Shown here: piece after piece, positions 1 to 64,000 of the stretch
Numbering within the stretch: position 1 is the first letter of the stretch
Layout: the number at the start of each line of letters is the position of its first letter
Origin: Astrocystis sublimbata
Lineage: Eukaryota; Ascomycota; Sordariomycetes; Xylariales; Xylariaceae
DNA length: 64,000 nt
Assembly: GCA_022453515.1 (NCBI GenBank)
Contig: JAJNNY010000004.1
Span: 992,001-1,056,000, forward strand
Reading direction: 5' to 3'
Position numbers and translations under genes: made by a program
Notes under the pieces: model-generated
What the model was told of the DNA's origin: nothing
The model's database searches: none
What the model saw: the letters and a program-made list of their open reading frames with translations, nothing else

Positions 1-206
1 GAAGTAGTAGCATGGTGCCCAGATTCGTCCGGTCCAATGTACCCCTCTATGCAGTATACATCTTTGGACCTTACTCTGTATGTTGTGTTTTTTTCTCATC
101 CAACACCAAGCATATGCAGATGCAATATATAGTCTTTACCAACTCTGCTCTCTGCTAGAGCTGGACAATCCAGGGAGCTAAAGGTCGATATACGAAACTA
201 ACATAG

Positions 207-604
207 CTCAAATCCACAATAGCTGCATCGCCAACGACTTCGGCCAGCTAGCGGCCCGTGATATGGGTGGCTTCGCCGGTTCCTGCAAAAGCCTGTCCCT
301 CGATGGCTCCATCTTGCATGCATCCTGCGCAACCGGCAAGCATAATGAATTCAAGGATACCACTATCGATCTCAGTACGTCGTCCTCCTCCCTTTACTTC
401 CTCGTCACTATATTCTCTCCCTCATAAAGCAGATGATGAGACGCCCATCTCGCTATCCAATTCTGTGCTATCTTCAAGACCAATGCCAGCTGACTGATAC
501 ACTCTTGTCCCTTCCGCGTAGATTCGTTCCTTGAGAACGATAATAGCGTTCTCCACTGCGGCAGCCACTACGCAAAGATTCTAGGCCGCACGGGCCCCTT
601 TTAG
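207..604 (+). CDS. Cyanovirin-N homology (CVNH) domain lectin, 5' part not resolved
   Basis: Two exons can be read, 207-374 and 522-604, joined by a 147-nt GT-AG intron (donor GTACGT at 375, acceptor CGTAG at 521). The joined frame stops at 604. The protein shows the CVNH pattern: NSCIANDFGQL, then SCKSLSLDGSILHASC, then TTIDLN joined across the intron to SFLENDNSVLHC. These correspond to the end of one CVNH half-repeat and a full second half. An acceptor (CTAACATAG) precedes position 207, so at least one upstream exon is expected; I could not place it, and it may lie at or before the window edge. CVNH proteins are small mannose/glycan-binding lectins. The gene may be a normal 5'-truncated-by-window gene or a decayed one. 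Confidence 0.65.
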
Positions 605-1941
605 AAGAAGCCCGGCCTGAACTTCTTTCGCCCAACCATCAGGGCCCCCAACGCTGCTCTTGTTGTCCGCGACAAAGCCCATGAATAAGAACAAGTCAGT
701 CAGTGCTACTTATTGATCCGTGCCTGGTAGCTGGCCCGCAAGGAAATCGGATTATTATCGTGCGGGATTGAGATGGAGGTTCTTGGTGCTTCGAGTCTTC
801 GACTGTGGATAAGGTACTGCAACAGGGCTGCATGGGGGAGTCGTGAGAGTAAGGGGGAGGGCCTTGAGCTTGATTTTCTGACACCTTTCTGACAAGGTTG
901 ATCTGTACTATATTACAAGGCTGGCGTTCGTACGTTGCGTTGATTATACCTACCACGGCTTATCTACCTTAGATTTTACGTTATTCGCGTTGTTTTTCAA
1001 ATTGATCAATGAGTTCCCCTTGCATTCAACTATTATTATTTTAACATTGACGAGTTCGACTTTGAGAGAAGCTAGGCTGGTCCTGAAGGGGCGCAGTCGA
1101 CAGAGGGTTTGGCGAAGCAAGCAGCTGCAGATGCATCGCTTAGAGTGACGGGTCTGACGCGTCATCTTTTTAGAGCACTCAGCACGGGGATAAGATACTC
1201 TTCCTTGGGTGTATTACTCTATTTTCTCATACAACTGCGTACACACCAAACGCCATAGCTACTATACTAAGCGCCCAACAAGCGATTCGACCGATGTCGC
1301 GCTTGTTTAGCAGCGATAGCGCAATTATGATGGGTATTTCTCAAGTTGATCCGCTATAAAAGCCTCGATGCCGAGTCTGCCCCCCATCACCAATGCTCAA
1401 GATTCAGTGTGGTACAGCTCGGAGCAAGAGTATGGACGTTCGGAGATACTTAGAGATGACGAGTATCTTTGCGACAAACTTCAACATAAACCCACCGCTT
1501 TTTTGGAGATCTAACGGGAGCTACTTCAGACTAAGTCTCGTCTTGGAAATATTTATATCCGATGTAATGATCTACCCACCGGGTCCGACTTAACCCCGTC
1601 TCTCAATTTTATTTTTTATGGCAAACTTAGCCTATCTACTGATGGCCTCGCTGACGTGCATGAAACAAGAACATACACTAGGTAAAAGCAAGATGGCCTT
1701 TAGCTGGGAATAGTCGATTGCATGCTGCTTAAGCGTTATTAGTAGTGTATGAGCTATGGCCGGCTTACGAGTTATCGCCGAGCGATGCTCTCTGAAGACA
1801 TAAATACTTCTGTATTTCCCTATCACTAGAGATCATATCGCTTTACAATCAGCTTCTTCTACCGCACCAGAAACCAATTCCCTACGAAGAGCCTCATACC
1901 CTTGAACTCCGGCTAGAGACGACCTATAGACCACAGTCATC
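605..1941. other. Intergenic region, no gene seen
   Basis: About 1.3 kb between the CVNH fragment and the NmrA-like gene. Only short open frames occur, without recognisable domains or consistent splice sites. The last few hundred bases probably include the promoter of the downstream gene. No RNA gene or repeat was recognised. Confidence 0.5.
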
Positions 1942-3055
1942 ATGCCCAGCATCAACTATGTTAAAAACATCGCCATCGTCGGTGTAAGTTTGGATTTTAG
2001 GCCTCACTTAGTACCTAGCTACCAACCAAATACTCATGAAATCATAGGCGACCGGCCGCGTCGGTAGACATATAGTGAACGAGCTATTAGCCGGCGGCAA
2101 ACACTCGGTGACGGCCATCACGCGCGGAAACACAGAAGCGCCCGCGGGCGTCAGAGTCGCCAAAGTGTCGTACGACGATGCCGAGTCGCTGAAGAAGGCT
2201 CTGGAAGGCCAAGACGTGCTCATCACCACGCTCTCCGTGACGGCGCCCAAAGACACGCAGGCCAAGCTCGTCGAGGCCGCCGCCGCCGCCAACGTGCCGT
2301 TCATCCTGCCCAACGAATGGGGCATCGAGAGTTCCCACGGGACGCTCGGGACGGACACCTTCATGGGCCCGGCCAGCGCCGCCGTGAGGCGCAGGATTGA
2401 GGAGCTGGGCAAGAGCGCCTGGATCGGCATGACGACGGGCTATTGGTTCATGCATAGCCTGGCGAGCCCCGAGGCGTATGGGTTCGATTTGAAGAACAAG
2501 TCGGTGACGTTCTTCGATGAGGGTAAAGTCAAGATCAATAGCATCGTAAGTCCGATCATCCATCCCCCTTTACGATTAGAAATACGAAAGAGAATATTGC
2601 TGACAACGGTGCCAAATTAGACCTGGGAGAAGAGCGGGCAAGCAGTAGCGGCCCTGTTGTCGTTACCAATCAAGCCCGAGACGCCGGGGGCGCCGGCCCT
2701 CTCGGACTACAAGAATCGCCGTCTCTATGTTTCCTCGTGGCTGATGAGTCAGAAAGACATCTTCCAGCACGTGCTCCGGGTCTCTGGGACCAAAGAATCA
2801 GACTGGTCGATAAAGTATGAGCCCGCTGTGGAGCGCTATGAAGAGGCGAAGAAGCGGCTGGTGTCTGGTGACCGGTCGGCTTACCAGAGGATGCTGTACA
2901 CCAGAACGTTCTACGACAATGGCGACGGCGACTTTGAGACTAGGCACGGTCTAGATAATGATAGGTTAGGTCTGGCGAAGGAAACGCAGGGTTCGCTGGA
3001 TGAGGAGATTAAGGAAGCATTGAAATTGGCTGAGGGGGAAGGATACAAGTACTAG
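1942..3055 (+). CDS. NmrA-like / isoflavone reductase-like NAD(P)-binding oxidoreductase
   Basis: Three exons, 1942-1983, 2048-2545 and 2621-3055, give about 324 residues in a consistent frame. The first intron (GTAAGT...ATAG) falls inside the dinucleotide-binding loop: exon 1 ends IAIVG and exon 2 begins ATGRVG, rebuilding GATGRVG at residues 14-20. A Rossmann first strand followed by HIVNELL, the VLITTLS strand and ILPNEWG around the central region are typical of the NmrA/isoflavone-reductase-like atypical SDRs that fungi use as secondary-metabolism reductases or redox sensors. The classical SDR YxxxK pair is not obvious, as usual for this group. The substrate cannot be inferred. The start ATG is the first one in frame after the upstream stop. 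Confidence 0.85.
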
Positions 3056-3185
3056 AATGTTCAACACCACCCCTTGGGAGTAATTACTCGATACGATAGA
3101 GGCGTTGGATTCCTGGTATTATGTTCTATTTATCATTTACACTAGATTGAAAGCCCCGAGATAACCTATTTCTCACTCTTGACTT

Positions 3186-6100
3186 CTAGACAGAACATGC
3201 AAGTTTGTCTTTGAAGATTAGCCTCAGTGGCTGCTCCACTGAGAGTACGTGAGCGTTGTACATCGCTCCGGCCAGTGTGCTAGGATCGACGCCCATCGTT
3301 GTCGCCCAGTCGATCAAGAACGACGCCCCCACGATAAACATCATTATGATTAGAACAGCGACCGAAAGGTACACATTAACAGTCTCCGCAAACTCAAGCT
3401 GCACGCCATTGCAGGGGATGTTGCCAAGATATAGAGGAAGGAACTCGGAAACAATTGCGGCCATGGAGACCACACCGAGGTAAGGGTCTCGTCGCGATGG
3501 CACGAACGCTAGCCAGAGCCCTGCGAAAGGATTCGTAGCTGGGCTGATGTAAATCGCTTCTGCCCTGCTTGGACGCCTACGCTGTAGTTGTTGGTAGGGA
3601 CTAAGGAATGCAACAGCTGTGATGAGGCATCTTAGCAACCATGATCATGTAATTGGAGTGGGTATGGGTCATACCATCGAAGAATGAGCCCCAGGTAGAG
3701 GTAATCAGAATGCCAGCCCCAGAAAATAGGAATCGTATACCAATTGCCTTTCCTGTGAGTCCCCTTTGATATTCCGATCCTCGTGCGACGTTATCGTAGG
3801 TAAGTACTGCGATTAGAACACCACTCAAAGATAACAAGAAAAGCATTCTCCCTGCCCAAGAAAGCATGAAGAAAGGGGCTTTAATCCTGCCTGACCAGCA
3901 AAGACATCGCCCCCAGCGAGAATTCCCTGAATCATCAAATCTAACAGACCTGCCAGCCTTGTTGATTGGTGATTCCGCCATGCTCTCTCTCTGGGTGCGA
4001 ACAAGGACGCTGTACTTGGCTACACCGTTCTCGTCCCATCCGCTCAGACAAAAGGTTTTTCCGTGTAAATTGCTAGCATATGCTTTAGTGTCAACGCGTT
4101 TGCCGGCACGACGGTGACGTCGTAGTCGTTTGAAGACTTTTAGCATATCGGTGCCGGTCGCCAACTGCGCCATGGACCAGATGCTCCAAGGATTCGATTC
4201 CACGCCAGTCCTCCACCGTCGAAGCAGTACGGCCACTATAATGAAGCAGATGATCAGTGTGATAAGTAATGCCAAAAGTATTTGTGCAGGGGCATGGAAG
4301 ACACCTAGAGCAACAGAGCACTTCATCTCACTGCTTCCATCTGAGCGACATTGCGAGCCCCGAAGAATCAGCCTGAACACTTCCGTACTGAGGGGAACAT
4401 TGAAAGCACTCAAAACTACCAGGATACTGGTCAGTCCTGAGAGGTATTCTCCTCGTCGCAATGACAGAAGCCCATCTATAACCCCTACAGGCCCAGTAGT
4501 TCTCAATAATAAAGACTCGGCAGCACCCGCACCTCGTTCAGATGCTAGTGCATGAAAACCCTGGTATAGTCTGACGTTTCGATTCAAGATTTTGATTGGA
4601 ATAAATATCAAGATGGCAAGAAGTGTAGGGAGCATGAGGCCTATGAAATAGATTCCGTCTGACAGACGCCGCAGCTCTAAAGTCGGTTGTTCATTTGAGC
4701 CTGGCGTCGAACTCGGCGTAGACGTTGGCGTGGCTGCAGTATTGGTAGAGATAGGCCATAGTTGGAGCGTCGTTCGAGTAGGGCTGCCGCTTGTGTCATA
4801 TAGAGTCGTCCATCTTGTCGTCTCATGTATGATTGAAGTCATGGTCGCTGTAGGGATGCGTTTGTCATCGTAAAGGGTGACAACGGACTCAACTTCGTAA
4901 TACTTTAGAGTGGCAGTAGCAAATCCGAGCGAGTCTCTTAAGGTAGTCATTTGTGCAGAGTTGAGAACATGGACATATTTCGTTTGCGGCTCCCCATTAA
5001 CATCGGGCTCAACCGTTGTCCAAATTGAATCATACACGCTTTCAGTTATGGTAGCTACCGTTCCATTTGCGTAAGTAGTGGTCGTGGTAAAGTCAGTCAA
5101 GGGATCTGCGGCTTTAACATGACCGTATATAGTAGTCATCATGGTGACTTGGACGATGCCACTGCCAGAGATACTCGAGGAAGTTGTCACAACCGTCGTG
5201 ATTGGCGAAGGGGCAGTCTCGGTCTCCTGTGTCACTACGACGTTCGAGATCAGTGTGAATGCTTCAAGTCATTGGGGCTCGTTTGTGTATACTCACACGT
5301 AAGTGTAGTGAATGGTTTATCCTTTACGCCGGCATTCTGTTCTGGATGCCCAGGTAATTGTGTGACGCTGGATCGCCTGTCGTCTTGCTCATCTGAATGT
5401 ACGGCAGAATGCATTCCAATTGCGTTAGATATTCTCATTGCACCATCTCTGGGTCCTGTCGGGCTAGAGGTTATAGCAGGCTGGATATTGTCGGTCGTTT
5501 GTGAGACAACGCCGGTGCTATCGTTGTTGGGTTGAACTTGTTGGCCTCCTGGTCGATTATTGATTGGATCATCTTTCGCTTGACTTGTTGGCTGACTGAT
5601 AGGACCAGACTCGTCTGGTGTTGCTTGGCCAGTTGCTTGACTCATTAATTGACGTGTTTCTGTTATGCCAGGCGGATGGTTTACCACCTGATCTGCTGGT
5701 TTATTGTTCGTTGGGTCTTCCTCTTGATTCACATTCGAATCTTGCGCGGGGCCTTTCGCCGGGGTTTCCGCTGCATGAGATGGAAATGTACCAGAACCAT
5801 CTGCATCTGGGGTTTTGCTTGCTGGTTGGTCCGGTGGGAAGGAGGTCGCTTTGTGTGTCTGTTGAGGTTCTGCTTGAGCTATCTGCTGAGCTTTCGGTCG
5901 ATCTGTCCGATTCAATGTGCTTGGCGTATTATCCTGGTGTTTTTGACTGCCATCTTGGACTTGATTCTCGTTAGGGGGTAGTTTACTTTGGTCCGGTGAG
6001 CCGGTTTCTTGTAGCAACAAAGTTGGAGAAGGAGTTGAGTCTAAGAGATCGCCGGCGCTAGTGAACATTGCTTTATATATGGCAACTGAATCTTGTGAGC

Positions 6101-7688
6101 CTCCCTGTAATGTGAGGGGCTGGAGATCCTCCGCCTGTTGAGGATTTGTGGTATTTTGCAAGGGACTGCCAGGTGAGGTCGGGTGGACGCCTGATGATGC
6201 GGCACCGTGGCTACTTTGTGTAAGGATTGTTGGTATCTGGCTTGGTGTCATGGATGGTTGATTGTTTTGTCCTTCTGTTCTGTTCGCTGACACCGTGTCT
6301 GTGACAGGGACCTGTGTATACGAGGCAGTTTGGCTTGGAAGATAAGTCATTGAAATCCAGTCGCTAGATGAACTAGATCCCGACGTGTCTGTAGGCAAGG
6401 AGCTTTCGCTAGTCGAAGTTGTATCTGTACCCAGGGGGGTTTCGGCGGTTGAGGTAGAACCTAGGATTGCTGTAGTCAAGGCGGTATTCGTAGTCGAGAA
6501 TGTTTCCGTAAATGAAATAGTATCTGTAGCCGGAATAGTGTTCTTAGTTGAGACATAGTCCGTGGTTGAGATGGTTTCCGTTGTCAGGAATGCGTCAGAA
6601 GTTGAAGTAGCTTGAGGACTTGAAGTCATTTGCGTTAATGAAGCAGTGTCTGTAGTCGAGGTAGTTTCGACAATCGAAGTGGTTTCTGAGATTTCCGCTA
6701 TTGTAGTCGGCTCCGTCACCGAGGTAGTCTCCGTAGATGAAGCGACATCCACAGATGAGGTGGTCCCCATCATATCCGTGGTTTCTATGCTTGGAGTAAC
6801 TTTTGGAGTTGATGGGATTGTTGTAGTTGAGTTAGATTCATCAGGCGAAGTCGTTCCTGGACCTAAGGGGATTGAAGCTGTGCTACTAGACATTGTAGAA
6901 CTACTAGTACCAACAGAACGGTCGACCTGAAAACTCGTAGTGACCCCTGATAAAGGATAATATTCTGGTTCGTCAATGGGTTCATTGAAAAGTCCCCTGC
7001 GTTCAACGAGGTCGCCAGCTTTCTCGCGGATCTCGGAAACGTTTTGGAATATAGGAAGAATATCTTCCATATCTGTCGCATCGGGAAGTAATCGCAAAGC
7101 GAGTTCGAAAAGTATGAGTAAAGCAACGAGGCCGGCAAAGACGATAAGAATGAACCGCCATCGTAAGGGCGCCGGTCTGTAATTGTACGGAGGGGAATGG
7201 TCGTAAGCTGGCTTTTCGGTGATTCCTCGAGAGCCCTGGTAACCTAATTCTTGCTCGTGGTCGTCGATATCGAGATCATCCGGGGATGGTTCAAGCGGAT
7301 AGCTCCGAATGTGCACTTCAATTCCCTTGCCGGCTTTGATATTCTCAGTGTCAGAGGCAAAGTCGCTCTCCACAACTTCTGGGCCAGAGTAATCGCCGAG
7401 TTCCGCACATCTGATAGGAGCGTCTGCAAGGTCTACTTCGTCGAATTGTTGTATTGGCAGGCTCAGGTAATCTTGGCTAGTGACGGATGTCTCTGATAGA
7501 GACGGTGAGCTTTGTTCACTGGAAGAGTATGTTGCAGATGAACTCTGTCTCAGGTCATGCTGAACCGTGTGGGTGAATCGCGCTCGTCCAGGAAACCGCG
7601 GTTGCTCCGTGTCTTCATCCTCAGCCTGTGGAACACGGACGAAGCCACTTCGATCGGAACCGCCCCGTTGACTCACTATGTTCCGCAT
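3186..7688 (-). CDS. DUF3433-family multi-pass membrane protein with long Ser/Thr-rich mucin-like region
   Basis: On the minus strand the exons are 7688-5297, 5234-3675 and 3616-3186, giving about 1,460 residues with both joins in frame. Intron 1 is 62 nt (donor GTGAGT) and intron 2 is 58 nt. The start was set at the ATG at 7688, giving MRNIVSQR, because the longer open frame begins only with a GTG. The N-terminal 175 residues are acidic and hydrophilic, then a hydrophobic segment (about residues 178-201) precedes a very long Thr/Ser/Pro/Gln-rich stretch that is probably O-glycosylated. The C-terminal part has several membrane segments and DUF3433 signatures such as LYQGFHALASERG, NPWSIWSM and SPYQQL. 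Members of this family are fungal surface or plasma-membrane proteins of unknown function. Confidence 0.85.
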
Positions 7689-8440
7689 CTTCGGGGGCCG
7701 AGTGGCATATCCCAGGTTATCTGGCGATTTCACGACTCTGCAAAACTCAATCGCCACCAGCTACAAAATCAGATACCGGCAAGAAATGATATCTGTTAGC
7801 TCCACGATCCTGTGCTTTGCATCCTGGTTCCTGGGGATCACGGTCAGACACCAGAGTCTATGCAAGACATGAAAGCGGCAGTGTTGGTACAGGCGTGGCG
7901 ATTCGCCTGCCAAATACGGTATTCTTACCCCTCCCTCCAATGCTGGACACGAAGCCATTCGATATCAGTCTTACTCTCCATGTCCTGGTAGTATCTACAG
8001 CCTGCCTCTGGTAGTAGCCAAAGGTAAGTGGGTTGGTGGGCTGGACCAGTTGGAGGCCATGACTATAGCGTTGTTGGGTTGCATTGAAGTTCTGACCATA
8101 CATTTGCCATGCATGCTCGGAGTCGGTGCCGCACGCGACTTGGAGTTGGAGGGTGGTCTCCAGAGACAATCGTGGAAAGCCTGGGCCATCGGCAATCTAT
8201 GTCTCAGTATACTCTCTGCCATGATGGAAATAGAAGACTGTTGATTCGATGCCGGCAGGACGAAATTAGCCCATCGACTGCCTCGGACGGCTCCCCGCTA
8301 TTCCAGACAGTGATCCAGGTCGCGTTCACAAGTGGTGTAGCCGCCGCAACAATGTTGAGCTTGTCCAAAATGTGCGTCCGGGTGAGGAAGAATATGTTTA
8401 TCGAGAATCAGGATAAAAATAGCAGGTAGGTACTAGGTAG
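7689..8440. other. Upstream region of the DUF3433 gene
   Basis: No supported gene. Short open frames on both strands overlap each other without domain or splice support. This stretch is most likely the promoter and 5' leader of the minus-strand DUF3433 gene. Confidence 0.4.
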
Positions 8441-8520
8441 TTGCAATTCTATGATTGAGGAATTTGGCGCCCAACTTTGATATGGGCAGGTACCTAGGTA
8501 CTTAGGTACTGCACTAAGAA
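8420..8520. repeat. TAGGTA/TACCTA short-motif cluster
   Basis: Dense overlapping copies of TAGGTA, GGTACCTAGGTAC and TTAGGTAC occur here. Similar clusters are at about 28,185-28,250, 28,400-28,425, 32,535-32,580, 33,040-33,060, 33,720-33,805 and 35,440-35,520, with mirrored copies in the second arm. They lie only between genes. Confidence 0.6.
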
Positions 8521-8725
8521 TAAGTGCCCGGCGAGATGCCACATAAAATAGATAAGACACTTCAAGGTTCCAGGTTCTTATTAAATAACATGTATTATCT
8601 TATTACTACCCAATTCTAAGATAATCATTCTTTTACTATATTACAATTACTTAAATATAGTTCATTATTATACAGTGGTTATTCTATGATTAAGGGAATG
8701 TTTATTAATACTATATGCTGACTTA
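8441..8725. repeat. Decayed AT-rich repeat, relative of the repeats at the palindrome turning points
   Basis: The stretch is strongly AT-rich, especially 8,575-8,700, within ordinary-composition DNA. The part at about 8,620-8,725 aligns by eye with 25,405-25,492: both share a TTAAATAT block, then TTATACA(A/G)TGGTTAT, then GGAATGTTTATTA, then an ACTTAG end. The short phrase TCTATGATT occurs near both ends (about 8,449 and 8,683). High AT, no open frame and base changes of transition type suggest a transposon remnant degraded by repeat-induced point mutation (inference). Confidence 0.6.
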
Positions 8726-9091
8726 GGTGCCTTGACAAGTGCACTCTTAGGTGGTCGACTGCCCAGTGCCTGTCGAGCCTGTCGAGCCTGTGTCGCTAAT
8801 GTTGTTGGTCTACCCACCCCTCTAATAAGATGGCGCGTCTTCAAGGGGGCATGTATGCGACATATGACTTCTTGGGCTTTCATCTGCTTTCTCGCAAAAT
8901 GAAAACACTCGCCATGGATCAAGAACAAACCTGAATTGATATTCAGTGTTAATATGCAGTGTTCCAAAGTCCATCACCTTGACGTACAAGTGAAAGAAGA
9001 CGAGGTCTGACCATTCGATCTCCATTTGCGAAGCTAGGTACTTTGGCTACATACATCTTCGTGTACCCATCCATTCAGCCCAACGCCATGT

Positions 9092-12000
9092 CTACTCGAG
9101 TTCCTTTCCGATCTGGTCGAACTCGTAGCGCCACTCGCTGACCTTCTCGACCTTCTTGAAGGGGTCGAAGTTCATGGCCTCACTGTCGACGTAGACGCTG
9201 TCGCCCAGCGTCAACACGCCGCGGCCGACAAAGTTGCCCCGCAGCCGCTCGAAGCTTGCGAACTTGGAGCTCTCGTGGGACCGGTTGCCATCCTCCCAGA
9301 CCCCGACCATGAACTTTTGCCCCGGACGGAAGAAGAAGCCCGACCCCTTCACCGCCCCGCTGCGCGTCTCGCTGTTCACAATCCTGGCCGCCGTGTGAGG
9401 CTGGGCCGACTCGTCTTCCTGGTGGGCTTTCGCACAGCTGTCCACGCCGTTGGCCTCGCCTTCGTTGTCGTTGCTGTAGCCATTGTTGTTGTGGTGATGG
9501 TGCCCGTTCTGAGCACCCTGCGGAATTGCCTTGGTAGTGCCCTTGGCTCCCGATGGCAATTGCGCAGTCGCGCACTGCTGACGAAGGGAATCATGTGCGA
9601 TGATCGCGCCGTTCTTGCTGCCGATTTCTGCATTAGGTGGCAGGGGTTGCATAGCCGCTTCGCGAACGTCCTCGAGGAGCAGGATGAGGGGTTTGTCCCA
9701 AACCGCCGATTCTTGGGGCTTATACCACTCCAGCTTGCATCGACCTGCCGACAGTTGGGTGTTTGGCGCGCGAGTGATCACGTGGTCGATGTTGACTTCG
9801 TTATCTATGCATGGTTATTAGGACCTGGTCACTCTCTTATTATAGACAATGGTGGCTCACCATTTCCGTAGAGGTAGAAGGGCATGCAGGTTGACGGGTA
9901 TTTAGGTAGCCGGTATTTGGAGTTGAGAGGTCGGCTCACGACTGTGTGCTTCAGAGTAACCTCGATGTCTCGGAGGATAATGCCGCTGTAATCAGAGCTT
10001 CAGTACACATCTCGAGCAGATCAGACGAGCAACGGATTTTAAGGGTCACATACGATTCTTTGGTCATGATTTGTGCCTTGAACTTTCCGTGGTTCTCCGT
10101 TACATCCTTGAGCATTGTCTTGTTCTGAGTCACGAGGATCATGGGCTCAGCAGGATAAGAGGTCTTCATGGCGACGTATTTATCCTTCGATGTCTTGTCG
10201 AACTCGGCAGAGACGATGAGTTGCTGACGATGGTTGGCCACGTGGAACATGGGCAGATGAATCAGGTAGATAGGCTCTGTCCCTTGAATGAGGAAGCTGT
10301 GGAAGTCCGGCGCGAGCGTGTTTCGCTTGCGAACGACCTGCAATCGGGTTTCGAGGATTAGAATGCGGTCTTCGTGCAATGAGCAGATAAGAACAGAACG
10401 AACCTCAGTCTCCGCCGCAACGACATTGAAGAAAACATCGGCCAGATCATTCGTGAAATTGCCATCAGTTGGGAATGGTGACATGACGACGTTCCTCAGA
10501 ACCATGACTGCGATATTAAAGGTCAGTGGAAGCGATTGGTAAAGAAGGACCTAGGGGTGGATGAGAGTGTATGCGGTCTTGTGTTTGGTATGTTGAGGAG
10601 ACGTTGGGGAGGTTAGCTAGAGACGAGACGACGTACGATCTTGCGTGCTTTGCTCCAACCCGAGTCTTCTCACAAAATTCGATTTGCATTTCCCGTAGAG
10701 TTCGTCAGAGAACTCTGTCGAAGTGAGGAACAGAGGGATCTTGGTAGGATCATCGGTAGGGCTATCAACAGAGAGTGTTTCAACTACTCGTTGCATGAGA
10801 TAGTTGGCTTCTTCGATATCATCGTTGAGTCGTCCGTCTTCGTACCGGAAATTCAGAGCGAAAGCATTGATGTTCAAATCCGATCCAAGTTCTCTCATGA
10901 GCTTCATTGCCTTGCAGTCGTCCGGTCGCTTCTGATCCTCCATGGTGATCTGAGCGTTTGTCTTGAGCACAATGTCCCGGCGAATCCGTTTCTTCTCCGC
11001 TTCGACCTTCTCCTCGGTCGGGTTTGATCCTAGCTCCGATGGAAGCATGTTGAAGGGGACACAGATGAATGGGCTGCTGGAATCAGTCAAGGCTGCCCAC
11101 TCTGCAGAGAGCTACAAGTCGTTGTCAGCTGCACGGCCAATATTGAGGAAACAATTACAACCATACTCTTGTACATGTCCATGTTACTTCGCTCAGAAGC
11201 GATCCGTAGCCTTGTTGGTTCAGACCTATTGTCTTGTTTGCAAGCCAAGCTGACATCGCAGAGGCACCTGGTTTACTATCATTACGAGTGATGTTAGCTC
11301 TCATCATTATGATATTGCATGTCATGCCTTGATTTGTTCCTTACCTCCCTTCGACGCCGTAAATTCCGATGCTTGTCACGGAGCCACGAGACAGGTAAGG
11401 ACTCGTCCAAGTTACCAAAAAGCGCATCCGTCCATCGCGATAGCATAAACCACCTGCTGGGTATGGAATGTAGCCTGCTTTGTGAGGGTCAACAGTGATC
11501 GAGTCGGCAAAACGCATTGCGAAAAGATCCTCCTACAAAAAAAGTGAATCGTCAGCAATGGATGTATAGCTCAATTCTGCACACTGGGGTTGAACTGATT
11601 CGACACGAAGAGCACGACAAGGGAACCAGTATGTAGTCTAACCTGTGTTTGCGATCTCAAGCTGGCGTCAGGAACAAAGCCGTCCGCCTCGCCCATCTCC
11701 GTAGGAAGATTAATCACGTCGCCAGGCCGGTAATCCTTCGGCAGCATCGAGCAGAAGTAACCTCCCCAGGCGGCGTCGGCATGGACAAGGAAAGAAAGGC
11801 CTTCGGCTTGAAGTTGCTTGCGCAAAGCGAGAATACCACTAAGAGGGTCGACCGCTCCCTCTGCGATGACGGTATTCTTAGTATGAATGCTCTTCAGTCA
11901 GGGCATTGTAGACATACCTTCTGTAGAGCCTATGATCCCGACAACAGCGAGAACAGGCTGCTCGTCTTTCAGGCTTTGCCTGAGCATCGTCTCCAACTCT

Positions 12001-13542
12001 TCGAGGTCCACGCGCGCGCCCAGGTCCACTGGGATGCCAATGACATTGTCTGAGCCCAGACCAGCAATTGCTTGTTTCACACAATGTCAACCCCCGGTAT
12101 GATACCAAATGCAGAAAATGCTCACCTGCTCCTTTTGGCCACGAGTAGTGCCTGGTCGTCGCCAGCATGTACTGAGATGGCTTAACTTTGAAATGCCTCT
12201 CCAGTACGTCTTTCCCTGTAGACTGGATCGTGAATTTCTGCATCACGTCCGAGAGGAAAGCATTCGATATTCCACTGCACACGGCAATCAATCGTTAGCT
12301 ATAGATCAGGGCCAAAACTTACAGTGAAAATGCAAGCGCATAAGCTTTATCAAGTGGCTGATTGGGGGTAATATGGGATTCAAGTAACGTACTGTTCCTG
12401 ATATAGCCGGTCAGGTAAGTCGAGAACGACGGATGGTCTCAGATTCAACAGCTCCCAGCGCGTCATTTTTGAGAATAACTTCAGATCGCCTTTGCAGTTC
12501 TCAACATGGAAACTGCCAGATAGAAATTCGAGGGCTTCTCCCTCTTCGAATGCCCGCCATAGCGATAATGGATAGAATTTCAGGTTTCGGGCTGGCAATT
12601 TGGTAAGCAGCCAGACCCATAGATGGTTACACAAGCATTACATACCGACCCTGTAGACTCTGTTAGAACACGACGGGATTGGTACTGCGAGGTTCATCTC
12701 ACCAGATTGATTCAAGATTGGCTATTGTACCATCACAAGTGACATGACCCCACCCTGTAGGTGTCTCGAGGTCGTCTTGGTCGATGCTGTATCCGAAAAG
12801 CTCGCATAACTGTTCACCAACTTCGATTTCGGCGACAGTGGACAGAGGACTGGCTTCGATCGCCACATTGTTGGGGTTGTACAACATTGTCATGAAGTAT
12901 CCTAGCAGTGAAGCCATCTTTCGCAAGTCAGTTGATGCTCATGTCTCGGCTGCAAAGGATATGGTAGCATTTGAATAGTTTCCATCATGATAAGAGTCCT
13001 GAAAGGAAACCCCTTTACAGTAGAAAGTTAAAAGCATAAGAAGCAGGATCTTTGAAGAGATTTACACTCATGTCGGTGCACCTGCCATGGGTCAGCGTAT
13101 GATATTGATGTAGATCAACGATACCAAGACGAACATATGTGCTTCATAACGAGGCGACCAGAAAGGGATGCTGCTTTTCCCCAAAATTTTCGAGGCTTTG
13201 CGGACAGCTCTCTGCAGCTTATCCATCGACGCCTGGAAAGCGGCGGTGTTCTGCGTCGCTTCATCGATGAATTTCTAGACGAGTGACCAGACTTAGTGAG
13301 GATGACGACGCAATATACGGCTAGATTTGATCAAAACGTACGCCATCTTCAGGGAAATAGTTGTGCCTGGTCTTTTCCAGTTCCTCGAGGATAATATGGA
13401 TGTTCTTCTTGAAGTACGGCAAGTTCTCGGCTTGGGGGCCGATGAAGTAGGAAGAGATGACCTGATGGGATATATCCTCGTTGGTGGCCGTGGTGTTGAA
13501 GGCCGTGTTCTTCGCTGCGTTTTTCGCCATGTTCAATGTCAT
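9092..13542 (-). CDS. PLP-dependent group II decarboxylase-like protein with long C-terminal extension (17 exons)
   Basis: Minus-strand exons are 13542-13342, 13274-13135, 13081-13066, 12917-12703, 12650-12646, 12591-12389, 12357-12323, 12274-12126, 12070-11918, 11860-11643, 11532-11345, 11275-11167, 11111-10637, 10507-10404, 10337-10054, 9985-9861 and 9804-9092. The sum is 3,333 nt, so 1,110 residues in one frame. Motifs in order are YFIGPQAEN, LGYFMTMLYNPNNVA, GHVTCDGTIANLESIW, HADAAWGGYF (Asp pairing with the pyridine N of PLP) and DPHKAGYIPYPAGG, whose Lys (codon 11481-11479) is the expected PLP Schiff-base lysine. This matches the fungal tyrosine/aromatic amino-acid decarboxylase-like family. 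The last ~450 residues form an extension of unknown role with a His/Asn-rich patch. The substrate cannot be deduced. The 5-nt exon is the weakest part of the model. Confidence 0.88.
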
Positions 13543-14822
13543 CTACAAAACGGATATGGATACAACAGGTCGAGATACTGGAACTGGTCCCTCACAATGA
13601 GCAGGCGTTTTCGCTGCTTAAATAACTGAGATGGGAGGAATCTTTTCTTTTCTTAGTGAATTAGAAAGCCATAGCAATCAGGTTGAAGATAGTGGCAGAC
13701 AGGCATGCAAGTCTTAAGCCACTTAGACGCGACCATCTGCGTCAATTGTCTCAATGCCTCATGTTGTGGACCATCAACACATTAGCTATTCATTGCGATA
13801 TCTCCCATCGAGTCCTGATCGAGTGCGGCTGCGGTTAGTTGCATTGCAACACGTGTTGCAACATAGCGCTACATCATATCATTGTCCAGTGGTGTTCGTG
13901 AGATCGGATGATCTAGCAACGAGCCAGCCTCCGAACACACATTGCAAGCTGAACTATTGAAGGCAGCTTACTCTTCAAGAAATCGAACATCGTTGTACGG
14001 CCGCTTGATCAGAGTTGCGGGGTTTAAGACACTATTGATGCGGCCCACCTCTTCCATTGATGCTTGCAGCAATGCGGCGTGCAGATATCACCGACCCCTC
14101 AAGGATCACCAACCCCTCGAGTTCATCTTACCTCACCGGCTCGCCGGCTGCGTTCCGAATCTGTGCGCCGAGAACTGGTGGCGCTTTCATTGACATTCGT
14201 GTACTTGTAGTAGTTCCGCTTCGAAGGAATCCCACTCATCAGTGCCCAGTCGGGTAACGTATCTTTGTTTAATAGTTGTGGCCTCGGCGTGTCACGTTTG
14301 GGACTCAATAGAATTGCTTTTCTTTTTTCTGGGGCTGTCTAGTTCTCATCGGGACCGGGCTGACCGGGAGTCAGTCTAGACGTCATCCCCGATCAGTTAC
14401 TGCCGGTCAATGCCGTGGAACCGAGTATCCAGCATGATTGTGATACATGGGCACGACAGTATGAGACAATACCGCGATGCATCAACACGCCGCGAATGCG
14501 GGGTGACTTTTCCCGCTATTTTCGCCGTGTGAGAGAGAACATGAGAGATGTGGTGACTTTGGAGTGCACTTGCCATCTGCATCTGCCACCTGTATATTGT
14601 CGGCTAATTCACTACTTCATTTATATGTGCCAATCGCTATGGTTCTGAGGTAGGATATATTGGTCTTGGCGGCGTGCCGACGGCTTTGAAATTGGGAATA
14701 CGTGAGATGGTAGACGAACATGAACCTCAGTTCCTCCCTCGTATTGTATTGATAATGCGAAGATCACCACGTCCGTGCAGTGCCACTATAACGCCTACGA
14801 CCAGCATCACAAGCCGTTACCG
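13543..14822. other. Intergenic region between divergent genes
   Basis: About 1.3 kb separate the decarboxylase (minus) and the small secreted protein (plus), so it should hold both promoters. Only short unsupported open frames are present. A near-palindromic CAACACGTGTTG site occurs at about 13,848-13,859 and contains an E-box-like CACGTG, a plausible bHLH site (inference). Confidence 0.4.
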
Positions 14823-15176
14823 ATGAAACGAATCGTTTTGCTCATTTTCACGGCGGCGATCGGTCGCCTCACCAACGCTGTACCGATGGGTGGCAGTCTC
14901 CAGAGACTGAATGAAGAGGCTTGCGCCAGAGCGGGGAAATGCGGCCATCAGATGGAGTGCACAAAACTTTGGCTGTCGTGTAACCTGCAGCTTCTTTTGG
15001 CTGGGAAATCGGGGTTTTCCGAGGACGGTGTAAGTTGTCGCACGCCTTCTGATGATACAACCTCAAGCTGGGTCAGGTTGACAGTCGATTGCATACTAAC
15101 AGTGTGTTCAAAGGAACACGCTGAGCTAGGATACATGGTGCCTTGGTGGTATCAAGGCATGGGCATGGCTATGTGA
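14823..15176 (+). CDS. Small secreted cysteine-containing protein (candidate effector)
   Basis: Two exons, 14823-15029 and 15114-15176, give 89 residues. The intron has a GTAAGT donor, an ACTAAC branch site at 15,096-15,101 and an AAAG acceptor. The N-terminus (MKRIVLLIFTAAIGRLTNA) is a clear signal peptide with a likely cleavage before VP. The mature part has four cysteines (the ACARAGKCGH, MEC and LSCN positions) and ends in a short Trp/Met-rich tail. An in-frame ATG 48 nt upstream would add residues ahead of the signal peptide and was not chosen. I recognise no family. Size, secretion signal and cysteines fit a fungal effector-like or secreted signalling protein, but function is unknown. 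Confidence 0.6.
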   Translation: MKRIVLLIFTAAIGRLTNAVPMGGSLQRLNEEACARAGKCGHQMECTKLWLSCNLQLLLAGKSGFSEDGVSCRTPSDDTTSSWVRLTVDCILTVCSKEHAELGYMVPWWYQGMGMAM

Positions 15177-15513
15177 AATTGCAGGTAGTCCTGTTCTTGT
15201 GTCTAGTTAAGAGATGTTGGGAAGGCCAATTGATGATTCTCGATCAAGGACCGTCCAAATCGGCAGTTGCTCTCAAAGGAGCAAATGGGAACTAGAGCAG
15301 TGCCATGATCATGGTCGAATACATGACGCCCGCCAAGAGTGCCCAAACTATAATGCACTCGCAAATCTTCACGAATAGACAATGTTATTCAGCTACTACC
15401 ATGCGTCTAGTAGTCCTTACAAACGGCTTTTAAACGATAATGTGTGTGTGGTCAGCTTCAAAGTGTGACATACAACCGCTCGCAAAGTTGACTACTTCTT
15501 GTACTTGGTGTAC
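15177..15513. other. Short convergent intergenic region
   Basis: About 340 bases between two convergent genes; presumably 3' UTRs. Nothing else recognised. Confidence 0.4.
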
Positions 15514-16503
15514 TTAGAAGATCTGGGTTTTGGATGGCTGTCTCCGGTTGAAAGCCGCCACAATTTGTGTCAACTCTGGATGTGTTAATCTTTTCGATCT
15601 AGACTGGCGCACTTCGCCACCATGTTGTTTGTAAGAAACACTTCCGTACAATACTGCGAATGGTATGGCATCTGCATGTGTCAATGTCTTGAATAACGTC
15701 TTGTTCCGCCTCCATAAGTGGTCCAGCCGGTCGGCGTGGATTTTGTGTAGCGAATGCCACTGGACTCGCCGCGTTAACTTGAGGTCTGATAGTTTCAGCT
15801 TGACATAGTATCCTGGCGACTGTTTAGGAGATTTTCGGTACAGAGACTTGATCGTAAGCCGTTTAAAGGGGTTCGACGTGTTCGGGCCGTAGTGCTGGAA
15901 CTCGTACACTTCTAGTGTCTCATCGTCTAGATTGAGCAGATATAACCTATTGGAAACCAAATAAGTCGTCTGGAGACGGGAGTTGATGAGATTCTAAACG
16001 CACCATTCAGGTTGATCTTAGATCTTGGACGTTAACGGAAGTCTATGCTGACCATGCGCGCCTTCGTTGGATACTCACCTGATCTCTTTCTAGGACGCAC
16101 GCGGGGAATCATCGTTGTCTCTACGGCATTCGACACGGCCTCAAGCATGTCGACACCTGACTCGAGCTCAGAGAACTCGCGCCACTCTTGTCGAAACACA
16201 GCCGGCATTTTGCCGTGTCCGTGTTGTTTGAGCTTGGAAAGCGGCAGGTCCTGATAATCAACTTCATAGACGTTTTGCAGCCCGATTCGAAGTCTCTCAA
16301 TATTACGAGGATTGCGTATCCATTCGAGGAGCTGTGCGCCATCCCCACCGACTAGCCCATGACCAGGAGGCTGGAGTCGCAGGCAACTGAGAAATTGTCG
16401 TTAGATAGAGAACTTCCCTCGCAGGTTTGGTGGGTATCAATGCAAGAAGTAGATACTCTGTGATTCCATGTTGGATGTAAATGCGGTAGGAAGTCGATAG
16501 CAT
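15514..16503 (-). CDS. Hypothetical protein, three-exon model
   Basis: The model on the minus strand uses exons 16503-16457, 16386-16101 and 15993-15514, giving about 270 residues. Intron 1 is 70 nt with a CTAAC branch site. Intron 2 uses the donor GTGCGT at 16100 because the stronger-looking GTGAGT at 16078 breaks the frame; a small extra exon is therefore possible. The protein begins MLSTSYRIYIQHGITD, has a middle part rich in charged residues (QNVYEVDYQDLPLSKLK, FRQEWREFSELESGVDMLE), and a C-terminal part with basic clusters (KHGG-like, RSRSKRL). I see no signal peptide, membrane segment or known motif. The continuous open frames and consistent first splice argue for a real gene; its function is not recognised. 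Confidence 0.5.
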
Positions 16504-17185
16504 AACGGCACGCTGAGCTCACACTGACGCGCTGGGTACGTGATTACGATAAATTGCTTCTGAAGACTCGTGTATTACAACACGGAGAACAAAGGAGCGA
16601 GTGTGTGCCGAGCGTGGCCGCGTGGATAGGGCACAAACAAGAACAAGCAGTAGAGTGAGACAAAGTGTGAGACAAAGAGCTATCCATCCCGAGGTTGGAG
16701 TAGGATGAAAAAAGAAATTACATATTTTCCAAGTCAGAAAGTCGAGGTTCTCCATCAACTGGACGAGATGATATTAAAACTGTAGATATGGGCTTTAGAG
16801 CTTGTGTAAGTTGCTAGGGATGCGAGTGAGTACTCGTACTCGTAGCCCTCACACCCTGTAGGGAGGTACCTTAACCTTGAAGTTTCGCGGAGCCTCCAGG
16901 GCAGTTCATTCAGGGCTTGGTTATAGTGATCTGGCGGGTCTGGGCAGGGGCTTCGGCAAAGTCCGGGGGCAAGCGAGGCAAGGGTCGCAGCGTGAGGTCA
17001 TGATTTCAATTATCTCCGATTATCGCCGGGTCATCGCTGTCGCCTGTCGCCGTTAGTTTTTAGCTTCGATTATGATGGCTGAGCTCGAATTGCCACCGAC
17101 CTGTTACCCTCAAAAACGCCATCTCGCCTCAGCGCGATGATTTTGCAGACCTATTTACTGCCTATCTGGCAAGACAGCTGTAGCT
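16504..17185. other. Divergent promoter region
   Basis: About 680 bases between the minus-strand hypothetical gene and the plus-strand DnaJC28-like gene, so it should contain both promoters. A minus-strand open frame at 16,519-16,758 has a hydrophobic stretch but no support. No repeat seen. Confidence 0.4.
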
Positions 17186-18802
17186 ATGGCTAGTTGGGCT
17201 GCGCGCCCATACATGTGCGCCCGATGCGCATCGACATTGCTTCGCCCACCGAATCGAACCCGCCCCACGATCGGCTCGAGGAGAAGCTATGCAACGAAAT
17301 CTAGCGACGCAACACCAACACCTCCGAGCAAAGCGCAGGATGCCGCCAGCAACCCATCTCCACCATCGTCAGAGTCGGAGTCTGAGCTGGGACCAATGGC
17401 TCGTCGCCTTCAAGAGGCGACCGAAGACGCTCTGCTGACGGGCGGCCGAGCTGGTCGGCGCGCAGTCGAAGATGCCGGCTTTTCCGACGAGCTGAAGGAA
17501 AGACTGCTGGCAAAGGTCAAAGACGCACAGTTTCGATCCGAGAACGCCGCAGCCTTCGCAGAAGCTGGCTTGTCCACCGCCGCAAGCGAAGAGACCCGAA
17601 TGAACGCTACCAGTCGGCCGTGGACTGGACAGGAGTCCACCGAAGACGCGGTACTACGCATGCTTACCGACGCTCACAAGCCATTGAAGCGAGAACTCCG
17701 CGGCCGTCCCAAGATAGCCGAGCTCCAGCCTGTTGACATGCGAATGCGCCAACGGGCCAATCCCAACCCCAGCGTCAAGGCAGCAAACGCACGCGACAAG
17801 GCCTCTATATACGTTGGTATGGGCATGAAGGAGTCGGGCAAAGGCCTCAGCGAGAAAGAGAGAGCGGACTTGAGGGAAGAGCTGCGTGAGCGTTTTCGGC
17901 CTGCCGCCAGAGCTATGCCAAACACCCTGTCCGGCCTAGCATCCCTGGCAAACGAGCGCATCGAGGATGCCATTTCTAGGGGACAGTTCAAGAATATCCC
18001 GCGCGGTAAGGACGTCGAACGAGATGCGAGGAGCGATAACCCCTTTGTCGACACGACTGAATACATCATGAACAAGATGATCAAACGGCAGGACATTGTT
18101 CCTCCGTGGATCGAGAAGCAGCAGGAGCTCGCCAAGGCGGCCCACGTCTTCCGTGCTCGGCTTCGGAATGACTGGAGACGTCACGCTGCTCGGACGATAG
18201 CCAGCAAAGGTGGCTCACTTGAAGCCCAGATGGAGCGCGCCGAACAGTATGCGAAGGCCGAAAAAGCTCTCAACCCGCGCAAGGGCAACGTGGAGCAGAT
18301 GGCAATTCCTACCAACTCGACTGACGATGTCGTCATGGTGAAGATCCGACAGCAACAGTCGAGTTTGGGCTCGCCGAGTACAAGTGCAGAAGCAGAGATA
18401 TCCGAGGTGGACGAAGGCACTAGCGAACCAGAAGTATCATTGCTGCAACCCCTCCGGGATCCAGATTGGCTTAGGATCGAGCAGGCCTACATGGATCTCT
18501 CGATCAAGAACCTCAACACGTTAGCCCGATCATACAATCTGATGGCACCTGAGCTGGCAAAAAAGCCGTATTTCAGTCTGGAAAGGGAGCTTAACAACTG
18601 TTATGCTGATGTCGCTCCTCTCCTCCCAAACGAAATCAAAGTCAGAGCTACGCGACCCTCCAAGCCTCTTGTGGACTCAATCGCAGACCGGCCAGGTAGC
18701 ATTCTAGATCGTTTCGGAAACCAAGGAGTCAAGGCAAAGGTTTACGAGTCGAAGACACCACATTATGGGTTGAAAGAGTTCTGGCGTGACCTCTTCAATT
18801 GA
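17186..18802 (+). CDS. Mitochondrial DnaJ homologue subfamily C member 28-like protein (DUF1992)
   Basis: Single open frame of 538 residues. The N-terminus (MASWAARPYMCARCASTLL, then Arg-rich with SRRSYATK) looks like a mitochondrial presequence. The DUF1992 core lies at about residues 250-320, with LANERIEDAISRGQFKNIPRGK, then DNPFVDTTEYIMNKMIKRQDIVPPWIEKQQEL, the hallmark helix-turn region of DnaJC28-type proteins. There is no J domain, as is usual for the fungal members. A second helical region (AYMDLSIKNLNTLARSYNLMAPE) also matches the family. These proteins are mitochondrial and poorly characterised; a role in organelle protein quality control is often assumed but not shown by the sequence. 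The first ATG is used because the presequence starts immediately. Confidence 0.9.
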   Translation: MASWAARPYMCARCASTLLRPPNRTRPTIGSRRSYATKSSDATPTPPSKAQDAASNPSPPSSESESELGPMARRLQEATEDALLTGGRAGRRAVEDAGFSDELKERLLAKVKDAQFRSENAAAFAEAGLSTAASEETRMNATSRPWTGQESTEDAVLRMLTDAHKPLKRELRGRPKIAELQPVDMRMRQRANPNPSVKAANARDKASIYVGMGMKESGKGLSEKERADLREELRERFRPAARAMPNTLSGLASLANERIEDAISRGQFKNIPRGKDVERDARSDNPFVDTTEYIMNKMIKRQDIVPPWIEKQQELAKAAHVFRARLRNDWRRHAARTIASKGGSLEAQMERAEQYAKAEKALNPRKGNVEQMAIPTNSTDDVVMVKIRQQQSSLGSPSTSAEAEISEVDEGTSEPEVSLLQPLRDPDWLRIEQAYMDLSIKNLNTLARSYNLMAPELAKKPYFSLERELNNCYADVAPLLPNEIKVRATRPSKPLVDSIADRPGSILDRFGNQGVKAKVYESKTPHYGLKEFWRDLFN

Positions 18803-19785
18803 CAAGTTAAATAGCTTGAACAGCTATATGACATCGCATTGCATATTCGCTGTATTTGTGTTGATTCGGCGTACAACAACCTGGCGCATGAGCTTCAGTA
18901 TGGACTAGAATCGAAACAAAGTCGGCTGGGCACCTCCGATCCATACCAATCATGCTAGAATTGCAATTAGCGATCATACTGAATAAATGACATTGTTGTT
19001 GATAGTATTCATGCGCAGGTGAGCAGCAGTTTCGATTACATAATTAGCGGACATCAGGCGGCATGGCACACGAACGCAGGGGCTTGCCGGCTAACGGTTC
19101 GGTCCAAAGGAGATCTGATAGACTGATACCCGGGCCGGGCCACGTTTTGGCCCTGCATGCTTCCCGGGAGCTACTTAGTAGTCTCTTCGGCACATCAGGA
19201 AGCGAATCTCCGTGTTGCTGCCACCGCTCGTTATTTGAAGAATTGATGGTACTCCGGGGACACATGAAGGATCCAACATGATGAATTGCGTGTTTACAAG
19301 TCGGCAGGTCCCCATAGCTCGAGGATGCTTGGACAGCCAAGGTCGAAGCTCGATGTACCTTTGCGGCTCAAAGCCGTCGGCAGTACCCTGCGACGGTGGG
19401 ACTGACTATAATGTTACCGGCACACTAGGTTGAATGCTACATCCATGGTTCGCCAAGTTCGGCTCTGATTCGGTCGTTCGCATCCCCGACCGCGGTCGGA
19501 CACTGTACAATTGCTTGTCCAACTAATGGGCGTGACGTAAATCCACTCAGCTTAAAGCTCCCGCAGGACAGCAGCTCTCCCCCCATCTTCTTCCCCAGAC
19601 TTTTGTTTGTGTACATATTGTTTTTCTTGTCGTCGTCAGCTTCCCTCTCCCCTCTACCCCTCTTCCTCCCCTTCGCGTGGCTGTTGTGCGTGAGTGCTGC
19701 GTGCTCGTGTGTGTACTCCAACCCTTCCTTGACGGCCACCGGGTTCTACGATATCAACTACGACGTACATTGTGGTGACAGCAAT
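18803..19785. promoter_or_regulatory. Intergenic region and ACH1 promoter/leader
   Basis: About 980 bases without a gene. The 3' part holds a pyrimidine-rich tract at roughly 19,615-19,680 (runs of CTCCC, CCTCTTCCTCCCC), a common feature just upstream of strongly expressed fungal genes, ending near the ACH1 start. Short open frames here are not supported. Confidence 0.45.
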
Positions 19786-21545
19786 ATGACGTCGCTTGTG
19801 GCATCGAATGCCCTCAAGGCCCGCGTTTCACGCGCTTCGTTCCTCAAGAGACTCTGTCGTCCCGAGGACCTCCTTCACCATTTCCCCAATGGCGCCTCTA
19901 TTGGATGGTCTGGTTTCACGGGTGTCGGGTACCCCAAGTATGTCATGGCTCAATGCACACTCACTTATCCGGCTGATCTTGCACTAACCTGGACGCCAGG
20001 AAAATGCCAACATTCTTGGCTGACCACGTAGAGAAGAACAACCTACAAGGAAAACTGCGATATGACCTGTTCGTGGGAGCTTCGTCCGGTGCCGAGACGG
20101 AAGACCGGTGGGCTGGTCTGGACATGATTGCCCGACGGTCGCCCCACCAAGTCGGCAAGCAGATCGCGAAGGGTATCAACTCGGGCAAGATCAACTTCTT
20201 CGACAAGCATCTTTCCATGTTCCCCGTTGACTTGGTTTATGTAAGTCCAGGCCAGATGCCAATTGCATGGTTTTCGCGCTCTAACAGAGTTTCAGGGGTT
20301 CTATACCAAAGACCGGCCAAACAACAAGCTGGATGTCGTCGTTGTCGAGGCCAGTGCGATCAAAGAGGATGGCAGCATCGTGCCGGGAGCCTCGGTGGGA
20401 GCAACCCCTGAGTTGATCCAGATGGCCGACAAGGTATGCTCATTCGCTTTCCCACTTCCACCGTAGCAAGCAATACTGACCCATGGCTGCTATAGATTAT
20501 CATTGAGGTCAATACCGCAATTCCCAGTTTCGAGGGGCTCCACGACATTACCATGACGGATCTGCCTCCCCGCCGAAAGCCCTATCTAGTCATGCAAGTC
20601 GAGGACCGGATCGGCACGACCTCGATTCCGATTGATCCTGAAAAGGTCATCGGAATCATCGAGTCAGACTACCAGGACCAGACCGCACCCAACTCTGCCG
20701 CCGACGAGGGATCACAAGCCATTGCCAACCATCTCATTGAGTTCTTCGAGCACGAGGTCAAGCACGGGCGGATGCCCAAGAACCTCTTGCCTCTGCAGTC
20801 CGGTATCGGCAACATCGCCAACGCCGTCATTGGTGGGTTGAGCGAGTCCAACTTCTGGAACCTCAAGGTCTGGACAGAAGTCATTCAGGATACCTTCCTT
20901 GACCTGTTCGACTCTGGACGCCTGGACTTTGCCACTGCCACCTCTGTACGCTTCTCACCTGACGGCTTCAAGCGCTTCTACGACAACTGGGAAAACTACC
21001 ACAACAAGCTGCTCCTCCGTTCGCAGCAGGTTTCGAACTCGCCCGAGATCATCCGCCGTCTGGGTGTCATCGGCATGAACACCCCCGTTGAGGTCGACAT
21101 CTACGCACATGCCAACAGTACGTGCGTTATGGGAAGCCGCATGTTGAACGGTCTGGGTGGCTCGGCCGATTTCCTGCGATCCTCCAAATACAGTATCATG
21201 CACACGCCCTCCACCCGGCCGTCCAAGACGGACCCTATCGGTGTCAGCTGCATTGTGCCCATGTGCACCCACGTCGACCAGACGGAGCACGATCTCGACG
21301 TGGTTGTCACTGAGGCCGGTCTGGCCGATGTGCGAGGGCTGAGCCCCCGCGAGCGTGCCCGCGTCATCATCGAGAAGGCCGCTCACCCGGAGTACCGCCC
21401 CATCCTGAAGGACTACTTCGAGAAGGCCGAGTTCGAGTGCCTGAAGAAGGGCATGGGCCACGAGCCGCACCTGCTGTGGAACAGCTTCGACATGCACAAG
21501 GCTCTCTCCGAGGAGGGCAGTATGCGCAAGATTAAGAAGTGGTAA
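19786..21545 (+). CDS. ACH1: Acetyl-CoA hydrolase / succinyl-CoA:acetate CoA-transferase
   Basis: Four exons, 19786-19937, 20000-20240, 20296-20433 and 20496-21545, total 1,581 nt, that is 526 residues, the expected length for fungal Ach1. The sequence matches the CoA-transferase class I family of Ach1: an N-terminal [38 protein letters not shown], the GIGNIANAV glycine loop, [17 protein letters not shown] and [13 protein letters not shown]. The enzyme handles acetyl-CoA, and family members act mainly as CoA-transferases that detoxify acetate in mitochondria. The C-terminal KKW ending and lack of a long presequence are typical. Intron donors are GTATGT, GTAAGT and GTATGC. The 5' leader is pyrimidine-rich. 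The assignment is firm. Confidence 0.97.
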
Positions 21546-22112
21546 ATGTACTTTCCGGCGAGGACGAGAAGATGAAGAGGACTGCGTAGGGAACACAACC
21601 ACGCAATCAATAATAGTCGTTGCTGCAATGACTATCAGTATATAGGATTCAATGAAAAAAACTTATGAAACAACATGATCATTTCTAGTTGAGTTATACG
21701 CTTATGTTTCCAAGGTGGCTAGTCTAACAGAATTCTACGTGCTTTAGGTATGCGACAGGGATGATAATATTCATTATAACTACATACCTAGGTAGCCCTC
21801 GAGATGCTACCCTTGCAGCCGATTATGAACCCACGAGAGTAGAGAACATCCTACGTCTCTTCCTATTTCCCACTCGATCTATGTGCTCAGTCATTTTTAT
21901 TTCTTAATTGCCTACTTTCTGTTCATGTGTTGCGGCACTCAGTAGTTGCATAAGGTTTTTAACACAGCAACAAGCTGGCACATTTCGCAAGATTCAGGTG
22001 TAAGATTCTTATATGATCTCCCTGCTCCCATCTCGCCAGAGATAGGCCGTCGTATGGGCATTATTTAGTTATGTGCCTTGCCCAATGCTTTCACTGCCGC
22101 ACACGATAGGTA
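21546..22112. other. Convergent intergenic region
   Basis: About 570 AT-leaning bases between ACH1 and the convergent DUF8021 gene. Presumably two 3' UTRs; nothing else recognised. Confidence 0.4.
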
Positions 22113-23207
22113 CTAACCTACAAACCGGCGCGGATGCACCACGGCGCTGTCCGCCAGCGTGATCGTGTGGACATATCGCAGCTTTCCGTTCTCGAGCCGG
22201 AACTCATGATTATCCGGGGCGTTGGCGAGGTGCTCAAAGATGCACATGACATCGATGGAGCCGTAGGACGGGTCGATGACATAGCGCCGATGCGAGTTCG
22301 GCGCCTGGTTGTTGTTCGTCGGGATGCCCGGCTTGCAGCTGTCGTTGGGGCCCCCGTCGCCCGTATACGCGCCGCCCTCGAGACGGGCGCACGGCGTGCC
22401 CCAGGGCACGGCGTCGATGGCGCTCTTGTTGTTCCACATGTCCAGGTACGCGTCCGCCGCCGCCTGCAGCGTCTCGCGGCTGTCGCGCTTGCTCTCCTCG
22501 ATCTCGGTCCAGGCCTCGCGGTTCGCCCAGTACAGCGTCGCCGTGGCGTTGAACAGCCACGACCCCGGGCTCGACACCAGCAGGTCGATCAGGTAGCAGC
22601 TCATGTCGCTGGGGTTGTGGCGGATCTGCGTCCCGATTACGTGAGGCGTTGAGGAGCCTGAGGCGTTGCGCATGATGATCAGCTCCGTGTAGGACGCGCA
22701 CTCGACCTCGTCGGCGATGGTGTGGCGGTGGTCGATCACGAAGGCGTTGAAAACTTGGGTGGTGGTTAAGTGTTAGTTAACTTATGAATTGCCATTCAGA
22801 GTGACTTTTGGTGTTGACTCGAGCCATTGCTTGCTTTCTCCAAATAGAGGTAATCTTGCAAACCATAAAATTCTTACAAATTCCGCTGGTAATCTCATGC
22901 GTCTTGTTGTTTTCGACATAGGTGAAGTTGTCGGCGATGTTCTGGAGATCAGATACCTGGCCTATTATTTCCAACAGTTAGCTAGCGGTTATGCAATATG
23001 ATGAGCAAGTAGGCGTCGCTATTTCCATCTCTGCCTCCTGTTCATTCGCACTCTTTCATGTAAGTGAAGGGGCCAAATACCGCTTTCGTGCGCAGCAACG
23101 TACGCGTCCGCGAACTCGAGCAATGCTTTTCGATCACATGCCGCAGTGGCACCTGGAGCGAAGCTCACTGCTAACGCAACTAGACCTGCAAAGACTGATA
23201 AAAACAT
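22113..23207 (-). CDS. Secreted DUF8021-domain protein
   Basis: Minus-strand exons 23207-23081, 22961-22878 and 22753-22113 give 283 residues in frame. The N-terminus MFLSVFAGLVALAVSFA with a TAACDR junction is a signal peptide. The mature protein follows the DUF8021 pattern: CDRKALLEFADAYVAA, FTYVENNKTHEITSGI, HTIADEVECASYTELII, VIGTQIRH, GSWLFNATATLYWANREAW, WGTPCARLEGGAYTG, RRYVIDPSYGSIDVMCIFE and HEFRLENGKLRYVHT. The family is fungal, secreted and of unknown biochemical role; members sit near secondary-metabolite genes in some fungi, and here an SDR gene lies next door. The last exon is GC-rich compared with the first two. Confidence 0.85.
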
Positions 23208-23890
23208 CGTTGTCGCTTTATTTCGAGTCTCTATTGAAATCCGACTTTGCTTGGCAGCAAGCGTCGGACCTTCATACAGACAAACACTTAATTAAGTACC
23301 AGCATAGAATCTCAAGTGCCGTCACTTCACGTACTCGGCGATATTAGCCAGAGCAAACCTCCGCCACCGGCAGAATCAACGGGAGAAATGGGTCCCCTCT
23401 ACATGATGCGTCGTGGGTTGACTGCTACCCAAAAACCCCCGCTTCAAACTTGTAGTAACATGTGCATATCTACGTCAGGATTGACTACAACAAACACGGT
23501 CAACATATCTCGGTGCAGGATCGACGGTTCGATGCTACTATGCTATATCAAAAGAATAACGGGCTTGGATCAGTCGATCCCGAACGATCACTATCGTGTT
23601 CGATTTCAGGGGCACTTCGGCGGTATGGTAAACGCGTGGGTCTGTAGGCCCGTCTCCTCGGATCAAGACCTAGACTTTTTGCTATGTGAGGAGTGTAAAT
23701 ATGTAAAGAGACTAGCGATATCAATTGGGACGTTGATTGAAACATTTTTGAATAGACAATGAGGAAGGGCCATCTTTGCTATGTCTTCGTCTATGGCGAA
23801 CCCACAGCCACGAGTGTAAAGCCGGGGCAACCGGACCATCCCCATATCCACTCAAATCCCATTTTTGTCTCGCCATCCAGGAACGATAAC
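23208..23890. other. Intergenic region, no gene seen
   Basis: About 680 bases: the promoter side of the DUF8021 gene and the 3' side of the SDR gene. Short open frames have no support. Confidence 0.4.
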
Positions 23891-24785
23891 TTAAATCGTT
23901 TTATGAAGAGTTTCGGCGATCCTGTTCATATCCTCTGTCGTGAGCGGTTCCTTCTCAAAACCCCGGGTGACTTGGTTGATCATCGCAGCGACAAGATCTA
24001 CGACGTCGATTGACGGAATCCCGGCTGCTGCCTTGGCCGACTCGGCCTTTGCTATGAGATCAGGGTCGTCGGATGCAGTGATGGAGCCCGGTCTGGCGGC
24101 TGCTACCTCTACGCCGTCGCCGAACTCAACTGCGAGGGCGAGGAGCTGGTTCTCAGCGTCCCCCTTGTTTTCGTCAGCACACAAAATGCCATATCCAATA
24201 AAAGATATATGCTTTCATAAGCATTTGACTGATCGGTTGGTTGGTTAACGAATTGGTTAACTCACTCTCATAAGACAATACTCTGGGTAGAATTTGGGTG
24301 TCAGACTCTGATCACGTTCTGCTGCTATTCCGCTCATGTATAAGAAGCGGAACGGTGTTGCTGGGCCGGATTCGTGCATGGCGCGCAGTCCCGCGATCGC
24401 CGACGTGTGGCACACTCGTTTGAGCTCCTCAAAGTCATACGTCTTCTGATTCCACGGCATGATCGCAACAGTCCTACGAACTCTAGTTAGCAAGCTCTTC
24501 AACGACTAGAATCGCATTTCCCCCGCGAAACAGAGCATACCATATGCAAGCGGCAGCACCAGCGAACTCTTTCTTGACCTCAGGTGGGTAGACGGTATAG
24601 TCTTCTATGACGATAGACTTCAGCTTGGACGGGTCGGCGCCCTCGGGAAGTTTACCTGGCGCCGCAACGGAGCTTCGTGCCAGGGCAATTACCTCAGTAA
24701 TGTCGGGATGCGACAGACATTGACGAATGATCTCTCGACCCACGAAGCCCGTGGCTCCCGTCACGATGAGCTTCAAGCCAGACAT
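23891..24785 (-). CDS. NAD(P)-binding atypical SDR / epimerase-like protein
   Basis: Minus-strand exons 24785-24541, 24473-24266 and 24163-23891 give 241 residues. Residues 10-16 form the GATGFVG dinucleotide loop after a beta-strand (LKLIVT). The next elements are VIALARS, IVIEDYTVYP and FRFLYMSGIAAER, the last standing where SDR enzymes carry their catalytic strand; a YxxxK pair is not evident. This fits the NmrA/HSCARG-like or nucleoside-sugar epimerase-like group found in fungi. The C-terminus (VVDLVAAMINQVTRGF) is the usual helix. Start chosen at the ATG giving MSGLKL; a longer frame upstream lacks family similarity. Substrate unknown. Confidence 0.85.
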
Positions 24786-25389
24786 CTTGTATGCCGTGGG
24801 ATAAGTCGGTTGAGAAGCGGCGAGAGATATAAGCACAGCTAGAAGCTATGTGTCGATGGCAAGTAGATCTGGTCTTGTTGAGCTGTGATGAAGCAATAAT
24901 TCCTCGTCGTCTCTGCTTTTGGCAGTCCAAGTATCGACTATTGTTTTGCGCACACAACTGAAATAGAAAAGCGACTGTTTATCATACATTATAGGCTTGG
25001 GCGTCGCGAACGGGAACTTATATACACTTCATCCATGGTTGTCATCTCAATAGCTCGATATTCCTCTCCATGCTTGTTGTCGAATTTGACGAATATGGAC
25101 GGAAGCAAGGTGGGTTGCTAATTCCGCTGATGCTCTACGCCGTACGGACTTAAGTGACAAAGCGCAACAACGACGGCACCGCTCGAGCTCGGAGAAAACC
25201 CAACATCAAGAATGAAAGGTTGATATCATGCCGAACGTATTATCTCCGATCATGACTCGAATCATGGCGAGTTACTCTCGTGTTGATAAGTGGCAGGGTT
25301 TGCAAACAGAGGTGCCACACAAAATACTTGCATGTTCCTAGTAGTCTATATAAACCACCTCCAGAAAGTAATATATAATATTTATTGTT
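24786..25389. other. Unique flank up to the edge of the palindrome
   Basis: About 600 bases with the SDR promoter and no further gene. The last ~25 bases (from about 25,368) turn AT-rich and lead into the repeat in which the palindrome arm begins. This stretch is the last single-copy DNA in the window. Confidence 0.5.
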
Positions 25390-25500
25390 TTATTATTACC
25401 TAGTTGTATAGTAGTTATTTAAATATTGTTTATTAATTATACAATGGTTATACTATAATTAAAGGAATGTTTATTATATCATATCCCAACTTAGAAAACA
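25371..25500. repeat. AT-rich repeat at left edge of palindrome arm
   Basis: AT-rich block containing TTTATTGTTTTATTATTACC, then TTAAATATTG and TTATACAATGGTTATAC. It aligns by eye with the flanks of the central inverted repeat (43,884-43,970 and the complement of 44,335-44,420) and with 8,620-8,725. The identity between palindrome arms starts inside it, at 25,390. Likely a decayed transposon fragment (inference). Confidence 0.65.
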
Positions 25501-26757
25501 AACAAGACCGTCTCATGCATTTTATATAGCGCCTTAGCAAAACCTCCCACGATTGTGATTAAGACAACGCCCACTGATTAGTTCTCCGCTCTTGTCGCTA
25601 CAAGATCAGATATAGACATTCTTCCAATAACTGCCACTAAGACTAGAATTCTGCAGATGAGTGCTTTCCACAAGGTCGGAAGATAGGCGAGACGTCGAGC
25701 CCAGCCGGGACGAATGTGGCGTTCATGGTTCCGGTCAGATCTCCGGGCAGGACATACCCAGTGACTTTTAGTGGCTTCGCTTTGAAGTAATCCACATTTT
25801 GTGACTGTCTGCTCGTTATTATGCCAACCAGTATGTTATGAATACCTACAGATCTCCTCATAGAAGAGATACGCCCAGTCAACGTTCGTGGTGATTACCT
25901 ACTTTTACTATGGTGAAGCTAGACACTGCTTTGCTCATCAACCAATTACAATACGCTTGTTTGCTGTGATCTGACAGCTATTGGTGTCCAACGGGTCATT
26001 CCATTTGTCCCCCCCCTCTTGATTCCGTCTCATGCGAATCTTAGTGTGAACTTCATGCTTTGGAAGCTCGCCATGTTCCTGTCCAGGATGACCTTACTCA
26101 GAACGTTTCATTTGGACTTCGTTCACAGGTCATGGGAAGGTCACAGCATCATCTTTTCATTTACCTTCGAAAGGTCCGAGGGTCGGGATGTGATTAATTT
26201 GTCGTGCTGGATTGGGTCATGATGCCTGTATAATCACAAGCTGTGGCTGTGGGCTAACAATACACTATTGGCGCTGTCTGCATGCACTGCAGAGCCATGC
26301 TAGGAGAGACAGCTGTAGGGACAAAGTCGAACGGTATCATAGAAACGACAAGGATTCACTTGAATTACATATTTGCTCCGTATAATAATGAATGTTTCAC
26401 GTGTAACTTGCCCATCCAAGCCCTTGAGCAGCTATATAGCTCGACTGTCAGAATCGAGGCGAAGCCACGAGCATTATGGAAGGGGCTATTAACATAGGGA
26501 ATGTTCCTAGGTTGGTGGAAGTATGAAATGGCGTACACGTATTCGCACTCAATCACAGCAAATTGGAAACTTAATAACATGTCAACATGTTCAGTGGTGT
26601 ATTGGAGAATCATATTTATTCATTCATTCGTCATAAAGTATGAAGAGCGTCCTCCTTCCTCGGGATCATCAGCACAACGTCCGACCCATCCCAAAAAGGT
26701 CGACATTCGTTTTCCACTTGCTGGCTACACCTTCAAAGACGTCGCTTCTCAGCGAAC
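25501..26757. other. Gene-poor outer end of arm A
   Basis: A minus-strand open frame of 79 codons at 25,643-25,882 contains a readable stretch (GYVLPGDLTGTMNATFVPAG) but no family I recognise and no clear splice partners; it may be a gene remnant. The rest shows no gene. The same sequence recurs inverted at 61,547-62,803 and direct at 63,034-64,000. Confidence 0.4.
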
Positions 26758-27279
26758 TTAAACCTTAAGGTGGAAAGAGCGAGGGGAGTCGCCACCGAAG
26801 CCGTACTCGGCGGCGAAGCTGTAATACCACTCGCTGCCGTTGCGGTTATCCTGGGTCGCAACCTTCCAGGTGTAGCTCGAGTCGGTGAACTTGACAGCCT
26901 CTGAATCGTAGGCATATCCGTTAGCAAAGAAAGCAAGCAAGCAGGAAAATTGAAGTTCGCCAGCGAATCGAAGGTTTTATTTTTGTAAACATAAAATAAA
27001 AGAAGACTTACCATCGAGAACAACGTTAATACCCTTGTAGTCGTAGACGGGCGAGCCAAGAGGGCCGCCATTGGGCGACACGAGGATGGGATTGGCCAGG
27101 AAGGAGCTGACGCTCAGCTTGAAGGTGTCCTCGCGGGTCTCCTTGTCCCAGGTCAGGACGAAGTCGGTGCCCTCCTCATAGTAGGCGTCGACGGGGATGT
27201 CGTTGGTGAAGTGGAGGGCCTGCGAGACGCCGGCGAGGAGGGAGGGAACCGCCAATAACGAGATCAGGGACTTGACCAT
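26758..27279 (-). CDS. Small secreted Kre9/Knh1-type Ig-like protein (arm copy 1)
   Basis: Minus-strand exons 27279-27012 and 26900-26758 give 136 residues; the 111-nt intron has a GTAAGT donor. The signal peptide is MVKSLISLLAVPSLLAGVSQA, followed by LHFTNDIPVDAYYEEGTDF, LTWDK, DTFKLSVSSF and a C-terminal FAAEYGFGGDSPRSFHLK. This is the N-terminal Ig-like fold of the Kre9/Knh1 and Ser-Thr-rich GPI-anchored surface protein family. Unlike most members there is no Ser/Thr-rich tail and no GPI signal; the domain stands alone. Likely a small secreted wall-associated protein. There is an identical inverted copy at 61,025-61,546. Confidence 0.75.
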
Positions 27280-29073
27280 TTTGTCGTTGGTTTTGATGTG
27301 AATTGTGAGTTGTGGAGTTGGAATATGAGGATGAAGCGGCGTACTCTGGCTCAAAAGAAGGAGAGATCTTCACGAGCACACGGCACTGTTTATATATGCA
27401 TATTCTTCCGAACTTTGAATACCTACCTCCCTCTATGTCATCGCGTGTTTTTCAACGTAGTAGTATGTGATCCATCATGCCAAGAAGGTGTGCGGCCGCA
27501 GGTGACAGCGATGACAAGCGCCAATGCTTTTCGCGATCTAAACAAACGGAACAGTAATCGTCGTCAGGCTACCGCCGCCGTACCTGGATCCTGCAGGAGA
27601 AACGGGAAGGTCGTTGACTTGGGTGAAAATGCTTGCGTGACATTATAAGATTTTAGCAAACCCGATCTGATATATATATAGGTCCCATTATCAGGTGGTC
27701 ACAGTCCGAGCCAGCCAATGGGCCACACCGAAGCAACATACCAAACGAAGCTTGCTTTTCACAATATCATCGTCGGATGATGGAAGGATGCAATACATGC
27801 CACAATACGTAGAAAGGGGACTGACTATCCACGTTGACTAATTCAGATATTTTAGGTTCGGAGAATTATCAATTGGCCGACTGCCGTAAACCAACTATGC
27901 CGAATTGCGTGAAAGACGGGAGCTGAAGCAGGAAGCATCTCCACCGAACCATTCGTCGAAGGCGAAGAACCATACGATATCTGGGCAAGACTGCAGCAGT
28001 CCAGCGAATGCCGAGGGAATGCTGCTGTCGTGTGGGATCTGCGCTAGATGAGCGCTAGGTTTGAAGACCGGTGGTGTAATTACACGTGGAGAATCTTGAA
28101 AAGTCGTGAGGAGGATCAGAGAATTACCTAATGGGCTGTGAAGTGGCGCTTACAGTTTATGCAGGAGACGCATCGATATACTTTATCTAGGTAGATACTT
28201 AAGGAAGGACGGAATCCTGGAGTTCAGCTCTTGGTAGGTAAGGTAGCCGCCGAGCTGAAGGGCTGGCTCGGCTGGCAACGTTGCTGCCACTCCACACATT
28301 TAAGCATATATGACGGCCGGGGTGTCGGCTTCTACCCGGCGGCGTGCGCAGCTTGCCTGTCCTGCATGGCCAATCACGGTACAGCTGTATATATCAAAAA
28401 CCTAGTACCTAGGTACCTACCAGGTATCACTAACGATATACAGATCGTACATAATATGGTCTCAAAAAAGACATTATAACGATCATGGTATTCATTTCAT
28501 TTGTATCGCTGTTGGCAGGTTGTTCCTCCCGGTGGTAGCTCGGTAGGTAGCCCACCAGAAAGAATGATGCAATGGGCATGTTTCCCAAGCACTGGCGGGG
28601 TACTAAGTACTTACTTAGATCCGATATGCAGGGATGGTACCTGGGCGATCAACCGGGGGGGGGAGAGGACCCCGTTCAAGCGCCGCCCAAGCTTTTATTG
28701 CACCACATAGCAACGCATCTGAACACCAAAACATCCATCGTGGTAGTTTGTATACCCCATATCAATACACCCGGCCGTCGCAACACAAACTACCTATCCA
28801 AACCTGTCACCGGTACACCGCAACCCACGTTTATTCCCATTTGATCTTTTGGTTATACCGAAATACAAGAAAGGGAGCAAACAGCGGAAAGACAACAGGC
28901 AAAACTTGAGGTAACCACAACAATACCAAACCACAACCCAACCCAACCACCATTCCCCTGCAACCTCACTATCACCACCAGACAATGATAAGAACTGCCA
29001 TGCTGACCAAGATATCACAATGTCGCAGCCATCAATCACCACACAGAGTCCTCTCCAACGACTCGAGGCCAAG
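27280..29073. promoter_or_regulatory. Divergent intergenic region between Kre9-like gene and MOB1
   Basis: About 1.8 kb that should hold both promoters. It includes TAGGTA-type clusters (about 28,185-28,250 and 28,400-28,425), a run of nine G near 28,655 and several short unsupported open frames. Mirrored at 59,231-61,024. Confidence 0.4.
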
Positions 29074-30029
29074 ATGGCCTCCTTCGTAACCACAGTGTAT
29101 GTTATGTTATGTACCCAACCAACATCCACAACCACAACGGTCTCCACGATACCCCTCCTCCTTCAAACCCACCGAAACCAATCCAAATCCACCATAACGA
29201 CAAGCCCGATACTCGAAACTCTCGAAATCTCCGAAGCAAAAGAGACCGAAGCTGACATGTTCCCACGAGCTTAGGAACCAGCGCGCGCGCAACCAGTTCC
29301 GCTCGCGGACGGGCAAGGGAGGCAACACGAGCTACCAGCTGCGCCAGTATGCCGAGGCCACGCTGGGCGGCGGCAGCCTGCGCAAGGTCGTCAAGCTGCC
29401 CGACGGCGAGGACGAGAACGAGTGGTTGGCCGTCAACATGGTCGACTTCTACAACCAGATCAACCTGCTCTACGGCGCCATCACCGAGTTCTGTTCGCCC
29501 CAGTCGTGCCCCGAGATGAAGGCCACCGACGAGTATGTTCCCTTTTTCTCCTCTCCCATTTTTCATGCAAAAAGAAGTACTACATATAATAGACATGATG
29601 TACACACACACACATATATATATAGCCCCATTTAACTAACATCCCCCAACCAGATTCGAATACCTCTGGCAAGACTCGGACCAATACAAGCGCCCCACCA
29701 AGATGGCCGCGCCGCAATACATCGAGCAGCTCATGTCCTGGGTGCAAGGCTACATCGACAACGAGAGCGTCCTGCCCTCGCGCATCGGCGTGCCCTTCCC
29801 CAAGTCCTTCCCCCAGACCGTCCGCCAGATCTTCAAGCGCATGTACCGCGTCTACGCCCACATCTACTGCCACCACTACCCCGTCATCCGCGAGCTGGGC
29901 CTCGAGCCCCACCTGAATACGAGCTTCAAGCAGTACGTTCTCTTCATCGACGAGCACGGCCTGGCGAGCGGGAAGGACTTCTGGGGCCCCCTGGGCGATC
30001 TGGTCGAGAGTATGTTGCGGAGCGATTGA
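29074..30029 (+). CDS. MOB1: MOB1 family kinase activator (arm copy 1)
   Basis: Exons 29074-29096, 29275-29532 and 29654-30029 give 218 residues starting MASFVTTV, which matches the usual Mob1 N-terminus. An in-frame ATG at 29,020 would add 18 residues and cannot be excluded. The Mob fold is complete: [57 protein letters not shown], and the zinc site formed by CSPQSC and the two His of HIYCHH. Mob1 binds and activates NDR/LATS-type kinases (Dbf2/Sid2) in mitotic exit and septation. Intron 2 (29533-29653) contains a CA/TA dinucleotide tract near 29,603-29,622. Divergent from the Kre9-like gene. Confidence 0.96.
29603..29624. repeat. CA/TA microsatellite in MOB1 intron 2
   Basis: A short run of alternating CA followed by TA dinucleotides, inside the intron. 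The mirrored copy is at 58,680-58,701. Its length in both arms appears the same, which is notable because such tracts mutate fast. Confidence 0.75.
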
Positions 30030-30895
30030 GCTCTGCGTGTTGGGTGTTGGGGGGAGCTGGACAGGTCTAGGCATGCGAAGTATTCGGCACATGCACGCTA
30101 TTGGCCAGGGAATTTGATTTCGAACACTTTGTGGTTGGGCAGTGGAACGAAGTGGTGAACGGTGACAATCATAGAAGAGCAGGCGTTGTTCAGTGGGCGT
30201 TGTTGATGCATGGTTACGAATCACGTCTGTTTTGGGGGTGGTGATGGAGGGTAATCGGCCAAGGCGTTATGGACAAGCTCATTATTTGCATCTGATGGAA
30301 GCGGACTACCTACGAGGTAGGCAGGGTAATAGACGTTGCAGGGCTTTGTATTCAGGGGTATCGCCTACGATACATGAACTCATGAAATGGAAACCCTTCT
30401 TTCCTTCGTGGTCTGTAAGCAGTGCCATTTTTTCTGCTGTAAAGTCCCTTCAATGGCCGGCTAAGTTTCACGAAATAAAGTAAAAGCATCATAACTCGTA
30501 CATACGCCAACTGAACTGACGCCCAATCCAGGCAGTCGCCGTGGACATGAAATGAAACAGCCCACCCAACAAACTCCTGCGGGGTAAAAAGGCTACATAC
30601 AGAAAAGCAGCAGACTAGATATTAGCTATGGTTTCAAGCAAAGCTAGATTTTGATCTGAACCATCAAAAGTAGCGTTTCTGGCGATTATGAAGAGTTTGC
30701 GCGCATGTTCGGCGTGCTGGCGTGCATTTAACCTTGCGGTCGGGGGTCGGGGTTAGTACTTGGCACGAACGGTCACGAACGGTCTCGACTTGTGTTCCCC
30801 CATGTGGAATACTTTTGGTGTCATGAAGTTTTCACGGCGGTTGGGTTTCTTGTACACGGCGCGATTCTTTCCCAATCCTGGGAAGGCAACTCGTC
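30030..30895. other. Convergent intergenic region MOB1/SLC25
   Basis: About 870 bases between convergent genes; presumably 3' UTRs. Short open frames are unsupported. Mirrored at 57,409-58,274. Confidence 0.4.
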
Positions 30896-32209
30896 TCACG
30901 GCGTGTCCTTGAGGGCATTGATCCTCTTCTTGAAGAACTCAAATGCGGAGAAGAACACGGCATTCACCGCAGCAGAACGTCCCATGGACACGCCGAGTCC
31001 GCGATACATGTCCCGTCTGAAGAATTCAATCTTAGGAATAGGGACCGTTTCACCCTTGGAATACATCAGAGCATTTCGTTGGTAGATGCTCTTGACCGAA
31101 TCAATGGGGTCTGGAAGGGATTAGCTTTGGCACGCCTACCTGCCACGAGGGGTGGAACCTACAAATCAATGCCCAGGAGACGATACCGCAGAGACCACCG
31201 GCCGCGAGAACGGCGAGCGGGTTCTTATGGGCATCTGTGCCGCTGAACGTAGTCAAGAGTTGCTTGCTGCTCTCGTACGTCGCGAAATAGATCCCTGTTC
31301 CAAGGGTGTCCCTCACTAATGGCTGTTAGTTCGCGGTGAAGGTGAATCGGAGGCTCTGACGGAGAATCGGCTTACTCAAGTGCAGATTGAGCCCAGTGTA
31401 CATTCCAGCGTAGCCTCGATGCTTCACAATATTTTGCAAGGTCTTGAGTGTGCCCTTGTTATGGTAACTAAGTGCAATAGCTTGCTTCTTCGGATCTACG
31501 TTTTTCTGGTTCGCCATCAGGACCGACACTTGCGCGCTCAGCTTCGTTAATTCGAAAGGGCCTAATGTCATTTTCGGACCAGTCAGCGCTCGCTTGCAGA
31601 AAGAGTCGTGGTGATGTTTTCTTACAAGCAATTAGAGTAATGCCAGAGCCGGCTGTGGCTCCAGCAGCCCCAAAGCAGGCAATGGTGCCCATATTGGGGT
31701 AAGCACCGTTCTTGTTCACATGCTCAAGTGGGCAAAATCCAACATTCTTGCCCATCCAGTCGGAATAGACGTATTTCGAACGTTGGTAGATGGAAAATGA
31801 TATCGTACGAACAAGAGTAACACTTGCGAGGGGAGCAGTGACACCTATCCAAAAAGCAATCAAATTAGCAGCAGCTTCAAGCACGATAGAGCGCTGGAGC
31901 GTGTGAGGAGGCATGCCAAGTCGTACCTCGAAAGAAACCTCGCATTCCCTCGGAACTGTAGGTTGATCTCATGCAATGCCGCACGCCATCGTAAGGGTAG
32001 GTTTGCATGCGGGTCTTGACGCTGTCGAGAGGAAAGGCGGAGAGGGTGGACATGACACTGGCGAGGGAGGCAGAGGTCTCGGTGCGGTAACGCTTTATCC
32101 AGCGGCGCTGATCTTCGTGGCCGACACTGGGGGCACTGTGCTGCTGAGGCATGGTGCGGGTGAGGAGAGGAGCCGTGGTGACATTTTGTATGCTTGTTTC
32201 CGCGGGCAT
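30896..32209 (-). CDS. Mitochondrial carrier (SLC25) family protein (arm copy 1)
   Basis: Minus-strand exons 32209-31927, 31844-31626, 31561-31376, 31315-31163 and 31110-30896 sum to 1,056 nt, 351 residues. All three carrier repeats keep the Px[DE]xxK signature: PLDSVKTRMQ, PFELTKLSAQ and PIDSVKSIYQ. The glycine-rich helices FGAAGATAGSGITLIAC and LAAGGLCGIVSWALI and the final RGLGVSMGRSAAVNAVFFSAFEFFKK are typical inner-membrane carrier elements. Introns fall between repeats and just before the second and third signatures. The transported metabolite cannot be assigned. The upstream leader on this strand is pyrimidine-rich. Confidence 0.93.
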
Positions 32210-34342
32210 GGCTCTTGGTCAACCGGCGGCGTATTGCGGTGGAGGAGCTTCAGACAATGGCCTCGAGACGAGGGCCAGAGTCATCGGCGCGGTCGCGATA
32301 CAGTGGCGTCGGCTGCCGACAAGTTGTGTGCCATCAAGATCCCTAGTTGAGAGGACTCGATGGTTGGGTATGGTGGTTTTTGGGGGGGAATTGGAGAATT
32401 GAGAAGGTGGGAGAAGGAGAGAAGGTCGCGTTGGTTGCAGGATTGGAGAATGGTTGGATAAGTTGCAGGTGGTTGAGTATGTGGTGAGTGGTGATGTTGC
32501 GGGGTTGCAATGGCGAAGTTGACTCTCCAGGTAGGGTCCGTCTGTAGGTAGCGTGGAGGTAGGTAGGTTAAGTAGGAGCAATGTAGGTCGTTGCCTTTAA
32601 TGACCCCGGACGACCTTCCACGCTTGCCTTGGATGGCTTGGGCGCCTGCCCTAGGAGGGAGGCACTTTAGCAGTTTAGGTTGGAACTCGGCCGTCTTGAC
32701 TTGGTATTGACTTGGGGAGGAGGAGCTGCAGCCAGCCAGGTGAGAGAGGCGAGCCAGGAAGGGACGGAGGCTAGTCTAGTCTACCGTCGAAAGCGTGCCA
32801 GCATGTGGCCTTCCTGTCGAGATGTGTGCATTCTGTCTGGAGACCGGGGAGCAAGGACGGGGAGGATCTACCGTGCTAAGTACTGGATACTACGTCCAGG
32901 TGTGCATCAGGTGCTGGTGCGCAGGTACCCGGTACTAAAGCTATAGTTGGACTAATAGTGGGGTCGATACATCAGGCGGTTTGCGGGGTTGTCAATCGGT
33001 CCTAAACACCTTTCTGTTTGAAGCCTGGTCATATATGATACCTACGCCTAGGTACGCGTATATACGTGCCGCAGCACCTGCTGTAGCATGGCTACACGGG
33101 GGACAAAAGACCCAGGAAACGTCAAACAATGAAGAGGGCTGGCTTTGAGGCCTTCTCCATGCCATCATTGAAGCAGAAAGCAGAGCATTGGTTGGTTCTT
33201 CGATAGGTGCTGTCTTGCTGTACCGTGCAAAGAACAAAAAGATGCATAAAACATGTCACGTTTCGACCTGCTCATTGGCAGGAAGTCGCCGGGTTGGGAA
33301 GCCGGGGGACATCCCTAGCTCTCCACAATTCGTGTGGTTCGAGATGCAGCTCCAGAAGCTCGGATGTGAGCTTGCATTTGGAGGTCCATCGAGCGTGCCG
33401 AGCGTGCGTGTTTGCAAAGTGATAGGTATCCTTAGAATCATGCTGTTGCGTCTTCGCCATCTCTCCATTATGGAACGATCTCATTTGCAATCGGCGCATT
33501 TTCATCTGAGGAACACAGATGGGGGCGATGCCTTACTATCCAACCTTGCGATAACACACAGCATCTATAGCGACCGAGCTTGCCAATAAGACGCAAACGA
33601 AATAAGCCATAGGGCTCTATCGGACACAATGTTTCTCTTGAGAAACTAGCTGGTGAAACATCCATGCGTGATTACTGAACAGTGAAAGGGCACGCCGTGA
33701 ATCTCCTGCGGTTTGCTTATCTCCAGACTAGTACGTACATCCATCTACCTATATGTATGTCGGCAGACGTCATGTCATACCTAGTATTACCTAGCAGGTA
33801 GGTACGCTAACTCCCTAGACACATCATGTCGTCGTCGACAGTTAAGGTATTCGATGATAATTTGTATCCAAGGGTACTGCCTAACATCAGCCCAAATCGT
33901 ACATCATGGTGGATCATGATGAGTATTGACACTTTCTGTGCCTCTGTTGGCTTGCAGTAGGCAGGCAATAATAAGCACTGGAGCATCAAGCTATTCTGCT
34001 ATACCCGACTGAGCGAGAACCCAAGGGATGGCACATGTTCTCCATTGCGATTGGCACAGCTGTCCCCTTCTGGGTAGGGTATGCATTTGCGATCACACGG
34101 TGGTCTGCCTCATACCATGCAGTCCGACGTCGATTTCTTTGAAGGAGCCTTGGATGAGGAAAGCCATGGCGGCGATCGATTCGCCCAACCGATTAGACCA
34201 ATGGGTATGTGAGCGCCACATGGCGTCGCAAACGCGACACCCTCTGCTCAGGATGCTACCGTTGAGGTCGAGACATATAGGCAACCGTGGTTGGGGATAG
34301 CCGTCTCGTGGGTGGGTGAGTAGCACCAACTCCATTGCTGAT
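32210..34342. other. Long gene-free region in arm A
   Basis: About 2.1 kb. The first ~400 bases are the SLC25 promoter and leader. The remainder holds several TAGGTA/TACCTA clusters and open frames up to 133 codons (33,188-33,589) lacking domains or codon-like composition. Mirrored at 53,962-56,094. Confidence 0.4.
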
Positions 34343-34793
34343 TCATCGCAAACATAGACCCATGGTCTGGTTGAGCATAGCGACGGTCATATCATAATGG
34401 GTATAGCCCGTGTCGAGTATGTGATCCTCGAAGGGTGCTCTAAGCTCTGTTAGCAATGGCAGTACTCGAGATGTCGCGGCGGAATACTTACATCTTTTTT
34501 GTTGCTCGCACCGTCTGTAACTGTCTCCAGCCTTCGGGGCTCTCGAAACGGTGCCAGGCTATTATGATCAGGTTCTTGAGTACGCGGTGTTCCAAGCCAC
34601 GCTCCCGTGCTGCGGCATCAAGAAAACGAATGGTCCGTGCTATCCTCTGGAAATTGAATTCGGCACCTTTCTCACGAAATGCTCGTCGCAGCTGATCACG
34701 AGCAGTATAACGAGCGGGTTTCGCGAACTGAACAGCGTGGAGCAGGCCGCGATAGAGGTGGCGATAAGCGTGAAGGATCTTGGGATCAGTCAT
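34343..34793 (-). CDS. DUF1763-like small protein with LYR-type motif (arm copy 1)
   Basis: Minus-strand exons 34793-34492 and 34439-34343 give 132 residues; intron 52 nt with GTAAGT donor and a GCTAAC branch. The protein begins MTDPKILHAYRHLYRGLLHAVQF, continues RDQLRRAFREKG, then RIARTIRFLDAAARERGLEHRVLKNLIIIAWHR, the pattern I associate with the fungal DUF1763 family. The LYR near residue 13 with following basic residues and a Phe resembles LYR-motif mitochondrial assembly factors (inference). An upstream in-frame ATG at 34,868 is not used because the extension lacks this pattern. Exon 2 encodes a short acidic tail. Confidence 0.78.
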
Positions 34794-35820
34794 GGTCGTG
34801 TGTTCTTGGGATGAGCGAACCAAGCACCAATTGTCCAATGCACTTCCTCCAGCAACATCTATGCCCAATCACGTGTGGGTGTGAGTACAGAGTACGAGGA
34901 CGAGTAGGTTAAATTCCGACTGATTTTGACGATGGAGCCTGACATCCAGGCTGAGTGGGCGCTCTAGCGGCTGAAGCGCCGGTAGCTGATCTTTAGCGCA
35001 GAACGTTGGGCGACACGCAGGTCTCGCAGGTCTGTCTCCCCATACACGCTAGGTAGTGCGCATGTCGCTTGTGCTTCGTACTCAGCAGGTGGAATATCGC
35101 CGGCAAAGCCTGACTGATTCCGCGAGCCGCTAAGGTTGCTGAGGCAAACTAATGCGACTCGGAGTGCCCGGAAATAGAAGGACAGAATCTGTGGTGGGAT
35201 GCTAACATTGAATACCTCGGAAATACTGGGAAACTGGAGAACAGAACGTCCTTACTCAAGTACCTGGTGGGTACCTGTATGGCGGGGTGCATCCACGTCG
35301 ACACCGTCCTTTGCTGCCACCAAAAGGGCATTGTGGACGAGTAGATGGAATTCGAACGTGCTAGGTAAGGTAGTTGGAAGTGAGGGCCGACTAGTAGCAT
35401 ACAAAGTGCCCAATCACAGTTGGTGGTAGTTGTGAACATGTAAAAAGGTAAGTACCTACTTAGTAGGTAGCACCTGCCAACGTAAACAACCGCCAGATAC
35501 AGTCAGTACCTACCCACATGCTCTTTGTCTTTGACCTTGAGCGCAGACGACACAACACTCTCTTCGCCGCCTCGTCGGATATCGTATCCACAAACTTACC
35601 TATAATCAACATCCTCATAATAACATACTAGACCGAGCCCGCCACGAGACCCCTGAGCGACGGGCCTTGGGGACAGCCATTATCTGCGTTGACAATGGTG
35701 TCATGACATGACATGACAAGATCGTACTACCTACCGACTATCTATCCCCTTTGCCATACCGCCATACCGCCATTCGCCTGCCTCAGTGCCTACCTCCTAC
35801 CTAAGCTAATTCGCTAGCCA
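34794..35820. promoter_or_regulatory. Divergent promoter region DUF1763 / CHY-RING
   Basis: About 1 kb with promoters in both directions. Contains TAGGTA clusters at about 35,440-35,520 and tandem CCATACCG-type repeats at about 35,753-35,773. Mirrored at 52,484-53,510. Confidence 0.4.
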
Positions 35821-37886
35821 ATGACGTCTCTCGTAACAGAGTTGCTGGTCAACCCGGTCCTTCGTCAAGCACGCCGCTTTTCCTTTTCACGTCCGTCCTT
35901 TGCATCTGATCTGCCTCATCCAGATTCTCCGCGACGCACCGCGCAAGCCTGTCCTCTTTCGCCCCAAGATGAGCCCATAGTCGAGACGGACGAGGCTCAT
36001 TCTTTGCAAACCGACTCTGAAGACAGTGCATCCTCGCGACGCTCTTCCTGCACTTCTGTCGTTACCAGCCCGTCCTTGAACACCGATCGGGTGGATGGGG
36101 CGCATAGTTCGCCGCACAATACCGCCATTCCCGTATCCCCTGACACTTCCGTCGTTGATGCTCAAGTATCCAGCCCGCGAAACACGCCGCCCGAGATCGT
36201 CGCTTCCAGTATGAATACACACGACCCACCAGCCTCGCCCTCTATGCGGAACCACACACCTCTACCGGAAGATGATGGGATGAGTTCGATGAGAAAGCGT
36301 ATACTGGCTATTCAAGCCCAGGGAATCGCCAACAACGACAAAGCCTATTTGATGCACCAGTTGCTACAAGAAGGATATACACGCTCTCAGGCCCGCATTA
36401 CACTCGGACAGCCACTTTCCCCCGCCAGTCCCCGACCTTCCGAGGCAAAACAAGCCTCGCATAGTCCTGGGCCATTAGAGTCATTCAAATTCTGGCACAA
36501 TGCGTTAGGCGAGGCCGAGGTCGGCGACGAGTTCGCCTTGACAGACCAGGATCTCGAGCCCACATTTGTGCCCAAGGAACAACCCGCGGAGTCGACCTCG
36601 GATGCGGCGGATGGTGATATCAACGACGAGAAGCTCCTCGGCTGTGAACATTACAGGCGCAACGTGAAGTTACAATGCTCAACATGCGACCGATGGTATA
36701 CGTGCCGATTCTGCCATGACAATGTAGAGAATCACACTCTTATCAGGAAGGAGACGCGGAATATGTTATGTATGTTCTGCGGGACCGCCCAGAAAGCTAG
36801 TCATACATGTGTGTCGTGTGAAGCGCCGGCGGCAAGTTACTACTGCGACATATGCAAACTATGGAATGATGACCCCAATAAGCCTTGCTATCATTGCAGT
36901 GACTGTGGTATTTGCAGAATAGGGCACGGCATTGGAAAAGACTTCTACCACTGCAAGGTAAGTAAGCCCCTCTACCCTCTTCTCAGACAAGTCCCCGACT
37001 CATCACCGAGTAGAAATGTTGTGCCTGCATTGCCATATCGACTCAATCGGATCACAAGTGCATCGAGCGCGCCATAGATTGCGACTGCCCCATATGCGGT
37101 GACTACATGTTTACATCGCCCAAACGTGTATGCTTCATGCGTTGTGGGCACAGCATACACCGAGATTGCCTGGATGAGCACCTGAAAACTTCTTACAAGT
37201 GCCCCATCTGCAACAAGAGTTTACTCAACATGGAATCCCAGTTCCGCAACCTGGACCTCTCTATCCAAGCGCAGCCAATGCCACCCGAGTTCAAAGATAC
37301 ACGCGCCATGGTTCTATGTCATGATTGCTCGGCCAAGAGCTCGACCATTTACCATTGGCTTGGCTTAAAATGTGGTGTCTGCCAGTCTTTCAACACCGCC
37401 CAACTTCAGATCATTGGTCTGGATGGCAATGAAGTCAACGAGAACGACCTGGCGGTGGGACGTAGTGCACAGGTGCCGGGCATGGTTCACCTTGGACACT
37501 CCGACTTGATCGGAATGGATGGTCTTGCTACACGCGGCCGTCGCCGACATTCATCCTCAGTTCCGGCCTCAGCTTTCGTGGGTGCAGACATTGCCTTCTT
37601 CCCGACTGACAGACGGGGACGCTCCGTGTCGCCGATTCCCACGCCGGGGCGCTTGTTGCATGCCTCCGGCGGTGGTGGTTACTTTGACTTAGAAGGAGAT
37701 GAGGACAACGGGGACATTTTCGGCTTCTGGAGGCGCTTCCCGCGCAGCTTAACGAGCCATGACGAAGAAGACGACGATGACGCTGGTGAGTCCAGCGACG
37801 AAATGACCTCGGACGACGAGATGGGAGATGATGATGACGCCGAGGAATCCGAGGACGATGATTTCGACTTGCTGGGTCATAGATAG
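35821..37886 (+). CDS. CHY zinc finger / RING E3 ubiquitin ligase, RCHY1 (PIRH2)-like (arm copy 1)
   Basis: Exons 35821-36957 and 37014-37886 encode about 669 residues. Residues 1-270 are Ser/Pro-rich and low complexity. The CHY zinc finger starts near residue 274 (GCEHYRRNVKLQCSTC, then WYTCRFCHD). The CTCHY region follows (CEAPAASYYCDICKLWNDD, HCSDCGICRIGHG) and is interrupted by the intron within the Cys cluster, DFYHCK joined to KCCACIA. The RING has CPICGDYMF, MRCGHSIHRDCLDEHL and YKCPICNK, then a C-terminal zinc ribbon (VLCHDCSAKS, LKCGVCQSF). The C-terminus is an Asp/Glu-rich tail. RCHY1-type proteins are E3 ubiquitin ligases. All zinc ligands I can locate are present. Confidence 0.93.
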
Positions 37887-38369
37887 AGTCGGCACCTGGA
37901 TGCGGCATGGTTTTTCCGAGAAAGGACATCCGATCGGCGTTTTTGGGATTGGCGTTGGCATTTTAGTCTTGTGATGATTGATGATACCAAAACATGAACT
38001 ACCGGCGCTCAGGTTGCTTTTGTATTTTCTTTCTCTCCCTTCGTGTTTGTCTGTATGGCTGTCATTGGGATTTGTGCTGCATGGCTTGGAATATGCATCT
38101 GCCAGGATCAACTGATGAACGGGTAAAACTGGATATAATCACTATTCGGACAATCGGAAATCCTCACTCTTGTCATACGATATGTTAGGCTTGATGAAAT
38201 ATACGATATTGAATTCATGATGTTACACTGCTTTCCTTGTCCGAGAAGGATTAACAGAAGTCCCCTGACTGTGAACACCGGACGCCTTGCTCAGCCATTT
38301 CGCGAAATCAGAATGCCCTCTCTCGGCTTCTCTAACCGCTGCCATGCACCACTTCATCTTACATCTCTC
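37887..38369. other. Convergent intergenic region CHY-RING/MZT1
   Basis: About 480 bases between convergent genes, presumably 3' UTRs. Mirrored at 49,935-50,417. Confidence 0.4.
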
Positions 38370-38867
38370 TCATTGATTGCTACCAGAAGCTGCGGCGTTA
38401 GCGAAGTTGACCTTCTGCGCCTCTTTGCGCAGATACTGTACGACGTTCTGGACACCATTTTATCAGTACGAGATTGACGATACGTTACTACCGCCCTCTA
38501 GAAATCCGGCATAGGATGTTAAGTAGCTAGGGGAAGGGAAAGGCAAGAAGACTCACCGCAAGCGCCTCGGGATTCACGCCGTTCTCGACCATGGAGATGC
38601 AGACTGAGAGGGTCCGGCGGTCGAGGTGGCAGTTCTGTTTAGTTGACGGGTCAGTTTGAGTGCCCGATGACGGAAGTAATGGGTTGATGTATCATGTAAG
38701 ATATGTCACATGAGATAATTAAGGTAATGTAGGCAAGTTTCAATGGAGGTTAGGTGGTAGAAGGCACGCACTAGGATTGTGGATATCTCGTGTAGAATGT
38801 CGACTGCCTGCCGAGCGGCATCTTGCTTTTGATTGTCACCCGGCGGGGCAGGCGGTGGTGGTGGCAT
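38370..38867 (-). CDS. MZT1: Mitotic-spindle organizing protein 1 (MOZART1) (arm copy 1)
   Basis: Three short minus-strand exons, 38867-38772, 38634-38557 and 38447-38370, give 83 residues. After a proline-rich start ([12 protein letters not shown]) the sequence [13 protein letters not shown] / [23 protein letters not shown] / [10 protein letters not shown] is the MOZART1 helical core. MZT1 binds the N-terminal region of gamma-tubulin complex proteins and recruits them to spindle poles. The exon pattern (two of exactly 78 nt) is too short for simple open-frame detection. Intron donors are GTGCGT and GTGAGT. Confidence 0.93.
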
Positions 38868-39327
38868 GTTTATGATGTTGACTTGCTTGTGTTTCTCAAT
38901 TGTTCAGTTTGTTCGGGTTATATATCTCATTCATTGAGAGTGGTGATGGATTGTATGTTGTTGAGATCGAGCCTTATACGCGCTGGATACTCGCTCGACG
39001 GTCTTGCGTTGCGCGGTCGCAGCTGGTCGCAGCTGACAGCTTGGATCCAGAGTACTATGTACATGCAGGTGATATGGAGATACACATTTAACGAACAACA
39101 CTTCTACTTCAGATCGAAGTAAACATTGCTTTGATATTACAGGGAGACGATTATTTGGATATGGTGTTAAGCAATAGTCAATTGGGTATGTTTCATGTCA
39201 TGCCGTCATTATAACCGACAAAGCCAGGCCAGTCTTGTGTAGTATAAACCCGTAACTCCAAACACCCACGATGCGTATCTCATTCATTCCCTTACCCATC
39301 CTCTCTCGCCAGATCAATCCACACAAA
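38868..39327. other. Intergenic region MZT1 upstream / SPC25 3' side
   Basis: About 460 bases; expected to contain the MZT1 promoter. A tandem CGCAGCTGGT-like decamer pair sits at about 39,017-39,036. Mirrored at 48,977-49,436. Confidence 0.4.
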
Positions 39328-40172
39328 TCACGACTTCATCGCCTCGACAAACAACTCCCTCATACCCTTCAGTAGCGCCGGTAGCTCCCTGCTCTCATTC
39401 ACCCTTTCCAGCACCCGATCAATCTTCTCGCGCTCCACCTTCGGGCGACAGTGCTTGACCTCGTAATCCCTCGATGCCGTACTAAGCTCGAACCAGGCCT
39501 CGCGCTCCCAATCCCGCTCGTCGACATGGGTGTACACGAACTTGAGGCGGTCGTTCTGCCCCGCCCCCTCGATCCGCAAGCACAGGTTCGTCACCCAGAA
39601 GTCGAGCTCGGGCACGTTGAAGCGGGACTGCGCCTCGACGCGGGCCGCATGCGCCCGCTGCGCGGCCAATCGCGCGTCGATCTCCTTCTGGGCCTCGGCG
39701 ATTTGCTTCTTGAGGGCGTCGCGCGCCGTGAGGTTCGAGTCCCGCTGCGAGGTCAGGGAGCCGATGGCGCTCTCCATCTCGCGGCGCTCGGCGTCTTCTT
39801 TGGAGCGGGTCTGTTGGTGTGTGCTTATCTTGTGCTGCACGATTTCCATGTCTTTCTTCCGCATGCGCTGGTCTTCTGTTGGTGCGTAGACATGTTAGTA
39901 GAATAATCAAGCATGTCGTAAGCAATGGTGGCCGGCATACCTGATAGTTCGGCCATGTTCATGCGGAATTGGTTGTGCTCTTCTAGCACGCGCTTTCGCC
40001 CTTGTTCTATGAATGCGTCGAATCTGGCGGTGAATTTGGCCATGCGATCGCGCAGTTCGTCGAAGCCGAAGTTGATGCTGGGTAGCTGGTCGGCCATCGA
40101 GGGGGCCATTGCCGACATGGTCGGGCGGCCGCTCAGGCTCGAGGAAAGGGAGGACTCGAATGCCGTCGACAT
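39328..40172 (-). CDS. SPC25: Kinetochore protein Spc25 (NDC80 complex) (arm copy 1)
   Basis: Minus-strand exons 40172-39941 and 39875-39328 give 259 residues. The N-terminal half is charged and heptad-like (EDQRMRKKDMEIVQHKI through LKKQIAEAQKEIDARLAAQ), the coiled coil that pairs with Spc24. The C-terminal RWD-type globular domain reads ELDFWVTNLCLRIEGAG, LKFVYTHVDERDWEREAWFEL and RDYEVKHCRPK, a strong Spc25 signature. The protein belongs to the outer kinetochore NDC80 complex. The start used is the ATG giving MSTAFESS; an upstream in-frame ATG lies in the divergent promoter. Confidence 0.95.
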
Positions 40173-40717
40173 GTTGTTTTGTTGTTGAAGTTGCGCCGTG
40201 GAAGGCGAGACTCGGAATTGTGTTGGTGCTTTGAGGCTCGAAACGGTGTTGTATACAGTAGGTCGCAACGAGTGGATGATGTAGGTACTGTGGTGGTTGC
40301 GCCTAGGTGGGATGCAGGTGCGGGCTGTTTACTTTCCCATTTGGTTGCCCAGGCAGGATGGCAGGTCAGGCACATGCCAAATTGCCGCCAAGAGCCCCAC
40401 TATCAAGCCTCTAGAGGAAAATATACCTATGCAGCTAAACCAATCAAGATTTGATAAGATAAAACATTCAAAAGTTACCTCCCTAGGTAGTACTTTCTTT
40501 TTTTTGACGAGCATCTGGCATTCTTTGTTTGTGACTGATCACACGGTTACCAGACCAAATTTGGTCGTGTATATTCTTCAGCCTCTGTCGTCACTCTTCT
40601 GCTTTTGGTGTCTCTTTGGTTCACCGCTTTTGTATCCGACCTCTCAGATCGTGGCAGCGATGCACATACAACAACTCAAACGAAGGACGACTGACAGCAT
40701 AGAGCTGAGCTCTCCGA
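40173..40717. promoter_or_regulatory. Bidirectional promoter SPC25 / RRN6
   Basis: 545 bases between divergently transcribed genes whose starts face away from each other. Open frames crossing it are unsupported. Mirrored at 47,587-48,131. Confidence 0.6.
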
Positions 40718-43700
40718 ATGACTGAACGCCGCCTCTTCGAGTCAGTTGTTGGCTTATCAGGACGCCTTTCGCACATCCCATACGGAGCTGAAAAGCCAGA
40801 GGATTGCGGATGGCGTTCCTCTCGGAACTTCACCCGCGGTGGTAGGTACTATCTCATGCAACGCTCATCAACCGAGCTAACACCGTCATCAGCTCCCGTT
40901 CTCAGGTCTCTGGGCCCTTGTATAACATGGGTCCCAGCCGAACCCGACCACACTGCGGATTTACTGCCACCACGGGGAACCTTGTGGCAGGACACTCGGC
41001 GGCAGCAAAGATGGCTCATGAGAAATCATCCTGAAGCCAGCTTAGGAAACAATGTCTTACTTGACCAGCTTGCAGAAGACGACGCAACAGTTCCCTTTCG
41101 ACAAGAGGACAACGGAAACAACCCTTTCTTTGCGCTTGGCGAATTGACCGATACATCACTGCGGAGGCATGCTGGCGTCCCATTACTTGTTACTGTTAGT
41201 GGCAGTGCAGATAATATCCTACGTCTCGCAAGGGTGAACCAAGAAAAATGGACATGGTCCGGTGAGCCAAATGTCACCTTACGCCTGGGCGAAATGGGCA
41301 CTGAGAAACCGGCCATGTGGATTGATGAAGATCTGGGGCCTATTCGTCGTGTCAAGTGCTTTGTCGACCACACACCGTATAACCCTACACGATGGGTAGC
41401 AGTGCAGCGAGACTCAGGCACCACGATCTTGCAACCGGAATATCGCAGTGAGCCACCAGATGGCAGCGCCGAAGACACGGCTTCACGTATTGCTGCGAAC
41501 CCACTCGTTCGCATATCACGAAACTCGACTGGAGGCGGCATCCATTCCGATGTCTCCTTCAACCCAAGTGCGCGATCGAGCCAACGGGAACTTGCTATCA
41601 TCGACGAGCGGGGTTTTTGGAGTCTCTGGGATGTTATGTACCATAAACATCGCTCAGATGAGCACATGCCTAAGATGCGCATGTGCGGTCATATCGATCG
41701 TGGTGTTTTGGAGAAGCTCCCAAAACAGGATTCTACTCCTACCCAGTGGCACAAAATATTATGGGTTGGTCGCTCCGCGGATGATTTGGATTTGCTGGGA
41801 AAATTGGACCTCAATGCCGACAGTGAAGAGCTGGGCCCTCAAACCGCATTTTCGCAATTACATCGCAGCTCCTCGTTGCTTATATGCAATCCACAACAAG
41901 TCAGGTTCCTAGACCTGGACACTGGTGCATATCTGCCGGATCTGGATTTCCTTCGGCAGGACAACGTAGACTGCATATTGGACATACACGTTACCCCTGA
42001 TCCACAATACTTCTTTGTGTTGACCACTTCTAAGCTCTTCATTGTCAGGTTGTATAATCAACCTGGGATGGTATGGGGCCAGTCGCAAAAGATATGGTCG
42101 ATCATATACTCAACGCCTCATTTTAGGAGTCGCTTCGATCGAAGCCTGAGATTGGCCCTCAATCCAAGTGTCAAGCCCAACCAAGCAACTTCCCTTGTCT
42201 TCGTACACTCTTCCAAAAATGCGTGGACCGATATATTCTATATCGAATTTTCCCAAACGAGTCCTAATCAAGTCAAGTGCCAAGCAAATGTTTCTGGGCT
42301 TCGCAGCCTAAAGAGCACTTTGCTCAAGAAGGCAATCCGAACATTATTCGTCTTACCAGTGCCAATTATCGTCAACGCATCCAGATCCTTGACAGATATG
42401 GGGCGCGTCATAGCCGAGAAACAGCTCACATTATGTCAGATTGCGGTCCTACGATCTGATATGTCTATAGACTCTGCGCTTTGCATGTACTCATCTTCAT
42501 CTGGTATTCAGATCAGGCTACCGAATGTGAGGACTGCTCGACAATCAAAGACCGGTCCCCAAAAAGCTTTGCGAACCACGTCATATTTCTTCGCTGATGA
42601 CACTGATGACGATGAGTTGGCCGTGCCCAAGAAACATAGTCCGCGTCTTTCTCAAAGGAACATCAAAGCATTTTACGAGCACCTCAACTCTGTATCGTCG
42701 GACTTGAACGAATACCATGCTGTGAATTCTACGAGAAGTGTGTTTAATCCATTCAACACAGCTTATCGCAGTATCGAGGAGACTTTGCAGACTGGACTCA
42801 TGCCTGCCAGCACACTGTAAGCTATTCTCCTGTTTGTTGGTTGCACAGTTCACAAGATTAACCAAAGCATGCAGCTTCCAGATAATGCCGAATTCTAAAC
42901 AAATGTCACGACAATCATTTTCTGCACTAAATTGGGAGACTGAGCTCTTGAGGCTAAGTAACATACATCCGGAAGTAGTCGTGTATGTGCTCAATGCGCT
43001 CCGGTTTCGCTTGCCAGATTCCGTCTCAGCTTCGCTGGAAGAGGTGTATTCGAAGGCCTTTGAAATCACCAAGAGCTCTATAGCTGCGGGTGAGGGTGGT
43101 GAAACACACGAGAGCCGGGTGGTTGCGATATCCGAACAGATATTCTACGACTTTTATCTGTCATTATACGGCATCGGCTACCGCAGCCCAATCAGGGAAC
43201 AATCCCAAGCTTCTACAGAGGAAAACACACTGCCGGACAGTCAACCCGAAACCTTGCCCATCAGTCCATTACGATACGAGACACCCGTGTCAGCCCCATT
43301 CACCCCATTGTCCTCGAGGTCCCAATCGGAAGCAGTCGAAGGCGAAGACCCAGCAATGACGTTACTCAGGTCTTATACAGGGACGGGGAACTTCGTGCCA
43401 GAAAGGAAGCTTGAACTGCTCGACAAATGGCAACTCGGCGCCGAACCTGCAGATTACAACTTCGACCTCGAAAGAAATGTTGGGCTAGACGTGGGCAAGA
43501 TCAGGAGGGCAAAGCAGGCCGCCCGGGAGGACCGCAAGCGTCGTCGGACGGCTACTCTATTGCAAGTATCCCAGGAGCCGGAACTACCTGCGACGCAACC
43601 GAACCCGGAGACCAAGACCTTTAGCAGTCAGCCCAGCGGATACAACACGCCGCGAAATATGATATTTTCAGATCCGCTGGTCGCTATGTCGCAGCCTGCG

Positions 43701-43760
43701 TTCGGGCCGTTTGGTAGACGGCCGAATAAGAGGATCAAGAAGCGGAAGGGCGGTTTTTAA
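40718..43760 (+). CDS. RRN6: RNA polymerase I-specific transcription initiation factor Rrn6-like (arm copy 1)
   Basis: Main exons are 40718-42816 and 42875-43760, 994 residues if uninterrupted. A further in-frame 51-nt intron is likely at 40842-40892 (GTAGGT donor, GCTAAC branch, ATCAG acceptor); splicing gives TRG-APVLRSLGPC and 977 residues. The protein has a WD40-like N-terminal half (for example PLLVTVSGSADNILRLARV, ELAIIDERGFWSLWDV, LLICNPQQVRFLDLDTG) followed by a helical region and a Lys/Arg-rich C-terminus ending NKRIKKRKGGF, as in the Rrn6 subunit of the core factor that loads RNA polymerase I at rDNA. Its stop is only 40 bp from the end of the perfect arm. Confidence 0.85.
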
Positions 43761-43800
43761 AGCTTTATTGGCATGTTGGCATGTTGGGGTTGGAGTATTT

Positions 43801-44503
43801 TAGCAAAGTTGTAGTATTATGTATGAACAATATACGCATAAGAAGACTTACTATCAGATTCTTCCACTTGTCACTCGATTATTTGTTTATTATTTCATTA
43901 TTACCTTGTTATATATAGCTTATCTATATATATTCTATTAATTATATAACGTTATCCACCAGTCTGTTGCACCTAAGTTAGTGTTGCACTTCTTCTATAA
44001 TTTCAAACCTTCTTCTTTTATCTACAAATAATCTAACCAATTATAAATAACATATAAATCTAGTAAAGCTAATCTATATCTAGTAGTTAAAGTAAAAAAC
44101 GCACCTTATTGTTCTTTTTTAACAGCTTGTCCTAAAATCTTCTATATTTCAACCATACCTTAAGTAATAATTTAAAACGAACAATAAGGGTGCGTTTTTA
44201 CTTTTAAATACTAGCTATAGATTAGATTTACTAGATTTATATGTCTATTAGTCATAACTCTTGGTTAGATACTTTTTGTAATAAAGAAGAAGGTTTTGAC
44301 ATTTATAGAAAGTGCAACACATAACTTAGGTGCAACAGACTTTGGATAACCGTTATATAATTAATAGAATATATATCAAATCAACTTATATAACAAGGTA
44401 ATAATGAAATAATAAACAACTAACTCGAGTGCCAAGTGGAAGAATCTAATAAGTAAGCTTTCTTATGAGTATATTGTTCATACATTAATACTACAACTTG
44501 CTC
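43801..44503. repeat. Palindrome centre: imperfect AT-rich inverted repeat with diverged arms
   Basis: 703 bp. Reading inward, 43,801-44,122 and the complement of 44,503-44,172 remain alignable but with many substitutions and small indels, unlike the perfect arms outside. Inner inverted ends are AACGCACCTTATTGTTC (about 44,098) and its near complement GAACAATAAGGGTGCGTT (about 44,179-44,196), with a loop of about 50 bp. A second inverted pair is GTCTGTTGCACCTAAGTTA (from about 43,962) and TAACTTAGGTGCAACAGAC (to about 44,340). The region has no open frame. It looks like a decayed MITE-like element with flanking repeat (inference). Confidence 0.8.
43945..44358. mobile_element. Probable MITE-like remnant inside the palindrome centre
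   Basis: About 410 bp bounded by matching terminal inverted sequences beginning (T)ATAAC-G-TTATCC on both sides and continuing through GTCTGTTGCACCTAAGTTA. TA dinucleotides flank both ends, compatible with Tc1/mariner-like insertion, but no transposase frame is present. AT-rich with no coding potential. The assignment rests on termini and size only. Confidence 0.5.
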
Positions 44504-44543
44504 AAATACTCCAACCCCAACATGCCAACATGCCAATAAAGCT

Positions 44544-47500
44544 TTAAAAACCGCCCTTCCGCTTCTTGATCCTCTTATTCGGCCGTCTACCAAACGGCCC
44601 GAACGCAGGCTGCGACATAGCGACCAGCGGATCTGAAAATATCATATTTCGCGGCGTGTTGTATCCGCTGGGCTGACTGCTAAAGGTCTTGGTCTCCGGG
44701 TTCGGTTGCGTCGCAGGTAGTTCCGGCTCCTGGGATACTTGCAATAGAGTAGCCGTCCGACGACGCTTGCGGTCCTCCCGGGCGGCCTGCTTTGCCCTCC
44801 TGATCTTGCCCACGTCTAGCCCAACATTTCTTTCGAGGTCGAAGTTGTAATCTGCAGGTTCGGCGCCGAGTTGCCATTTGTCGAGCAGTTCAAGCTTCCT
44901 TTCTGGCACGAAGTTCCCCGTCCCTGTATAAGACCTGAGTAACGTCATTGCTGGGTCTTCGCCTTCGACTGCTTCCGATTGGGACCTCGAGGACAATGGG
45001 GTGAATGGGGCTGACACGGGTGTCTCGTATCGTAATGGACTGATGGGCAAGGTTTCGGGTTGACTGTCCGGCAGTGTGTTTTCCTCTGTAGAAGCTTGGG
45101 ATTGTTCCCTGATTGGGCTGCGGTAGCCGATGCCGTATAATGACAGATAAAAGTCGTAGAATATCTGTTCGGATATCGCAACCACCCGGCTCTCGTGTGT
45201 TTCACCACCCTCACCCGCAGCTATAGAGCTCTTGGTGATTTCAAAGGCCTTCGAATACACCTCTTCCAGCGAAGCTGAGACGGAATCTGGCAAGCGAAAC
45301 CGGAGCGCATTGAGCACATACACGACTACTTCCGGATGTATGTTACTTAGCCTCAAGAGCTCAGTCTCCCAATTTAGTGCAGAAAATGATTGTCGTGACA
45401 TTTGTTTAGAATTCGGCATTATCTGGAAGCTGCATGCTTTGGTTAATCTTGTGAACTGTGCAACCAACAAACAGGAGAATAGCTTACAGTGTGCTGGCAG
45501 GCATGAGTCCAGTCTGCAAAGTCTCCTCGATACTGCGATAAGCTGTGTTGAATGGATTAAACACACTTCTCGTAGAATTCACAGCATGGTATTCGTTCAA
45601 GTCCGACGATACAGAGTTGAGGTGCTCGTAAAATGCTTTGATGTTCCTTTGAGAAAGACGCGGACTATGTTTCTTGGGCACGGCCAACTCATCGTCATCA
45701 GTGTCATCAGCGAAGAAATATGACGTGGTTCGCAAAGCTTTTTGGGGACCGGTCTTTGATTGTCGAGCAGTCCTCACATTCGGTAGCCTGATCTGAATAC
45801 CAGATGAAGATGAGTACATGCAAAGCGCAGAGTCTATAGACATATCAGATCGTAGGACCGCAATCTGACATAATGTGAGCTGTTTCTCGGCTATGACGCG
45901 CCCCATATCTGTCAAGGATCTGGATGCGTTGACGATAATTGGCACTGGTAAGACGAATAATGTTCGGATTGCCTTCTTGAGCAAAGTGCTCTTTAGGCTG
46001 CGAAGCCCAGAAACATTTGCTTGGCACTTGACTTGATTAGGACTCGTTTGGGAAAATTCGATATAGAATATATCGGTCCACGCATTTTTGGAAGAGTGTA
46101 CGAAGACAAGGGAAGTTGCTTGGTTGGGCTTGACACTTGGATTGAGGGCCAATCTCAGGCTTCGATCGAAGCGACTCCTAAAATGAGGCGTTGAGTATAT
46201 GATCGACCATATCTTTTGCGACTGGCCCCATACCATCCCAGGTTGATTATACAACCTGACAATGAAGAGCTTAGAAGTGGTCAACACAAAGAAGTATTGT
46301 GGATCAGGGGTAACGTGTATGTCCAATATGCAGTCTACGTTGTCCTGCCGAAGGAAATCCAGATCCGGCAGATATGCACCAGTGTCCAGGTCTAGGAACC
46401 TGACTTGTTGTGGATTGCATATAAGCAACGAGGAGCTGCGATGTAATTGCGAAAATGCGGTTTGAGGGCCCAGCTCTTCACTGTCGGCATTGAGGTCCAA
46501 TTTTCCCAGCAAATCCAAATCATCCGCGGAGCGACCAACCCATAATATTTTGTGCCACTGGGTAGGAGTAGAATCCTGTTTTGGGAGCTTCTCCAAAACA
46601 CCACGATCGATATGACCGCACATGCGCATCTTAGGCATGTGCTCATCTGAGCGATGTTTATGGTACATAACATCCCAGAGACTCCAAAAACCCCGCTCGT
46701 CGATGATAGCAAGTTCCCGTTGGCTCGATCGCGCACTTGGGTTGAAGGAGACATCGGAATGGATGCCGCCTCCAGTCGAGTTTCGTGATATGCGAACGAG
46801 TGGGTTCGCAGCAATACGTGAAGCCGTGTCTTCGGCGCTGCCATCTGGTGGCTCACTGCGATATTCCGGTTGCAAGATCGTGGTGCCTGAGTCTCGCTGC
46901 ACTGCTACCCATCGTGTAGGGTTATACGGTGTGTGGTCGACAAAGCACTTGACACGACGAATAGGCCCCAGATCTTCATCAATCCACATGGCCGGTTTCT
47001 CAGTGCCCATTTCGCCCAGGCGTAAGGTGACATTTGGCTCACCGGACCATGTCCATTTTTCTTGGTTCACCCTTGCGAGACGTAGGATATTATCTGCACT
47101 GCCACTAACAGTAACAAGTAATGGGACGCCAGCATGCCTCCGCAGTGATGTATCGGTCAATTCGCCAAGCGCAAAGAAAGGGTTGTTTCCGTTGTCCTCT
47201 TGTCGAAAGGGAACTGTTGCGTCGTCTTCTGCAAGCTGGTCAAGTAAGACATTGTTTCCTAAGCTGGCTTCAGGATGATTTCTCATGAGCCATCTTTGCT
47301 GCCGCCGAGTGTCCTGCCACAAGGTTCCCCGTGGTGGCAGTAAATCCGCAGTGTGGTCGGGTTCGGCTGGGACCCATGTTATACAAGGGCCCAGAGACCT
47401 GAGAACGGGAGCTGATGACGGTGTTAGCTCGGTTGATGAGCGTTGCATGAGATAGTACCTACCACCGCGGGTGAAGTTCCGAGAGGAACGCCATCCGCAA

Positions 47501-47586
47501 TCCTCTGGCTTTTCAGCTCCGTATGGGATGTGCGAAAGGCGTCCTGATAAGCCAACAACTGACTCGAAGAGGCGGCGTTCAGTCAT
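44544..47586 (-). CDS. RRN6: Rrn6-like RNA polymerase I factor (inverted copy 2)
   Basis: Exons 47586-45488 and 45429-44544; the probable in-frame 51-nt intron is at 47462-47412. Translation identical to the gene at 40,718-43,760. Its 3' end faces the other copy across the centre, so the two RRN6 copies are convergent, 783 bp apart, and read-through transcripts would be able to form hairpins. Confidence 0.85.
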
Positions 47587-48131
47587 TCGGAGAGCTCAGC
47601 TCTATGCTGTCAGTCGTCCTTCGTTTGAGTTGTTGTATGTGCATCGCTGCCACGATCTGAGAGGTCGGATACAAAAGCGGTGAACCAAAGAGACACCAAA
47701 AGCAGAAGAGTGACGACAGAGGCTGAAGAATATACACGACCAAATTTGGTCTGGTAACCGTGTGATCAGTCACAAACAAAGAATGCCAGATGCTCGTCAA
47801 AAAAAAGAAAGTACTACCTAGGGAGGTAACTTTTGAATGTTTTATCTTATCAAATCTTGATTGGTTTAGCTGCATAGGTATATTTTCCTCTAGAGGCTTG
47901 ATAGTGGGGCTCTTGGCGGCAATTTGGCATGTGCCTGACCTGCCATCCTGCCTGGGCAACCAAATGGGAAAGTAAACAGCCCGCACCTGCATCCCACCTA
48001 GGCGCAACCACCACAGTACCTACATCATCCACTCGTTGCGACCTACTGTATACAACACCGTTTCGAGCCTCAAAGCACCAACACAATTCCGAGTCTCGCC
48101 TTCCACGGCGCAACTTCAACAACAAAACAAC
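47587..48131. promoter_or_regulatory. Bidirectional promoter RRN6 / SPC25 (copy 2)
   Basis: Mirror of 40,173-40,717, so the duplicated genes keep a full upstream region and could be expressed. Confidence 0.55.
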
Positions 48132-48976
48132 ATGTCGACGGCATTCGAGTCCTCCCTTTCCTCGAGCCTGAGCGGCCGCCCGACCATGTCGGCAATGGCC
48201 CCCTCGATGGCCGACCAGCTACCCAGCATCAACTTCGGCTTCGACGAACTGCGCGATCGCATGGCCAAATTCACCGCCAGATTCGACGCATTCATAGAAC
48301 AAGGGCGAAAGCGCGTGCTAGAAGAGCACAACCAATTCCGCATGAACATGGCCGAACTATCAGGTATGCCGGCCACCATTGCTTACGACATGCTTGATTA
48401 TTCTACTAACATGTCTACGCACCAACAGAAGACCAGCGCATGCGGAAGAAAGACATGGAAATCGTGCAGCACAAGATAAGCACACACCAACAGACCCGCT
48501 CCAAAGAAGACGCCGAGCGCCGCGAGATGGAGAGCGCCATCGGCTCCCTGACCTCGCAGCGGGACTCGAACCTCACGGCGCGCGACGCCCTCAAGAAGCA
48601 AATCGCCGAGGCCCAGAAGGAGATCGACGCGCGATTGGCCGCGCAGCGGGCGCATGCGGCCCGCGTCGAGGCGCAGTCCCGCTTCAACGTGCCCGAGCTC
48701 GACTTCTGGGTGACGAACCTGTGCTTGCGGATCGAGGGGGCGGGGCAGAACGACCGCCTCAAGTTCGTGTACACCCATGTCGACGAGCGGGATTGGGAGC
48801 GCGAGGCCTGGTTCGAGCTTAGTACGGCATCGAGGGATTACGAGGTCAAGCACTGTCGCCCGAAGGTGGAGCGCGAGAAGATTGATCGGGTGCTGGAAAG
48901 GGTGAATGAGAGCAGGGAGCTACCGGCGCTACTGAAGGGTATGAGGGAGTTGTTTGTCGAGGCGATGAAGTCGTGA
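48132..48976 (+). CDS. SPC25: Kinetochore protein Spc25 (inverted copy 2)
   Basis: Exons 48132-48363 and 48429-48976; 259 residues, identical to the copy at 39,328-40,172. Intact, with promoter. Confidence 0.95.
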
Positions 48977-49436
48977 TTTGTGTGGATTGATCTGGCGAGA
49001 GAGGATGGGTAAGGGAATGAATGAGATACGCATCGTGGGTGTTTGGAGTTACGGGTTTATACTACACAAGACTGGCCTGGCTTTGTCGGTTATAATGACG
49101 GCATGACATGAAACATACCCAATTGACTATTGCTTAACACCATATCCAAATAATCGTCTCCCTGTAATATCAAAGCAATGTTTACTTCGATCTGAAGTAG
49201 AAGTGTTGTTCGTTAAATGTGTATCTCCATATCACCTGCATGTACATAGTACTCTGGATCCAAGCTGTCAGCTGCGACCAGCTGCGACCGCGCAACGCAA
49301 GACCGTCGAGCGAGTATCCAGCGCGTATAAGGCTCGATCTCAACAACATACAATCCATCACCACTCTCAATGAATGAGATATATAACCCGAACAAACTGA
49401 ACAATTGAGAAACACAAGCAAGTCAACATCATAAAC

Positions 49437-49934
49437 ATGCCACCACCACCGCCTGCCCCGCCGGGTGACAATCAAAAGCAAGATGCCGCTCGGCAGGCAG
49501 TCGACATTCTACACGAGATATCCACAATCCTAGTGCGTGCCTTCTACCACCTAACCTCCATTGAAACTTGCCTACATTACCTTAATTATCTCATGTGACA
49601 TATCTTACATGATACATCAACCCATTACTTCCGTCATCGGGCACTCAAACTGACCCGTCAACTAAACAGAACTGCCACCTCGACCGCCGGACCCTCTCAG
49701 TCTGCATCTCCATGGTCGAGAACGGCGTGAATCCCGAGGCGCTTGCGGTGAGTCTTCTTGCCTTTCCCTTCCCCTAGCTACTTAACATCCTATGCCGGAT
49801 TTCTAGAGGGCGGTAGTAACGTATCGTCAATCTCGTACTGATAAAATGGTGTCCAGAACGTCGTACAGTATCTGCGCAAAGAGGCGCAGAAGGTCAACTT
49901 CGCTAACGCCGCAGCTTCTGGTAGCAATCAATGA
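49437..49934 (+). CDS. MZT1: MOZART1 homologue (inverted copy 2)
   Basis: Exons 49437-49532, 49670-49747 and 49857-49934; 83 residues, identical to the first-arm copy. Splice sites are unchanged. Confidence 0.93.
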
Positions 49935-50417
49935 GAGAGATGTAAGATGAAGTGGTGCATGGCAGCGGTTAGAGAAGCCGAGAGAGGGCATTCTGATTTC
50001 GCGAAATGGCTGAGCAAGGCGTCCGGTGTTCACAGTCAGGGGACTTCTGTTAATCCTTCTCGGACAAGGAAAGCAGTGTAACATCATGAATTCAATATCG
50101 TATATTTCATCAAGCCTAACATATCGTATGACAAGAGTGAGGATTTCCGATTGTCCGAATAGTGATTATATCCAGTTTTACCCGTTCATCAGTTGATCCT
50201 GGCAGATGCATATTCCAAGCCATGCAGCACAAATCCCAATGACAGCCATACAGACAAACACGAAGGGAGAGAAAGAAAATACAAAAGCAACCTGAGCGCC
50301 GGTAGTTCATGTTTTGGTATCATCAATCATCACAAGACTAAAATGCCAACGCCAATCCCAAAAACGCCGATCGGATGTCCTTTCTCGGAAAAACCATGCC
50401 GCATCCAGGTGCCGACT

Positions 50418-52483
50418 CTATCTATGACCCAGCAAGTCGAAATCATCGTCCTCGGATTCCTCGGCGTCATCATCATCTCCCATCTCGTCGTCCGAGGTCA
50501 TTTCGTCGCTGGACTCACCAGCGTCATCGTCGTCTTCTTCGTCATGGCTCGTTAAGCTGCGCGGGAAGCGCCTCCAGAAGCCGAAAATGTCCCCGTTGTC
50601 CTCATCTCCTTCTAAGTCAAAGTAACCACCACCGCCGGAGGCATGCAACAAGCGCCCCGGCGTGGGAATCGGCGACACGGAGCGTCCCCGTCTGTCAGTC
50701 GGGAAGAAGGCAATGTCTGCACCCACGAAAGCTGAGGCCGGAACTGAGGATGAATGTCGGCGACGGCCGCGTGTAGCAAGACCATCCATTCCGATCAAGT
50801 CGGAGTGTCCAAGGTGAACCATGCCCGGCACCTGTGCACTACGTCCCACCGCCAGGTCGTTCTCGTTGACTTCATTGCCATCCAGACCAATGATCTGAAG
50901 TTGGGCGGTGTTGAAAGACTGGCAGACACCACATTTTAAGCCAAGCCAATGGTAAATGGTCGAGCTCTTGGCCGAGCAATCATGACATAGAACCATGGCG
51001 CGTGTATCTTTGAACTCGGGTGGCATTGGCTGCGCTTGGATAGAGAGGTCCAGGTTGCGGAACTGGGATTCCATGTTGAGTAAACTCTTGTTGCAGATGG
51101 GGCACTTGTAAGAAGTTTTCAGGTGCTCATCCAGGCAATCTCGGTGTATGCTGTGCCCACAACGCATGAAGCATACACGTTTGGGCGATGTAAACATGTA
51201 GTCACCGCATATGGGGCAGTCGCAATCTATGGCGCGCTCGATGCACTTGTGATCCGATTGAGTCGATATGGCAATGCAGGCACAACATTTCTACTCGGTG
51301 ATGAGTCGGGGACTTGTCTGAGAAGAGGGTAGAGGGGCTTACTTACCTTGCAGTGGTAGAAGTCTTTTCCAATGCCGTGCCCTATTCTGCAAATACCACA
51401 GTCACTGCAATGATAGCAAGGCTTATTGGGGTCATCATTCCATAGTTTGCATATGTCGCAGTAGTAACTTGCCGCCGGCGCTTCACACGACACACATGTA
51501 TGACTAGCTTTCTGGGCGGTCCCGCAGAACATACATAACATATTCCGCGTCTCCTTCCTGATAAGAGTGTGATTCTCTACATTGTCATGGCAGAATCGGC
51601 ACGTATACCATCGGTCGCATGTTGAGCATTGTAACTTCACGTTGCGCCTGTAATGTTCACAGCCGAGGAGCTTCTCGTCGTTGATATCACCATCCGCCGC
51701 ATCCGAGGTCGACTCCGCGGGTTGTTCCTTGGGCACAAATGTGGGCTCGAGATCCTGGTCTGTCAAGGCGAACTCGTCGCCGACCTCGGCCTCGCCTAAC
51801 GCATTGTGCCAGAATTTGAATGACTCTAATGGCCCAGGACTATGCGAGGCTTGTTTTGCCTCGGAAGGTCGGGGACTGGCGGGGGAAAGTGGCTGTCCGA
51901 GTGTAATGCGGGCCTGAGAGCGTGTATATCCTTCTTGTAGCAACTGGTGCATCAAATAGGCTTTGTCGTTGTTGGCGATTCCCTGGGCTTGAATAGCCAG
52001 TATACGCTTTCTCATCGAACTCATCCCATCATCTTCCGGTAGAGGTGTGTGGTTCCGCATAGAGGGCGAGGCTGGTGGGTCGTGTGTATTCATACTGGAA
52101 GCGACGATCTCGGGCGGCGTGTTTCGCGGGCTGGATACTTGAGCATCAACGACGGAAGTGTCAGGGGATACGGGAATGGCGGTATTGTGCGGCGAACTAT
52201 GCGCCCCATCCACCCGATCGGTGTTCAAGGACGGGCTGGTAACGACAGAAGTGCAGGAAGAGCGTCGCGAGGATGCACTGTCTTCAGAGTCGGTTTGCAA
52301 AGAATGAGCCTCGTCCGTCTCGACTATGGGCTCATCTTGGGGCGAAAGAGGACAGGCTTGCGCGGTGCGTCGCGGAGAATCTGGATGAGGCAGATCAGAT
52401 GCAAAGGACGGACGTGAAAAGGAAAAGCGGCGTGCTTGACGAAGGACCGGGTTGACCAGCAACTCTGTTACGAGAGACGTCAT
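50418..52483 (-). CDS. CHY-RING E3 ubiquitin ligase, RCHY1-like (inverted copy 2)
   Basis: Exons 52483-51347 and 51290-50418; same 669-residue product as 35,821-37,886, all zinc-ligand motifs retained. Confidence 0.93.
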
Positions 52484-53510
52484 TGGCTAGCGAATTAGCT
52501 TAGGTAGGAGGTAGGCACTGAGGCAGGCGAATGGCGGTATGGCGGTATGGCAAAGGGGATAGATAGTCGGTAGGTAGTACGATCTTGTCATGTCATGTCA
52601 TGACACCATTGTCAACGCAGATAATGGCTGTCCCCAAGGCCCGTCGCTCAGGGGTCTCGTGGCGGGCTCGGTCTAGTATGTTATTATGAGGATGTTGATT
52701 ATAGGTAAGTTTGTGGATACGATATCCGACGAGGCGGCGAAGAGAGTGTTGTGTCGTCTGCGCTCAAGGTCAAAGACAAAGAGCATGTGGGTAGGTACTG
52801 ACTGTATCTGGCGGTTGTTTACGTTGGCAGGTGCTACCTACTAAGTAGGTACTTACCTTTTTACATGTTCACAACTACCACCAACTGTGATTGGGCACTT
52901 TGTATGCTACTAGTCGGCCCTCACTTCCAACTACCTTACCTAGCACGTTCGAATTCCATCTACTCGTCCACAATGCCCTTTTGGTGGCAGCAAAGGACGG
53001 TGTCGACGTGGATGCACCCCGCCATACAGGTACCCACCAGGTACTTGAGTAAGGACGTTCTGTTCTCCAGTTTCCCAGTATTTCCGAGGTATTCAATGTT
53101 AGCATCCCACCACAGATTCTGTCCTTCTATTTCCGGGCACTCCGAGTCGCATTAGTTTGCCTCAGCAACCTTAGCGGCTCGCGGAATCAGTCAGGCTTTG
53201 CCGGCGATATTCCACCTGCTGAGTACGAAGCACAAGCGACATGCGCACTACCTAGCGTGTATGGGGAGACAGACCTGCGAGACCTGCGTGTCGCCCAACG
53301 TTCTGCGCTAAAGATCAGCTACCGGCGCTTCAGCCGCTAGAGCGCCCACTCAGCCTGGATGTCAGGCTCCATCGTCAAAATCAGTCGGAATTTAACCTAC
53401 TCGTCCTCGTACTCTGTACTCACACCCACACGTGATTGGGCATAGATGTTGCTGGAGGAAGTGCATTGGACAATTGGTGCTTGGTTCGCTCATCCCAAGA
53501 ACACACGACC

Positions 53511-53961
53511 ATGACTGATCCCAAGATCCTTCACGCTTATCGCCACCTCTATCGCGGCCTGCTCCACGCTGTTCAGTTCGCGAAACCCGCTCGTTATACT
53601 GCTCGTGATCAGCTGCGACGAGCATTTCGTGAGAAAGGTGCCGAATTCAATTTCCAGAGGATAGCACGGACCATTCGTTTTCTTGATGCCGCAGCACGGG
53701 AGCGTGGCTTGGAACACCGCGTACTCAAGAACCTGATCATAATAGCCTGGCACCGTTTCGAGAGCCCCGAAGGCTGGAGACAGTTACAGACGGTGCGAGC
53801 AACAAAAAAGATGTAAGTATTCCGCCGCGACATCTCGAGTACTGCCATTGCTAACAGAGCTTAGAGCACCCTTCGAGGATCACATACTCGACACGGGCTA
53901 TACCCATTATGATATGACCGTCGCTATGCTCAACCAGACCATGGGTCTATGTTTGCGATGA
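53511..53961 (+). CDS. DUF1763-like LYR-type small protein (inverted copy 2)
   Basis: Exons 53511-53812 and 53865-53961; 132 residues identical to the first-arm gene. Confidence 0.78.
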
Positions 53962-56094
53962 ATCAGCAATGGAGTTGGTGCTACTCACCCACCCACGAGA
54001 CGGCTATCCCCAACCACGGTTGCCTATATGTCTCGACCTCAACGGTAGCATCCTGAGCAGAGGGTGTCGCGTTTGCGACGCCATGTGGCGCTCACATACC
54101 CATTGGTCTAATCGGTTGGGCGAATCGATCGCCGCCATGGCTTTCCTCATCCAAGGCTCCTTCAAAGAAATCGACGTCGGACTGCATGGTATGAGGCAGA
54201 CCACCGTGTGATCGCAAATGCATACCCTACCCAGAAGGGGACAGCTGTGCCAATCGCAATGGAGAACATGTGCCATCCCTTGGGTTCTCGCTCAGTCGGG
54301 TATAGCAGAATAGCTTGATGCTCCAGTGCTTATTATTGCCTGCCTACTGCAAGCCAACAGAGGCACAGAAAGTGTCAATACTCATCATGATCCACCATGA
54401 TGTACGATTTGGGCTGATGTTAGGCAGTACCCTTGGATACAAATTATCATCGAATACCTTAACTGTCGACGACGACATGATGTGTCTAGGGAGTTAGCGT
54501 ACCTACCTGCTAGGTAATACTAGGTATGACATGACGTCTGCCGACATACATATAGGTAGATGGATGTACGTACTAGTCTGGAGATAAGCAAACCGCAGGA
54601 GATTCACGGCGTGCCCTTTCACTGTTCAGTAATCACGCATGGATGTTTCACCAGCTAGTTTCTCAAGAGAAACATTGTGTCCGATAGAGCCCTATGGCTT
54701 ATTTCGTTTGCGTCTTATTGGCAAGCTCGGTCGCTATAGATGCTGTGTGTTATCGCAAGGTTGGATAGTAAGGCATCGCCCCCATCTGTGTTCCTCAGAT
54801 GAAAATGCGCCGATTGCAAATGAGATCGTTCCATAATGGAGAGATGGCGAAGACGCAACAGCATGATTCTAAGGATACCTATCACTTTGCAAACACGCAC
54901 GCTCGGCACGCTCGATGGACCTCCAAATGCAAGCTCACATCCGAGCTTCTGGAGCTGCATCTCGAACCACACGAATTGTGGAGAGCTAGGGATGTCCCCC
55001 GGCTTCCCAACCCGGCGACTTCCTGCCAATGAGCAGGTCGAAACGTGACATGTTTTATGCATCTTTTTGTTCTTTGCACGGTACAGCAAGACAGCACCTA
55101 TCGAAGAACCAACCAATGCTCTGCTTTCTGCTTCAATGATGGCATGGAGAAGGCCTCAAAGCCAGCCCTCTTCATTGTTTGACGTTTCCTGGGTCTTTTG
55201 TCCCCCGTGTAGCCATGCTACAGCAGGTGCTGCGGCACGTATATACGCGTACCTAGGCGTAGGTATCATATATGACCAGGCTTCAAACAGAAAGGTGTTT
55301 AGGACCGATTGACAACCCCGCAAACCGCCTGATGTATCGACCCCACTATTAGTCCAACTATAGCTTTAGTACCGGGTACCTGCGCACCAGCACCTGATGC
55401 ACACCTGGACGTAGTATCCAGTACTTAGCACGGTAGATCCTCCCCGTCCTTGCTCCCCGGTCTCCAGACAGAATGCACACATCTCGACAGGAAGGCCACA
55501 TGCTGGCACGCTTTCGACGGTAGACTAGACTAGCCTCCGTCCCTTCCTGGCTCGCCTCTCTCACCTGGCTGGCTGCAGCTCCTCCTCCCCAAGTCAATAC
55601 CAAGTCAAGACGGCCGAGTTCCAACCTAAACTGCTAAAGTGCCTCCCTCCTAGGGCAGGCGCCCAAGCCATCCAAGGCAAGCGTGGAAGGTCGTCCGGGG
55701 TCATTAAAGGCAACGACCTACATTGCTCCTACTTAACCTACCTACCTCCACGCTACCTACAGACGGACCCTACCTGGAGAGTCAACTTCGCCATTGCAAC
55801 CCCGCAACATCACCACTCACCACATACTCAACCACCTGCAACTTATCCAACCATTCTCCAATCCTGCAACCAACGCGACCTTCTCTCCTTCTCCCACCTT
55901 CTCAATTCTCCAATTCCCCCCCAAAAACCACCATACCCAACCATCGAGTCCTCTCAACTAGGGATCTTGATGGCACACAACTTGTCGGCAGCCGACGCCA
56001 CTGTATCGCGACCGCGCCGATGACTCTGGCCCTCGTCTCGAGGCCATTGTCTGAAGCTCCTCCACCGCAATACGCCGCCGGTTGACCAAGAGCC

Positions 56095-57408
56095 ATGCCC
56101 GCGGAAACAAGCATACAAAATGTCACCACGGCTCCTCTCCTCACCCGCACCATGCCTCAGCAGCACAGTGCCCCCAGTGTCGGCCACGAAGATCAGCGCC
56201 GCTGGATAAAGCGTTACCGCACCGAGACCTCTGCCTCCCTCGCCAGTGTCATGTCCACCCTCTCCGCCTTTCCTCTCGACAGCGTCAAGACCCGCATGCA
56301 AACCTACCCTTACGATGGCGTGCGGCATTGCATGAGATCAACCTACAGTTCCGAGGGAATGCGAGGTTTCTTTCGAGGTACGACTTGGCATGCCTCCTCA
56401 CACGCTCCAGCGCTCTATCGTGCTTGAAGCTGCTGCTAATTTGATTGCTTTTTGGATAGGTGTCACTGCTCCCCTCGCAAGTGTTACTCTTGTTCGTACG
56501 ATATCATTTTCCATCTACCAACGTTCGAAATACGTCTATTCCGACTGGATGGGCAAGAATGTTGGATTTTGCCCACTTGAGCATGTGAACAAGAACGGTG
56601 CTTACCCCAATATGGGCACCATTGCCTGCTTTGGGGCTGCTGGAGCCACAGCCGGCTCTGGCATTACTCTAATTGCTTGTAAGAAAACATCACCACGACT
56701 CTTTCTGCAAGCGAGCGCTGACTGGTCCGAAAATGACATTAGGCCCTTTCGAATTAACGAAGCTGAGCGCGCAAGTGTCGGTCCTGATGGCGAACCAGAA
56801 AAACGTAGATCCGAAGAAGCAAGCTATTGCACTTAGTTACCATAACAAGGGCACACTCAAGACCTTGCAAAATATTGTGAAGCATCGAGGCTACGCTGGA
56901 ATGTACACTGGGCTCAATCTGCACTTGAGTAAGCCGATTCTCCGTCAGAGCCTCCGATTCACCTTCACCGCGAACTAACAGCCATTAGTGAGGGACACCC
57001 TTGGAACAGGGATCTATTTCGCGACGTACGAGAGCAGCAAGCAACTCTTGACTACGTTCAGCGGCACAGATGCCCATAAGAACCCGCTCGCCGTTCTCGC
57101 GGCCGGTGGTCTCTGCGGTATCGTCTCCTGGGCATTGATTTGTAGGTTCCACCCCTCGTGGCAGGTAGGCGTGCCAAAGCTAATCCCTTCCAGACCCCAT
57201 TGATTCGGTCAAGAGCATCTACCAACGAAATGCTCTGATGTATTCCAAGGGTGAAACGGTCCCTATTCCTAAGATTGAATTCTTCAGACGGGACATGTAT
57301 CGCGGACTCGGCGTGTCCATGGGACGTTCTGCTGCGGTGAATGCCGTGTTCTTCTCCGCATTTGAGTTCTTCAAGAAGAGGATCAATGCCCTCAAGGACA
57401 CGCCGTGA
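56095..57408 (+). CDS. Mitochondrial carrier SLC25 family (inverted copy 2)
   Basis: Exons 56095-56377, 56460-56678, 56743-56928, 56989-57141 and 57194-57408; 351 residues, identical to the copy at 30,896-32,209 with all three carrier signatures intact. Confidence 0.93.
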
Positions 57409-58274
57409 GACGAGTTGCCTTCCCAGGATTGGGAAAGAATCGCGCCGTGTACAAGAAACCCAACCGCCGTGAAAACTTCATGACACCAAAAGTATTCCAC
57501 ATGGGGGAACACAAGTCGAGACCGTTCGTGACCGTTCGTGCCAAGTACTAACCCCGACCCCCGACCGCAAGGTTAAATGCACGCCAGCACGCCGAACATG
57601 CGCGCAAACTCTTCATAATCGCCAGAAACGCTACTTTTGATGGTTCAGATCAAAATCTAGCTTTGCTTGAAACCATAGCTAATATCTAGTCTGCTGCTTT
57701 TCTGTATGTAGCCTTTTTACCCCGCAGGAGTTTGTTGGGTGGGCTGTTTCATTTCATGTCCACGGCGACTGCCTGGATTGGGCGTCAGTTCAGTTGGCGT
57801 ATGTACGAGTTATGATGCTTTTACTTTATTTCGTGAAACTTAGCCGGCCATTGAAGGGACTTTACAGCAGAAAAAATGGCACTGCTTACAGACCACGAAG
57901 GAAAGAAGGGTTTCCATTTCATGAGTTCATGTATCGTAGGCGATACCCCTGAATACAAAGCCCTGCAACGTCTATTACCCTGCCTACCTCGTAGGTAGTC
58001 CGCTTCCATCAGATGCAAATAATGAGCTTGTCCATAACGCCTTGGCCGATTACCCTCCATCACCACCCCCAAAACAGACGTGATTCGTAACCATGCATCA
58101 ACAACGCCCACTGAACAACGCCTGCTCTTCTATGATTGTCACCGTTCACCACTTCGTTCCACTGCCCAACCACAAAGTGTTCGAAATCAAATTCCCTGGC
58201 CAATAGCGTGCATGTGCCGAATACTTCGCATGCCTAGACCTGTCCAGCTCCCCCCAACACCCAACACGCAGAGC

Positions 58275-59230
58275 TCAATCGCTCCGCAACATACTCTCGA
58301 CCAGATCGCCCAGGGGGCCCCAGAAGTCCTTCCCGCTCGCCAGGCCGTGCTCGTCGATGAAGAGAACGTACTGCTTGAAGCTCGTATTCAGGTGGGGCTC
58401 GAGGCCCAGCTCGCGGATGACGGGGTAGTGGTGGCAGTAGATGTGGGCGTAGACGCGGTACATGCGCTTGAAGATCTGGCGGACGGTCTGGGGGAAGGAC
58501 TTGGGGAAGGGCACGCCGATGCGCGAGGGCAGGACGCTCTCGTTGTCGATGTAGCCTTGCACCCAGGACATGAGCTGCTCGATGTATTGCGGCGCGGCCA
58601 TCTTGGTGGGGCGCTTGTATTGGTCCGAGTCTTGCCAGAGGTATTCGAATCTGGTTGGGGGATGTTAGTTAAATGGGGCTATATATATATGTGTGTGTGT
58701 GTACATCATGTCTATTATATGTAGTACTTCTTTTTGCATGAAAAATGGGAGAGGAGAAAAAGGGAACATACTCGTCGGTGGCCTTCATCTCGGGGCACGA
58801 CTGGGGCGAACAGAACTCGGTGATGGCGCCGTAGAGCAGGTTGATCTGGTTGTAGAAGTCGACCATGTTGACGGCCAACCACTCGTTCTCGTCCTCGCCG
58901 TCGGGCAGCTTGACGACCTTGCGCAGGCTGCCGCCGCCCAGCGTGGCCTCGGCATACTGGCGCAGCTGGTAGCTCGTGTTGCCTCCCTTGCCCGTCCGCG
59001 AGCGGAACTGGTTGCGCGCGCGCTGGTTCCTAAGCTCGTGGGAACATGTCAGCTTCGGTCTCTTTTGCTTCGGAGATTTCGAGAGTTTCGAGTATCGGGC
59101 TTGTCGTTATGGTGGATTTGGATTGGTTTCGGTGGGTTTGAAGGAGGAGGGGTATCGTGGAGACCGTTGTGGTTGTGGATGTTGGTTGGGTACATAACAT
59201 AACATACACTGTGGTTACGAAGGAGGCCAT
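58275..59230 (-). CDS. MOB1: MOB1 family kinase activator (inverted copy 2)
   Basis: Exons 59230-59208, 59029-58772 and 58650-58275; 218 residues identical to the first-arm copy. The CA/TA tract in intron 2 is also mirrored (58,680-58,701). The alternative upstream start is at 59,284. Confidence 0.95.
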
Positions 59231-61024
59231 CTTGGCCTCGAGTCGTTGGAGAGGACTCTGTGTGGTGATTGATGGCTGCGACATTGTGATATCTTGGTCA
59301 GCATGGCAGTTCTTATCATTGTCTGGTGGTGATAGTGAGGTTGCAGGGGAATGGTGGTTGGGTTGGGTTGTGGTTTGGTATTGTTGTGGTTACCTCAAGT
59401 TTTGCCTGTTGTCTTTCCGCTGTTTGCTCCCTTTCTTGTATTTCGGTATAACCAAAAGATCAAATGGGAATAAACGTGGGTTGCGGTGTACCGGTGACAG
59501 GTTTGGATAGGTAGTTTGTGTTGCGACGGCCGGGTGTATTGATATGGGGTATACAAACTACCACGATGGATGTTTTGGTGTTCAGATGCGTTGCTATGTG
59601 GTGCAATAAAAGCTTGGGCGGCGCTTGAACGGGGTCCTCTCCCCCCCCCGGTTGATCGCCCAGGTACCATCCCTGCATATCGGATCTAAGTAAGTACTTA
59701 GTACCCCGCCAGTGCTTGGGAAACATGCCCATTGCATCATTCTTTCTGGTGGGCTACCTACCGAGCTACCACCGGGAGGAACAACCTGCCAACAGCGATA
59801 CAAATGAAATGAATACCATGATCGTTATAATGTCTTTTTTGAGACCATATTATGTACGATCTGTATATCGTTAGTGATACCTGGTAGGTACCTAGGTACT
59901 AGGTTTTTGATATATACAGCTGTACCGTGATTGGCCATGCAGGACAGGCAAGCTGCGCACGCCGCCGGGTAGAAGCCGACACCCCGGCCGTCATATATGC
60001 TTAAATGTGTGGAGTGGCAGCAACGTTGCCAGCCGAGCCAGCCCTTCAGCTCGGCGGCTACCTTACCTACCAAGAGCTGAACTCCAGGATTCCGTCCTTC
60101 CTTAAGTATCTACCTAGATAAAGTATATCGATGCGTCTCCTGCATAAACTGTAAGCGCCACTTCACAGCCCATTAGGTAATTCTCTGATCCTCCTCACGA
60201 CTTTTCAAGATTCTCCACGTGTAATTACACCACCGGTCTTCAAACCTAGCGCTCATCTAGCGCAGATCCCACACGACAGCAGCATTCCCTCGGCATTCGC
60301 TGGACTGCTGCAGTCTTGCCCAGATATCGTATGGTTCTTCGCCTTCGACGAATGGTTCGGTGGAGATGCTTCCTGCTTCAGCTCCCGTCTTTCACGCAAT
60401 TCGGCATAGTTGGTTTACGGCAGTCGGCCAATTGATAATTCTCCGAACCTAAAATATCTGAATTAGTCAACGTGGATAGTCAGTCCCCTTTCTACGTATT
60501 GTGGCATGTATTGCATCCTTCCATCATCCGACGATGATATTGTGAAAAGCAAGCTTCGTTTGGTATGTTGCTTCGGTGTGGCCCATTGGCTGGCTCGGAC
60601 TGTGACCACCTGATAATGGGACCTATATATATATCAGATCGGGTTTGCTAAAATCTTATAATGTCACGCAAGCATTTTCACCCAAGTCAACGACCTTCCC
60701 GTTTCTCCTGCAGGATCCAGGTACGGCGGCGGTAGCCTGACGACGATTACTGTTCCGTTTGTTTAGATCGCGAAAAGCATTGGCGCTTGTCATCGCTGTC
60801 ACCTGCGGCCGCACACCTTCTTGGCATGATGGATCACATACTACTACGTTGAAAAACACGCGATGACATAGAGGGAGGTAGGTATTCAAAGTTCGGAAGA
60901 ATATGCATATATAAACAGTGCCGTGTGCTCGTGAAGATCTCTCCTTCTTTTGAGCCAGAGTACGCCGCTTCATCCTCATATTCCAACTCCACAACTCACA
61001 ATTCACATCAAAACCAACGACAAA

Positions 61025-61546
61025 ATGGTCAAGTCCCTGATCTCGTTATTGGCGGTTCCCTCCCTCCTCGCCGGCGTCTCGCAGGCCCTCCACTTCACCA
61101 ACGACATCCCCGTCGACGCCTACTATGAGGAGGGCACCGACTTCGTCCTGACCTGGGACAAGGAGACCCGCGAGGACACCTTCAAGCTGAGCGTCAGCTC
61201 CTTCCTGGCCAATCCCATCCTCGTGTCGCCCAATGGCGGCCCTCTTGGCTCGCCCGTCTACGACTACAAGGGTATTAACGTTGTTCTCGATGGTAAGTCT
61301 TCTTTTATTTTATGTTTACAAAAATAAAACCTTCGATTCGCTGGCGAACTTCAATTTTCCTGCTTGCTTGCTTTCTTTGCTAACGGATATGCCTACGATT
61401 CAGAGGCTGTCAAGTTCACCGACTCGAGCTACACCTGGAAGGTTGCGACCCAGGATAACCGCAACGGCAGCGAGTGGTATTACAGCTTCGCCGCCGAGTA
61501 CGGCTTCGGTGGCGACTCCCCTCGCTCTTTCCACCTTAAGGTTTAA
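61025..61546 (+). CDS. Small secreted Kre9/Knh1-type Ig-like protein (inverted copy 2)
   Basis: Exons 61025-61292 and 61404-61546; 136 residues identical to 26,758-27,279. Confidence 0.75.
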
Positions 61547-62803
61547 GTTCGCTGAGAAGCGACGTCTTTGAAGGTGTAGCCAGCAAGTGGAAAACGAATG
61601 TCGACCTTTTTGGGATGGGTCGGACGTTGTGCTGATGATCCCGAGGAAGGAGGACGCTCTTCATACTTTATGACGAATGAATGAATAAATATGATTCTCC
61701 AATACACCACTGAACATGTTGACATGTTATTAAGTTTCCAATTTGCTGTGATTGAGTGCGAATACGTGTACGCCATTTCATACTTCCACCAACCTAGGAA
61801 CATTCCCTATGTTAATAGCCCCTTCCATAATGCTCGTGGCTTCGCCTCGATTCTGACAGTCGAGCTATATAGCTGCTCAAGGGCTTGGATGGGCAAGTTA
61901 CACGTGAAACATTCATTATTATACGGAGCAAATATGTAATTCAAGTGAATCCTTGTCGTTTCTATGATACCGTTCGACTTTGTCCCTACAGCTGTCTCTC
62001 CTAGCATGGCTCTGCAGTGCATGCAGACAGCGCCAATAGTGTATTGTTAGCCCACAGCCACAGCTTGTGATTATACAGGCATCATGACCCAATCCAGCAC
62101 GACAAATTAATCACATCCCGACCCTCGGACCTTTCGAAGGTAAATGAAAAGATGATGCTGTGACCTTCCCATGACCTGTGAACGAAGTCCAAATGAAACG
62201 TTCTGAGTAAGGTCATCCTGGACAGGAACATGGCGAGCTTCCAAAGCATGAAGTTCACACTAAGATTCGCATGAGACGGAATCAAGAGGGGGGGGACAAA
62301 TGGAATGACCCGTTGGACACCAATAGCTGTCAGATCACAGCAAACAAGCGTATTGTAATTGGTTGATGAGCAAAGCAGTGTCTAGCTTCACCATAGTAAA
62401 AGTAGGTAATCACCACGAACGTTGACTGGGCGTATCTCTTCTATGAGGAGATCTGTAGGTATTCATAACATACTGGTTGGCATAATAACGAGCAGACAGT
62501 CACAAAATGTGGATTACTTCAAAGCGAAGCCACTAAAAGTCACTGGGTATGTCCTGCCCGGAGATCTGACCGGAACCATGAACGCCACATTCGTCCCGGC
62601 TGGGCTCGACGTCTCGCCTATCTTCCGACCTTGTGGAAAGCACTCATCTGCAGAATTCTAGTCTTAGTGGCAGTTATTGGAAGAATGTCTATATCTGATC
62701 TTGTAGCGACAAGAGCGGAGAACTAATCAGTGGGCGTTGTCTTAATCACAATCGTGGGAGGTTTTGCTAAGGCGCTATATAAAATGCATGAGACGGTCTT
62801 GTT

Positions 62804-63033
62804 TGTTTTCTAAGTTGGGATATGATATAATAAACATTCCTTTAATTATAGTATAACCATTGTATAATTAATAAACAATATTTAAATAACTACTATACAA
62901 CTAGGTAATAATAATTAATAATTTATTATTACCTAGTTGTATAGTAGTTATTTAAATATTGTTTATTAATTATACAATGGTTATACTATAATTAAAGGAA
63001 TGTTTATTATATCATATCCCAACTTAGAAAACA
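62804..63033. repeat. Second turning point: AT-rich repeat copies fused tail to tail
   Basis: The AT-rich repeat of 25,390-25,500 occurs inverted at 62,804-62,914 and direct at 62,923-63,033, separated by eight bases (62,915-62,922). Positions pair as 125,837 - x. Unlike the first centre, the arms are perfect right up to the short spacer. Confidence 0.9.
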
Positions 63034-64000
63034 AACAAGACCGTCTCATGCATTTTATATAGCGCCTTAGCAAAACCTCCCACGATTGTGATTAAGACAA
63101 CGCCCACTGATTAGTTCTCCGCTCTTGTCGCTACAAGATCAGATATAGACATTCTTCCAATAACTGCCACTAAGACTAGAATTCTGCAGATGAGTGCTTT
63201 CCACAAGGTCGGAAGATAGGCGAGACGTCGAGCCCAGCCGGGACGAATGTGGCGTTCATGGTTCCGGTCAGATCTCCGGGCAGGACATACCCAGTGACTT
63301 TTAGTGGCTTCGCTTTGAAGTAATCCACATTTTGTGACTGTCTGCTCGTTATTATGCCAACCAGTATGTTATGAATACCTACAGATCTCCTCATAGAAGA
63401 GATACGCCCAGTCAACGTTCGTGGTGATTACCTACTTTTACTATGGTGAAGCTAGACACTGCTTTGCTCATCAACCAATTACAATACGCTTGTTTGCTGT
63501 GATCTGACAGCTATTGGTGTCCAACGGGTCATTCCATTTGTCCCCCCCCTCTTGATTCCGTCTCATGCGAATCTTAGTGTGAACTTCATGCTTTGGAAGC
63601 TCGCCATGTTCCTGTCCAGGATGACCTTACTCAGAACGTTTCATTTGGACTTCGTTCACAGGTCATGGGAAGGTCACAGCATCATCTTTTCATTTACCTT
63701 CGAAAGGTCCGAGGGTCGGGATGTGATTAATTTGTCGTGCTGGATTGGGTCATGATGCCTGTATAATCACAAGCTGTGGCTGTGGGCTAACAATACACTA
63801 TTGGCGCTGTCTGCATGCACTGCAGAGCCATGCTAGGAGAGACAGCTGTAGGGACAAAGTCGAACGGTATCATAGAAACGACAAGGATTCACTTGAATTA
63901 CATATTTGCTCCGTATAATAATGAATGTTTCACGTGTAACTTGCCCATCCAAGCCCTTGAGCAGCTATATAGCTCGACTGTCAGAATCGAGGCGAAGCCA
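62923..64000 (+). repeat. Third, partial copy of arm A, cut by the window end
   Basis: 1,078 bp equal to 25,390-26,467 at an offset of 37,533, and the mirror of 61,837-62,914. Contains only the gene-poor outer end of A, so no complete gene. The copy continues beyond the window. Confidence 0.95.

Follow-up and report, generated by a model that had tools for sequence, protein, structure and literature searches.

Does the palindrome in this part of the genome exist in the chromosome of the fungus, or did it arise on the way from the DNA to the assembly? The DNA considered here, referred to below as the window, is a stretch of 64,000 bases (C124:992,001-1,056,000) from an assembly of 42.6 Mb in 189 contigs, and the geometry beyond its borders was read from the adjoining 80 kb of the same contig, giving 144 kb in all. 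The initial annotation, which had described a palindrome of two arms, offered a recent rearrangement, an actively maintained structure and an assembly artefact as possible explanations. The last of these is the best supported, by folds at the ends of other contigs and by the errors at the first fold; a recent rearrangement survives as a minority rival, and a maintained structure is left without support. We therefore regard the region, which in the assembly reads as an inverted triplication, as an artefact assembled from fold-back long reads, with a probability of about 0.88.

Geometry of the repeated region and its genes

The mirrored arms are exactly as first described: positions 25,390-43,800 are the reverse complement of 44,504-62,914, with 0 differences in 18,411 bases, and a self-comparison of the window returns a 37.6-kb inverted match centred at about 44,152, the centre originally proposed. 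The earlier description was nevertheless incomplete, as it missed a second fold and a third copy. The same self-comparison reveals a second palindrome centre at 62,918.5, still within the window, and from 62,923 to 64,000 the sequence repeats the start of the first copy without a difference. This third copy extends past the edge of the window and ends at 81,709 in window numbering (C124:1,073,709). The layout of C124 is thus left flank, A1, A2', A3 and right flank. It is an inverted triplication bordered by unique sequence on either side, and its two folds, J1 and J2, lie 18.8 kb apart. In a three-way alignment the A3 core of 18,409 bases differs from the A1 and A2 cores solely by two 1-base indels in C runs, whereas at the first fold no two copies agree throughout their final ~376 bases. 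The elements of this arrangement are:

25,390-44,177, plus strand: copy A1; its core, 25,390-43,800, is identical to A2 and its last ~376 bases differ
44,180-62,914, minus strand: copy A2, inverted; core 44,504-62,914
62,923-64,000, plus strand: start of copy A3, whose end lies outside the window at 81,709
44,116-44,179, no strand: J1, the first fold, 64 nt unmirrored between the arms
62,915-62,922, no strand: J2, the second fold, AT-rich as judged by eye, with the 8 nt TTAATAAT separating perfect arms
43,801-44,503, no strand: zone of indel-rich, raw-read-like differences, ~700 bases round J1, with arms identical outside it
43,945-44,177, plus strand: initial ~235 bp of a DNA transposon that is degenerate and RIP-like and that breaks off at the fold
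44,180-44,357, minus strand: mirror copy of this transposon end
C124:1,073,472-1,075,341: full-length degenerate 1.87-kb transposon after A3, with ~50-bp inverted ends and 28% GC

A Pfam scan of 20 ORF pieces from arm A assigned a family to four (0 of 10 in one set and 4 of 10 in the other) and found none for the remaining 16. The initial annotation put eight complete multi-exon genes in each arm; three genes could be recognised from the four positive pieces, two of which belong to the CHY/RING zinc-finger protein:

35,818-37,886, plus strand: CHY/RING zinc-finger protein gene in A1, by Pfam; mirror copy 50,418-52,486, minus strand
39,331-39,894, minus strand: piece of a gene for the kinetochore protein Spc25 in A1, by Pfam; mirror copy 48,410-48,973, plus strand
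40,715-43,757, plus strand: gene for an RRN6-like RNA polymerase I initiation factor in A1, by its Pfam C-terminal domain and homologues
44,547-47,589, minus strand: mirror copy of the RRN6-like gene, with coordinates calculated from the identity of the arms

The nearest homologues of the RRN6-like protein are Xylaria proteins (64% to X. acuta), which marks the DNA as that of a Xylaria-like fungus. A search of the 64-kb window with bacterial settings returned no transfer RNAs, and a comparison of positions 40,000-46,000 with a plasmid collection in 'near' mode found no plasmid relative.

Folds on other contigs

The bias of a search led by the transposon at J1 was avoided by choosing contig starts and ends according to contig number. 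At least 2 of 19 starts recur inverted on their own contig (C20 and C120, among the best 40 of 105 candidates), as do at least 7 of 18 ends (C1, C40, C100, C130, C150, C160 and C170, among the best 40 of 96), so that at least 9 of the 37 contig ends sampled in this way, about a quarter, show an inverted recurrence. The sequence at the centre of each of these nine folds was read and is palindromic.

The transposon-led search uncovered palindrome centres at C45:8738, C38:3389, C57:1510, C114:449,975 and C7:59,996. On the first three of these contigs an arm of the palindrome reaches the very first base, and on C114 and C7 the last 791 and 801 bases, respectively, match the mirrored place at 100%; C169, found via the transposon, recurs inverted as well. 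Finally, C182 carries two folds, at ~97,701 and ~113,069, and hence also reads A-A'-A, so that the double fold of C124 is not unique. With C124 included, this makes 19 folds on 17 contigs, the arms between fold and contig end measuring 1.2-20.7 kb, or 0.3 kb at the second fold of C182. Turns of this kind are therefore scattered, as expected of fold-back reads, over many unrelated loci of one data set, namely the nine or more sampled ends and the further contigs. They also have a common setting: in 18 of the 19 cases the GC content of the surrounding 300-420 bases does not exceed 36%, a level as low as which is found in 2.9% of the 300-base windows from the 144 kb of C124.

Several other matches between contigs came to light. 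C100:10584-10884 and C182:112918-113218 carry the same fold point, which may be a real one, may recur among the reads or may have entered the assembly twice. The 17.5-kb contig C80 looks like a redundant copy, as pieces from its start and its end are matched at 100% and in the same orientation by C77:629,520-629,639 and 646,459-646,558. Matches at 100% likewise connect the start piece of C130 with C131 and the end piece of C1 with C56. C9:41443-41789 and C62:12-384 match the end of C110 and the start of C60, which at 7% GC is very AT-rich, and the C9 stretches occur side by side in both orientations.

The two turning points

At J1 the copies A1 and A2' both stop ~235 bp inside the transposon, which we take to be Tc1/mariner-like, putatively with TA target sites. 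Its longest reading frames are short, the only two of 70 codons or more having 91 and 86, and it is present in many copies throughout the genome (at least 93 match rows, with several rows per copy). The element has RIP-like dinucleotide ratios (TA/AT 1.45), whereas arm A, at 0.72, does not, and no RIP-like mutations separate the three copies of A although the adjoining transposon bears them. If the triplication were real, it would consequently have to have arisen after RIP was last active in a sexual cycle.

The differences around J1 are of another kind. With A3 taken as the true sequence, the 378 bases at the end of A1 show 6 substitutions and 11 indel events, and the 316 bases at the end of A2 show 13 and 23, respectively. 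Quality is poorer past the turn than ahead of it, and transversions account for 14 of the 19 substitutions in the two ends. Comparison of the A3 transposon with family copies on C157, C146 and C86, on the other hand, yields 328 substitutions, nearly all of them transitions, and 15 indel events. The proportion of indels to substitutions in the junction zone differs from that in the transposon family with a Fisher p of 5e-24, or 3e-10 for A1 alone, values that are too small because the three family comparisons have one common reference. The error zone stops abruptly and gives way to full identity, and as a whole it has the look of unpolished single-read sequence. J2 has no such zone, with only 2 mismatches within 50 bases of its centre, and few errors occur at some of the other folds (C45 and C57); this weakens the argument from errors at these three places and leaves that from recurrence unaffected.

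Both turns return on the opposite strand within 200 bp, as fold-back reads do, with 64 unpaired nt at J1 and 8 at J2. The site corresponding to J1 in A3 was recognised, by eye and after the fact, as an 8-bp inverted repeat with a spacer of 47 nt, 63 bp in total, and the chance of an inverted-repeat match of at least 8 bp is ~0.0009 per random fold in this element. The repeat would suit a strand that folded back and acted as its own primer better than two strands read in succession. The surroundings of J2, also judged by eye, are AT-rich and quasi-palindromic and do not cleanly fit a junction at short inverted repeats. A missed PacBio adapter was considered and rejected for both folds: the 64 nt of J1 are transposon sequence, and the 8 nt of J2 are too short for such an adapter.

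Fold-back reads as the probable source, and competing explanations

The artefact is favoured because fold-backs recur at unrelated contig ends and because J1 carries errors like those of raw reads, and further by the identity over 18,411 bases outside the J1 zone, the non-RIP character of arm A and the AT-rich setting of the folds. The true chromosome most likely contains left flank, A, transposon and right flank, once. As we infer the course of events, fold-back reads, in which a strand is followed by its own complement, would have come from library preparation, whole-genome amplification or sequencing, and would have turned at J1 and J2 and elsewhere at mostly AT-rich places. The assembler would then have threaded them as A-A'-A, an extension through folds that probably happened often at contig ends and in the present case internally. 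Polishing with reads that suit every copy alike may have made the three cores (nearly) identical, and may have failed to mend the ~700 bases round J1 because genuine reads fit A3 better.

Such reads have precedents. The Breakinator paper (PMC12870357) puts fold-backs at ~0.55-0.6% of ONT genomic reads. It describes them as recurring at the same places in some data sets, and their second segment as resuming on the other strand no more than 200 bp from the turn, in many cases after few or no intervening bases, much as on C124. Whole-genome amplification, according to the Pacasus study (PMC6218980), makes palindromic chimeras that enter assemblies as false inverted duplications; like the C124 structure these are long and inverted. 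C124 departs from single fold-back reads in having two folds in one contig with unique flanks, an arrangement that one such read alone does not produce and that weakens the artefact reading. It is weakened further because PMC12870357 saw virtually no fold-backs in PacBio HiFi data and few recurrent ones in recent ONT genomic data.

The alternative that fares best, though we consider it improbable, is a real and recent inverted triplication of the ODIRA type. In the assembly the triplication is interstitial, its middle copy is inverted, both flanks are retained and the copies are equal, which is the A-A'-A arrangement with kept flanks that PMC4689423 gives for an ODIRA product. J1, with short inverted repeats and arms within ~100 bp of each other, also resembles an ODIRA junction, and its 8-bp repeat and overall 63 bp fall inside the range of real ones, for which PMC10766183 gives repeats of 2-14 bp and, with the spacer included, mostly 40-80 bp. 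A fold point common to C100 and C182 is what a real fold would be expected to produce, and nanopore accuracy, according to PMC7229812, also drops past real inverted-duplication junctions. The explanation is at odds with the many terminal fold-backs of the same kind on unrelated contigs of this assembly and with the raw-read-like errors at J1. Moreover, the copies are free of RIP-like change in a genome whose transposons look RIP-mutated, and none of the three recognised genes is evidently selectable. A broader form of this idea, in which the isolate would possess many real hairpin-derived inverted duplications at AT-rich sites, often in RIP-mutated transposons, and C124 would be an ODIRA-type triplication too recent for RIP, appears less probable still.

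Two further explanations we hold to be very improbable. If gene conversion had preserved an old palindrome, in the manner of mammalian Y chromosomes, the 100% identity of the arms across 18.4 kb would be accounted for, but conversion would have to skip just the ~376 bases next to J1, with indel-type errors left in them, copies of this kind should be a target of RIP, and the third copy is nearly identical as well. That the transposon at J1 made the palindrome, through a hairpin or aberrant transposition, might be surmised from the six contigs besides C124 that fold within copies of the same family (C45, C38, C57, C114, C7 and C169); these, however, were found through that very family, their fold points vary from ~235 bp to more than 1 kb from the element end, J2 has no such element among the matches listed, and among the nine number-sampled folds C40 alone lies near a partial match (best 40 of 79 candidates).

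The reading of C124 as an artefact of fold-back reads has consequences for the use of this genome. The contrast between indels at the junction and transitions in a RIP-mutated transposon lying at the fold offers a simple test, applicable without reads, that distinguishes a raw-read junction from natural divergence. The assembly should be used with the warning in mind that many of its contig ends apparently carry false inverted duplications and that one or more false triplications apparently lie inside a contig. In studies of gene counts or copy number, such an artefact would triple RRN6, Spc25 and the CHY/RING protein.
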